Source of the DNA: Jiangella ureilytica | GTDB lineage: Bacteria > Actinomycetota > Actinomycetes > Jiangellales > Jiangellaceae | Assembly (NCBI RefSeq): GCF_004348545.1 | Contig: NZ_SMKL01000053.1 | Coordinates: 1 to 42,578 of the forward strand | Direction: 5' to 3' | DNA length: 42,578 nucleotides | In this document: piece by piece, positions 1 to 42,578 of the stretch | Position numbering within the stretch: position 1 is the first letter of the stretch | How the letters are laid out: each line of letters begins with the position of its first letter | Notes under the pieces: generated by a model | What the model was told of the DNA's origin: nothing | Databases searched by the model: none | The model's input: the letters and a program-made list of their open reading frames with translations, nothing else | Program-made: the position numbers and the translations under genes

Positions 1-105
1 CACCACCAAGCCCTCATCGCACTCGCCCGCCGACGCATCAACGTTCTCTACGCGATACTCCGCGACCGCCAGCCCTACCAGCCCCGACCGCCCAAAGCGG
101 CTTGA
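1..105 (+). CDS. IS110-family transposase, C-terminal end (partial)
   Basis: The open frame enters from the left edge and encodes about 34 residues, with the stretch HHQALIALARRRINVLYAIL followed by an RDRQPYQ-type tail and TGA at 103-105. This Ala/Arg-rich ending, with a 'vlyaiLRd' pattern, is typical of the last residues of IS110/IS116/IS902 transposases (DEDD/Tnp20 type). Only the tail is visible, so activity cannot be judged. The stop lies 8 bp from the stop of the convergent transporter ATPase gene, so any right end of the element must be very short or lost. IS110-group elements do have short right ends. The assignment rests on the residue pattern alone. Confidence 0.6.
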   Translation, partial: HHQALIALARRRINVLYAILRDRQPYQPRPPKAA

Positions 106-113
106 CAGAAACA

Positions 114-1133
114 TCAGCCTGTCACCTCCGTGGGGACGGCCGCGAGCTCCTCGGCGTAGTGGCACGCCGTCCGGTGGACCGCGGTGCCGTTGCCGACGAC
201 CCGCAGCTCCGGCCGGTCGGTGCGGCAGTTGTCGCGGGCCAGCGGGCAGCGCGGGTGGAACGGGCACCCCGGCGGCGGGGACAGCAGGCTCGGCGGACTG
301 CCCGGGATCGGGTGCAGCTCGTCGACATCGCGGTCCAGCCGGGGCAGGCTCTCGAGCAGCCCGACGGTGTACGGGTGCCGCGGCGTCGTGAAGACGGTGG
401 TGACGTCGCCCTGCTCGACCACGCGGCCGGCGTACATGACCACGACGCGGTCGGCGAGCTCGGCCACCACGCCGAGGTCGTGGGTGATGAGCAGCGTCGC
501 CGCCTGCGTCTCCTGCTGCGCGACCTTCAGCAGGTCGAGCACCTGCGCCTGGATGGTGACGTCGAGCGCGGTGGTGGGCTCGTCGGCGATCAGCAGGCTG
601 GGCCCGTTGGCGATCGCCATGGCGATCATGGCGCGCTGGCGCATGCCGCCGGAGAACTCGTGCGGGTACTGCCTGAACCGGGCCGCCGCGTCGGGCATGC
701 CGACCAGGGCGAGCAGCTCGATCGCGCGGTCGCGGGCGGCGGACTTCGACATCTTCTTGTCGTGCAGCCGCAGTGCCTCGACGATCTGCCGGCCGATGGT
801 GACGACGGGATTGAGCGCCGTCATCGGGTCCTGGAAGATCATCGCGATCTCGGCGCCGCGGATCGCCCGCAGCTCCTTGGCCGGCAGCGTGCCGAGGTCG
901 CGGCCGCGGAACCGGATCGACCCGCGGACCCGGCGGCCCGATTTCACCAGGCCGAGGATCGACATGGCGGTGACGCTCTTGCCCGAGCCGGACTCGCCGA
1001 CGACGCCGACGATCTCGCCTCGGTCGATGGTGAAGGCGGCGCCGTCGACGGCCTTGACCACGCCTTCGTCCGTGCGGAACTCGACGGCGAGGTCGTCGAC
1101 GACCAGCAGCGGTTCGGTGGTGTCGAGCGTCAT
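114..1133 (-). CDS. ABC transporter ATP-binding protein, oligopeptide/dipeptide (DppD/OppD) family
   Basis: Cytoplasmic ATPase of a Dpp/Opp-type importer, 339 aa. Walker A is GESGSGKS (about residues 46-53), followed by the ABC signature FSGGMRQR and Walker [13 protein letters not shown]. The C-terminal oligo_HPY extension ([13 protein letters not shown], then a Cys-rich [15 protein letters not shown]) is characteristic of OppD/DppD. The ATG at 1133 is chosen because GGGAGG lies 5 bp upstream and it overlaps the permease stop by one base (TGATG); the frame continues upstream only through non-family sequence. It is last in the seven-gene operon. The partner ATPase (DppF/OppF) normally found next is absent, and an IS110 end lies there instead. 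The imported substrate is probably an oligosaccharide or sugar acid rather than a peptide, judged from the neighbours. Confidence 0.93.
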
Positions 1134-2080
1134 CAGGACCTCCCCGACTGCCGCGGGTCGACGGCGTCGCGCAGGCCGTCGCCGACGAAGTTGACCGCGA
1201 GCACGGTCGCGGCGATGGCCAGGCCCGGTGGCAGCCACAGCCACGGCATGGACTGGATGACCGTCAGGCTCTGCGCGTCGTTGAGCATGTTGCCCCAGCT
1301 GGCCTGCGGCGGCTGGACGCCGAGACCGAGGAAGGACAGCACGGCCTCGGCGAGGATCGCGCCGGCGACGGAGATGGTGCCGACGACCACGATCTGGCCC
1401 ATGGCGGCCGGCACGATGTGCTTGCGCAGCATCCAGCCGCGCGAGGCTCCGGCGACCCGCGCGGCGTGCAGGTACTCGCGTTCTCGCACCGCCAGCGTGA
1501 CGCCGCGGACCAGCCGCGCCGTCGTCGGCCAGGTCGTGATGGCGATCGAGACGATGAGGATCGGGATGCTCGGCCCCAGGATGCCGGCCAGGACGATGAG
1601 GATGACGATGCTCGGGAACGACAGCATCATGTCCGCCGTGCGCATGAGCACGGTGTCGAGCCAGCCGCCGAACAGCCCGGCGACCGCGCCGACGACGGTG
1701 CCCAGGAGCACCGCCAGCAGCGCCGCGAAGATGCCGACCAACAGCGAGACGCGGGCGGCGTAGACGAGCCGCGCGAACACGTCGCGGCCGGAGGCGTCGG
1801 TGCCGAGCCAGTGCTCGCCCGACGGTGCCCGCCGGATCGCACCGAGGTCGACGGCGGTCGGCGACTGCTGCGCGATGAGCGGAGCAAACACCGCCAGCAG
1901 CAGGATGAGCAGCAGGAACACGCCGCCGCCCACCGCGATCTTGTTGCGCCGGAACCGGCGCGCCGCCATGCCCAGCGGCGAGCGGCGCTGCGACCGCACG
2001 GCCGCGGTGGTCTCGGTGGCCACCACCTCCTCGGCGGCGGCCACCTCCGGAGTGTCCAGGGACGGGCGCAGGTCGCTCAT
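1133..2080 (-). CDS. ABC transporter permease, DppC/OppC family
   Basis: Inner-membrane permease subunit, 315 aa, of the importer encoded here. After a roughly 35-residue hydrophilic N-terminus comes the OppC_N segment ([11 protein letters not shown], then a hydrophobic helix), the family motif [24 protein letters not shown], and further hydrophobic segments. The EAA-type cytoplasmic loop is [20 protein letters not shown], and the C-terminus is [11 protein letters not shown] at 2080 has an AAGGTG Shine-Dalgarno and overlaps the upstream permease stop by 4 bp (ATGA), so translation is probably coupled. Length is normal for DppC. Confidence 0.95.
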
Positions 2081-3036
2081 GTCACCTTCACTCTCGGGTC
2101 GACGGCGGCGTAGGCGAGGTCGGCGAGCAGGTTGCAGATGAGCACCAGCGCGGCGACGTAGAGGGCGAAGCCGACGATCACCGGGTAGTCCTGCGCGTTC
2201 ACCGCGCGCACCGCGAGCTGGCCCATGCCCGGCCAGGCGAACACCTGCTCCAGGACGACGGCGCCGGCCAGCATCTGCGGGATGTTGATCATAATGATGG
2301 TGATCAGCGGGATCAGCGAGTTGCGCAGTGCGTGCCGCGTCACCACCCGCCCGGGGGCGGCGCCCTTGGCCTCGGCCGTGCGGACGTAGTCGGCCGACAG
2401 CTCGTCGATCAGGCTGCCGCGCACGTACCGCGTCAGCGGCCCGGCGCTGGCCAGCCCCAGGATCGCCGCCGGCATGATCAGGTGCTGCAGGACGTCCGTG
2501 CCGCCTCCGCCGCCGGGTGTGGACATGCCCGACGACGGCAGCCAGCCCAGTTGCAGCGAGAAGATGTAGATGGCCACGATGCCGAGGAAGAACGACGGCA
2601 CCGAGATGACGCCCAGGCTGAGCGCCGCGGCCGCGTAGTCGACGCTGGTGTTGCGGCGCACCGCCGCCACCGTGCCCAGCGGGATGGCGATCAGCAGCGA
2701 GATCGCGAGGGCGGTCGACATCAGCAGCACGGTCGGGCCGAGCCGCTCGAGGAGCAGGCCGCTGACCGGCTGCCGGTTGACGAACGAGTCGCCGAGGTTG
2801 CCCGTGATCGCGTCGAGGAACCATCGTCCGTACTGCACCAGGACCGGGTCGTTCAGTCCCAGCTCCTCACGCCGGGCCTGGATGAAGGCCTCGCTGCCCT
2901 CCTGCAGGTCCTCGGGCCGGATCATCATGCGTACCGGGTCGCCCGGTGCCGCGCGGACCAGCAGGAACACGCCGATCCCGATCAGGATGAACACCACGAT
3001 GTTGACCAGGATCCGCCTGATGACGAACGCCGTCAC
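2077..3036 (-). CDS. ABC transporter permease, DppB/OppB family
   Basis: Second membrane subunit of the importer, 319 aa. The N-terminus IRRILVNIVVFILIGIGVFLL is the first helix, followed by RAAPGDPVRMM, a DppB hallmark. It has the periplasmic-facing segment LGLNDPVLVQYGRWFLD and an EAA loop ADYVRTAEAKGAAPGRVV, and ends at the usual AAVDPRVKV. GTG at 3036 is preceded by a strong GGAGGTGA. It lies 80 bp after the binding-protein gene, and that gap holds a large stem-loop. Confidence 0.95.
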   Translation of the reverse strand: MTAFVIRRILVNIVVFILIGIGVFLLVRAAPGDPVRMMIRPEDLQEGSEAFIQARREELGLNDPVLVQYGRWFLDAITGNLGDSFVNRQPVSGLLLERLGPTVLLMSTALAISLLIAIPLGTVAAVRRNTSVDYAAAALSLGVISVPSFFLGIVAIYIFSLQLGWLPSSGMSTPGGGGGTDVLQHLIMPAAILGLASAGPLTRYVRGSLIDELSADYVRTAEAKGAAPGRVVTRHALRNSLIPLITIIMINIPQMLAGAVVLEQVFAWPGMGQLAVRAVNAQDYPVIVGFALYVAALVLICNLLADLAYAAVDPRVKVT

Positions 3037-3064
3037 CGTTCACCTCCTCCTCGTCCGGCCGCGG

Positions 3065-3097
3065 TGCCGGGCGGCCGCTCGTGGCGGCCGCCCGGCA
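3065..3097 (-). promoter_or_regulatory. Intercistronic stem-loop between binding-protein and permease genes
   Basis: A perfect 14-bp inverted repeat (TGCCGGGCGGCCGC and its complement) encloses a 5-nt loop. There is no T-tract on either side, so it does not look like a full terminator. Such hairpins after the solute-binding-protein gene of ABC operons commonly stabilise the upstream mRNA or attenuate read-through, giving more binding protein than permease. That role is inferred here. Confidence 0.6.
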
Positions 3098-3116
3098 TCC
3101 GCGGGTTCGTGCGAAC

Positions 3117-4763
3117 CTAGCCCTCCAGCGACCATTCCTGGACGTTCCAGAACGGGTTCGTGAAGTCGCCGTTGGGGACGAAGCCCTTGATGTCGTCCGT
3201 GTACGCCCAGATGGTGTCCGGGTTGTACAGGTAGATCATCGGCACCTCGGCGTTCTCGATGCGCGCGGCCTGCTGGTAGAGGTCGTAGCGGGCGGCCTCG
3301 TCGACCGTCGCGTTGGCCTCGAGCATCAACTGGTCGAACTCCTCGTTGCACCAGTACGACAGGTTGCCGCCGTTCGGGAACCAGGTGGCGCACGAGTTGA
3401 TCGGGTACACCGCCCACGGGTCCGTGGCGTAGTTGCCGCCGCCGTAGAGCGTCATGTCGTAGGACTGGTTGTTCATCAGGTCGGTGAGCTCACCCGGCTG
3501 CACCTGCTTGAGCTGCAGCTTGATGCCGACCTCATTGAGCTGGCTCTCCAGGATGGTGGCGGCCGTGTCGCGGTCGCGCTGGCCGGGGATCCACGACAGC
3601 TCGATGACCTGGTTCGGGTCCCAGTTCATCTCGGCCAGCAGCTCGCGGGCCCTGTCCGGGTCGTAGTCGTAGGTCTCGAGGTCGTCCGGCAGCGCGTCGT
3701 TCATGAAGCTGGTGTTGACCGGCTGTGCGTGGCCGCCGAGCGCCTCGTCGATCAGCTGCTGACGGTCGACGGCGTACAGCATCGCCTGGCGCAGCCTGAC
3801 GTCCTGCAGGTACGGCTTCTTCTCGTTCACTGACGTGCGGATGTAGCCGGCGCCGGGGCCGGAGCCCACCTCGATGCCGTCCATCGCCTCGACCGTCTCG
3901 AGGTCGGCCGGCGAGATCTGCACGAGGTCCATCTCGCCGGTGCCCAGCTGCGCCGTGGCGACGTCGGAGGTGACCGGGCGCAGATAGATCTCGTCGATCT
4001 CCACCTCGCCCTCGCGGAAGCTCGGGTTCTTGACCAGGTGGACGTGCTGGTCGGTCTTGTACTCCTGGAAGATGTACGGCCCGAGGCCCACGTTAGGGCT
4101 CTGGGTGAAGAACTCTGTCGTGTCCATGTCCGCCGCCGGAATGTCGGCGAGGATGTGCTCCGGCACGATCATGGTGTTACCGGTGAGGGCCACGATGCCG
4201 ATGTTCGGCTTGGTCAGCGTCATGACGAACGTGGTGTCGTCGGGCGCGCTGAAGCCGGACACCGTCTCGGCGGTGCCGGCCGCGACCTCGGCGGCGCCCT
4301 GGACGTCGGCGAACTTGCTGGCACCGGGACTACCGGTGTCGGGATTCGTCATCAGGTTGTACGTGAAGAGGACGTCCTGGGAGGTGAACGGCTCGCCGTC
4401 ACTCCACGTGAGACCTTCCTTGATCTTGTACGTGATGGTGAGGCCGTCCTCGGAGATCTCCGGCAGGTCGGCCGCCAGCCGCGGGTACAGGTCGTAGTCC
4501 GGGTCGACGCCCAGCAGCGAGTCGAAGATGAGGTTCATGACGACCTGGTCGGGGCCGCTGGCCGGGGCCATCGGGCTGAAGACCGCCGCCGGCGGCTGGT
4601 ACAGGTACGCGTTGAGCACCGTGTCCTCGGAGCCGCTCGAGGCGCCGTCGTCACCGGACCCGCTGGTGTCGTCCTGGGTCGGATCGGAACAGGCCGCGAC
4701 GGCGAGAACCATCGCCATGCCGGCGGAGATCAGGGCTGCGCGCTGCGCTCGGGAACGTCTCAC
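3117..4763 (-). CDS. Extracellular solute-binding protein family 5 (DppA/OppA-like lipoprotein)
   Basis: Substrate receptor of the importer, 548 aa. It starts with a lipoprotein signal (MRRSRAQRAALISAGMAMVL) and a lipobox AVAAC with Cys25, followed by an acidic Ser/Gly/Asp linker. The mature part shows SBP_bac_5 patterns: VLNAYLYQPP, LTITYKIKEGLTWSDGEPFTSQDV (the 'L.. G..Fsdg.p.tA.DV' block), VGLGPYIFQEYK, and RLRQAMLYAVDRQQLIDEAL. GTG at 4763 has AGAGG upstream and gives a complete signal peptide. It lies 58 bp after the FAH-family gene in the same operon. Family 5 proteins bind peptides, but also nickel, heme and oligosaccharides. The surrounding sugar genes favour a glycan-derived ligand. 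Confidence 0.93.
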   Translation of the reverse strand: MRRSRAQRAALISAGMAMVLAVAACSDPTQDDTSGSGDDGASSGSEDTVLNAYLYQPPAAVFSPMAPASGPDQVVMNLIFDSLLGVDPDYDLYPRLAADLPEISEDGLTITYKIKEGLTWSDGEPFTSQDVLFTYNLMTNPDTGSPGASKFADVQGAAEVAAGTAETVSGFSAPDDTTFVMTLTKPNIGIVALTGNTMIVPEHILADIPAADMDTTEFFTQSPNVGLGPYIFQEYKTDQHVHLVKNPSFREGEVEIDEIYLRPVTSDVATAQLGTGEMDLVQISPADLETVEAMDGIEVGSGPGAGYIRTSVNEKKPYLQDVRLRQAMLYAVDRQQLIDEALGGHAQPVNTSFMNDALPDDLETYDYDPDRARELLAEMNWDPNQVIELSWIPGQRDRDTAATILESQLNEVGIKLQLKQVQPGELTDLMNNQSYDMTLYGGGNYATDPWAVYPINSCATWFPNGGNLSYWCNEEFDQLMLEANATVDEAARYDLYQQAARIENAEVPMIYLYNPDTIWAYTDDIKGFVPNGDFTNPFWNVQEWSLEG

Positions 4764-4821
4764 AGCTACCTCTCATGGTCTGCTCTGGCCGGGACCGCCC
4801 CGGCGGGTGGGTGGAACGGGT

Positions 4822-5691
4822 TCAGACGACGCGGTTCGTGAGGGTGCCGAGGCCGGCGATGCGCACCGTCATCTGGTCGCCTGGGGCGAGATAGGTTCCG
4901 GACGCCGCACCGACTCCGGCCGGCGTCCCGGTCATGATGATGTCGGTGGGTTCGAGCGTCATCAGCCGCGACGCGAACGCGACGAGTTCGGCCACGGTGA
5001 AGATCATGTCGGCGGTGCTCCCCTTCTGCCGGAGCGTGCCGTTGACCTCGAGCTCGACGTCGAGGTCCTGCGGATCGGGCACCTCGTCCGCCGTGACGAG
5101 GTACGGGCCGTACGGGGCGAACCCGTCCGGCCACTTGCCGGCCAGCCAGTCGAAGAAGCCGACCGCGGAGGACGAGGTGTCGCGCTCGTACCCGTAGTCG
5201 ACCGACCGCGCCGACACGTCGTTGCCCACGGCGTAGCCGGCCACGTGCTCGAGGGCCTGCTCCACCGGGATGTCCCGGCCGCCCCGGCCCACGACGACGA
5301 CCAGCTCGGCCTCCCAGTCGACCTGGGTGCTGACCGTCGGCAGGGCGATGTCGGCGCCCGGGTGTGTGATGGAGGTGCCGGGCTTGAGGAACAGCCGCGG
5401 CGCCAGGGTCTGCTTGTCCAGCGGCTCGCCGCCGCCCTCGGCGACGTGCTCCTGGTAGTTCGCGGCCACGGCCAGCACCTTCGTGGGGCGCGTGATCGGG
5501 GCGCGGACGGCGACGTCGGCGAGCCGGTGGGTCCCGACGGTGTCGCCCGGCCGCCAGCCGGTGGTGGTGCCGGCGCCGGCCTCGACCAGCGCGCCGAGGT
5601 CGCCGTCGCCGAGCTCGGCCACGGTGGCGGCCTCGTCGACGACGTACCCGTGCCGGGTCGCACCGTCGCGGGTGTAGCTGACCAGCTTCAT
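4822..5691 (-). CDS. Fumarylacetoacetate hydrolase (FAH)-family hydrolase
   Basis: 289-aa FAH-superfamily enzyme, metal-dependent and cytoplasmic, which cleaves C-C bonds in diketo or oxo acids. The N-terminal domain (residues 1-65, MKLVSYTRDGATRHGYVVDE) precedes the catalytic domain. This begins at KVLAVAANYQEHVAE and carries the metal-binding DWEAEL (125-130), GRGGRDI, GYAVGNDVSAR, and the C-terminal PTDIIMTGTPAGVG. ATG at 5691 has AGGAAGG upstream and overlaps the preceding dehydrogenase stop by 4 bp. In the non-phosphorylative L-rhamnose and L-fucose pathways a member of this family hydrolyses 2,4-diketo-3-deoxy sugar acids to pyruvate and lactate. With rhamnonate dehydratase in the same locus that role is plausible. 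Other family roles (acylpyruvase, 2-keto-3-deoxyarabinonate dehydratase) remain possible. Confidence 0.9.
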   Translation of the reverse strand: MKLVSYTRDGATRHGYVVDEAATVAELGDGDLGALVEAGAGTTTGWRPGDTVGTHRLADVAVRAPITRPTKVLAVAANYQEHVAEGGGEPLDKQTLAPRLFLKPGTSITHPGADIALPTVSTQVDWEAELVVVVGRGGRDIPVEQALEHVAGYAVGNDVSARSVDYGYERDTSSSAVGFFDWLAGKWPDGFAPYGPYLVTADEVPDPQDLDVELEVNGTLRQKGSTADMIFTVAELVAFASRLMTLEPTDIIMTGTPAGVGAASGTYLAPGDQMTVRIAGLGTLTNRVV

Positions 5692-6665
5692 CGGCTGCCT
5701 TCCTGGAGGTCGACGGGTTGTCCGGACGCGGCCGACGTGCGGGCCGCGTCGACGATCTCGGCGATGTGGACGGCGTCGGCCGCGGACGGGCTGGAAGGGC
5801 GGCCGGCCGTCACGGCGGCGTGCAGCTCGTCCAGCAGCCGGTCGACGGTGCTGGGGCCATGCCAGCCTGGTAGCCGACCGCGAGGTCTGCCGTCGGGCCC
5901 CGATGACGTCGTGTAGCTCGACGCCTCGCCCCGGCGAAGGACGACAGCCGGGCGCGAGGCGTCGATGTCGAGGACACCGTGCGAGCCACTGACGCGATAG
6001 CGGTGCACGGCGAGTCCGGCCGGCCGGGTGTCGGCCAGCTCGCGAGTCCGGCCGACGCTGATGGTGCTGGTCAGGCCGTTCTCGTGGGTGAGGAAGAGCA
6101 GCGCGAGGTCGTCGGCGCCGCCGTCGTTCCAATGCGTCGTGAGGCGGGCGTACACGCGGCGGACCCGCAGGCCGGTGAGCGCGAGGACGACGTCGAGCGG
6201 GTAGACGGCGAAGTTGGCCAGCTCGCCGGCGGGCGACGGCGTTCCGCCGGCCACGAGGAAGTCGGCCTGCACGTTCCACGGCAGTCCGACCTTGCCCCCG
6301 GCGACGGCGCCGCGCGCGGCCGCGATCATCGGGTGGAACCGCTGGTGGTGCGCCGGCAGGCAGACCTTCCCGGTCTCGGCGGCGACGGCGGCGACCTTGG
6401 CCGCGTCGGCCGCGGTCAGCGCCAGTGGCTTGTCGGCCAGCACGTGCTTGCCGGCCTGCAGCGCGGCGATGGCGGCGTCGGCGCGGCGGTCCGGCTCGAC
6501 ACAGATGCTGACGACGTCGACGGCGGGATCGTCGAGGTCACCGTCGACGATCTCGAAGCCGGGGTGCGCCTCGAAGGCCGGCTCGTACATGGACCGCTGG
6601 TGGTCCTGGTCCGGGCCGAGTCCGGCGAAGCCGAGCAGCAGCACGCCGAGGGTGGTGTCACTCAT
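5688..6665 (-). CDS. Gfo/Idh/MocA-family oxidoreductase with shortened N-terminal domain
   Basis: 325-aa NAD(P)-dependent sugar dehydrogenase-like protein. The Rossmann part starts LGVLLLGFAGLGPDQDHQ, an atypical glycine motif. It then runs through HPGFEIVDGDLDDPAVDVVSICVEP to HVLADKPLAL (DKP in place of the usual EKP). Compared with the neighbouring paralog, the segment between strand 1 and 'vDaV.i' lacks about 20-25 residues. The C-terminal beta-sheet domain looks intact (VGLPWNVQADFLVAGG, ALTGLRVRRVYARL, YRVSGSHGVLDID). ATG at 6665 has GGGGGTG upstream and overlaps the previous stop by 4 bp. Members oxidise or reduce sugars, inositols or sugar lactones; the substrate is unknown. Confidence 0.85.
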   Translation of the reverse strand: MSDTTLGVLLLGFAGLGPDQDHQRSMYEPAFEAHPGFEIVDGDLDDPAVDVVSICVEPDRRADAAIAALQAGKHVLADKPLALTAADAAKVAAVAAETGKVCLPAHHQRFHPMIAAARGAVAGGKVGLPWNVQADFLVAGGTPSPAGELANFAVYPLDVVLALTGLRVRRVYARLTTHWNDGGADDLALLFLTHENGLTSTISVGRTRELADTRPAGLAVHRYRVSGSHGVLDIDASRPAVVLRRGEASSYTTSSGPDGRPRGRLPGWHGPSTVDRLLDELHAAVTAGRPSSPSAADAVHIAEIVDAARTSAASGQPVDLQEGSR

Positions 6666-7708
6666 GCGAGCACCCCCTGCATGACCTCGTCGAGCGTGAC
6701 CGGCTCGCCGCGTTCGATGGACAGCTCGGTCGCGACGCCGAGCGCGACCGCGCGGACGCCGTCGGCCTGGGTCATCGCCCGCTCGGCGGCCGGGTCGGCG
6801 ACGGCGTCGAGGAACGCGTCGAGCTGCACGGCGAACCCGTTCGCGGCCTGCGGGTGCAGCAGGCTGGTGCCGGACTCCGTCACGACGGTGGAGCCCCAGC
6901 CCTCGGCGGGCAGCTGCAGCACGCCGTCGGTGCCGGCGACCAGCACGTCGCGGCGGTCCAGCGTCGACGGGCGGTGGCCGCGACTCATCTCGCAGACCGC
7001 GTCGGCGCCGCCCGCGTACTCCACGTGCATCTCCAGGTAGTCGTAGATCCGCAGCTCGGCGGCGGTCTGGGCGCGGCCCCGGGCGTAGACGACCGTGGGC
7101 TCGTCGCGCAGCCACCACGTCACGAGGTCGAGCAGGTGGACGCCGTTGTGCAGCGCGTGCCCGCCGGACTTCGCCGGGTCGAGCACCCAGGCCCGCCAGT
7201 CCGGCCAGATCCAGCCGCCGAGCAGCGCGAACCGCGCGAACACCGGGCGGCCGACGGCGCCGCCGGCGATCGCGTCGTTCACCGCCCGGGCGTAGTCGTA
7301 GAACCGGTGCGTGTGGGCCGCCATGACGACGGTGCCCGCCGCGTCGAACGCGTCGGCGACGGCGCGGGCCGAGGGCACGGTGATGGTGAGCGGCTTCTCC
7401 ATGAGCAGGTGCTTGCCAGCCGCGGCGACCTGCAGTGCGATGGGCTCGTGCGTCACGTTCGGCGTGCACACGATCGCCGCGTCGACGTCGGCCCGGCCGA
7501 GCGCCTCGGCCAGGTCGGTGGTCCAGGGCACGCCGCCGGCGGCGGTCGCGGCCGCACTGGCCCGGCCGGCGTCGACGTCGACGATGCCGGCGAGCCGGGC
7601 GCGGGCGCTGGCTCGCAGCGCGGCGCCGTGGTGGTCGGCGATGAAGCCGGCCCCGACGATCACCACGCCGAGCGGGCGGGTGTCGTCAATCACGGAATGG
7701 CGTGCCAT
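6662..7708 (-). CDS. Gfo/Idh/MocA-family oxidoreductase (first gene of the importer operon)
   Basis: 348-aa NAD(P)-dependent dehydrogenase. The nucleotide-binding motif is GAGFIA (19-24). It has VDAAIVCTPNVTHEPIALQVAAAGKHLLMEKPLTI with the catalytic-region EKP at 104-106, and DPAKSGGHALHNGVHLLDLVTWW as the usual 'GG.l.d.g.H..D...wl' motif. Cytoplasmic sugar or inositol dehydrogenase is the likely class. ATG at 7708 lies only about 8 bp after a good -10 (AAAGAT), so the transcript is probably leaderless. The first six codons (MARHSV) coincide with an operator-like palindrome. A downstream GTG at codon 6 is an alternative start but lacks a ribosome-binding site. This gene heads the operon Gfo-Gfo-FAH-SBP-permease-permease-ATPase. 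Confidence 0.92.
   Translation of the reverse strand: MARHSVIDDTRPLGVVIVGAGFIADHHGAALRASARARLAGIVDVDAGRASAAATAAGGVPWTTDLAEALGRADVDAAIVCTPNVTHEPIALQVAAAGKHLLMEKPLTITVPSARAVADAFDAAGTVVMAAHTHRFYDYARAVNDAIAGGAVGRPVFARFALLGGWIWPDWRAWVLDPAKSGGHALHNGVHLLDLVTWWLRDEPTVVYARGRAQTAAELRIYDYLEMHVEYAGGADAVCEMSRGHRPSTLDRRDVLVAGTDGVLQLPAEGWGSTVVTESGTSLLHPQAANGFAVQLDAFLDAVADPAAERAMTQADGVRAVALGVATELSIERGEPVTLDEVMQGVLA
7692..7708. promoter_or_regulatory. Operator-like palindrome over the start of the importer operon
   Basis: ACGGAA-TGGCG-TGCCAT fits the locus-wide consensus ATGGMA-N5-TKCCAT with one half-site change. It overlaps the first codons of the minus-strand dehydrogenase and lies at about +1 to +17 of the predicted transcript, a position suited to blocking initiation. 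It is one of two such sites in this divergent region. Confidence 0.6.
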
Positions 7709-7716
7709 GCCGAGTC

Positions 7717-7745
7717 ATCTTTGGGTCGCGGCCTCGCCGTGTCAA
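7717..7745 (-). promoter_or_regulatory. Sigma70-type promoter of the importer operon
   Basis: On the minus strand TTGACA (7745-7740) is followed by exactly 17 bp and AAAGAT (7722-7717). The predicted start of transcription is at 7709-7710, next to the ATG at 7708, implying a leaderless mRNA. Confidence 0.6.
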
Positions 7746-7748
7746 GGG

Positions 7749-7780
7749 CTCGCGCCGTGACGATCACGTAACGGCGCGAG
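7749..7780. repeat. Inverted repeat in the divergent promoter region
   Basis: CTCGCGCCGT (7749-7758) is perfectly complementary to ACGGCGCGAG (7771-7780), with a 12-nt loop. It lies between the promoters of the importer operon and the aminotransferase gene. It could bind another regulator or form a hairpin; nothing else like it is seen in the other regulon promoters. Confidence 0.5.
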
Positions 7781-7782
7781 AA

Positions 7783-7821
7783 ATGGAACGTCTTGCCATG
7801 CTTGACGAAGCAACCTACGCT
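7783..7821 (+). promoter_or_regulatory. Operator and promoter of the aminotransferase gene
   Basis: The palindrome ATGGAA-CGTCT-TGCCAT occupies 7783-7799. A -35 box TTGCCA (7793-7798) overlaps its right half, and TACGCT (7816-7821) follows after 17 bp. Unlike other promoters in the regulon, the -35 here is formed by the right operator half rather than by TTGACA preceding the left half. Confidence 0.6.
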
Positions 7822-7894
7822 TCCGGCAACGACACCACCGAGAGGCGTCGCGTGACGGCCACGTGCCGGGCCGCGACGCGGGAACAGGAGTCCG

Positions 7895-9247
7895 ATGTCC
7901 CCGGGGATCGGCACGGCAGCCTCCGACCACAATCCACGCAACACGGCGACCCGCGGCTGGGCGTTGCACCAAGCCGCCGCGGAGGTCATCCCGGGTGGCG
8001 TGAACTCCGCGACGCGGTACGTGGGCCACCCGTACGCGTTCGGCGGTGGCGACGGCGCCTACGTCGTCGATCTCGACGGCAACCGCTACCTCGACTACCA
8101 CGCCGCGTTCGGCGCGATCCTGCTCGGTCACAACTCGCCGGTGGTCGACGACCCGGTGCGGGCGGCCGTCGGCGCCCTCGACCTGTTCGGCCTGGGCGTC
8201 ACCGAGCTCGAGGTCGAGCTGGCCGTGCGCGTCACCGAGGCGATCCCGTCGGCCGAGATGATGATCGCCACGATGAGCGGCTCCGAGGCCACCGCGCAGG
8301 CGGTGCGGCTGGCCCGCGCCGCCACCGGCCGGCAGCTGCTGGTGAAGTTCCAGGGCGGCTTCCACGGCTGGCACGACGCCGTCGCGCGCAACGTCATCTC
8401 CCGCCCGGAGCTGGCCTACGGCCGCGACCCGCTGTCGGCCGGCATCCTCGACACCGCCCTCGAGTCGACGCTGATCGCCGAGTTCAACGACCTCGACTCG
8501 GTGAAGGCGCTGTTCGAGCAGTACCCGGACCGGATCGCCGCCGTCATCATGGAGCCGATCCCGCACAACGTCGGAGCCCTGGTGCCCACCCAGGAGTTCG
8601 TCGACGGCCTGCGGGCGCTGACCGGCGACGAGGGCGCCCTGCTCATCTTCGACGAGGTCATCACCGGTTTCCGGCACGCCCTGGGCGGCTACCAGGAGGT
8701 CTGCGGCGTCCGGCCCGACCTCACGACCTTCGGCAAGGGCATGGCCAACGGCTACCCGATCGGCGGCCTGGCCGGGCCGCGCTCGCTCATGGAGCGCTTC
8801 GACGGCCAGAAGGGCGACGTGCTGCTGGCCGGCACCTTCAACGGCTACGCCCTCGGCGCGACCGCCGCGATCGCGACCATCGACTACCTGCGCGCGAACC
8901 CGGACTTCTACACCCGCACCCACGCGCTGGGCGAGCGGCTGCGGTCCGGTCTCGCGGGCATCGTGTCCGACCTGGACCTGCAGGCGACGGTGGCCGGCTT
9001 CGGGGGCGTGTTCTCGCTCTACTTCACCGCCGGCCCGATCAAGGGCTACCGCGACCTCATGCGCAACGACGACCAGGCCTACGCCACGTTCCACCGCCGC
9101 ATGACCGACGCCGGCTTCCTGATGATCCCGATGTCGCTCAAGCGCAACCACATCTCCGGCTCGCACACCGAGGACGACGTCGACCGCACCCTCGATGCGG
9201 CCCGCGACGTCCTGGCCTCGATGAAGGCCGACGGCACGGCGCACTAG
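7895..9247 (+). CDS. Class III PLP-dependent aminotransferase (glutamate-1-semialdehyde-aminomutase-like)
   Basis: 450-aa PLP enzyme of fold type I. Visible motifs are VIPGGVNSATR (the GSA-aminomutase-like N-terminus), SGSEATAQAVRLARAATGR (128-146, phosphate site), GGFHGWHD, IFDEVITGFR with the PLP-pairing Asp253, and TTFGKGMANGYPIGG with Schiff-base Lys281. ATG at 7895 has AGGAG nine bases upstream. Family members either transaminate or isomerise amino-ketones and amino-aldehydes. A role in heme synthesis is unlikely because no heme gene is nearby and the promoter carries the catabolic operator. Processing of an amino-sugar-derived or beta-amino acid is a reasonable guess. The TAG stop is formed by the end of an inserted inverted-repeat element, and the presumed original terminator lies just beyond it. 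Confidence 0.88.
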   Translation: MSPGIGTAASDHNPRNTATRGWALHQAAAEVIPGGVNSATRYVGHPYAFGGGDGAYVVDLDGNRYLDYHAAFGAILLGHNSPVVDDPVRAAVGALDLFGLGVTELEVELAVRVTEAIPSAEMMIATMSGSEATAQAVRLARAATGRQLLVKFQGGFHGWHDAVARNVISRPELAYGRDPLSAGILDTALESTLIAEFNDLDSVKALFEQYPDRIAAVIMEPIPHNVGALVPTQEFVDGLRALTGDEGALLIFDEVITGFRHALGGYQEVCGVRPDLTTFGKGMANGYPIGGLAGPRSLMERFDGQKGDVLLAGTFNGYALGATAAIATIDYLRANPDFYTRTHALGERLRSGLAGIVSDLDLQATVAGFGGVFSLYFTAGPIKGYRDLMRNDDQAYATFHRRMTDAGFLMIPMSLKRNHISGSHTEDDVDRTLDAARDVLASMKADGTAH

Positions 9248-9410
9248 GGTGTGTCTCCCAAGTCCATGGCCTACTGCGCGACGCCCAGGCGGCGCCTCGC
9301 TGCGTTCTCGTCGGTCGTCATAGAACCCCGCTATGACTCCCTCCTCGGCCTTGCGAGGCATCCGCCTGGACGCCGCTCGCTACGGCCGAGACTTGGGAGA
9401 CACACCCTAG
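9244..9410. mobile_element. MITE-like inverted-repeat element, copy 1 (167 bp)
   Basis: Perfect 21-bp terminal inverted repeats (9244-9264 and 9390-9410), beginning CTAGGGTGTGTCTCCC, bound the element. Internal sequence is a nested imperfect palindrome: arms of about 54 bp, GCCTCGC/GCGAGGC at 9294-9300 and 9353-9359, and a perfect GTCATAG-N7-CTATGAC hairpin at 9317-9337. It has no coding capacity of its own, and a shorter copy occurs at 26772-26857. The terminal CTAG supplies the aminotransferase stop codon. A TA or CTAG target, as used by IS630-type elements, would explain the junctions; the parent transposon is not in the window. Confidence 0.8.
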
Positions 9411-9421
9411 GGGGAGAGTCC

Positions 9422-9467
9422 GACGGCGGCGGCACCGGTCGTGTCCCCGACCGGCGCCGCCGCCGTC
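9422..9467 (+). terminator. Strong hairpin, probable terminator of the aminotransferase gene
   Basis: A 20-bp stem with one mismatch (9422-9441 with 9448-9467, loop TGTCCC) sits 12 bp after the inserted element. No T-tract follows, as is common for actinobacterial terminators. Because the IclR-family gene converges on this region it may serve both strands. From 9468 to the regulator stop at 9610 I see no gene or clear signal. Confidence 0.65.
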
Positions 9468-9609
9468 TCGCGCAGCCCGCGGCCCGGCTCGGCACAGGGG
9501 GACGGTAGCCGTCACGGCCTGGTGACCTCGGCGCCAACGACCTGGCCCCGACCTGCCCGCGGAGACCAGCCGGCTGTGCCACCGTTGCAGGTGGGTCATC
9601 GCTGCGGCC

Positions 9610-10449
9610 TCACCGGCGCCGGCTGAGGGCTCCCCTGGCGAACATCGCCAGCACCGGCTCGACCCCGGCGTCGCCGGCGAGCTCGCCGGCGACGTCGCGC
9701 AGGGTCGCGACGATGTGCGGCTCACGCTCCGGAGTCAGCTCGGCAGCAGGACCCGAGACGCCGAGCGCACCGACCAGCTCGCCGTCGACGCGTACCGCGA
9801 CGGCGACGCACCGCAGGCCGCGGGCGCACTCCTCGTCGTCGATGGCGTAGCCACGGTCGCGGATGCGCCGCAGTTCGGCCTCCAGTGCCCGCTCGGTGAC
9901 GATGGTGCGCTCGGTGAGTTGCGGAAACGGCTGCGCCGGCAGGTGCTCTCGCGCTTCGTCGAAGGTGAGGCCGGCCAGCATCGCCTTGCCGACGCCGGAG
10001 GCGTGCGCCGGCGACCGTCCACCCTCCTTGCCGGTGAAGTGCAGCGGCCGCTCCGGGAACTCGACGCACAGGTCGGCGGCGTGCACGCCGTCGAGGGCCG
10101 CGTACTTCGCCGTCCAGCCGACCTCGTGGGCGAGTGCGCGCACGTGCGGCCGGAGCAGGTCGACCGGCGTGCCGCTGTCGAGGTAGGCGGCGACGATCGG
10201 CAGCACGCCGTGACCGAGCACGAACGCCGGCCGGTCGTCGATGCGGAGGACGAAGTCCTGCTCCTCCAGCACCGCGAGCAACCGGACCAGCGTGCTCTTC
10301 GGCTGCTCCGTCGCCTCGTGCAGCTCGGTGAGCGTCACGGGCGCACCCGCCGACGCGACGTGCACCAGGAGGCGCAGCCCCCGCGTCAGTGCGTGCGAGT
10401 GGTAATGGGCGCGGTCGGCCCCGGCCGCGCCGCCCGTGGGGGTCTCCAT
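9610..10449 (-). CDS. IclR-family transcriptional regulator, probable master regulator of the locus
   Basis: 279 aa. An N-terminal winged helix-turn-helix (about 38-64, VTLTELHEATEQPKSTLVRL) is followed by an IclR effector domain (LRPHVRALAHEVGWTAKYAAL, RSPAHASGVGKAMLAGL, TERTIVTERALEAELRRIRDRGYAIDDEECARGLRCVAVAV). That last block, with Glu-Glu-Cys and Gly-Leu-Cys-like residues, is typical of the ligand-binding half. ATG at 10449 has a near-perfect AAGGAGGTG. Directly upstream is GTGGAA-GCTCA-TTTCAC, a variant of the locus palindrome, so autoregulation is likely. The classical IclR box has the same half-sites and spacing as the repeated operator here. The effector is presumably a sugar acid or keto acid of the pathway. 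Confidence 0.93.
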   Translation of the reverse strand: METPTGGAAGADRAHYHSHALTRGLRLLVHVASAGAPVTLTELHEATEQPKSTLVRLLAVLEEQDFVLRIDDRPAFVLGHGVLPIVAAYLDSGTPVDLLRPHVRALAHEVGWTAKYAALDGVHAADLCVEFPERPLHFTGKEGGRSPAHASGVGKAMLAGLTFDEAREHLPAQPFPQLTERTIVTERALEAELRRIRDRGYAIDDEECARGLRCVAVAVRVDGELVGALGVSGPAAELTPEREPHIVATLRDVAGELAGDAGVEPVLAMFARGALSRRR

Positions 10450-10462
10450 GCCGCACCTCCTT

Positions 10463-10479
10463 GTGGAAGCTCATTTCAC
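10463..10479 (-). promoter_or_regulatory. Operator variant upstream of the IclR-family gene
   Basis: GTGGAA-GCTCA-TTTCAC is a 17-bp inverted repeat with the same architecture as the other operators but G/C in place of A/T at the outer ends. It abuts the Shine-Dalgarno of the regulator gene, suggesting weak autorepression. Confidence 0.5.
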
Positions 10480-10610
10480 GTATCGTCGACGCGACCGGCG
10501 CCGGGGCGCCCCTCGCGTCTGCGCGCAGACTAGCACCGTGGCCGGTCGCCGCTGCACAAGGGCACTACAGCCGGCAATACCCGCATGAGCGCGGCGGGCG
10601 AGTACCGCCG

Positions 10611-10639
10611 TTGACATGGCACCCGATTCCATATAGTCA
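10611..10639 (+). promoter_or_regulatory. Operator-promoter of the amidohydrolase gene
   Basis: TTGACA (10611-10616) runs directly into the palindrome ATGGCA-CCCGA-TTCCAT (10616-10632). A -10 candidate is TAGTCA at 10634-10639 (17-bp spacing) or TATAGT at 10632-10637 (15 bp). The operator occupies the promoter spacer, so bound regulator would exclude RNA polymerase. Confidence 0.65.
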
Positions 10640-10672
10640 TGGCACACGCAGTCCATCGACCGAGGAGACTCG

Positions 10673-11503
10673 TTGATCGTCGACGTGCACACCCACTGCA
10701 ACACCTCGGCCCACCACGGCCGGTACGAGCAGGACCGGGCCCGGATCTACGGCGACCGGCCGGAGAACCCGCCGGAGAAATACGACGAGGCGATGGCCGA
10801 CGTCGACGTCTCGATCGTCGTCGGCCTGCGCGCCACCCGGCTGGGCGTGGCGACGCCGAACGAGTACATCGCCGGCTTCGTCGAGCAGACCACCCGGCCG
10901 GCCATCGGCTACATGGCGCTGGACCTGTGCGACGACGACGTCATGGACCAGCTGGAGGACGGCCTGGCGCGGGGGCTTCAAGGTGTGAAGCTGTACCCGA
11001 TCCTGGCCGGCTTCGACGTGCGGGAGCCCAAGCACGACCCGTTCTTCCGCGAGGTGGCCCGGCTCGGCATCCCGCTGCTCATCCACACCGGCACCAGCGC
11101 CTCCAAGGACGCCATCCTGGAGCTGAGCCACCCGCTGGTGTACGACGGGCTGGCCCGCCGGCACCCGGACGTGCGGATGGTGCTGGCGCACATGTCGCAC
11201 CCCTGGCAGCGCGAGTGCGTGATCGTGCTGCGCAAGCACGCCAACGTCTACGCGGACGTGTCGGCGATGTGGCTGCGCACGATGGAGGGCTACCAGGCCA
11301 TCGTCCGGGCCCAGGAGTGGGATGTCGTGCACAAACTGATGTTCGGCTCGGACTACCCGATCTGGACGCCGCGGCAGGGCATCGACGGGCTGCGGGCGAT
11401 GGCCCGGAAGGACTGGTCGCCGTTCCCGCAGATCGAGCCGGCGACGATCGAGGACATTCTGCACCGCGACAGCCTCGAGCTGCTGGGGCTGAAGGCGCCC
11501 TGA
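10673..11503 (+). CDS. Amidohydrolase-2-family metal-dependent hydrolase
   Basis: 276-aa TIM-barrel hydrolase. It opens MIVDVHTHCN with the metal-binding HxH (His6, His8). It has GVKLYPILAGFD, the beta-strand His LLIHTG, VLAHMSHPW, and the late metal-binding Asp in MFGSDYPIW. The start is TTG at 10673, supported by GAGGAG six bases upstream and by the HxH beginning almost immediately after it. Family members hydrolyse lactones or amides, or decarboxylate acids. Within this locus a sugar-acid lactonase or decarboxylase is possible, but the sequence does not decide it. It is monocistronic under its own operator-promoter, and its stop is 5 bp from that of the convergent ferredoxin reductase gene. 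Confidence 0.85.
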   Translation: MIVDVHTHCNTSAHHGRYEQDRARIYGDRPENPPEKYDEAMADVDVSIVVGLRATRLGVATPNEYIAGFVEQTTRPAIGYMALDLCDDDVMDQLEDGLARGLQGVKLYPILAGFDVREPKHDPFFREVARLGIPLLIHTGTSASKDAILELSHPLVYDGLARRHPDVRMVLAHMSHPWQRECVIVLRKHANVYADVSAMWLRTMEGYQAIVRAQEWDVVHKLMFGSDYPIWTPRQGIDGLRAMARKDWSPFPQIEPATIEDILHRDSLELLGLKAP

Positions 11504-11508
11504 CGGGG

Positions 11509-12699
11509 TCAAGGCGGGGCCGCGTCCGGCCAGGGCGCGGCCTCGGCCACCAGGGCCCGGGCCCGCAGCAGCTCGCGTGCCGACCGCCAGCCGAGTGCGC
11601 CGGTGACCCGGCCGTCGCTGCCGTAGAGGGCGACGAACCGGCCGTCCTCGGGCGACCCGGAGACGACGGCGAACCGGTCGGTCCCGGTCAGCCGCCCGTA
11701 CACCTGGAGCTTGACCTCGTACTGGTCGCTCCAGACGTAGGGCACCGGCTGGTACGGATCGTCCGCGCCGAGCATCGCCCGGGACGCGGCCATCGCCTGC
11801 TCGGTCGCGTTCGTCCGGTGCTCGATCCGCACGCTCTCGCCGCGACCGCGGTGGAACCAGCGGGCCACGTCGCCGGCGGCGAACACACCGGGCGCGGCCC
11901 GGCAGCGGTCGTCGCAGCCGACGCCGTCGGCGAGGTCCAGGCCGCTGCCGGCCAGCCAGTCCGTCGCCGGGACCGAGCCGATCGCGACCAGCACGCAGCT
12001 GGCCGCCACGGTCGTCCCGTCGTCCAGGCGGACCCCGGTGACCCGGCCGGCGTCGCTGGTCAGGCCCGCGACACCGGTCCCGAGCCGGAGTTGCACGCCG
12101 TGCTCGGCGTGCAGCCGCGCCAGCAGCCCGGCCACGACCGGGCCGACCTGGCGCAACAGCGGCGCGGGCGCCGGGTCGACCAGCGTGACCGCGACGTCCA
12201 GGCCGCGCAGCGTCGCCGCCGTCTCCGCGCCGAGGAAGCCGGCGCCGACGACGACCACCCGGGCGGCCGACCGTGCGGCGGACTGGAACGCCACGGTGTC
12301 GTCGAGCGTGCGCAGCACGTGCACGCCGGCCAGCCCGGCGGTCTCGGGGAGGGTGCGCGGCCGGACGCCGGTCGCGACCAGCAGCGCGTCATAGGGCACG
12401 TCGGCGCCGGCCACCCGCACCGTCCGGTCCGCGACGGAGACGGCCGTCGCCGCGCTGCTCGGCCGCCAGTCGATCCCCAGCTCGTCGTAGCGGTGCCCGG
12501 CCAGCAGCTCCAGCCGGTCCGGCGCCCAGGCGCCGGCGAGGAGTTGCTTGGACAGCGGCGGCCGGTCGTAGGGGCGGTGCGGCTCGGCACCGAGCAGGGT
12601 GAGCTCGCCGTCGAACCCGTCGGCGCGCAGCGACTCCGCGGCGGTCAGGCCGGCGGCGCCGCCGCCGACGATCACGACCCGCCGGACCGCCGCGGTCAC
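11509..12699 (-). CDS. FAD/NAD(P)H ferredoxin reductase partnering the P450
   Basis: 396-aa pyridine nucleotide-disulphide-family reductase. The FAD motif is VVIVGGGAAGLTAAESLR near the start, then PYDRPPLSKQLL, the NAD(P)-binding VVVVGAGFLGAETAATLR in mid-protein, and the second FAD-contact CRAAPGVFAAGDVA. The ending (VPYVWSDQYEVKLQVYG, then FVALYGSDGRVTGALG) is the reductase C-domain of rhodocoxin/putidaredoxin-reductase types. GTG at 12699 overlaps the ferredoxin stop by 4 bp (GTGA). The role is to pass electrons from NAD(P)H through the adjacent ferredoxin to the P450. It is last in the 21523-11509 operon. Confidence 0.93.
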   Translation of the reverse strand: MTAAVRRVVIVGGGAAGLTAAESLRADGFDGELTLLGAEPHRPYDRPPLSKQLLAGAWAPDRLELLAGHRYDELGIDWRPSSAATAVSVADRTVRVAGADVPYDALLVATGVRPRTLPETAGLAGVHVLRTLDDTVAFQSAARSAARVVVVGAGFLGAETAATLRGLDVAVTLVDPAPAPLLRQVGPVVAGLLARLHAEHGVQLRLGTGVAGLTSDAGRVTGVRLDDGTTVAASCVLVAIGSVPATDWLAGSGLDLADGVGCDDRCRAAPGVFAAGDVARWFHRGRGESVRIEHRTNATEQAMAASRAMLGADDPYQPVPYVWSDQYEVKLQVYGRLTGTDRFAVVSGSPEDGRFVALYGSDGRVTGALGWRSARELLRARALVAEAAPWPDAAPP

Positions 12700-12890
12700 C
12701 CGCCGGCCAGCCTGATCGCCCGCGCGGGGCACAGCCGCGCGGCCAGCGCGACGTCGTCGGCCCGATCCGGCCCGGGGTCGTCGTCGAGCACGACCACCAG
12801 GCCGTCGTCGTCCTGGTCGAACACGTCCGGCGCGGCCATGACGCACTGGCCGCCGCCGACGCACTGGTCGATCTCCACCTCGATCATCAT
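12696..12890 (-). CDS. [3Fe-4S] ferredoxin for the P450
   Basis: 64-aa ferredoxin. Cluster ligands appear in DQCVGGGQCVMAAPDVF (two Cys with five residues between) and LCPARAI near the C-terminus. This three-Cys pattern is the [3Fe-4S] actinobacterial P450 ferredoxin type. The ATG at 12890 gives ATGA overlap with the P450 stop and has GGGAGG upstream; the adjacent second ATG is less likely. It sits exactly between P450 and reductase, a complete three-component system. Confidence 0.93.
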   Translation of the reverse strand: MMIEVEIDQCVGGGQCVMAAPDVFDQDDDGLVVVLDDDPGPDRADDVALAARLCPARAIRLAGG

Positions 12891-14101
12891 CGGTCCTCCC
12901 GTGGCTCGTCCCAGGTCAGCGGCAGCGCCGCCAGGCTGAGGAACGCGTACTCCTTGACCTCCAGCTCGGCCGGGTCGACGGCGAGGCGCAGCGACGGGAC
13001 GCGCCGGAACAGCGTCTCCACGACGGTCTGCAGCTCGACCCGGGCCAGCGGCTGGCCGAGGCACTGGTGCACGCCGTAGCCGAAGGCGACGTGGTGCCGG
13101 GCCTCCCGGTGCACGTCGAAGGTGTCCGCGTCCGGGAACGCGGCGTCGTCGCGGTTGGCGCCTGCGACCGCCGCGATCACGCCGTCGCCGGCCTCGAGCC
13201 GCTGCCCGGCGATCTCGATCGGCTCGGTCACCACCCGGGTCGGCGAGATGTGGAAGATGCTGATGTAGCGCAGCAGCTCCTCGACGGCGGCCGGCACCAA
13301 GGACGGGTCCGCGCGCAGCTCGGCCAGCTGGTCCGGGTGCCGCAGCAGCGTCGCGATGCCCAGCCCGATCATGTTCGTGGTGGTCTCGTGGCCGGCGGTG
13401 ATGAGCAGCCGGACCGCCGCGACCAGCTCCTCCCGGGTGACGACGTCGCCGCCGAGCTGGTCGGCGACCAGCTCGCTGATCAGGTCGTCGGCCGGCTCGC
13501 GCCGCTTGCGCTCGATCAGCTCGTCGGCGTAGGCGAGCATCTCGTTCGTCGCCCTGATGACGTTCTCCGGCGACGTGGTGAGGGTGTTGCGCTCGTGGTC
13601 CAGCGCCTGGAACCGGGCCCGGTCGTCCAGCGGCATGCCCAGCACGTGGCAGATCGTGCGGGACGGCACCTCTCCCGCGAGCGCCGTCACGAAGTCGGCC
13701 GGCGGCCCGGCCGCCAGGATGCCGGTGATCAGGTCGTCGACGATGCCCTGCACGACCGGGCGCAGCGCCTCGATCCGCCGGATGGCGAAGTACTTGGTGA
13801 ACACGCGGCGCAGCCGGGTGTGGTCGGGCGGGTCCATGCCGACGAACGTCGTGCGGCCGGACCGCTCCAGCGCCTCGCGGCCCGGCGTCGGGAACGGGAA
13901 CCCGTCCCGGCGGCGATCCACGCTGATCCGCGGGTCGCCCAGCAGCGAACGCACCTGCTCGTACCCGGTGACCAGCCAGGCGGTGCGGTCGTCCCATAGC
14001 CGCACCCGGGTCAGCCCACCGGCCTCGCGCGCCGCGGCGTACCCGGGCGGCGGGTCGAACGGCGTCAGCCGCGTCATCGGGAACGCAGGCAGGTCGTTCA
14101 C
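12887..14101 (-). CDS. Cytochrome P450, CYP105-like class I
   Basis: 404-aa soluble P450. I-helix oxygen-activation motif AGHETT (236-241), ExxR at 275-278 (EELLR), PTRVV strand, and heme loop FGYGVHQCLG with thiolate Cys347. There is no membrane anchor. GTG at 14101 has GAGGTGA six bases upstream. The gene is embedded in a sugar-catabolic operon directly after a 2-hydroxyacid dehydrogenase and before its own ferredoxin and reductase. The context recalls the marine P450 systems that oxidatively demethylate 6-O-methyl-D-galactose. Hydroxylation of an aglycone is the main alternative. Substrate cannot be read from the sequence. Confidence 0.94.
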   Translation of the reverse strand: MNDLPAFPMTRLTPFDPPPGYAAAREAGGLTRVRLWDDRTAWLVTGYEQVRSLLGDPRISVDRRRDGFPFPTPGREALERSGRTTFVGMDPPDHTRLRRVFTKYFAIRRIEALRPVVQGIVDDLITGILAAGPPADFVTALAGEVPSRTICHVLGMPLDDRARFQALDHERNTLTTSPENVIRATNEMLAYADELIERKRREPADDLISELVADQLGGDVVTREELVAAVRLLITAGHETTTNMIGLGIATLLRHPDQLAELRADPSLVPAAVEELLRYISIFHISPTRVVTEPIEIAGQRLEAGDGVIAAVAGANRDDAAFPDADTFDVHREARHHVAFGYGVHQCLGQPLARVELQTVVETLFRRVPSLRLAVDPAELEVKEYAFLSLAALPLTWDEPREDR

Positions 14102-14110
14102 GGTGTCACC

Positions 14111-15061
14111 TCATCGGTCGATCGGCCGGGGCCGGATGCCCCGCTGGACGAAGTCGAGGGCGACCCGCGCCGCGGTCCGCCCCAGCTGTTCCTCTGAACC
14201 CTGGGAGTACCAGGCGACGTGCGGCGTGACCAGGACGTCGTCGCGGCCGAGCAGCGGCCGCAGCGCGGCGGCGTCCGGCTCGCCCTCGACGACGTCGAGC
14301 CCGGCGCCGGCGACCAGACCCGCGTCGAGCGCCTCGACCAGCGCCGTGGTGTCGATCAGGCCGCCGCGGGCGGTGTTGACGATCACCGGGCGGCGGCGCA
14401 TGCGGGCGAACGCCGCGCGGTCCAGCAGGTGCCGGCTGGCCGGGGTGAGCGGCGCATGCAGGCTGATGACGTCGCTGGTCGCGAGCAGCTCGTCCAGCTC
14501 CACCGCGCCCACGCCGGTCCGCTCGAACCGGTGCGGGGCGAGCGGGTCGTAGGCGACGACGTCCAGGCCGAACGCCCGCGCGCGGCCGGCCACCGCCGTG
14601 CCGATCCGGCCCAGGCCGACGATGCCGAGCCGGCGGCCCTGCAGCCGCGGGACCGGGACCTGCTCGACCGAGCGCCAGTCGCCGCCGGTCTGCGCGGTGA
14701 AGTGGCCGAGCCGCCGGACCGTCGCGAGCAGCAGCAGCATCGCGTGGTCGGCGACCTCGTTCGTCCCGTAGTCGGCGACGTTGGTGACCAGGATCCCCTG
14801 CCGGTCCGCGGCCGCCAGGTCGATCTTGTCCACCCCGACGCCGCCCCGGACCAGCAGCCGCAGCTTCGGGAAGGCGGCCAGCAGGCCGGCGCTCACCGGC
14901 GCGCCGCCGACGATGAGCGCCTCGGCCGCCACGGCCTCGATGTCGACGGGCGAGGCGGGCAGCACCGCGTACGGCACGCCCGCCTCGTCCAGCGTCCGCA
15001 GCGTGGCCGGCAGGAACGGCGCCGCCGCCGCCCACACCGCGATCCTCGCCCGGTCCGTCAC
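14111..15061 (-). CDS. NAD(P)-dependent D-2-hydroxyacid dehydrogenase
   Basis: 316-aa D-isomer-specific 2-hydroxyacid dehydrogenase. Catalytic-domain start (RIAVWAAAAPFLP), substrate loop VRGGVGVDKIDL, Rossmann motif GLGRIG (150-154 region), and the triad Arg232 (NTARGG), Glu261 (GEP) and His281 (TPHVAW) are all present. The typical reaction is reduction of a 2-oxo acid (glyoxylate, hydroxypyruvate or a sugar-derived acid) or the reverse. GTG at 15061 overlaps the aldolase-family stop by 4 bp. It is the most divergent of three such enzymes in the window. Confidence 0.92.
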   Translation of the reverse strand: MTDRARIAVWAAAAPFLPATLRTLDEAGVPYAVLPASPVDIEAVAAEALIVGGAPVSAGLLAAFPKLRLLVRGGVGVDKIDLAAADRQGILVTNVADYGTNEVADHAMLLLLATVRRLGHFTAQTGGDWRSVEQVPVPRLQGRRLGIVGLGRIGTAVAGRARAFGLDVVAYDPLAPHRFERTGVGAVELDELLATSDVISLHAPLTPASRHLLDRAAFARMRRRPVIVNTARGGLIDTTALVEALDAGLVAGAGLDVVEGEPDAAALRPLLGRDDVLVTPHVAWYSQGSEEQLGRTAARVALDFVQRGIRPRPIDR

Positions 15062-15987
15062 GCCTCCACCCACCGTGGGTGACGCTCACGCAGCGCGGCC
15101 CGGAACGCCTGGAAGGCCGCGTCGGAGGCGCCCTGATAGGGCGGCAGCAGCGCCAGCGGGAACCGCGGGTCGCGCACCTTGGCGAAGATCTTGTCGAACG
15201 CGCCGTCCATGTGCGGGCCCGGCCCGACCGCCCGGCGCAGCTCGCCGCTCATCTCCAGCAGCTCCGCACAGATCGCCAGCAGGGCGTCGGCGTCGCGGGC
15301 GACCCCGGCGTCGAAGTACTCACGAGCCAGCCGGGGCCGCACCGACGCGATCGACACGAGGAAGCCGGCCGGACCGACCAGGCTCGCGTAGCTGTACGTG
15401 GCCTCGGTGACGAAGTGCCGCAGCGCCGGCGCCTTGGCGAACAGCCCGTGCACGGTCGCGTAGTCGGCCCGGGTGTGCTTGACCGCCACCAGATTCGGGT
15501 GCGCCGCGGCCAGCGTCGCGTAGTCGTCCGGGGTGAGCATCCGCCCCGACCGCGCCAGGTTGTAGTGCAGGAACTCCGCCTCCGGGAAGCGCCCGCAGGT
15601 CTGCGCGAAGAAGGTCGCCAGTTCGGCGTCGTTGAGCGCGCCCCAGGACGGCAGCGACAGCTGGAACGACCGGATCCCGCGGGCGACGCAGCGCTCGATC
15701 CGGCCGATCACCACCGGCAGCGACGGGCTGATCAGCCCGACCATCGGGTCGACGCCGTGCCGCCGCGACTCGTCGGCGAACACGTCCACGACCTGGTCGA
15801 AGCGGCGCTCGTCGACGGCGTAGCCCTCGCCCGCCGTGCCGAAGACGTACAAGTGGCGCAGGTCCTGCGCCACCTGGTCGGCGATGCTGGCGCGGAACAG
15901 CTCCTCGGCTACCTCGCCGGACTCGTCCCACGGCACGCAGCAGGCGGCCAGCACCGTGCGCGGGTACCTCGCCTCGTCGGTGCTCAA
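15058..15987 (-). CDS. DapA-family lyase/aldolase (dihydrodipicolinate synthase superfamily)
   Basis: 309-aa class I aldolase-type TIM barrel. Visible are FGTAGEGYAVDE (the GTTGE-type pyruvate-carboxylate loop, 50-55), LHYNLARSG with the proton-relay Tyr142, and LVAVKHT with Schiff-base Lys170. TTG at 15987 overlaps the preceding stop as TTGA. A lysine-biosynthesis role is unlikely in this operon. Members include 2-keto-3-deoxy sugar acid aldolases, 5-dehydro-4-deoxyglucarate dehydratase and N-acetylneuraminate lyase. Cleavage of a 2-keto-3-deoxy acid to pyruvate and an aldehyde fits the dehydratases encoded nearby. Confidence 0.88.
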   Translation of the reverse strand: MSTDEARYPRTVLAACCVPWDESGEVAEELFRASIADQVAQDLRHLYVFGTAGEGYAVDERRFDQVVDVFADESRRHGVDPMVGLISPSLPVVIGRIERCVARGIRSFQLSLPSWGALNDAELATFFAQTCGRFPEAEFLHYNLARSGRMLTPDDYATLAAAHPNLVAVKHTRADYATVHGLFAKAPALRHFVTEATYSYASLVGPAGFLVSIASVRPRLAREYFDAGVARDADALLAICAELLEMSGELRRAVGPGPHMDGAFDKIFAKVRDPRFPLALLPPYQGASDAAFQAFRAALRERHPRWVEA

Positions 15988-17315
15988 GGGCTCACGTTCC
16001 GTTCGATCCAGGCGGCGGAGTGCTCGGGGGCGCCCGTCGGTGTCGTGTGCCCACGCGGTTCGGACAGCACGTGCAGCTCCACCTCGCTCGCCACGCTACG
16101 CGTCAGCGTGACGTCATCGTGGTACGAGACGCCCTGCGCCGCGACGGCGCCGTAGATCAGCACGTCCAGCGTGGCCGCGTCGGCCGGCGCCACCGCGCTG
16201 ACGGACACATCCTCCCAGGTGCTGCTCGCCGCGGGCGCCACGAACTCGTAGCCGACGCGGGTGCCGGAAGCGTTGAAGAACTCCAGGAACATCGTCGCCG
16301 GCGTGCCGGACTCGGTGTACACCCAGCTCGTCGCCGTGTACTGCGACCCGGGAACGGCCGGCAACCGCGGCGTGCGCACCCCGACCGCCGTGCCGCTCGC
16401 GTTCTCCACCCGCAGGCTGCCCGTCCCCGTGTGCGCCTGGGTGGTGCTCGGCCCCGCGGTCTGCGTCTTGGGCAGCGGGTCCAGCGTCCACGGCGCCGGC
16501 CAGCCACCGGTCAGGTCCTCGAACGACGGGTTCACGATCCCGGCCACGGGGAAGCCGGTGACCGCGGCGGCGCTGAGCGCCCGGGCGGCCTCGATCGCGG
16601 AGTCGGTCCCGACGCGCACGTCGCGGTCGCCGATGACGATGTACACCGGCCGTCCGACCAGCGGATCGAGGTGCGCCGCCAGGCTCAGCTCGTCGACGAA
16701 CGGCACCGACGCGGCGGTCGCGAACTCGCTCACCTGGCGCAGGTCCGTCACCGGCGCGTACCCCACGGCGCACGCCACGCGCGGGTCGAACGCCGCGTAG
16801 CGCAGCGCCAGGAAGCCGCCGCGAGAGGTCCCGGCGACGGCGATGCGCTCGGCGTCGACCAGCTCCTCGTCGATCAGATGGTCGAGCACCTGCTTGAGCC
16901 GGGTGTTGAAGTCAGCGACGAAGTCGTGCTCGTCGACCGCGAGCTCCGCCCAGCCCGGCAACCCCTCGGACCTGCCCGGATACAGGTGACCGCCGTGGCA
17001 GGGCGGGTCGATGGAGACGCAGAGGTAGTTCGCCGGCGGTTCCACCAGGATCGTGCCGGCCTGCAGGTGGCTGCTCGTGAGCGCCCGGTCGATCGTCAGG
17101 GACAGGATGACCAGCGTGGGCGCGGGCGCCGACGGGATGGTGCCGAGCAGCCCGTACTCCACGTCGCCCGCCGGCCCCGGGGCGATCCCGTAGACGACGG
17201 AGAACGGCGCCGCCTGGGCCGGGCCGGCGGTGCTGGTCAGGGCGCCGGCCGTGCCGGCGGCCACGAACGACGCCGCGGTGCCCTTGAGCACGGTGCGCCT
17301 GGAGAGATTCGTCAT
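15984..17315 (-). CDS. Tat-exported alpha/beta hydrolase with an inserted jelly-roll domain
   Basis: 443 aa. A twin-arginine signal (LSRRTVLKGTAASFVAAGTAGAL) is followed by an alpha/beta-hydrolase fold: SIDPPCHGGH oxyanion region, nucleophile elbow GTSRGG (Ser164), acid VIGDRDVRV (Asp232), and the His in EPRGHTTP (His423) near the C-terminus. Between Asp and His, residues about 258-405 are a beta-sandwich, starting NPSFEDLTGGWPAPWTLD and ending VSYHDDVTLT. It resembles carbohydrate-binding modules and is shared with the two upstream genes. The likely role is as a secreted glycan esterase or related hydrolase. ATG at 17315 has AGGAGG upstream. Confidence 0.85.
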   Translation of the reverse strand: MTNLSRRTVLKGTAASFVAAGTAGALTSTAGPAQAAPFSVVYGIAPGPAGDVEYGLLGTIPSAPAPTLVILSLTIDRALTSSHLQAGTILVEPPANYLCVSIDPPCHGGHLYPGRSEGLPGWAELAVDEHDFVADFNTRLKQVLDHLIDEELVDAERIAVAGTSRGGFLALRYAAFDPRVACAVGYAPVTDLRQVSEFATAASVPFVDELSLAAHLDPLVGRPVYIVIGDRDVRVGTDSAIEAARALSAAAVTGFPVAGIVNPSFEDLTGGWPAPWTLDPLPKTQTAGPSTTQAHTGTGSLRVENASGTAVGVRTPRLPAVPGSQYTATSWVYTESGTPATMFLEFFNASGTRVGYEFVAPAASSTWEDVSVSAVAPADAATLDVLIYGAVAAQGVSYHDDVTLTRSVASEVELHVLSEPRGHTTPTGAPEHSAAWIERNVSP

Positions 17316-17327
17316 GTCCCGGTCCTC

Positions 17328-19400
17328 CTACACGAGGTAGATGGCGCTGAGCTTGATGGACGTGTTCGCGGTGCCGGCGAAGACGCCGCGGATCCGGATC
17401 CGCTCCGGCGGCGCGGCCGTGCCCGGCCAGGTCACCGGCGTGCGGAAGCCGTCGGTCGAGACGACGGCGGTGTCCGTCCCGGAGTAGCCGGCCAGCGGCG
17501 TCAGCCGGTCGTCGAGCAGTTCCAGCCGCAGCGTCGCGTCCGTGCCGAGCCCTTCGACGTTGACGAAGACGTCCGGCGCCTCCGTGCGGGCGCCGATGTC
17601 GATCGGAGCGGTCAGGAACTCGCTGGTGATCTCCGGCAGCTGGTAGTCGCCGGCGCCCTTGGCGCGCAGGTCGACGACGAGGTCGCCGAACCGGTCCTTC
17701 GGCAGCACGGCGATGCCGACGCCGCCCCGCCCGGCCCGCGGCTCGGGGTCGTCGCTGGTGCGGGGGTCCCAGGCGCCGTAGTAGACGAACGTCTCGTCGC
17801 CGAGGTGCTCGAACCCCTGGCCCTGCAGCACGCCGCCGGCGTCCCAGTCGACCGGCGTCACGGCGATGTCGTCGTGGTAGGACACCCCGGCCGCCGCCGT
17901 CGTGCCCCACACCATGACGTCGAGGGTCGCCGTCCCGGCGGGCGCGGTCTCGGTCACCGTGACCCGCTGCCAGGTCCCGCTCGCGGCCGGCTGGACGAAC
18001 GTCCAGCCGATCCGGGTGCCGGCGGCGTTGAAGAACTCCAGGAACAGCTGCGACGGCGTCCCGCTCTCGGTCAGCACCCACATCGACGCCGTGTACGGCC
18101 CGCCCGGCTGCGCCGGCAGCCGCGGGGAGCGCACGCCGATGGGTGTGCCGGCGACGTTCTGCACCCGCAGGCTGCGGGTGCCGCTGTGCGCCTGCGCGGT
18201 GCTGCTCGACGCGGTCTGGCCCCGCGGCGGCAGGTCCAGCGTCCACCCCGCCGGCCAGCCGCCGGAGAGGTCCTCGAACGACGGGTTGGCGACGGTGACC
18301 GGCGGGACCAGCCCGCTCCGGGACAGGAACGTGAACTCGTGCGCCGGCTCGCGGAAGTTCACCCCGTCGTTGCTGATGACGAAGCCGAGGTCGATGCCGA
18401 TGTCGTCCCAGTCGGCGGCGCCGTGCCAGCGGCCCACGGTGCCGATCAGCACGTTGCCCCGGTTCCAGACGCTGACGCCCTCGTGCTGCTGCTCGCCCTC
18501 CAGGCTGCGACCGGCGCCGAGCAGCGTGTGCTGGGCGGTGCGGGCGAAGGCCATGACGTTCGTCTGCGACCAGGTGACGAAGTCGCCGGAGATCCAGCCG
18601 CGGGCCACCCGGCCGTGGTAAGGCCGCACCGACGGGTTCCCGTTCTGCCCGGACAGGTGGTAGTTGCCCTCCCACCGGTACAGGCCGCCGACCCGCTCGG
18701 CGTGCAGCGCCGGGATGACCGGGTCGCTCTCCTCCAGCATGAAGTCGACCGGCGTGATGGGGGTCAGCGAGGTCCAGCTGAGCCCGTCCGGGCTGGCGAA
18801 CAGCGCCAGCGTGCCGTGGTTGTTGCCCCGGTTGTCCCAGTAGACGTGTGCCGCCATCTTGTAGCGCAGGTCCGGGTCGGGGTCGTCCGGCTCGTACAGC
18901 ACCTTGACGTTGAGGACGCCGATGCCGGGGTCCATCGCCACCAGGTTGTTGGCGGTGTTGCCGCGGTATGTCACCAGGCCGAGGTCCGGCTTGGTCCAGG
19001 TCACGCCGTCGGTGCTCTCGGCGTAGGCGACCTTCCACCACTCGGGGCTGCCACCGAGCTCGTTGCGCTCGTCGCCCACCGCGCAGTACCACATGCGGTA
19101 GACGCCGCCGACCTCGATCACCGAGCCGTAGAACTGCGCCGCCCACGAGTCCGGCTCCCCCGGCCCGCCGCGCGGGACGACCGGGTTCGCCGGGTGCTTG
19201 ACCGGCGTGCGCATCTGGACCTCGAGGTTCTGCACGAACGGAATCGACACCTGGTCGAATGCGAAGAGCGTGATCTCGCCGCCCGGCCCCGAGGTGGCCG
19301 CCACCTCGGTGCTCTCGGCGGATCGGACGCCGGCCAGCGCGAGGCCGCCTGCGGCGGCGCCGGCCAGTCCGGCCCGGCGGGTGAATCGCATGGGCTCCAT
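17328..19400 (-). CDS. Tat-exported beta-propeller glycoside-hydrolase-like protein with inserted jelly-roll domain (second copy)
   Basis: About 690 aa. Tat signal MRFTRRAGLAGAAAGG, then propeller-type repeats: KHPANPVVPRG, GVYRMWYCAV, VAYAESTDGVTWTKPDLGL, GTLALFASPDGLSW, HEGVSVWNRGNVLIG, FVISNDGVNFREPAHE. These resemble GH32/GH43-like five-bladed propellers. Residues about 370-515 are the jelly-roll (NPSFEDLSGGWPAGWTLD to VSYHDDIAVT), after which the propeller resumes at VLQGQGFEHLGDETFVYYG. The ATG at 19400 is preferred for the Tat signal; an in-frame GTG at 19409 and ATG at 19391 are alternatives. It is a close paralog of the upstream gene, separated by 14 bp. Enzymatic specificity is unknown. 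Confidence 0.75.
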   Translation of the reverse strand: MEPMRFTRRAGLAGAAAGGLALAGVRSAESTEVAATSGPGGEITLFAFDQVSIPFVQNLEVQMRTPVKHPANPVVPRGGPGEPDSWAAQFYGSVIEVGGVYRMWYCAVGDERNELGGSPEWWKVAYAESTDGVTWTKPDLGLVTYRGNTANNLVAMDPGIGVLNVKVLYEPDDPDPDLRYKMAAHVYWDNRGNNHGTLALFASPDGLSWTSLTPITPVDFMLEESDPVIPALHAERVGGLYRWEGNYHLSGQNGNPSVRPYHGRVARGWISGDFVTWSQTNVMAFARTAQHTLLGAGRSLEGEQQHEGVSVWNRGNVLIGTVGRWHGAADWDDIGIDLGFVISNDGVNFREPAHEFTFLSRSGLVPPVTVANPSFEDLSGGWPAGWTLDLPPRGQTASSSTAQAHSGTRSLRVQNVAGTPIGVRSPRLPAQPGGPYTASMWVLTESGTPSQLFLEFFNAAGTRIGWTFVQPAASGTWQRVTVTETAPAGTATLDVMVWGTTAAAGVSYHDDIAVTPVDWDAGGVLQGQGFEHLGDETFVYYGAWDPRTSDDPEPRAGRGGVGIAVLPKDRFGDLVVDLRAKGAGDYQLPEITSEFLTAPIDIGARTEAPDVFVNVEGLGTDATLRLELLDDRLTPLAGYSGTDTAVVSTDGFRTPVTWPGTAAPPERIRIRGVFAGTANTSIKLSAIYLV

Positions 19401-19414
19401 CGCGGCCACCGCCC

Positions 19415-21523
19415 TCAGTCCACGTAGATCGCGCTGAGTTTGATGTCGGTGTTCTGCTCCCCGTCGAAGTAGCCGCGGAGGCGGACCTTCTCCGGGACCC
19501 GGCCGCGGCCCCAGGACAGCGGTGTGCGGAACCCGTCGGTGCTGACGATCGCGGCGTCGGCCCCGGAGTAGCCGGGGATCGGGACGAAGTCGTGCGTCAG
19601 CAGCTCGAACCGCAGCGTCGCGCCGTCGCCCAGGCCCTCGGCGTTGACGTGGAACCTCGGCCGCCGGTGCCGCGCGCCCAGCACGATGGTCGCCGTGATG
19701 AACTCGCTGGTGACCTCCGGGATCTGGTAGTCGCCCTCGCCCTCGGCGCGCAGGTCGACGGTCAGGTCGCCGAACCGGTCCTTCGGCAGGACGGCGATGC
19801 CGACGCCGCCGCGGGGCGGCAGCGGCACGCCGGGGATGTTCACCCGCGGGTCCCAGGTGCCGTAGTAGACGAACGTCTCGTCGCCGATGTTCTCGAAGCC
19901 CTGGCCCTGGATGACGCCGCCGCGGTCCCAGTCCGGCTCACCCTCGCCGGACCCGGGCCAGCTGACGGCGACGTCGTCGTGGAAGGACACGCCGGCCGTC
20001 GCCGTGGCGCCGTAGACCATCACGTTCAGGCTGGCGGTGCCGGCCGGCGCGGTCGCCGTGAGCGTCACCTCGGCCCAGTCGTCCGACGCGCCGGGCTGGA
20101 CGGAGTGGTTGGCCAGCCGACGGCCGCTGCCGTCGAAGAACTCCAGGTACAGCTGGGCCGTGGCGCCGGATTCTGTGAGCGCCCACATCGAAACGGTGTA
20201 CTCGACGCCCTCGTCGGCCGGCAGCTTCGCCGTGCGCACGCCGACGGACGTGCCGGCCGCGTTCTCGACCCGGAGGCTGGTGGCGCCGGTGCGGGCCCGT
20301 TCGGTGCTGGCGGCAGCGGTCTGCGCCCGGTTCGCGTCGAGCGTCCAGCCGGTGGGCCAGCCGTCGTCGTCGAGGTCCTCGAACGACGGGTTCGGCACCA
20401 GCGCCGGTGGCGCGCCGTCGCCGCCGCGCGGGATGAATGTCCACTCGTGCGCCGGCTCGCGGAAGCTCAGGCCGTCGTTGCTGACCAGCAAGCCCAGGTC
20501 GATGGTGACGTTCTGCCAGCTCATGTCGCCGTGCCAGCGGCCGACCACGCCGAGCAGGACGTTGCCGCGGTTCCACACGGCGATGCCCTCGTGCTGCTGC
20601 TCGCCGTCGAGGCTGCGGCCCGGGCCCAGCAGCGTGTGCTGCTGGTGCCGGATCCAGCTCAACGTGCTGGTCTGCTGCCACTGGGCGAAGTCGCCGGACT
20701 CCCAGGTGCGCCCGACCCGCCCGTGCACCGGCCGGACCGCGCCGATGCCGTTCTGGCCGCTGGCGTAGTAGGTGTCCTGCCACTTGTACAGGCCGCCGAC
20801 CGGCTCGGCGTGGAACGCCGGCAGCAACAGCTCGTCGGCGACCATCTCGGCGTCGACCGGCGCGATGTCGGTGAGCGACGTCCAGGTCAGGCCGTCCGGG
20901 CTGGCGTAGACCGCGAGTGTCCCGTGCCGGTTGCCCCTGTTCTGCCAGTAGACGTGGCAGCCCATCTTGTAGCGGCGGCTGGGGTGGTCGTCGGGCTCGT
21001 AGAGCACCTTGAGGTTCAGCACGCCGATCGGCGGGTCCATCCGGACCAGGTTGTTGTGCGTGCTGCCGCGGAACTCGACCAGGCCGAGGTCGGGCTTGGT
21101 CCAGGTGACGCCGTCGGTGCTCTCGGCGTAGGCCACCCGCCACAGTGCGGACGTGCTGCCGGTGTGCTCCGCGCGCTCCTCGGCACTGACGGCGCAGTAC
21201 CACATGCGGTACACGTCGCCGACCTTGATCACCGAGCCGTAGAACTGCACCGCCCACGAGTCCACGGCGCCGGCGCCGCCGCGCGGGACCACCGGGTTGG
21301 CCGGATGCTTGATCGGGCTGCGCATCTCCAGCTTGAGGTTCTGCACCGACGGGATCGACACCTGGTCGAACGCGAACAGTGTCAGCTCGTCCAGGTCGTC
21401 GGTCCAGTGCACCTCCGTGGCCGACGCGGTCGTGCCGGCGAGGGTCCCGGCGCCGGCCAGGGTGAGGCCGCCCGCCACCGCCCCGGCCAGCCCTGCGCGC
21501 CGGGAGAACCTGATCTCGTCCAT
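19415..21523 (-). CDS. Tat-exported beta-propeller glycoside-hydrolase-like protein with inserted jelly-roll domain (first gene of operon)
   Basis: 702 aa, Tat signal IRFSRRAGLAGAVAGGLTLAG. It has the same propeller blocks as its downstream paralog (IKHPANPVVPRGG, VYRMWYCAVS, AYAESTDGVTWTKPDLGL, HEGIAVWNRGNVLLG, LLVSNDGLSFREPAHEW). The inserted beta-sandwich is at about 375-521 (NPSFEDLDDDGWPTGWTLD to VSFHDDVAVS), and the propeller resumes at VIQGQGFENIGDETFVYYGTWDPR. ATG at 21523 has AGGAG ten bases upstream. The gene heads an eight-gene operon ending with the P450 redox chain. Tandem duplication is the obvious origin of the pair; the extracellular site of action is inferred from the signal. 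Confidence 0.75.
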   Translation of the reverse strand: MDEIRFSRRAGLAGAVAGGLTLAGAGTLAGTTASATEVHWTDDLDELTLFAFDQVSIPSVQNLKLEMRSPIKHPANPVVPRGGAGAVDSWAVQFYGSVIKVGDVYRMWYCAVSAEERAEHTGSTSALWRVAYAESTDGVTWTKPDLGLVEFRGSTHNNLVRMDPPIGVLNLKVLYEPDDHPSRRYKMGCHVYWQNRGNRHGTLAVYASPDGLTWTSLTDIAPVDAEMVADELLLPAFHAEPVGGLYKWQDTYYASGQNGIGAVRPVHGRVGRTWESGDFAQWQQTSTLSWIRHQQHTLLGPGRSLDGEQQHEGIAVWNRGNVLLGVVGRWHGDMSWQNVTIDLGLLVSNDGLSFREPAHEWTFIPRGGDGAPPALVPNPSFEDLDDDGWPTGWTLDANRAQTAAASTERARTGATSLRVENAAGTSVGVRTAKLPADEGVEYTVSMWALTESGATAQLYLEFFDGSGRRLANHSVQPGASDDWAEVTLTATAPAGTASLNVMVYGATATAGVSFHDDVAVSWPGSGEGEPDWDRGGVIQGQGFENIGDETFVYYGTWDPRVNIPGVPLPPRGGVGIAVLPKDRFGDLTVDLRAEGEGDYQIPEVTSEFITATIVLGARHRRPRFHVNAEGLGDGATLRFELLTHDFVPIPGYSGADAAIVSTDGFRTPLSWGRGRVPEKVRLRGYFDGEQNTDIKLSAIYVD

Positions 21524-21571
21524 CGACTGTCTCCTGTTCGTCGAACCGGACATCGCGGGAAAGGTGGCACG

Positions 21572-21600
21572 AGAATTCATGGAAGCTGGTTCCATGTCAA
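21572..21600 (-). promoter_or_regulatory. Operator-promoter of the propeller-to-P450 operon
   Basis: On the minus strand TTGACA (21600-21595) is followed after 17 bp by AATTCT (21577-21572). The spacer is the palindrome ATGGAA-GCTGG-TTCCAT (21579-21595, read on plus), the best-conserved site of the set with identical half-sites on both sides. Confidence 0.7.
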
Positions 21601-21658
21601 GAGCGTTCACGGCGCCCGCCAAGGTCGGCGGTGGTCCCGCATCTGGCCGATTGCGGTG

Positions 21659-21687
21659 TTGACATGGCACCGGATTCCATATCTGAT
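21659..21687 (+). promoter_or_regulatory. Operator-promoter of the dehydratase operon, probably leaderless
   Basis: TTGACA (21659-21664) is fused to ATGGCA-CCGGA-TTCCAT (21664-21680); a -10 candidate TCTGAT lies at 21682-21687. Transcription would start at about 21694, the A of the dehydratase ATG. No Shine-Dalgarno precedes that ATG, which agrees with a leaderless mRNA. Confidence 0.65.
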
Positions 21688-21693
21688 GACGAC

Positions 21694-22914
21694 ATGCGCA
21701 TCACCGAGGTCGGCCCGGTCCTGCTCACCGGGCCCTCGAGCAACGACCCGTGGATCACCTTCGCCAAGCGGCTGCGGACGGCAGCGTTCGTCGAGATCCG
21801 CACCGACGCCGGCCTGACCGGCATCGGCGAGACCTACGCGGGCTACTTCGGGCCCGAGCTGGTCGGCCCGGTGGTCGACTACGTCCGGCCGATCCTCGTC
21901 GGGGCCGACACGACCGACCCGCGCGAGCTGACCGCCAGGATGCGGCGCTCGCTGACCTACATCGCCCGGGTCGGCGCCGGCGCGGCCGTCATCTCCGCCG
22001 TCGAGGCGGCACTGTGGGACCTGGCGGGCAAGGCCGAGGGCGTACCGGTGCACCAGTTGCTCGGCGGCGCGCGGTACGACCGGCTGCCCGCGTACGCCAC
22101 CGGCGGCCCGTCGCCGTGGCCCCCGGAGCAGCTCAAGCGCAAGCTGGACCGGTACCTCGAGCTCGGCTTCACCGCGGTGAAGGTCGCGTCCGGCTACCTC
22201 GACCAGGCCGCGCGCACCCCAGTTCCGTCGCCGCGGGGCCCCGAGGGTGCCGCCCAGGTCGAGGTGGAGAAGGTGGAGATGCTGCGGGCGCAGGCCGGCC
22301 CGGACGTCGGCATCATGCTCGACGGCCACATGGGCCACCGCGGCGACCGGGACCGCTGGGACCTGACGACGGCCACGGCCGTGCTCACCGCGCTCGGGCC
22401 GTACGGCCTGACGTTCTTCGAGGAGCCGCTGCCCTACCTCGACCCCGGCGAGTACGCCGAGCTGACCCGGGTGTCGCCGGTCCCGGTGGCCGGCGGTGAG
22501 CAGCTGAGCAGCTACGACGAGTTCCGGCTGTGGATGGATCGGGACGCGTTCGCGGTCGCCCAACCGGACGCGTCGTGGCTCGGGCCGTCCGAGTTCGTCG
22601 ACGTGGGCCGGCTGGCCGCGCGGCGCGGCGCGATGGTCGCCTCGCACGCGTGGAGCGCCGGGGCGGGGGTCATGCAGAACATCCACGCGGCGTTCGCGTC
22701 GCCGTCGGCGCTGATCGTGGAGATCCCGCCGGATGCCGGCGAGCTGCACACGCTGCTCTGGGGCGACAACCTCGTGATCGAGGACGGCCACGTGCTGCGG
22801 CCCGACGCGCCGGGGCTGGGGGTCACGCTGACCGACGAGGTCAAGGAGCGGTTCCCGTTCCGCCCCGGCATGGAGGAGTTCGCCAGCGTGCCGGGCAAGC
22901 GGCTGCGGAGCTGA
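21694..22914 (+). CDS. Mandelate racemase/enolase-superfamily sugar-acid dehydratase
   Basis: 406-aa enolase-superfamily protein. An N-terminal capping domain (RITEVGPVLL, FVEIRTDAGLTGIGE) precedes the barrel. The barrel carries GFTAVKVASG (Lys163), metal ligands in IMLDGHMGH (Asp210), FFEEPLP (Glu243/244) and VAGGEQ (Glu269), then VAQPDAS (Asp292) and the general acid/base His318 in VASHAWS. The Asp-His dyad places it in the mandelate-racemase subgroup (galactonate, gluconate, fuconate or related dehydratases). ATG at 21694 is chosen because the superfamily fold starts there and the promoter predicts a leaderless message. It is the first gene of a three-gene operon and differs clearly from the rhamnonate dehydratase at 31501. 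Confidence 0.88.
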   Translation: MRITEVGPVLLTGPSSNDPWITFAKRLRTAAFVEIRTDAGLTGIGETYAGYFGPELVGPVVDYVRPILVGADTTDPRELTARMRRSLTYIARVGAGAAVISAVEAALWDLAGKAEGVPVHQLLGGARYDRLPAYATGGPSPWPPEQLKRKLDRYLELGFTAVKVASGYLDQAARTPVPSPRGPEGAAQVEVEKVEMLRAQAGPDVGIMLDGHMGHRGDRDRWDLTTATAVLTALGPYGLTFFEEPLPYLDPGEYAELTRVSPVPVAGGEQLSSYDEFRLWMDRDAFAVAQPDASWLGPSEFVDVGRLAARRGAMVASHAWSAGAGVMQNIHAAFASPSALIVEIPPDAGELHTLLWGDNLVIEDGHVLRPDAPGLGVTLTDEVKERFPFRPGMEEFASVPGKRLRS

Positions 22915-22918
22915 GCCG

Positions 22919-23932
22919 ATGAGCGAGCACATCGTCGTGGCCCAGCCGGTCGACGACGCCGGCCTGCGACGGGTGCGCGAGCTGGCCGGCGACGCCCGGG
23001 TCGACGTCGTCGCGCCGTACGGGCCCGGCGAGCGGCTGCCGGCCGCGCTGACCACCGCCACCGTCCTCTTCGCCGACCAGTGCCCGGCCGGAGCCGAGGA
23101 GCTGACGCGGCTGCGTTGGCTGCAGCTCGGCTCGGCCGGGTACGCCCAGCTGGCCGGTGCGCAGCTGCGGCCCGGCGTCGCCGTCGCCAATGCCAGCGGC
23201 GTGAACGACATCCCGATCGCCGAGTGGTGCCTGCTGATGATGCTGACGTTCCGGCGGCGGCTGCCCACGATCCTGGCCGAGCAGCGGTCCCGGCGCTGGA
23301 ACCGGGCCGCCGCGTTCCAGGCCGAGCTGCGCGGCCTCCGCGTGGGCTTCGCCGGCTACGGCAACGTCGGCCAGGAGTCGGCCCGGCTGGCCCGGGCGGC
23401 CGGTCTGGAGATCTGGACGCTGACCCGGTCGGCGCCTGGGCCCCGGGCCGGCCGGTACGACCCGCTGGACCGGCCGGAGCCGGACTGGCCGGTGCCGAAC
23501 CGGGCGTTCGGCTACGACCGGCGGGCCGAGTTCTACGCCGGGCTGGACTACCTGGTCGTCGCGGTGCCGGCGGCGTCGTCGACACAGGGGCTGATTGACG
23601 CCGCGGCGCTGGCCGCGCTGCCGCCGCACGCGGTGCTGCTGAACCCGGCCCGGGCGCACGTGGTCGACGAGCGGGCACTGCGCGACGCGCTGGCCACCGG
23701 CGCCATCGCCGGCGCGGCCCTCGACACCCATTACCGCTCGCCGCTGGCCGCCGACGACCCGGTGTGGGACCTGCCGAACACGGTCATCACGCCGCACATC
23801 TCCGGCTCCACCGGCAGCACGCACTTCGTCGCCCGGCTGTGGGACCTGTTCGGCCGCAACCTCGCCCGCCACCTCGCGGGCCGGCCGCTGCTCAACCTGA
23901 TCGACCCGGCGGACCTCGAGCTGGGCCGGTGA
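22919..23932 (+). CDS. D-2-hydroxyacid dehydrogenase family protein with Ser at the catalytic Glu position
   Basis: 337 aa. Active-site loop LGSAGYAQLAG and ASGVNDIPIAEW, dinucleotide motif GYGNVG (146-151), catalytic Arg245 (NPARAH) and His293 (TPHISGSTGS). The Glu expected 29 residues after the Arg is Ser274 (HYRSP); the paralog at 29160 has HYREP there. This may mean altered chemistry or reduced dehydrogenase activity. GGAG precedes the ATG, 4 bp after the dehydratase stop. It likely acts on the keto acid made by the preceding dehydratase, but this is inference. Confidence 0.88.
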   Translation: MSEHIVVAQPVDDAGLRRVRELAGDARVDVVAPYGPGERLPAALTTATVLFADQCPAGAEELTRLRWLQLGSAGYAQLAGAQLRPGVAVANASGVNDIPIAEWCLLMMLTFRRRLPTILAEQRSRRWNRAAAFQAELRGLRVGFAGYGNVGQESARLARAAGLEIWTLTRSAPGPRAGRYDPLDRPEPDWPVPNRAFGYDRRAEFYAGLDYLVVAVPAASSTQGLIDAAALAALPPHAVLLNPARAHVVDERALRDALATGAIAGAALDTHYRSPLAADDPVWDLPNTVITPHISGSTGSTHFVARLWDLFGRNLARHLAGRPLLNLIDPADLELGR

Positions 23933-26733
23933 CCGACCTCGTCCAACGGCTGGAGCGGGCGGTCCCCGGCGGCGTCGACGCGTCCACCCGGCGGCGGGCG
24001 GAGTACTCCTCCGACGCGTCCAACTACCGGGTCGTGCCGCGCGTGGTCGTCTTCCCGCGCCACGTCGACGACGTCCTTGCTGTCGTGGAGGTGGCCCGGA
24101 CGGCCGGTGTCGCGCTGACCGCCCGCGGCGGCGGCACGTCGGTGGCCGGCAACGCGGTCGGACCGGGCATCGTCGTCGACTTCTCCCGGCACCTCCGCAG
24201 GGTCCTCGACGTCGACCCGGGATCGGCCAGCGCCCTGGTGGAGCCCGGGGCCGTGCTGACGTCGTTGCAGGCGGCCGCCGCGCCGCACGGCCTGCGGTTC
24301 GGCCCGGACCCGTCCACCCAGGCGCGCTGCACCGTCGGCGGCATGATCGGCACCAACGCGTGCGGGCCGCGCACCGTCGCCCACGGCACCACCGCCGACA
24401 ACGTCATCGAGCTGGACTGGGTGGACGGCACCGGGCGGCGCTTCACCGCCGGTCGCGGCCTGGACCCCGTGCCCGGGCTGGCCGCTCTGGTCGGCTCCGA
24501 GCTCGCAGTGCTGCGCACCGAGCTCGGCCGGTTCGGCCGCCAGGTCTCCGGGTACGGCCTGCAGCACCTGCTGCCCGAGCGCGGCGGCGACCTCGCCAAG
24601 GCGCTGACCGGGACCGAGGGGACGTGCGGGCTGCTGCTGGGCGCGCGGGTGCGGCTGGTGCCGGTCGCGCCGGCGCGGGCGCTGGCGGTGCTCGGGTACC
24701 CCACCATGGCGGCCGCCGCCGACGCCGTCCCGTCGCTGCTGGCGCACCGGCCTCTCGCCGTCGAAGGCCTGGACCGGCGGCTGGTCGGCGTCGTGCGCCG
24801 GCACCGCGGCCGCGTGCCGGAGCTGCCGGCCGGCGCCGGCTGGCTGCTGGTCGAGGTGGGCGGCGACGACCAGGCCGCGGCGCTGGCTGCCGCCCGCGCC
24901 GTCGCGGCCGGCGCGGGGGCGCTCGAGACCGGTGTCGTGGGCGCGGGACCGGAGGCGGCCGCGCTGTGGCGGATCCGCGAGGACGGCGCCGGGCTGGCCG
25001 GGCGCACGCCGGCCGGCGCACCGGCCTGGCCGGGCTGGGAGGACGCCGCCGTCCCGCCGGAGCGGCTTGGCGCCTACCTGCGCGACTTCGACGCCCTGCT
25101 CGCGCAGCACGGCCTGGACGGCTTGCTGTTCGGGCACTTCGGCGACGGCTGCGTGCACGTGCGACTGGACCTCCCGCTGGCCGGCGCGCCGCAGCGGCTG
25201 CGGCCGTTCCTCGTCGACGCGGCCCGGCTGGTGGCGTCGCACGGCGGCTCGTTGTCGGGCGAGCACGGTGACGGGCGCGCCCGCGGCGAGCTGCTGCCGC
25301 TGATGTACTCACCGTCCGCGATCGCGCTGTTCGAGCGGTTCAAGGGCCTGTTCGACCCGCACGACCTGCTCAATCCCGGTGTCGTGGTGCGGCCGGCGCC
25401 GGTCGACGAGCAGTTGCGCCGTCCGGCGGCCCGGCCGCTGCTCGCCGTCGGCGGGTTCGGGTTCGCCGCGGATGACGGCGACTTCACCACCGCCGTGCAC
25501 CGCTGCGTCGGCGTCGGGAAGTGCCGGGCGGACACCTCGGCCGCGGGCGGCTTCATATGCCCGTCCTATCTCGCCACCCGCGACGAGAAGGACTCCACGC
25601 GCGGCCGGGCCCGGGTCCTGCAGGAGCTGGCCAATGGCACACTGGTGGACGGCGGCTGGCGGGCGGCGGAGGTGCAGGACGCGCTGGACCTGTGCCTGTC
25701 GTGCAAGGCCTGCGGCTCGGACTGCCCCACCGGCGTCGACATCGCGACCTACAAGTCCGAGTTCCTCTACCGCGCCTATCACGGCCGGTTCCGGCCGCGC
25801 CGGCACTACCTCCTCGGCCGGCTGCCGTCGTGGGCGCGGCTGGCCGGGCTGGCGCCGCGCACGGTCAACGGGGTGCTGGCGATCCGGCCGCTGCGACGCG
25901 CGCTGCTGCGGCTGGGCGGCCTGGATCCACGCCGCGACGTCCCCCGGTTCGCCGTCCCCGCGTTTCGCCGGTGGTGGCGTCGGCAGCCCGCGCTACCGGC
26001 CGGTCCGGCGCACCGCGGGCCTGTGCTCGTGTGGGTCGACTCGTTCACCGACGCGTTCTCCCCCGGCGCCGCGCGGGCCGCCGTTCGCGTGCTCACTGCG
26101 GCCGGCTACGCCGTCGCCGTCTCCGCCGGCGAGGTGTGCTGCGCGCTCACCTGGATCACCACCGGCCAGCTGGACCACGCCAAGACGCGGCTGCGCCGGC
26201 TGCTGGCGGCGTTCGAGCCCCACGCCCGGGCCGGCACGCCGATCGTCGGACTGGAGCCGTCGTGCACCGCCGTGCTCCGCGGCGACCTCGTCGAGCTTCT
26301 CGGCGACGATCCGCGCGCCCACGCCGTCGCGGCCGCCACGCGCACGCTGGCCGAGCTGCTCGACGGCGCCGGCGACTGGGCCGCGCCGGACCTGGCCGGC
26401 ACCGACGTCGTCGCGCAGCCGCACTGCCACCAGCACGCCACCGCCGGTTACGACGCCGACCTGCGCGTGCTGCGCCGGACCGGTGCCGAGGTGACCGCGA
26501 TCGCCGGCTGCTGCGGCCTCGCCGGCAACTTCGGCATGGAAGCCGGGCACTACGACGTCTCGGTCGCGGTCGCCGAGAACGCGCTGCTGCCGGCGCTGCG
26601 GTCCGCCCCGGAAGCCGTGCTGCTCGCCGATGGCTTCTCCTGCCGCACCCAGGCGGACCATCTCGCCGGCCGCCGGAGCGTCCACCTCGCCCAGCTCCTC
26701 GACCCCGGGGCCGACATCACCCGCCACCGTTGA
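23929..26733 (+). CDS. FAD/Fe-S-dependent D-lactate/glycolate-type dehydrogenase (GlcD-GlcF fusion)
   Basis: 934-aa fused oxidoreductase. The N-terminal FAD-binding PCMH domain (VVVFPRHVDDVLAVVEVA, ARGGGTSVAGNAVGPG, STQARCTVGGMIGTNACG) is followed by the FAD-oxidase C-domain (HFGDGCVHVRLDLPL, LSGEHGDGRAR, FKGLFDPHDLLNPG). Two [4Fe-4S] motifs follow, at about 526 (CVGVGKC region) and 589-599 (CLSCKACGSDCP), then a CCG-type Fe-S domain (VCCALTW near 737 and CCGLAGNFG near 861). This order matches quinone-linked bacterial D-lactate dehydrogenases. GTG at 23929 overlaps the previous stop by 4 bp. It would oxidise a 2-hydroxyacid end product, passing electrons to the respiratory chain. Confidence 0.92.
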   Translation: MTDLVQRLERAVPGGVDASTRRRAEYSSDASNYRVVPRVVVFPRHVDDVLAVVEVARTAGVALTARGGGTSVAGNAVGPGIVVDFSRHLRRVLDVDPGSASALVEPGAVLTSLQAAAAPHGLRFGPDPSTQARCTVGGMIGTNACGPRTVAHGTTADNVIELDWVDGTGRRFTAGRGLDPVPGLAALVGSELAVLRTELGRFGRQVSGYGLQHLLPERGGDLAKALTGTEGTCGLLLGARVRLVPVAPARALAVLGYPTMAAAADAVPSLLAHRPLAVEGLDRRLVGVVRRHRGRVPELPAGAGWLLVEVGGDDQAAALAAARAVAAGAGALETGVVGAGPEAAALWRIREDGAGLAGRTPAGAPAWPGWEDAAVPPERLGAYLRDFDALLAQHGLDGLLFGHFGDGCVHVRLDLPLAGAPQRLRPFLVDAARLVASHGGSLSGEHGDGRARGELLPLMYSPSAIALFERFKGLFDPHDLLNPGVVVRPAPVDEQLRRPAARPLLAVGGFGFAADDGDFTTAVHRCVGVGKCRADTSAAGGFICPSYLATRDEKDSTRGRARVLQELANGTLVDGGWRAAEVQDALDLCLSCKACGSDCPTGVDIATYKSEFLYRAYHGRFRPRRHYLLGRLPSWARLAGLAPRTVNGVLAIRPLRRALLRLGGLDPRRDVPRFAVPAFRRWWRRQPALPAGPAHRGPVLVWVDSFTDAFSPGAARAAVRVLTAAGYAVAVSAGEVCCALTWITTGQLDHAKTRLRRLLAAFEPHARAGTPIVGLEPSCTAVLRGDLVELLGDDPRAHAVAAATRTLAELLDGAGDWAAPDLAGTDVVAQPHCHQHATAGYDADLRVLRRTGAEVTAIAGCCGLAGNFGMEAGHYDVSVAVAENALLPALRSAPEAVLLADGFSCRTQADHLAGRRSVHLAQLLDPGADITRHR

Positions 26734-26748
26734 TCACGGAGACGTCGG

Positions 26749-26765
26749 CTCCCGGGGCACGGGAG
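26749..26765. terminator. Small stem-loop between convergent genes
   Basis: CTCCCG (26749-26754) pairs with CGGGAG (26760-26765) around a 5-nt loop, 16 bp after the dehydrogenase stop. It is short and lacks a T-tract, so it is only a candidate terminator. Its right arm overlaps a remnant of an inverted-repeat element end. Confidence 0.3.
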
Positions 26766-26775
26766 ACACCCCTAG
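26761..26775. repeat. Remnant of an inverted-repeat element end
   Basis: GGGAGACACCCCTAG differs by one deleted base and one substitution at most from the last 16 bases of the element's terminal repeat (GGGAGACACACCCTAG). It directly abuts copy 2, sharing its CTAG. It could be a degraded second element or the product of nested insertion at the same CTAG. Confidence 0.5.
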
Positions 26776-26857
26776 GGTGTGTCTCCCAAGTCCATGGCCT
26801 ACTGCGCGACGCCCAGGCGGCGCTCGCTACGGCCGAGACTTGGGAGACACACCCTAG
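26772..26857. mobile_element. MITE-like inverted-repeat element, copy 2 (86-bp internal deletion form)
   Basis: The same 21-bp terminal repeats as copy 1 and the same left internal sequence (through CCCAGGCGGCG) join directly to CTCGCTACGGCCGAG of the right end. About 81 bp of the copy 1 centre is missing, apparently between short repeats (GGCGcCTCGCT and CGCCGCTCGCT). It fills the convergent gap between the FAD/Fe-S dehydrogenase and the first BNR protein, and its CTAG end forms the BNR gene's stop codon. Confidence 0.8.
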
Positions 26858-29091
26858 GACTGCTCGACGTCGTCGATGAGGAAGTGGTCGTACTGGCTGG
26901 CGGTGCCGCTGGACGAGAACTGATGGCCGGTCAGGGCGGTGAGGCCGGGAGTCGACGGCTCCACGGTGCCGACGGACTCGCCGCCGAGGAAGACCTCGGC
27001 TCCGTCCAGCGTGGCCTCGACCCGGAGCTCGTGCCAGGTCCGTTGTGGTGCGCTGCCCGCCGGCGCGATCTTCGTCCAGGTGCCGGTCTCGTAGGAGTAC
27101 CAGCCGATGCTGCCGTCGGAGCCGATGTTGAGGTGGTAGGCCGGCACGTTCTCGCGATCCTCGGTGGTGCCCATCGTGGTGAAGGCGAAGCCGCGGGCGT
27201 AGCCGATGGAGTTCACCCGGAACGACAGCGTCTGCTCGTCCGCAGGGTCCGACACCCAGCGGGCGGTCGCGATCTTGTCGATCCAGGCGTCGGCCAGGCG
27301 CATGACGTGGCGGGAGTCGTCGACGTCGAAGTCGGTGACGGTGGCGCCGATCGCGCCGGTGTAGCCGCGGGGCACCTGACCGACGGGGTCGTTCTCGAAC
27401 GAGTCCGTGGTGGAGTAGAGCTCGAGCTCGCCGAGGAACTCCGGGCCCTGCGGGTCGGCGTCGGCGACGGTGACCCGCACGTGCCGGGCCCGCACGTCGG
27501 GCACCGGATAGTAGGTCTGGGTGTACGAGGTGGTCGTGCCGGTGTCGACGACCTCGGTCCAGGTGGAGCCGTCGGCCGACACCTCGACGCGGGCCGCGCC
27601 GGGCACGCCGTGCTGCAGGGCCAGCCCGATCTGGTTCAGCGTGTACTCGCGGTCCAGGTTGACGGTGTAGACGCCCTCGCCGCGGACGGACCGGAACACC
27701 GCCGCCGACGCCCAGTCGGTGCTGCCGTCGATGGCGCCGAGCCGGTTCGTCTCCGGCAGCCGCGGCGTCGTGTGCGTCATGTTCGTGTCGACGGTGACGG
27801 TGCCGGCCTGGACCTTGCCGAGCAGGTCGATCTTGCCGACGTTGGGGCCGACGACGTCGACGAACTTCTTCCAGACGCGGTACTCGCCGTCGACGGTGAA
27901 GCCGGCGTCGGTCTCGGGGCAGCCCCAGCTCGGCGCGCAGTTGTCGCCGACGACGAGGACCCGGTTGGCCGCCACCACGGCGTGCGCGCCGTTGCCGGAC
28001 GAGCCGTGGTTGCGCTGGAACGCCGCGTTGACCCGCGGATGGTTGACGTAGGTGGTCTGGGCCTGCTCGAAGCTGTGGCCGAGGCCGTCGGGCGAGATCG
28101 CGATCCAGTTGTCCGGCCGGCCGAACGTCAGCGTCATGATGCCGTTCGGCAGCAGCCGCAGCACGGGCATGACGCCGGTGGCCGGCGCGGGCTCGCCGGA
28201 CGCCGTCGTGAGCCGCAGCGGCTCGGGGCGGGTCCAGGTGCGGCCGTCGTCGCTCGACCGGTTGACGTACAGCGGGCCGAAGTTCGCGCCGCCCGGGATG
28301 CCGGTGCGGTGGACGGCGACGAGGTCGCCGTTGGCGGCCCGCTCGATGCCCGACTCCCCCATGGTCCGGCCGTCGGTGAACTGCGCCACCGTCGCGTATC
28401 GCTGCCAGGACGCGCCGCCGTCGGTGCTGCGGGCGAGCTCGGTCCGGTACCCCGGGTCGCCGGCGTAGGTCGTGTAGTACGTCATCAGCAGCGCGCCGTC
28501 GCTGGCGTAGAAGATGTCGCGATGCACGCGGATGCCGCGGTCGAACTTCGACGGATCGAACGTCTGGTCGGTGGTGAACGTGGACGGAAGGTCCTTCCAC
28601 GTGCTGCCGTTGTCGGTGGAGCGGCGGGCGATCAGCTCGACGCTGTGCTCGTCGATCACCCGCTCCGGGATGAACTCGACGCCGATGATCGACCCGTCGC
28701 GCAGCTTGGAGAACCAGCCGGCGCCGGTGTCGGCGTTGACCCCGCTGGGGAATGTCCAGCCGCCGTCGTCGGACAGCACCATCGACGCCTCGCTGTCGGC
28801 GGCCGCGACGTCCTCGTTCGACTGCCAGGTCATCTGCACGCGGCGAACCGGCAGGCCGTCGGCGTCGACGGCGTCGAACGCCTCGACCGTGGCGTTGCCG
28901 CCGATGACGCCGGGCGGCGGCTCGTACACGGTGGTGGGGTCGTGCTGGGCGATGACGTAGCCGTTCGGGTCGCCGCCGTCGGTGGGGACGTCGATGTCGC
29001 GGGCCGAGGGCGCGGTGGCCGGGATCAGCGAGGCGACGACGCCGGCGGCGGTCACCCCCGCCGTCAGTGCGAGAGGCCGGGACACACGCAT
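26854..29091 (-). CDS. Exported sialidase-fold (BNR) protein with F5/8C-like and C-terminal jelly-roll domains
   Basis: 745 aa. A hydrophobic signal (VSRPLALTAGVTAAGVVASLIPATA) is followed by a six-bladed sialidase-type propeller with Asp-boxes SDDGGWTF (107-114), STDNGSTW (158-165), STDGGASW and SSDDGRTW. Next comes a discoidin/F5-8C-like region (NRLGAIDGSTDWASAAVF, ARVEVSADGSTWTEV, RHVRVTVADADPQGPEFLGELELYS) and a C-terminal LamG/jelly-roll-like domain ending FLIDDVEQS. ATG at 29091 has AGGAGG upstream. Enzymes with this fold hydrolyse sialosides, arabinans or rhamnosides. No sialic-acid genes are present, so true sialidase activity is doubtful. The paralog at 33628 has the same architecture. 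Confidence 0.83.
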   Translation of the reverse strand: MRVSRPLALTAGVTAAGVVASLIPATAPSARDIDVPTDGGDPNGYVIAQHDPTTVYEPPPGVIGGNATVEAFDAVDADGLPVRRVQMTWQSNEDVAAADSEASMVLSDDGGWTFPSGVNADTGAGWFSKLRDGSIIGVEFIPERVIDEHSVELIARRSTDNGSTWKDLPSTFTTDQTFDPSKFDRGIRVHRDIFYASDGALLMTYYTTYAGDPGYRTELARSTDGGASWQRYATVAQFTDGRTMGESGIERAANGDLVAVHRTGIPGGANFGPLYVNRSSDDGRTWTRPEPLRLTTASGEPAPATGVMPVLRLLPNGIMTLTFGRPDNWIAISPDGLGHSFEQAQTTYVNHPRVNAAFQRNHGSSGNGAHAVVAANRVLVVGDNCAPSWGCPETDAGFTVDGEYRVWKKFVDVVGPNVGKIDLLGKVQAGTVTVDTNMTHTTPRLPETNRLGAIDGSTDWASAAVFRSVRGEGVYTVNLDREYTLNQIGLALQHGVPGAARVEVSADGSTWTEVVDTGTTTSYTQTYYPVPDVRARHVRVTVADADPQGPEFLGELELYSTTDSFENDPVGQVPRGYTGAIGATVTDFDVDDSRHVMRLADAWIDKIATARWVSDPADEQTLSFRVNSIGYARGFAFTTMGTTEDRENVPAYHLNIGSDGSIGWYSYETGTWTKIAPAGSAPQRTWHELRVEATLDGAEVFLGGESVGTVEPSTPGLTALTGHQFSSSGTASQYDHFLIDDVEQS

Positions 29092-29121
29092 GGACTGCCT
29101 CCTGGGGGTCGGTGGCTGACC

Positions 29122-29150
29122 AGAAGACACGGAAGGTCATTCCATGTCAA
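29122..29150 (-). promoter_or_regulatory. Operator-promoter of the first BNR gene
   Basis: Minus-strand TTGACA (29150-29145), 17-bp spacer, TCTTCT (29127-29122). The spacer holds ACGGAA-GGTCA-TTCCAT (29129-29145 on plus), one mismatch from the consensus. A leader of about 25 nt with a good ribosome-binding site follows. Confidence 0.62.
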
Positions 29151-29159
29151 TATGGTGCA

Positions 29160-30173
29160 TTACCGCCAGTCGCGATCCGCAATCTCGTTGAGCAGCGGCC
29201 GGCCCGCGCGGTACCGGTCCAGGTTCTGCGCGAACAGCTCCCACAGCCGGGAGCTGAAGTGCGGACTGCCGGTCGACCCGGACACGTGCGGGGTGACGAT
29301 GGTGTTCGGGGCGGTCCAGAACGGGTCGTCCGGCGGCATCGGCTCGCGGTAGTGGCTGTCCAGCGCCGCACCGGCCAGCCGACCGGAGCGCAGCGCGTCG
29401 AGCAGGGCGGCCTCGTCGACGATGTGCGCCCGGGCCGGGTTGAGCAGCACCGCGCGCGGCGGCAGCAGTGCCAGCTCGCGGGCGCCGAACGCGCCGCGGG
29501 TCTCGTCGGTCAGCGGCGCGGTGACGACCAGGACGTCCAGTCCGGCGAGGAACTCGGGCAGCTCGGACGGTCCGAAGCCGCGATCGGGCTCGGGGTCGCT
29601 GTCGCCGTCGGCGGCGGCGGGCCGGAACCGGAGCGGTCGTGGCTCGAACCCGCTGCGCGAGAGCGCCCACACCTCGAGGCCGAGACCTCGGCAGAGCCGG
29701 CCCACCTCGCGGCCGATGCTGCCGTAGCCGAAGATCCCGACCCGCCGGCCACGCAGTTCGATCTGGTAGGTGACGTCGCGGTCCCAGCGGCAGGCGGCCT
29801 GGTCGCGCAGGCTCTGCGGCAGCCGCCGGCCCAGTGCCAGGATCATCAGCACGCACCACTCGGCGATCGGGACGTCGTTGACGCCGCTGCCGTTCGTCAC
29901 CCGCACGCCGTCGGGCAGCGGCAGGCCCGCCAGCTGCTGATACCCGGCCGAGCCGAGCTGCAGCCAGCGCAGCGACGCCAGCGCCTCGGCATTGGCCGGG
30001 GCGTGATCGGCGAACAGGACGGTGCGGTCGCGCAGTTCGGCCTCGGGGAGCTTCTCGCCGGGTGTGATCGGGTCACGGCAGTCGATGACGGCGTCGGGTG
30101 CGGCGGCACGGATGCGGGCCAGCCATTCCTCGTGCACCGGCATGGCCACGAGGACGTTCAGGGGTTCCGGCAC
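29160..30173 (-). CDS. D-2-hydroxyacid dehydrogenase
   Basis: 337 aa, colinear with the paralog at 22919. Motifs are LGSAGYQQLAG, GSGVNDVPIAEW, GYGSIG (149-154), Arg248 (NPARAH), Glu277 (HYREP) and His296 (TPHVSGSTGS), so the full catalytic triad is present. The GTG at 30173 is chosen: it gives the same length as the paralog and lies about 8 bp after the -10 of a regulon promoter, predicting a leaderless mRNA. The open frame upstream of it is promoter sequence. It probably reduces a 2-oxo acid or oxidises a 2-hydroxyacid from the same pathway. Confidence 0.9.
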   Translation of the reverse strand: MPEPLNVLVAMPVHEEWLARIRAAAPDAVIDCRDPITPGEKLPEAELRDRTVLFADHAPANAEALASLRWLQLGSAGYQQLAGLPLPDGVRVTNGSGVNDVPIAEWCVLMILALGRRLPQSLRDQAACRWDRDVTYQIELRGRRVGIFGYGSIGREVGRLCRGLGLEVWALSRSGFEPRPLRFRPAAADGDSDPEPDRGFGPSELPEFLAGLDVLVVTAPLTDETRGAFGARELALLPPRAVLLNPARAHIVDEAALLDALRSGRLAGAALDSHYREPMPPDDPFWTAPNTIVTPHVSGSTGSPHFSSRLWELFAQNLDRYRAGRPLLNEIADRDWR

Positions 30174-30180
30174 CTCTCCC

Positions 30181-30209
30181 AGGGAACGCACAACGTCATT
30201 CCATGTCAA
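30181..30209 (-). promoter_or_regulatory. Promoter of the 2-hydroxyacid dehydrogenase gene with operator half-site
   Basis: Minus-strand TTGACA (30209-30204), 17-bp spacer, TTCCCT (30186-30181). The left operator half ATGGAA is intact, but the right half is degenerate (TTGTGC). The predicted transcript begins at or next to the GTG start. Confidence 0.5.
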
Positions 30210-30254
30210 GTGCCAGAAATGCGATGATCCGTGCTCATTGACATGGAATGACGT
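30193..30254. repeat. Inverted pair of operator-promoter arms between divergent genes
   Basis: TTGACATGGAATGACGT occurs at 30238-30254 on plus and at 30209-30193 on minus, giving perfect 17-bp inverted arms 28 bp apart. The match extends to 22 bp with one mismatch. The two arms are the divergent promoters of the dehydrogenase and the second BNR gene. Confidence 0.75.
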
Positions 30255-30266
30255 TCTGCACTTTCC
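30238..30266 (+). promoter_or_regulatory. Promoter of the second BNR gene with operator half-site
   Basis: TTGACA (30238-30243) is fused to ATGGAA-TGACG-TTCTGC; the -10 candidate at 17-bp spacing is CTTTCC, weak. The right half-site is degenerate. An ATG inside the operator (30248) is not used as the gene start, because a ribosome-binding site and signal peptide point to 30299. Confidence 0.45.
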
Positions 30267-30298
30267 TCGTGCCACAACTCGGCGTCGGAGGTGCGGTC

Positions 30299-31504
30299 AT
30301 GACACGACTCGGTCCACGCAAGGGAATCTCGATCCTCGCCGGTCTCGCGGCGACCCTCGCCGTCGCACTCGCCGGGCTCCCGGCCACGGCGACCGCTCCC
30401 ACGCCGACCACGTCCGCGGCCAAGGCGGCCGACGACATGGCGCCGGCCTCGATCGTCCAGTCGGTCGCGGTGCCGGGCGGCCCCTGCGGCGACCCCGTGC
30501 TCGGCACCACGTGCCGGGCGTACTTCCCCGATCTGACCCGCGACCCGCACGGCGACGCGGACGACCTGCTCATGGTCTACCGCTGGTCCAGCGCCCATTC
30601 GCAGCAGCCCAGCCAGCTGCGGATGATGCGCAGCCGCGACGGCGGCGCCACCTGGCAGCAGGCGACGCCCTTCATCGTCGCCGACTTCGAGGACTACGAC
30701 TACCGCGACCCGTCGATCACCACGCTGAGCAGCGGCCGGGTGCTCCTCTCGTACTTCGTCGCCGACGGCCAGACCGGGGCGTTCGTGCAGACGCAGGTGA
30801 AGCGGCGCGACGCCGACAACGCCGCGTTCTCGGCACCGGTGCAGGTGTTCTCCAGCACCATGCCGCGGCCGATCAACAGCGCCAAGATCGCCGAGCTCGA
30901 CAACGGACAGCTGCTGATCCCGCTGTACGGCACGCCCAACGGGTCGAGCACGCACGCCTCGATCGTGGTGGCCAGCGTCGACGGCGGCGTGACGTGGGAC
31001 GGCCGGGTGACCGGCCGCCAGAAGACGATCGCCAGCAGTCCCGCGGTGAACTACCAGGAGCCGGCGATCACCGAGATCGAGCCGGGACACGTCCGCGCGA
31101 TCATCCGGACCGCCTCGACGTCGGGCGCCAGCACCGCCGGGGTGCAGACGGACTCCTACGACAACACCTACATGACGACGTGGACGGCGCCGACCTCGCT
31201 GGGGGTGGCGATGCACGGCCCCGAGGTGGAGTTCATCCCGGGCACGAACCTGGTGCCGACGCTGTGGAGCCAGCCCAACGCGAGCACGTCGCCGACGAAC
31301 CGGCCGACGGTGATCGCGCTGCGGCGGACCAACGTGCTCTGGGCCGACACCCCGAAGCACATGCTCTACAACCCGGGCTCGAACTGGGACTCCGGGTACC
31401 CGGGCACGGCCGCCATCGGCACGACCCGGCTGGTCACGGTCGTCTACGACACCGACCGCAACGCGGCCATCGCGCTGCGTTACAACACCACCGACGTCGA
31501 CTAG
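30299..31504 (+). CDS. Exported sialidase-fold (BNR/Asp-box) protein, single domain
   Basis: 401 aa. N-terminal signal (GISILAGLAATLAVALAGLPATATA) and one propeller with Asp-boxes SRDGGATW and SVDGGVTW. It has other blade features such as YRDPSITTLSSGRVLLSYF, NYQEPAITEI and HGPEVEFIPGTNLVPTLW. There are no accessory domains, unlike the two larger BNR proteins. ATG at 30299 has GGAGG seven bases upstream. It is probably an exo-acting glycosidase or a relative; specificity is unassigned. Its TAG stop overlaps the TAG stop of the convergent rhamnonate dehydratase within one CTAG. Confidence 0.8.
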   Translation: MTRLGPRKGISILAGLAATLAVALAGLPATATAPTPTTSAAKAADDMAPASIVQSVAVPGGPCGDPVLGTTCRAYFPDLTRDPHGDADDLLMVYRWSSAHSQQPSQLRMMRSRDGGATWQQATPFIVADFEDYDYRDPSITTLSSGRVLLSYFVADGQTGAFVQTQVKRRDADNAAFSAPVQVFSSTMPRPINSAKIAELDNGQLLIPLYGTPNGSSTHASIVVASVDGGVTWDGRVTGRQKTIASSPAVNYQEPAITEIEPGHVRAIIRTASTSGASTAGVQTDSYDNTYMTTWTAPTSLGVAMHGPEVEFIPGTNLVPTLWSQPNASTSPTNRPTVIALRRTNVLWADTPKHMLYNPGSNWDSGYPGTAAIGTTRLVTVVYDTDRNAAIALRYNTTDVD

Positions 31505-32688
31505 CGCGGGTACGGGCGGCCCAACGGCCGGTCCGGGTTCAGGCGCACGCCGAACCCGGGCCGGTCCAGCTCCGACACCTTCAGCCGGCCGTTCACCGGC
31601 ACCGGCTCGTCGACCAGCAGCGGTGAGAACATCGGCACGACCTCGGTCCCCTCGGGGTGCATCATGAGGAACTCCGCGAACGGGCTGTGCTGGCGCGTCG
31701 CGACGAAGTGGTAGGAGTACACGCTCGACCCGTGCGGCACGACCATGGCGCCGTGCGACTCGGCCAGCGCCGAGATGCGCAGCAGCTCCGTCAGCCCGCC
31801 GCACCAGCCGACGTCGGGCTGGACGAGGTCGACCTTGCCGAGCTCGAGCAGCGCCCGGAAGCCGTACCGCGTCGACTCGTGCTCGCCGCTGCTCAGCAGC
31901 ATGCCGGCCGGCATCCGCTCGCGCAGCGTGGCGTGCGACCAGTAGTCGTCGGGCAGCAGCGGCTCCTCGAGCCAGCGCAGGCCGACGCCGTCGAGCGCGT
32001 GCGACAGCCGGACGGCGTGGTCGAGCGTCAGCGACATCCAGCAGTCGAGCATGAGCCAGAAGCCGGGGCCGACGGCCTCGCGGGCGGCGGCCAGGCGGGC
32101 GACGGTCTTGGCGATGCCCTCGTCGCCCTCGGCCGGGCCGTGCTGCAGCGGCAGCTTGCCGCCGATGAAGCCGAGCTTCCGGGCGACGTCGGGCCGCGGT
32201 CCGGTGGCGTAGAACGGGATCTCGTCGCGGACGGCGCCGCCGATCATCGCGTGCACGGGCAGGCCGCGCACCTTGCCGAGCAGGTCCCAGAGCGCGAGGT
32301 CGACGCCGCTGATCGCGTTGACCACCAGGCCCTTGCGGCCGTAGTAGAGCGTCGAAAGGTACATCTGGTCCCAGAGCCGCTCGAGGTCGGTGACCGGAGC
32401 GCCCTCGACCAGCCGGGCCAGGTGGTTCTCGATGATCCACGCGGCCGGCTCGCCGCCGGTGGTGGGCGCGAACCCGACGGTGCCGTCGGACGCCTCGACC
32501 TCGACGACGACGTTGCCGAGCAGGCTGAGCCCGAACGAGCGCCGGCTCTCGCGGTACTCCGGGTACTTCGCCATGGGGCTGGCGATGTGGTCGTCGATCC
32601 AGTGGCCGGCCGGCTGCGCGTGGTAGTCGGCGCCGCCGGTGGAGTCCGGCACGTACGCCCGCAGCGCGGTGATGGTCGGCGTCGTCAT
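31501..32688 (-). CDS. rhmD: L-rhamnonate dehydratase
   Basis: 395-aa enolase-superfamily enzyme that I recognise by long stretches typical of RhmD: KYPEYRESRRSFGL, VGFAPTTGGEPAAW, WDQMYLSTLYYGRKGLV, NAISGVDLALWDLLGKVRG, FIGGKLPLQHGPAEG, VQPDVGWCGGLTELL, VVPHGSSVYSYHFVATR. Metal ligands Asp215, Glu241 and Glu269 and the acid His319 are in place. The reaction is L-rhamnonate to 2-keto-3-deoxy-L-rhamnonate; the family also accepts L-mannonate and L-lyxonate. ATG at 32688 overlaps the lactonase-type gene stop by 4 bp. It is last in the operon BNR protein-lactonase-rhmD, which lacks the IclR-type operator and lies behind an AraC-family gene. Confidence 0.93.
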   Translation of the reverse strand: MTTPTITALRAYVPDSTGGADYHAQPAGHWIDDHIASPMAKYPEYRESRRSFGLSLLGNVVVEVEASDGTVGFAPTTGGEPAAWIIENHLARLVEGAPVTDLERLWDQMYLSTLYYGRKGLVVNAISGVDLALWDLLGKVRGLPVHAMIGGAVRDEIPFYATGPRPDVARKLGFIGGKLPLQHGPAEGDEGIAKTVARLAAAREAVGPGFWLMLDCWMSLTLDHAVRLSHALDGVGLRWLEEPLLPDDYWSHATLRERMPAGMLLSSGEHESTRYGFRALLELGKVDLVQPDVGWCGGLTELLRISALAESHGAMVVPHGSSVYSYHFVATRQHSPFAEFLMMHPEGTEVVPMFSPLLVDEPVPVNGRLKVSELDRPGFGVRLNPDRPLGRPYPR

Positions 32689-33605
32689 GCGGCGGCCCCC
32701 TTCGGGCGGACGTCATCGATGCGGTACACGCGCCGGGCGGTCCCCGCGAACAACGCCGCGCGCTCGCCGGTGGAGAAGTCGGCTGTGATCGTATCGAACG
32801 CCTCGTACAGCTCCGCGAAGGACGAGTAGAGGGAGTCGACGGGGAAGTTGCTGGCGAACATCGCGCGGTCGACGCCGAACGCCTCGATCACCTCGAGTAC
32901 CAGCGGACGGAGCGAGCCGACGCTCCACCTGTGGTCGGTCATGCCGAGCCCGGAGATCTTGACCGACGTGTTCGGCTGCTCGGCCAGCAGGTCCAGGCCC
33001 TTGCGCCAGGACCGCAGCGCGTCGAGATCGCGGCCCAGCGGCATGCCGGCGTGGTCGAGGATCACGGCCGTGTCCGGATGCGCGGCCGCCAGCCGGGCGC
33101 CGTCGGCCAGCTGGTCCGGATAGACCTGCAGGTCGAACGAGAACCCGTGCCGGGCGAGCCGGGCGAAGCCGCGCCGCCAGGCCGGGTCGTCGACGAGGTC
33201 GGGGCGGTCGGTGTAGGTGAGTGTCGGGTCCGGGTGCCAGTTGAGGTTGTGCCGCACGCCGCGGACGTTCGGCAGCTCGGCCAGCGCCGCGAGCCGGTCC
33301 GCGACACCGTCGTCGTGCAGCGCGGCGCCGGCGACGATCGCTTGCGGGAAGCCCGACTCGTCGGCCAGCCCCTGCACCCAGCGTGCCTCGGCGACGGGGT
33401 CGGCGGCACCCGCGTCGACGTGCACCGACGCGACCAGCCGCAGCGGCGCGGCGTCGGCCAGGTAGTCGGCCAGCAGGTAGTCGCGGCGGATCGCGGTGTC
33501 GTCGCCGTGCACCTGCAGCCGCCCGGCCGCCTCCTGCAGCCACGGGTACGGCTGCGAGAGGTCCCACAGGTGGTGATGGGCGTCGACGACGTCGAGGTCG
33601 AGCAC
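32685..33605 (-). CDS. COG3618-type amidohydrolase, probable L-rhamnono- or L-fucono-lactonase
   Basis: 306-aa metal-dependent TIM-barrel hydrolase. N-terminal VVDAHHHLWD with HxH (His10, His12), PYPWLQE, VASVHVDAGAADPVAEARW, NVRGVRHNLNW, VILDHAGMP, VKISGLGM, and MFASNFPVD with the late Asp. These are the blocks of the predicted TIM-barrel lactonase family used in the oxidative L-rhamnose and L-fucose pathways. GTG at 33605 has AAGGAGA upstream. It directly precedes rhmD with a 4-bp overlap, so hydrolysis of the sugar lactone to the aldonate used by RhmD is the natural reading. Confidence 0.88.
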   Translation of the reverse strand: MLDLDVVDAHHHLWDLSQPYPWLQEAAGRLQVHGDDTAIRRDYLLADYLADAAPLRLVASVHVDAGAADPVAEARWVQGLADESGFPQAIVAGAALHDDGVADRLAALAELPNVRGVRHNLNWHPDPTLTYTDRPDLVDDPAWRRGFARLARHGFSFDLQVYPDQLADGARLAAAHPDTAVILDHAGMPLGRDLDALRSWRKGLDLLAEQPNTSVKISGLGMTDHRWSVGSLRPLVLEVIEAFGVDRAMFASNFPVDSLYSSFAELYEAFDTITADFSTGERAALFAGTARRVYRIDDVRPKGAAA

Positions 33606-33627
33606 GCGGTCTCCTTCGGTACGGGGG

Positions 33628-35874
33628 TCAGCTGCCGCTGATGCGGACGTCGTCGAGGAACCAGGTGGTGCTGGTGACGCCGGTGCCGGCGGATGTGAAC
33701 GACATGCCGGCGAGGGCGGTGGCCGCCTGGTAGGTCGTCGTCGTGGTGAAGGACTGGCCGCCGATCGTGACGGTGGCGCTGTCGAGCGTCGCATCGACGG
33801 TGACGCTGCGCCAGGTGTGCGGGTGGATCGGCTCGTCCAGCGTGCCGACCGGCAGCCAGCGTGAGCCGTTCCACGCCTGCAGCGTGGGCCTGGCCGGGGT
33901 GCCGGTGCTGCCCGGCGCCGGGTACGCCCCCGGCGTGAGCAGGAAGTGCCAGCGCACGGTGCGGCTGTCGCCGGAGCGGCCGGCGACGTCGAAGACGAAC
34001 TGGCCGCGGTAGTTCCACTCGGAGCTGCCCAGCTCGAACGTCGCCACCTGACGGTTCCGGTCCGGCGCCGGCCGGGTGATCTTCGCGACCTGGTCGGTGT
34101 AGTTGTCGAACAGCCGCAGCGACCGCCGGCTCTCGAACCCGCCGAGGTCGACGTCGGTGGTCGTGGCGTTGAGCGCGTCGGTCCAGCCGCGCGGGATCCC
34201 GAACACCGGGTCGTTCTCGAACGTGTCGAGGTCGGCGGCGTACAGCTCCAGCTCGGTGACCGGCGTGTCGGTGCCGGCGACGCCGGTGACGCGCACGAAT
34301 CGCGCCCGCTGCGGCTCGATGTCGCTGTAGCGCAGCGCGTGGTCGCGGGTCCCGGTGGTCCGCACGACCGGCGGGCTCCACCGCCGGCCGTCCTCGGACA
34401 GCTGGATGCTCGCGCTGTATGGCCGGTCGTGGCCGAGCATGAGGCCGATGCGGTCCAGCAGGTACGCGCGGTCCAGCTCGATGACGAGCGACGGCGGCCC
34501 GGCGTCGGCGCGCAGCACCGCGGCGGCGTGCCGCTCGGAGCTGCCGTCGACGGCGCCCTCGAGCCGGGTCTCCGGGAAGACGGGGTCCGCCGGGGCGACG
34601 TCGCCGCTGATGGTCGCGCTGCCGGTGCGCAGCTTCGTCGCGACGTCGATCTTCCCGGCGCCGGGTGTGACGGCGTCGACGTAGGCACCCCAGATGCTGT
34701 ACTGCTCGTTGTACGGCTTGCAGAGGTTGTTGCTGTGGCAGCGGTCGTAGTAGACGATCGAGCGGTTCGCCTCCACGGTCGTCAGGCCGGTGTTGCCGCT
34801 CGAGCCCATGTCGCGGGCCGGCCCGCTGGTGGCGGGCGCGTTGCCGAACACGAACTCGTGCTGCGTCCACTCGCTGCCCGTGCCGTCGGTGCTGACCAGC
34901 AGGTTGTTGTCGGGGCGGCCGTAGCTGAGCAGCAGCATGCCGTTCGGCTGCAGCGTGAGCACCGGGCTGATGCTGCCGACAGGGCCGTCCGGCCCGGTGA
35001 CGACCTCCGGCGCGGACCAGGTGCGGCCGTCGTCGTCGGAGAAGGCCTGGCGCAGGTGGTAGGGCTGCGGGGTGTCCGGCCGCATGACGGCGATGAGCCG
35101 GCCGTCGGTCGTGTACGACAGGCCGACCTCGTTGGTGCCGAGGTCGGTGGTCGGTTCGACGATGGTCGAGCGCAGCGTCCACGTCGCACCGAGGTCGTCG
35201 GTCTGCAGGATCAGGCTGGCGTTGCGGGTGTCGCTCGCGTACTCGGTGTAGGCCGGGACGATCACCGTCCCGTCGGAGAGCAGGATCGGCCCGCGCCAGA
35301 CCCGCAGGAACCCCATCGGCTCGGGCGCCGCGTAGTCGCCCTGGGTGAGCGTCCACGTCTCGCCCTGGTCGGTGGAGCGCCAGGTCCGGATCTTCACGTG
35401 GGTGGAGTCGACCCAGTCCGGGATGAACTCGACCGACAGGAACGACCCATCGTCGAGCCGGACCAGGTTCAGCGCCGTCCACGGCGTCTGCTCCGAGGTG
35501 AGGAACCGCTGGCCGGCGTCGTCGGAGGTCGCGGTGTAGAACACCGACGCGGCCGTCGAGACGTCCGGCTGGGCGCCGAAGCTCAGGAAGATCCGCTTGG
35601 TGGTCTCGCCGTCGACGACGGTGTCATAGCCGAACGGCTGCGGGACGGCGGCGATGTGGCCCGGCGCGTAGCCGACCATCCCCCAGGTCGGGCCGAGCGC
35701 GCTGACGGGCTCGGCCGGGCTCGCGCCGTTCCCACTGGGGACGACGGCGGCAGCCTGCGCGCCGCCGGGCGCGGGTTCCGGACTCGGCTCGGGATGGGCG
35801 ACGACCGAGGCGGCGACATACACCGCGATTGCAGTGGACACGTACGGCAGCAGTTTCCGCGGCGTCGTCGGCAT
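33628..35874 (-). CDS. Exported sialidase-fold (BNR) protein with F5/8C-like and C-terminal jelly-roll domains (paralog)
   Basis: 748 aa. Hydrophobic N-terminus (LLPYVSTAIAVYVAASVVA), then a propeller with STDQGETW, TDDLGATW and SDDDGRTW Asp-boxes. A discoidin-like region follows (ETRLEGAVDGSSERHAAAVL, ASIQLSEDGRRWSPPVV, RARFVRVTGVAGTDTPVTELELYA), then a C-terminal jelly roll ending TWFLDDVRISGS. The same domain order as the gene at 26854 shows duplication. ATG at 35874 lacks an obvious ribosome-binding site. It is first in the lactonase-rhmD operon, so the sugar it releases may be L-rhamnose or a related deoxy sugar. That specificity is inferred from position only. Confidence 0.82.
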   Translation of the reverse strand: MPTTPRKLLPYVSTAIAVYVAASVVAHPEPSPEPAPGGAQAAAVVPSGNGASPAEPVSALGPTWGMVGYAPGHIAAVPQPFGYDTVVDGETTKRIFLSFGAQPDVSTAASVFYTATSDDAGQRFLTSEQTPWTALNLVRLDDGSFLSVEFIPDWVDSTHVKIRTWRSTDQGETWTLTQGDYAAPEPMGFLRVWRGPILLSDGTVIVPAYTEYASDTRNASLILQTDDLGATWTLRSTIVEPTTDLGTNEVGLSYTTDGRLIAVMRPDTPQPYHLRQAFSDDDGRTWSAPEVVTGPDGPVGSISPVLTLQPNGMLLLSYGRPDNNLLVSTDGTGSEWTQHEFVFGNAPATSGPARDMGSSGNTGLTTVEANRSIVYYDRCHSNNLCKPYNEQYSIWGAYVDAVTPGAGKIDVATKLRTGSATISGDVAPADPVFPETRLEGAVDGSSERHAAAVLRADAGPPSLVIELDRAYLLDRIGLMLGHDRPYSASIQLSEDGRRWSPPVVRTTGTRDHALRYSDIEPQRARFVRVTGVAGTDTPVTELELYAADLDTFENDPVFGIPRGWTDALNATTTDVDLGGFESRRSLRLFDNYTDQVAKITRPAPDRNRQVATFELGSSEWNYRGQFVFDVAGRSGDSRTVRWHFLLTPGAYPAPGSTGTPARPTLQAWNGSRWLPVGTLDEPIHPHTWRSVTVDATLDSATVTIGGQSFTTTTTYQAATALAGMSFTSAGTGVTSTTWFLDDVRISGS

Positions 35875-35951
35875 GGACGTCAGCACAGCGCAGCGCGGTC
35901 GCGGGCTCAATACACAGCGCACCGAAGGCGTTGCACGGGGCGCGGACGGCG

Positions 35952-36788
35952 CTACGGCGAGGGCAGCCGGCCGCGGCGGCGGATCTCGCCGGGCGTGGCG
36001 CCCAGGGCCGCCTTGACGTGGCGGCTCAAGTGGCTGGCGGAGTGGTAGCCGCAGCGCTCGGCGACGGAGGCCAGCGTGAGGTCCGAGGTCTGCAGCAGCG
36101 AGACCGCGTGCCGCAGCCGGATGTCGAGCAGCCGGCTCTGCGGCGACGTGCCGAGCTCGGCGGCGAAGTGCGCCCGCAGCGTCGATCCGGAGACGCCGAC
36201 CTCGCGGGCCAGCGCGTCGATGGCCACGTGCTCCGCGTACCGCTCCTCCATGAGCTGCTCGACGGCGTTGACGACGACGCGCGCGGCGGAGTCGTGCCGG
36301 CGGGCGAGATCGCGGCGCAGCAGGATGTCGACCTGCCGCACCAGGGCGTCGACCATCGCGCGGGCGTGCTCGTCGGGATCGGACTTCTCGCGCACCAGCG
36401 CCGCGAACACCGCGCCCAGCCGCTGCCGGCCGTCGTCGGTGGTGAGCCGCGGCCAGGGCTGGTCGGGACGGGCGTTGACCAGCACGAAGTAGTTCGAGTA
36501 CGCCGTGTGGGCGAGCTCGGCGTGGTCGGCGTGCGGTGGGACGACGAGCACCGACCCGGCGGCCACGGGATAGGATACGCCGTCGACCAGTGCATCGATG
36601 GAGCCGGACCGGTAGTAGGCCAGCTTCCACACCGCGTACCGGTGCGCAGCGGCATGGCGCAGCCTGGGAGCGGCGTACGCGCCGGCCGACACGAACATCG
36701 GGCGCGGCGGGCTCGGCCACTGCCGCGCGGCGGCCTCGGCCCTGCTCAGCGCCGAGCCCGGGAACTGCTCCACCGGTGGACTGGTCAT
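35952..36788 (-). CDS. AraC-family transcriptional regulator
   Basis: 278 aa. A cupin-like sensor domain (about 30-115: HRYAVWKLAYYRSGSIDALVDG, PVAAGSVLVVPPHADH) is followed by two helix-turn-helix units at about 185-265 (IDALAREVGVSGSTLRAHFAAELG and LTLASVAERCGYHSASHLSRHVKAALG, with the conserved 'GY.s.shfsr.fk...G.tP' signature). It lies 77 bp upstream of the rhmD operon on the same strand and divergent from the PhyH gene. No palindrome of the IclR type is found near it. A rhamnose- or aldonate-responsive activator of the rhmD operon is a reasonable guess. The short intergenic region 35875-35951 has only a weak promoter-like TATTGA. Confidence 0.9.
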   Translation of the reverse strand: MTSPPVEQFPGSALSRAEAAARQWPSPPRPMFVSAGAYAAPRLRHAAAHRYAVWKLAYYRSGSIDALVDGVSYPVAAGSVLVVPPHADHAELAHTAYSNYFVLVNARPDQPWPRLTTDDGRQRLGAVFAALVREKSDPDEHARAMVDALVRQVDILLRRDLARRHDSAARVVVNAVEQLMEERYAEHVAIDALAREVGVSGSTLRAHFAAELGTSPQSRLLDIRLRHAVSLLQTSDLTLASVAERCGYHSASHLSRHVKAALGATPGEIRRRGRLPSP

Positions 36789-36986
36789 GGTGCCGCTGGA
36801 TGCTACCGGCCTCGGGCCGGTTTCGGAACGGCCTGCCCGTCACGACCGGGCCCGAGCGGGAAGCGAGCTGCCGCCGTCGTCGATCCGTGCAAGCTCCCGG
36901 ACGGCCGCTGCATTGCCGCCGGACCCGGCCTCGGGATGCCATGGAGGCGCCACGACCGACCCGACGGACCGACAGGAGCCGCCGTC

Positions 36987-37760
36987 ATGACCTCGACCAC
37001 CGACACCAGCCTGGAGACCGCGCTGTCCGACCTGGGCGCGACGACGGACGCCCTCACGGACGAGCAGCGGGCCGGCCTCGACGTCGACGGGTTCCTCGTG
37101 CTGCCCGGTCTGTTCGCCGGCGAGCGGCTCGAAGCGCTGCGCACGCGGACCGACGAACTGCGCCGGTTCGAGGGTTCGGCCGCCGGGCACGAGATCGGCG
37201 GGCAGGCCGGCGCCGCCATCCTGGCCGACCTGGTCAACAAGGGCGAGGTGTTCGAGTCGGTCTTCACCGAGCCCGCCGTCCTGGCCGCCGCGCACCACGT
37301 GGTCGGGAACGTGCGGGTGAACTCACTGAACTTCCGCGCCGCCCTGCCCGGCCAGGGCCACCAGCACCTGCACTCCGACTGGGGCAGGCCCGTCGACGAG
37401 GGCGATTACCACCTCTGCAACTCGATGTGGCTGCTCGACGACTTCACCCCGGACAACGGCGCGACGCGGGTGGTGCCCGGCTCGCACCGCTGGGGCCGCG
37501 TCCCCGCCGACGACCTCGCCGACCCGACGGCGGCGCACCCGGACGAGCGGCTGCTGCTCGGCGAGGCGGGGACGGTCGTGATCTTCAACGCGCACCTGTG
37601 GCACGGCGGCACGCTCAACCGCACCGGCGTCCCCCGGCGCGGGCTGACCATGTCCTACTGCCGCCGCGACGAGCCGCAGCAGCTCGACCAGGCCGCCTAC
37701 GTCCGCAAGTCCGTCTACGACCGCCTCTCCCCCGCCGCCAGGGTGGTCCTGGACGTGTGA
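36987..37760 (+). CDS. Phytanoyl-CoA dioxygenase (PhyH)-family Fe(II)/2-oxoglutarate oxygenase
   Basis: 257 aa. N-terminal DVDGFLVLPGLF, iron ligands HSD (His129, Asp131) in HQHLHSDWGRP and distal His206 in NAHLWHGG, a 2-oxoglutarate-contacting Arg near 217-218, and VVPGSHRWGR. These residues support an active oxygenase. ATG at 36987 has AGGAG upstream. PhyH members hydroxylate many small molecules and can also achieve O- or N-dealkylation. The divergent AraC-family gene suggests shared control. The 198-bp gap between them shows no clear operator. Confidence 0.88.
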   Translation: MTSTTDTSLETALSDLGATTDALTDEQRAGLDVDGFLVLPGLFAGERLEALRTRTDELRRFEGSAAGHEIGGQAGAAILADLVNKGEVFESVFTEPAVLAAAHHVVGNVRVNSLNFRAALPGQGHQHLHSDWGRPVDEGDYHLCNSMWLLDDFTPDNGATRVVPGSHRWGRVPADDLADPTAAHPDERLLLGEAGTVVIFNAHLWHGGTLNRTGVPRRGLTMSYCRRDEPQQLDQAAYVRKSVYDRLSPAARVVLDV

Positions 37761-37787
37761 CGGCCGCGCGCGGGAGGATGCGGCCCC

Positions 37788-38225
37788 ATGACCTCCTGGC
37801 GCGACGCCGCCTCCGCCGAGGCGCAGCACGAGCTCGACTCGCTGCTCACCGCCGTCCTCCCCTTCGCCCGGCAGCAGCTCGACGCGCACGGCGAGTTCTT
37901 CCCGTACGGCATGGTCGTCGCCCACGACCGGGAGGGCCGGCTGGTCAGCGCATGGGACGGCGACGAGCCGCCGGCGCCGTCGGAGCTGCTCCAGCTGCTC
38001 TACATCGGCGTGCAGCAGCAGGCCGGCGACCTGCTGGCCGCGGCGTTCGTCGCCAATGTCGCCGCCGACGGTGCCGACGCGATCCGGGTCGAGCTGGAGC
38101 ACCGCGAGGGTACGGCGATCTCCGTCCTGCTCCCGTACGTCAAGGCGCGCCGGAGCCGTGGCGGCATCCGGTACGGCGAGCTGTCCGCCGCGCCGGGCGA
38201 GCGCCGGATCTGGCCGCAGCTCTAG
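37788..38225 (+). CDS. Small protein of unknown function
   Basis: 145 aa, not recognised. It has no signal peptide or membrane segment. The amphipathic N-terminus (EAQHELDSLLTAVLPFARQQLDAHGEFFPYGMVVA) and mixed alpha/beta pattern suggest a compact cytoplasmic domain, possibly a small housekeeping or immunity-like fold; nothing firmer can be said. GGGAGG lies 10 bp before the ATG. It follows the PhyH gene by 27 bp and may be cotranscribed. Its stop lies within a CTAG, 10 bp from the convergent SDR stop. Confidence 0.7.
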   Translation: MTSWRDAASAEAQHELDSLLTAVLPFARQQLDAHGEFFPYGMVVAHDREGRLVSAWDGDEPPAPSELLQLLYIGVQQQAGDLLAAAFVANVAADGADAIRVELEHREGTAISVLLPYVKARRSRGGIRYGELSAAPGERRIWPQL

Positions 38226-38235
38226 ACCGGTCCTG

Positions 38236-38967
38236 TCAGCCGAAGGAGGCCGTCCAGCCGCCGTCGACGGCGATCGACTGGCCGCTGACGTACGCGGCGT
38301 CCGGCGAGAGCAGGAACGCGACCACCGCGGCGATCTCCGGCGCCTCGCCGATGCGGCGCAACGGCGGGCCGGCGGCCAGGCCGCGCTCGGTCGCCACGGG
38401 ATCGGCGGAGCCCTCGATGTGCGCCTGCAGGCTCGGCGTGCGCACCCCGCCGGGAGCGACGGCGTTGGCGCGGATGCCGGCCGGCCCGTGGCTGACGGCG
38501 ACACTGCGGGTGAGCGCGTCGACGCCGCCCTTGGTGAACTCGTAGGCGGCGTGGTGGGGGTGGCTGGCGCGGCCGTGGATCGAGCCGACGTTGACGATCG
38601 CGCCCGGTCCGCCCTGCGCGATGAACGCCTCGACGGCCGCCGCGCAGCCCCACAGGTAGCCGAGCCCGTTGATCTCCACGACGTCGCGGACGAGGTCCGG
38701 GTCGAGCGCGTCCAGCGGCGTGAGCCGAGTGATGCCGGCGTTGTTGACCCAGCCGCCGAGCGGCGCCAGCTCGCGCGCCCGGCGGGCCGCCTCGGTGTGG
38801 GTCGCGCGGGCCGCGGTGTCGCCGGTGACGACGACGGCGCAGGGTCCGGTGTCGATCGACGGGTCGCGCTCGACGCCGACGACGAGCCAGCCGTCGGCGG
38901 CCAGCCGCTCGGCGACGGCACGGCCGATCCCTCGTCCCGACCCGGTGACGACGACGCTGGTGCTCAT
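38236..38967 (-). CDS. Short-chain dehydrogenase/reductase (SDR)
   Basis: 243-aa classical SDR. Cofactor motif TGSGRGIG (8-15), NNAG (75-78), and the catalytic Ser129, Tyr142, Lys146 (YEFTK). C-terminal YVSGQSIAVDGGW is the usual ending. In oxidative deoxysugar pathways SDRs act as sugar 1-dehydrogenase or 2-keto-3-deoxy-acid 4-dehydrogenase. Either role would complete the route formed by lactonase, RhmD and FAH hydrolase in this window. ATG at 38967 overlaps the ceramidase-like gene stop by 4 bp. Confidence 0.9.
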   Translation of the reverse strand: MSTSVVVTGSGRGIGRAVAERLAADGWLVVGVERDPSIDTGPCAVVVTGDTAARATHTEAARRARELAPLGGWVNNAGITRLTPLDALDPDLVRDVVEINGLGYLWGCAAAVEAFIAQGGPGAIVNVGSIHGRASHPHHAAYEFTKGGVDALTRSVAVSHGPAGIRANAVAPGGVRTPSLQAHIEGSADPVATERGLAAGPPLRRIGEAPEIAAVVAFLLSPDAAYVSGQSIAVDGGWTASFG

Positions 38968-40379
38968 GGGCGCGGCTCCTCCGTCGGTTCCTCCGTCAGC
39001 TCGTCCAGCATGGCGCCGGCGTGCGTCGTGAGCAGCTCCAGCGCGCCGGCCGCCAGCGGGGTCTGCCAGGACTGGTAGGCGCCGCGGTCGTACGCGTCCG
39101 CCGTCGGCAGGTACACGAACCCCGGCCCGTTGGTGAGGTTGAGGACGAGCACGGGGCGGCCGGGGAACCGCGCCCGCAGGTCGCGCTGCAGCCGCGAGTA
39201 CGCCTCGCCCGGGTGGGCCACCAGCAGCGCGTCGCCGAGCCGCCAGGCCCAGACGGGGTGTGCGACCGTGGCGCCGCCGTCCAGATAGCCCTCGCGCAGG
39301 TGGCGGGCCCGCCGCAGCCGCTCGTCGCGGCTGCGCGGGTCGATGCCGGCCCACTCGCGCTCGAGCTCGGCCCACGTGGGCAGCGGCCGCACCGGCAGCT
39401 CGGCGTCCGACGAACGGGCGGCGAGCACCGGCGAGGGCGCCGACGGCCGCGGCTGCCAGACGGCGAGCGGCGCCCCGGACTCCACCACCTCTGTCAGCGT
39501 CAGCGCCGTCCCGGCCGGCGGCAGCCCGGCCAGCGCGCTCAGCACCGCGTGCCCGAGCGCGGCGCCGTGCCGGTCGGCGACGGCGACGTCCCCGGTGTAC
39601 TGCTCGGCCGGGGCCAGCTCGCCGGAGGCGCCCTGCAGGAACAGGCACGGCGCGTCCGTCGCGGCCTCGACCGTCTCGCGCATGGCTCCCACGTAGTCGG
39701 GCGAGACGAGCCGGTTCTGCCAAGCCAGCGTGGTCGGGTGGCAGGCGTAGTTGACGACGGTGCCGAGCACGCGGCCGTCGCGGGCCGCCGTCAGCCGCCC
39801 GGCGAGCACGGTGTCGTCGGCGGCCGCCGCGGGGTTGGCGCCGACGACCGCCCGCCCGGCGAGGTCGAGCTCGCGGTCGGCCGCGAGGGCGCAGCGGCCG
39901 GTCGCCCAGTCCAGGACCGCGGGCTCCAGCGCCGCGACGGCCTCGCGCCCGGCGTCGACGGCTGCGGCGGCCAGCCGGTCCAGGTACGCGGGCACCAGCG
40001 CACCGCCGTCGAGGCCGGTGTCGTCGGCGCAGAGCACCGGGCCCGCGTGCGTGTGCGACAGCGCGACCAGGAGCCGGTCCTCCGGGAGTCCGAGCCCGCC
40101 GAGCACGGCCGTCCGCATCCGTCGCTCGTCCGCGACCCGCCGCCACCAGGTGCCGTCGACCGCGATCAGCACCAGCGGCGCGGCCGCCTCGTCCTGCGAG
40201 GCCAGCGCGAGCGCCGTCAGGGTCAGCGGCCGGTGGACGCCGTCCGCGACGTCGGTGACGGCCGGGCCCCAGTTGCGGGTGCGGATGCCCGGCGGCGGGG
40301 TGACGTCGCGCCGGGCCACGCCCGCCAGGCCGGCGAACGCCGCGGCCGGCAGCCGCGATCCGATCCCGGCCTGCGCCAT
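38964..40379 (-). CDS. Neutral/alkaline ceramidase-like hydrolase
   Basis: 471 aa. Family features are AGVARRDVTPPPG near the N-terminus, LSHTHAGP with probable Zn ligands His109 and His111, and VVNYACHPTTL with a further His. Known neutral ceramidases are secreted and longer. Here no convincing signal peptide is seen and the C-terminal domain is short. Many such proteins of unknown role occur in carbohydrate loci, so an amidase or esterase acting on a sugar derivative is possible. It is first in an operon with the SDR; the promoter predicts a very short or no leader. Confidence 0.75.
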   Translation of the reverse strand: MAQAGIGSRLPAAAFAGLAGVARRDVTPPPGIRTRNWGPAVTDVADGVHRPLTLTALALASQDEAAAPLVLIAVDGTWWRRVADERRMRTAVLGGLGLPEDRLLVALSHTHAGPVLCADDTGLDGGALVPAYLDRLAAAAVDAGREAVAALEPAVLDWATGRCALAADRELDLAGRAVVGANPAAAADDTVLAGRLTAARDGRVLGTVVNYACHPTTLAWQNRLVSPDYVGAMRETVEAATDAPCLFLQGASGELAPAEQYTGDVAVADRHGAALGHAVLSALAGLPPAGTALTLTEVVESGAPLAVWQPRPSAPSPVLAARSSDAELPVRPLPTWAELEREWAGIDPRSRDERLRRARHLREGYLDGGATVAHPVWAWRLGDALLVAHPGEAYSRLQRDLRARFPGRPVLVLNLTNGPGFVYLPTADAYDRGAYQSWQTPLAAGALELLTTHAGAMLDELTEEPTEEPRP

Positions 40380-40387
40380 GGGGCAGA

Positions 40388-40416
40388 ACCCTCGGGGACC
40401 GGCCGTTCCATGTCAA
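40388..40416 (-). promoter_or_regulatory. Promoter of the ceramidase-like/SDR operon with operator half-site
   Basis: Minus-strand TTGACA (40416-40411), 17-bp spacer, GAGGGT (40393-40388). The left half ATGGAA is present but the right half is degenerate. The start of transcription falls 0-3 bp before the ATG at 40379. Confidence 0.5.
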
Positions 40417-40438
40417 CGCGCCACGCGTTGACATGGAA
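40406..40438. repeat. 33-bp perfect palindrome joining two divergent promoters
   Basis: TTCCATGTCAACGCG, then CCA, then its exact complement CGCGTTGACATGGAA. It contains both divergent -35 boxes and one operator half of each promoter, so the two promoters are back to back. Confidence 0.85.
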
Positions 40439-40458
40439 CACCTTGCCATGACTAGGCT
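40428..40458 (+). promoter_or_regulatory. Operator-promoter of the alpha-galactosidase gene, probably leaderless
   Basis: TTGACA (40428-40433) fused to the full palindrome ATGGAA-CACCT-TGCCAT (40433-40449). TAGGCT at 40453-40458 is the best -10 (19-bp spacing). Transcription would begin at about 40464, the GTG start of the gene, with no room for a ribosome-binding site. Confidence 0.62.
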
Positions 40459-40463
40459 GCGGC

Positions 40464-42560
40464 GTGCCTGCCGTGGAGCACCTCACCGACCGCAACGCCT
40501 TCCTGCTGCGGGGCGACGGGTTCGCCTACGCGCTCGCCGTCACCCCCGACGGCGACCTGCGCCACCTGCACTGGGGCGGCCCCCTCGAACCCGCCGACGT
40601 CGCGGTGCTGCTGGACGACGACGCGGGTGACTTCGGCTCCAACACCTGGTCCAACCCGCGCGCGCACGCCGAGGAGCTGGTCGCGCACGGCGGGCGCCGG
40701 CTCGACGAGACCGCTCTCAAGGTGGAGTTCGCCGACGGCGTCCGCGCGCTCGACCTCGCCGTCGTGTCCTCGGCCGTGGGCCCGGACGGCGACGAGCTGA
40801 CGGTCCGGCTGGCCGACCGGCACTATCCGTTCGCCGCCGAGCTGCACTACCGCGTCCGCGGCGGCGCGCTGGAGCGGTGGACGACGCTGGTGAACGACGG
40901 CGACACCCCGGTCGTGCTGGACCGGGCGTACTCCGCGAGCTGGGCGCTGCCGTGGCAGCCGCACTGGGAGGCGACCTGGCTGGCGGGCATGTACGCCGCC
41001 GAGACGCAGGTGACCAGGCGGGCGCTCGGGCCGGGCCGGCTGGTGCTGGAGTCGCGCCGCGGCATCCCCGGCCATGCGGCGCAGCCGTGGCTGGCCCTCG
41101 ACGCCGGAGCGGGTGACGAGGCGGGCGCGGTCTGGAGCGTGGCGCTGGCGTGGAGCGGCTCGTGGCGGCTGGCGGCCGAGCTCGCCGCCGACGGCCGGCT
41201 GCACGTCACCACCGGGGTCAACGACTTCGACCTGCAGCACCCGCTGGCCCCGGGCGCGTCGTGGACGACCCCCGTCACCGCCGGCGTCTTCGCGCCCGCC
41301 GGGCACGATGACCTCACCGACCGCTGGCACGCCTACGAGCGCCGGCACGTCGTGCCGCGATCCGACGTCGTCCGGCCGGTGCTCTACAACAGCTGGGAGG
41401 CGACGTTCTTCGACGTCCGCCCCGAGTCGCAGCTGGAGCTGGCCCGCCGGGCGGCCGGCCTGGGTGCGGAGCTGTTCGTCGTCGACGACGGCTGGTTCGC
41501 CGGCCGCGACGACGAGAACGCGGGCATCGGCGACTGGACCCCGGACCCGACCGCGTTCCCCGGCGGCCTGAAGCCGCTGGCCGACGAGGTGCACGCACTG
41601 GGCATGCGGTTCGGCGTGTGGGTCGAGCCCGAGGCCGTCAGCCCCGACAGCGACCTGTTCCGCGCCCACCCGGACTGGATCTACCAGTGGCCCACCCGCC
41701 CGCGCACGCTCGCCCGGCAGACCCACCTGCTGGCGCTGAGCCGCCCGGACGTCCGCGCCCACCTCGTCGAGGCCCTGGACGCACTGTTGTCGTCGGCGCC
41801 GGTCGACGCGCTGAAATGGGACCTCAACCGGCCGCTGACGGAGGCGTCGGACGGCCTCGACGAGGCCGGCTCGGTCTGGATCGGGCATGTCGAGGGCTTC
41901 TACGAGGTGCTCGACCGCCTCCGCGCCCTGCACCCGGATGTCTGGATCGAGAGCTGCGCCTCCGGCGGCGGCCGGGCCGACCTGGGCGTGCTGTCGCGCA
42001 CCGAGTGGGTGTGGCCCAGCGACCAGACCGACGCGCTGGAGCGGCTGTCGATCCAGCAGGGGTACGCCTACGCCCACTCGCCGCACACGATGATGGCCTG
42101 GGTCACCGATTCCCCCACCTACCTGACCAAGCGCGAGATCCCGCTGCGGTTCCGCTTCCACTCGGCCATGACCGGGCTGTTGGGCATCGGCGGGAACCTG
42201 GCGCACTGGTCGCCGGCGGACCTGTCGGCCGGCGCCGAGTACGTCGCGCAGTACAAGCGGATCCGGGCGACGGTGCAGTACGGAACCATGCGGCGGCTGA
42301 GCGGCGCACCGGACGACGTGACGGCGGTCGGCTACCGGTCGCCGTCGGGAGACCAGGTCGCGGTGTTCGCGTTCGCGCCCTCGGTGCGCCACCTGCGGCG
42401 GACGGTGCTGCTGCGGCTGCGCGGCCTCGACCCGGCCGCCGTCTACGTCGACGCCGCCACCGGGGCGCGCTCCAGCGGTGCGCTGCTCATGCACCACGGC
42501 TTGCGGGTCGGGCTGGTGGGCGACTATGCCAGCGAGCTCGTGATCCTCGACCGCACCTGA
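40464..42560 (+). CDS. Alpha-galactosidase, glycoside hydrolase family 36
   Basis: 698 aa, the usual length for GH36. An N-terminal beta-sandwich (to about 290) is followed by the catalytic barrel: PVLYNSWEATFFD, LFVVDDGWFAGRDD, FGVWVEPEAVSPDSDLF, nucleophile Asp453 in LKWDLNRP, WIESCASGGGRADLG, and acid/base Asp520 in WPSDQTDA. There is no signal peptide, so it acts on imported oligosaccharides in the cytoplasm, hydrolysing terminal alpha-galactosides such as raffinose-type sugars. The GTG at 40464 begins directly after the predicted promoter. After the stop only 18 bp of the window remain. Confidence 0.95.
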   Translation: MPAVEHLTDRNAFLLRGDGFAYALAVTPDGDLRHLHWGGPLEPADVAVLLDDDAGDFGSNTWSNPRAHAEELVAHGGRRLDETALKVEFADGVRALDLAVVSSAVGPDGDELTVRLADRHYPFAAELHYRVRGGALERWTTLVNDGDTPVVLDRAYSASWALPWQPHWEATWLAGMYAAETQVTRRALGPGRLVLESRRGIPGHAAQPWLALDAGAGDEAGAVWSVALAWSGSWRLAAELAADGRLHVTTGVNDFDLQHPLAPGASWTTPVTAGVFAPAGHDDLTDRWHAYERRHVVPRSDVVRPVLYNSWEATFFDVRPESQLELARRAAGLGAELFVVDDGWFAGRDDENAGIGDWTPDPTAFPGGLKPLADEVHALGMRFGVWVEPEAVSPDSDLFRAHPDWIYQWPTRPRTLARQTHLLALSRPDVRAHLVEALDALLSSAPVDALKWDLNRPLTEASDGLDEAGSVWIGHVEGFYEVLDRLRALHPDVWIESCASGGGRADLGVLSRTEWVWPSDQTDALERLSIQQGYAYAHSPHTMMAWVTDSPTYLTKREIPLRFRFHSAMTGLLGIGGNLAHWSPADLSAGAEYVAQYKRIRATVQYGTMRRLSGAPDDVTAVGYRSPSGDQVAVFAFAPSVRHLRRTVLLRLRGLDPAAVYVDAATGARSSGALLMHHGLRVGLVGDYASELVILDRT

Positions 42561-42578
42561 CTGCCCCCGGACCCGTCC

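Follow-up and report, generated by a model that had tools for sequence, protein, structure and literature searches.

A 17-bp palindrome, ATGGMA-N5-TKCCAT, recurs at promoters across a 42,578-nucleotide stretch of Jiangella ureilytica DNA (the window), is conserved in related genomes, and accompanies both a clade of IclR-family regulators and particular gene types. The best explanation of these observations as a whole, to which we assign a probability of about 0.75, is that the palindrome is a candidate operator of the IclR clade with the recognition helix PKSTLVRLL, and that it would be read by two paralogs, IclR1 and IclR2.

Distribution of the palindrome in the window and the genome

Re-scanning the window recovered all of the elements in the preliminary description of this DNA, namely seven palindromes, a variant at 10463-10479 with three mismatches, and three half-sites (Table 1). 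Five palindromes are exact (7783, 10616, 21579, 21664 and 40433) and two carry one mismatch (7692 and 29129), while an additional two-mismatch palindrome lies within a gene at 28584. Together, the window holds eight matches with up to two mismatches vs a shuffled mean of 0.73, and none of 100 shuffles reached eight. The half-sites, of the form TTGACATGGMA, are found at 30199-30209 (-), 30238-30248 (+) and 40406-40416 (-). With up to one mismatch, TTGACATGGMA occurs nine times in the window vs 0.14 expected, where eight matches are exact and all stand at operator promoters, the sole one-mismatch match (19644) being intragenic. About ten promoters had been proposed to be tied by the operator, and our count agrees, with about eleven in the window. 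In five of the seven palindromes, a perfect -35 box runs directly into the motif (TTGACATGGMA-N5), a feature absent from the preliminary description. This fusion would place the palindrome in a repressor-type position; the -10 boxes are weak and their spacing is uneven, and thus the promoter geometry is a putative one.

Throughout the 6.35 Mb genome, the exact palindrome occurs seven times, with five sites in the 42.6 kb window and none for the reversed pattern; the chance of at least five of seven exact sites falling in the 0.67% of the genome that the window represents is 3e-10. The two exact sites outside the window precede an MR_MLE dehydratase-like gene and a BNR_2 gene. When two mismatches are allowed, 140 places are found vs 100 for the reversed control, a signal drowned in the genome, and therefore only sites with zero or one mismatch, or those fused to TTGACA, are informative. 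The composite of -35 box and operator is more selective, with eight exact copies genome-wide (five in the window, none in the reversed control) and 19 with up to two mismatches vs 1 in the control. At least seven other contigs (C33, C44, C102, C111, C142, C157 and C165) carry matching sites, which were beyond the view of the preliminary description, and its picture of a single locus is not supported. C102 also adjoins the right edge of the window. An upstream operator is present at 7 of the 11 BNR_2 genes over the cut-off (counted under the targets outside), six of these operators having at most one palindrome mismatch vs roughly 0.04 expected. No good site was found upstream of BNR_c (33628), where the best has five composite mismatches, and no operator was noted for the AraC gene or the L-rhamnonate dehydratase gene.

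Table 1. Candidate operators, the IclR1 gene and other genes in the window (strand "." where no direction applies)
Feature	Position	Strand	Remarks
Gfo/Idh/MocA, FAA hydrolase, SBP_bac_5 importer run	114..7708	-	by synteny, continues past left edge
Operator, 1 mismatch, ACGGAATGGCGTGCCAT	7692..7708	.	at called start of the Gfo/Idh/MocA gene, first of the FAA-importer run
Operator, exact, without TTGACA fusion	7783..7799	.	between divergent class-III aminotransferase gene and importer run
IclR1, IclR-family regulator, 279 aa	9610..10449	-	HTH_IclR + IclR_C; recognition helix QPKSTLVRLLAVL
Degenerate operator, 3 mismatches	10463..10479	.	centre 22 bases before iclR1 ATG
Composite -35 + operator, TTGACATGGCACCCGATTCCAT	10611..10632	+	amidohydrolase gene
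Gene run under 21579 operator	11509..21523	-	genes overlapping or at most 23 bases apart
Composite -35 + operator	21579..21600	-	gene run 21523-11509; conserved 4/4
Composite -35 + operator	21659..21680	+	MR_MLE dehydratase, 2-hydroxyacid dehydrogenase, FAD/FeS oxidase
Composite -35 + operator, 1 mismatch to 17-mer	29129..29150	-	BNR_2/F5_F8 protein 26854-29091
-35 + half-site	30199..30209	-	2-hydroxyacid dehydrogenase promoter
-35 + degenerate operator, 2 mismatches to composite	30238..30259	+	BNR_2 gene promoter
L-rhamnonate dehydratase	31501..32688	-	NF011968, 653.6 bits vs cut-off 393
-35 + half-site	40406..40416	-	ceramidase-like gene promoter
Composite -35 + operator	40428..40449	+	GH36 gene

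Conservation and association with a recognition helix

The composite is found in 12 of 12 Jiangella genomes and in 0 of 10 other genomes of the family, with a reversed control of 0 in all 22. Both the 7692 and the 7783 operators are invariant in 7/7 aligned Jiangella sequences, and Asanoa, Dactylosporangium and other genera have a site at the position equivalent to 7783. At the composite at 10611, alignment revealed operator halves and flanks unchanged in 6/6 sequences. Substitutions there are found in the N5 core, and the iclR1 upstream region has for the most part diverged; the composite at 21659 is likewise conserved (4/4), and only its N5 core varies. The degenerate 10463 site is nearer to the consensus in two relatives, with one and two mismatches, and in one genome (G014) no BNR_a operator was found (3 mismatches).

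IclR1 scores 42.2 bits with Pfam HTH_IclR (cut-off 22) and 100.8 bits with IclR_C (cut-off 24), which places it in the IclR family. IclR2, a 44% paralog scanned with NCBIfam IclR-type models only, is encoded ~3 kb past the left window edge on contig C8. The recognition helix PKSTLVRLLAVL (PKSTLVRLL) is identical in the two proteins, and residues of the N-arm and helix 2 differ. The same helix in both is no guarantee of the same specificity.

The occurrence of the palindrome is linked with this helix. Outside Jiangella, 20 of 33 loci encoding the helix contain 36 exact 15-mers vs 1.4 in shuffles, and of the 38 loci lacking the helix, 6 contain 6 vs 2.8 in shuffles. Near relatives of the regulator in other actinobacterial families, 15 composites were found vs 0 for the reversed control. 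In a sample of the class, 40 exact 17-mers occur in the 8 genomes with an IclR1/2 relative (E <= 1e-60) and 36 in the 140 genomes without one (reversed control, 11 in all 148), a comparison confounded with genus in that all 8 positives are Jiangella, with up to 17 candidates scored per genome. Within the stretch scanned, the exact 15-mer is absent from 13 of the 33 helix loci outside Jiangella and from 7 of the 9 within the genus, and several helix loci lacking it have one-mismatch or composite sites. In Jiangella, the helix loci have an IclR2-type gene at their centre, and the nearest known operator is ~12 kb away. These data support a tie between the palindrome and IclR proteins with the PKSTLVRLL helix, as predicted from comparative sequence evidence.

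Predicted target genes and candidate readers of the operator

The importer run extends by synteny into ABC2, followed by a gap of ~1.6 kb between the last importer gene and IclR2. Given this gap, and since no operator lies directly upstream of IclR2 (3-4 mismatches), its membership in the importer operon is only putative. Many actinobacterial genera share this importer/FAA/IclR2 core. Results for CBM_b, MRMLE_a and BNR_c were left out of the synteny comparisons, and the 21579 and 21664 operators rest on the composite scan and on alignment. The run under the 21579 operator encodes two CBM_4_9 proteins, an esterase-like and a DHDPS-like protein, a 2-hydroxyacid dehydrogenase, a P450 and a ferredoxin reductase. 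The single pathway originally proposed is not supported in the form that includes the P450 system: the P450/ferredoxin-reductase/2-hydroxyacid-dehydrogenase cassette (11509-15073) is missing here in 3 of 5 compared IclR1-bearing loci and thus looks accessory. Among the matches listed for 20 proteins compared with NCBIfam, only the L-rhamnonate dehydratase reached a curated cut-off, that of the equivalog model NF011968. The FAA protein was rejected as a 2,4-didehydro-3-deoxy-L-rhamnonate hydrolase (NF053535, 189.6 bits vs cut-off 500). AlphaFold models from shallow alignments had a mean pLDDT of 31 for a CBM_4_9 protein (4 rows) and 39 for a BNR_2 protein (2 rows), and a sequence search of solved structures gave no match for one protein of each type.

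Which protein reads the palindrome can be weighed from these observations. The preliminary description had a single regulator, IclR1, controlling all sites as one regulon, in keeping with the position of its gene among the sites and with the retention of the site before the amidohydrolase gene and iclR1 in 6/6 IclR1-bearing sequences. However, the 7692, 7783, 29129 and 40433 operators persist in Jiangella genomes where no IclR1 was found, these outer operators being unchanged at most promoters checked, so that they are unlikely to be read by IclR1 alone. In addition, IclR2 belongs to the same clade, carries the same helix and lies beside the importer genes outside the window, an arrangement that recurs in other genera, which makes control by IclR1 alone improbable. 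A division of labour, where IclR2 would serve the outer operators only and IclR1 its own module only, discriminating through the N5 core or residues outside helix 3, deserves more weight but is still unlikely: the two gene sets are separable as modules and the N-arm and helix-2 residues differ between the paralogs, yet the two sets do not differ in their half-sites, nor the paralogs in their recognition helix, and at 10616 the N5 core varies between species while the halves stay constant.

Readings that dispense with IclR proteins fare worse. The gene for the AraC-family protein (35952-36788) is part of the cluster, and G010 and G012 retain it, but where this protein was used as a query no AraC match was found at the operator and IclR2-relative loci of other genera (~10 kb on each side), and a 15-bp inverted repeat suits IclR group 2 as far as the available part of PMC8222616 describes it; such a reader is very improbable. 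Least credible of all is an artefact of composition or promoter sequence, with strong -35 boxes extending into the palindrome by chance. The last -35 base is indeed the first palindrome base, but exact patterns are all but missing from the reversed and shuffled controls, the two halves have been preserved in a region that has otherwise mostly diverged, and the exact palindromes at 7783 and on C111 stand without TTGACA.

Two DNA readers that are nearly the same, rather than one, are likely to use the operator, and the palindrome very probably serves as the binding site of a repressor. We infer binding, repression, an inducer and a substrate as follows. The operator core would be TGGMA-N5-TKCCA, usually extended to ATGGMA-N5-TKCCAT and in Jiangella often fused to the -35 box, where a bound dimer would cover the -35/-10 spacer and exclude RNA polymerase until a pathway effector frees the promoter. 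IclR2, whose gene follows the importer genes and keeps this neighbourhood across actinobacterial families, would read this operator, as would IclR1, which lies inside an optional block (~9.5-26.8 kb) with its own operator copies. On the best reading, IclR2 is the older owner of the regulon and IclR1 part of the optional 17-kb module. The predicted regulon comprises about eleven window promoters and at least eight elsewhere, the latter mostly of BNR_2-type genes, plus a PIG-L gene, a dehydratase, and FAA/2-hydroxyacid neighbours. Its function may be glycan uptake and breakdown, with products entering a sugar-acid route; rhamnose-type sugar acids and sialic-like acids were considered as substrates.

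One genome, G011, keeps an IclR1-type set that stands alone with an importer of its own. An IclR1-like protein is the only one encoded there at E <= 1e-50, yet the genome has two exact composites, in line with reading by both paralogs. We tentatively entertain the idea that two catabolic systems, each with an IclR paralog, share one operator code via the same helices, and that their fusion in some Jiangella cross-wired about nineteen promoters. If so, two repressors with different effector domains would gate the same promoters, and full induction may need two different breakdown products, which for a compound glycan would amount to a transcriptional AND gate. In essence, a motif spotted by eye becomes a testable regulon joining scattered genes (BNR_2-type, unclassified CBM_4_9, optional P450), and offers a natural experiment in how paralogous repressors with the same DNA-reading helices divide or share targets.

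Comparison with known IclR systems

A literature search returned no prior report of this regulon, none joining Jiangella with IclR, none on an actinobacterial IclR operator with TGGAAC and none combining the pathway's terms, unless it stands among the 181 groups in the supplement of PMC8222616, a paper available in part. The likeness to the Escherichia coli IclR/aceBAK box TGGAAATNATTTCCA (motif in Table 1, PMC8222616) put forward in the preliminary description extends to the TGGAA half-sites and the 5-bp centre; the full box has no match in the window at up to three mismatches, and the gene set differs. By the equivalog model NF008601, neither protein classes as an E. coli IclR orthologue, with scores of 124.6 (IclR1) and 109.1 bits (IclR2) vs a cut-off of 380. 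BhcR is the best NCBIfam model for both and the overall IclR architecture is alike, but assignment to BhcR is also rejected (NF045644, 154.6 bits for IclR1 and 171.0 for IclR2 vs cut-off 350).

The closest counterpart is IclR group 2, whose operators, in the part of the paper available, are palindromes of ~15 bp with TGRAAC/GTTYCA halves and the consensus inverted repeat TGRAACA-N1-2-TGTTYCA, -22 being the commonest operator centre position (Suvorova and Gelfand, 2021; PMC8222616). The same text includes sugar-acid and Dpp-transporter genes in IclR regulogs, and describes IclR proteins as controlling, in general, their own genes along with one or two neighbouring operons, with regulogs of 1 to 55 COGs (PMC8222616). 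Compared with this account, the Jiangella operator shares the 15-bp length, the TGGAAC/GTTCCA halves and, at the iclR1 site, the -22 centre. In contrast, the central CA/TG of the consensus is in many cases not preserved, GGCA half-sites are present, and about nineteen promoters on eight contigs are unlike a typical IclR regulon as described there (PMC8222616). The best reading of this comparison is a putative IclR group-2-type regulon that would be read by two paralogs.

The palindrome and its fusion to a -35 box

The palindrome ATGGMA-N5-TKCCAT is very probably a real operator, and the promoters that carry it a regulon of the IclR family, judging from the sequence. All seven palindromes of the preliminary description lie where it had placed them, five being exact and two having one mismatch, and when up to two mismatches are allowed the window contains 8 matches, compared with 0.73 in shuffled sequence. 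Genome-wide (6.35 Mb in 168 contigs), exact matches number 7, 5 of them on the window contig, and the reversed control has none; the binomial probability of this clustering is 3e-10; a genome scan with two mismatches carries little information (140 versus 100 in the reversed control).

Five of the seven palindromes are also fused to the promoter itself: the first palindrome base doubles as the final base of a perfect -35 box, in both orientations. The resulting stretch, TTGACATGGMA, is present in 8 exact copies in the window, every time at a promoter, three of them at half-sites or degenerate sites. The genome contains 8 exact copies of the full composite, TTGACATGGMAN5TNCCRT, 5 of them within the window, with none in the reversed control (19 versus 1 with up to two mismatches). 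This arrangement should place the operator in the expected promoter spacer, a classical position for a repressor, although the -10 boxes at these promoters are weak. The start codons of GH36 (40464) and MR_MLE (21694) are so close to the inferred promoter that their transcripts probably have a very short leader or none.

Operator sites and other features (window coordinates unless a contig is named)
Feature	Position	Mismatches to palindrome	TTGACATGGMA
Palindrome	7692	1	no
Palindrome	7783	0	no
IclR1 gene (279 aa)	9610-10449 (-)
Variant site	10463	3
Palindrome	10616	0	yes
P450 cassette	11509-15073
CBM_4_9 protein pair	17328-21523
Palindrome	21579	0	yes
Palindrome	21664	0	yes
BNR_a gene	26854-29091
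Palindrome	29129	1	yes
Half-site or degenerate site	30199		yes
Half-site or degenerate site	30238		yes
BNR_c gene	33628
AraC-family regulator	35952-36788
Half-site or degenerate site	40406		yes
Palindrome	40433	0	yes
Exact composite	C44:21228		yes
Exact composite	C102:141		yes
Exact composite	C165:14317		yes

Predicted regulon members and their likely functions

The predicted regulon spreads over further contigs. On C165, C102, C111, C157 and C33, sites with at most one mismatch lie upstream of BNR_2-type genes or at their called starts, and on C44 such a site lies upstream of an MR_MLE dehydratase. On C142 the gene downstream of the site is weakly BNR-like and is transcribed away from genes for an FAA hydrolase and a 2-hydroxyacid dehydrogenase. 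Another site precedes a PIG-L gene where C102 begins, and synteny places this end of the contig beside the window's right edge. Five other one-mismatch places, on C22, C44 (61659), C55, C92 and C93, may be chance matches. The genome has 11 BNR_2 proteins that score above the Pfam cut-off, and 7 of their genes have an upstream operator: 6 with at most one palindrome mismatch, where chance would give roughly 0.04 at an assumed 1.1 kb per gene, and 1 with two composite mismatches. No operator lies upstream of the three best-scoring BNR_2 genes, of BNR_c or of a twelfth gene whose match falls below the cut-off.

The gene set looks like glycan uptake and breakdown feeding a sugar-acid route. The L-rhamnonate dehydratase is above cut-off, the FAA hydrolase is nearest to 2,4-didehydro-3-deoxy-L-rhamnonate hydrolase but below cut-off, and other members are Amidohydro_2, MR_MLE, DHDPS-like, 2-hydroxyacid dehydrogenase, GH36, BNR_2 and CBM_4_9 proteins. 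A single pathway, as first proposed, is not supported: among five IclR1-bearing loci, the cassette of P450, ferredoxin reductase and 2-hydroxyacid dehydrogenase is present in G000 and J. muralis and missing at that place in the other three (G005, G015 and J. anatolica), and so looks like an accessory. The two related CBM_4_9 proteins (about 690-700 aa, twin-arginine-like N-terminus, no other Pfam match and no assigned catalytic family) are possibly an undescribed enzyme family. The AraC-family regulator lies ahead of two genes, BNR_c and rhamnonate dehydratase, at which no clear IclR-type operator was noted, and may add a second control layer.

Two paralogs as probable readers of one operator

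Among the 15 IclR-type matches in the genome, IclR1 included, IclR1 has its nearest paralog in IclR2 (44%), which is encoded on contig C8. By synteny with relatives, this contig carries on from the window's left edge (C117:121 maps to L195:15098 and C8:116 to L195:15100), so that the gene run reads Gfo/Idh-FAA-SBP-permeases-ABC1-ABC2, followed about 1.6 kb on by IclR2 and a second amidohydrolase; in Asanoa and others, the gap from ABC2 to IclR2 is within about 50 bases. Both proteins share PKSTLVRLLAVL and an N-terminal YHxxALxRGL, which are absent from all 11 of the 13 other paralogs that could be aligned across the helix. A tree of 36 sequences unites the two in a single clade (fork support 99/99) that excludes four other paralogs, with IclR1 grouping with a protein of genome G011 and IclR2 in another sub-clade. 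Loci L069, L074 and L077 (G012, G007 and G008) encode more IclR proteins of this PKSTLVRLL helix clade, whose sites the analysis does not tell apart from the IclR1 and IclR2 sites.

The initial proposal of an IclR-type operator and regulon is very probably right, including the family named; its single regulator is not supported. IclR1 (at least 78% identity) is found in 6 of 12 same-genus genomes, with a 56% relative in G011, and five genomes (G008, G009, G010, G012 and G014) have only 43-45% relatives at E <= 1e-50, IclR2 among them. In G008, G010, G012 and G014 the aminotransferase gene adjoins BNR_a, and the block that corresponds to 9.5-26.8 kb of the window is missing. The operators are nonetheless mostly kept. 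All four IclR1-lacking genomes with the promoter fetched (G009, G010, G012 and G014) retain the 7692/7783 pair. G008 and G012 have both the BNR_a and the PIG-L operator; the BNR_a site shows one mismatch in G009 and G010 and, with three, is not retained in G014, and no PIG-L site was seen in the G010 stretch examined. At GH36 the operator is retained by G010 and G012. Conversely, the sole match in G011 at E <= 1e-50 is IclR1-like, and two exact composites lie beside module genes there. Each regulator type thus co-occurs with the operator in the absence of the other. G011 also carries a stand-alone IclR1-type set (L199, L200), complete with importer, FAA, Gfo/Idh and aminotransferase genes of its own, which suggests two parallel paralogous systems.

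Other genera and known systems

We compared 80 of 549 loci across genera: 33 non-Jiangella and 9 Jiangella loci with the PKSTLVRLL helix, and 38 without it. Exact 15-mers (TGGMA-N5-TKCCA) number 36 in 20 of the non-Jiangella helix loci (mean of 10 shuffles, 1.4), whereas 6 of the loci without the helix have one each (shuffled mean, 2.8). The Fisher p value of 1.6e-4 carries the caveats that loci from one genus lack independence and that most of the no-helix loci come from other phyla. Exact 15-mers occur in 2 of 9 Jiangella helix loci (6 in total), the other 7 being centred on IclR2-type genes. Composites with at most one mismatch number 15, in 12 of the 33 non-Jiangella helix loci, and both the reversed control and the 38 no-helix loci have none. 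A composite lies upstream of a BNR-type gene (28-35% identity, tblastn) in Actinomadura, Microtetraspora, Rhizohabitans and Actinoallomurus, and Asanoa, Dactylosporangium and Actinophytocola share the aminotransferase-Gfo/Idh intergenic site seen at 7783. Of 148 genomes sampled across the class, 8 have a strong IclR relative, and all 8 belong to the window's genus. These account for 40 exact 17-mers, against 36 in the remaining 140; the 11 occurrences of the reversed pattern all fall among the 140.

No description of the Jiangella regulon was found in the literature searched, which lay outside the supplementary tables of PMC8222616. Two IclR operator types are described in that paper, and the Jiangella palindrome resembles group 2 (TGRAACAN1-2TGTTYCA), as does the E. 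coli IclR box by our own reading. The interesting feature of this probable IclR regulon is its arrangement of two paralogs.
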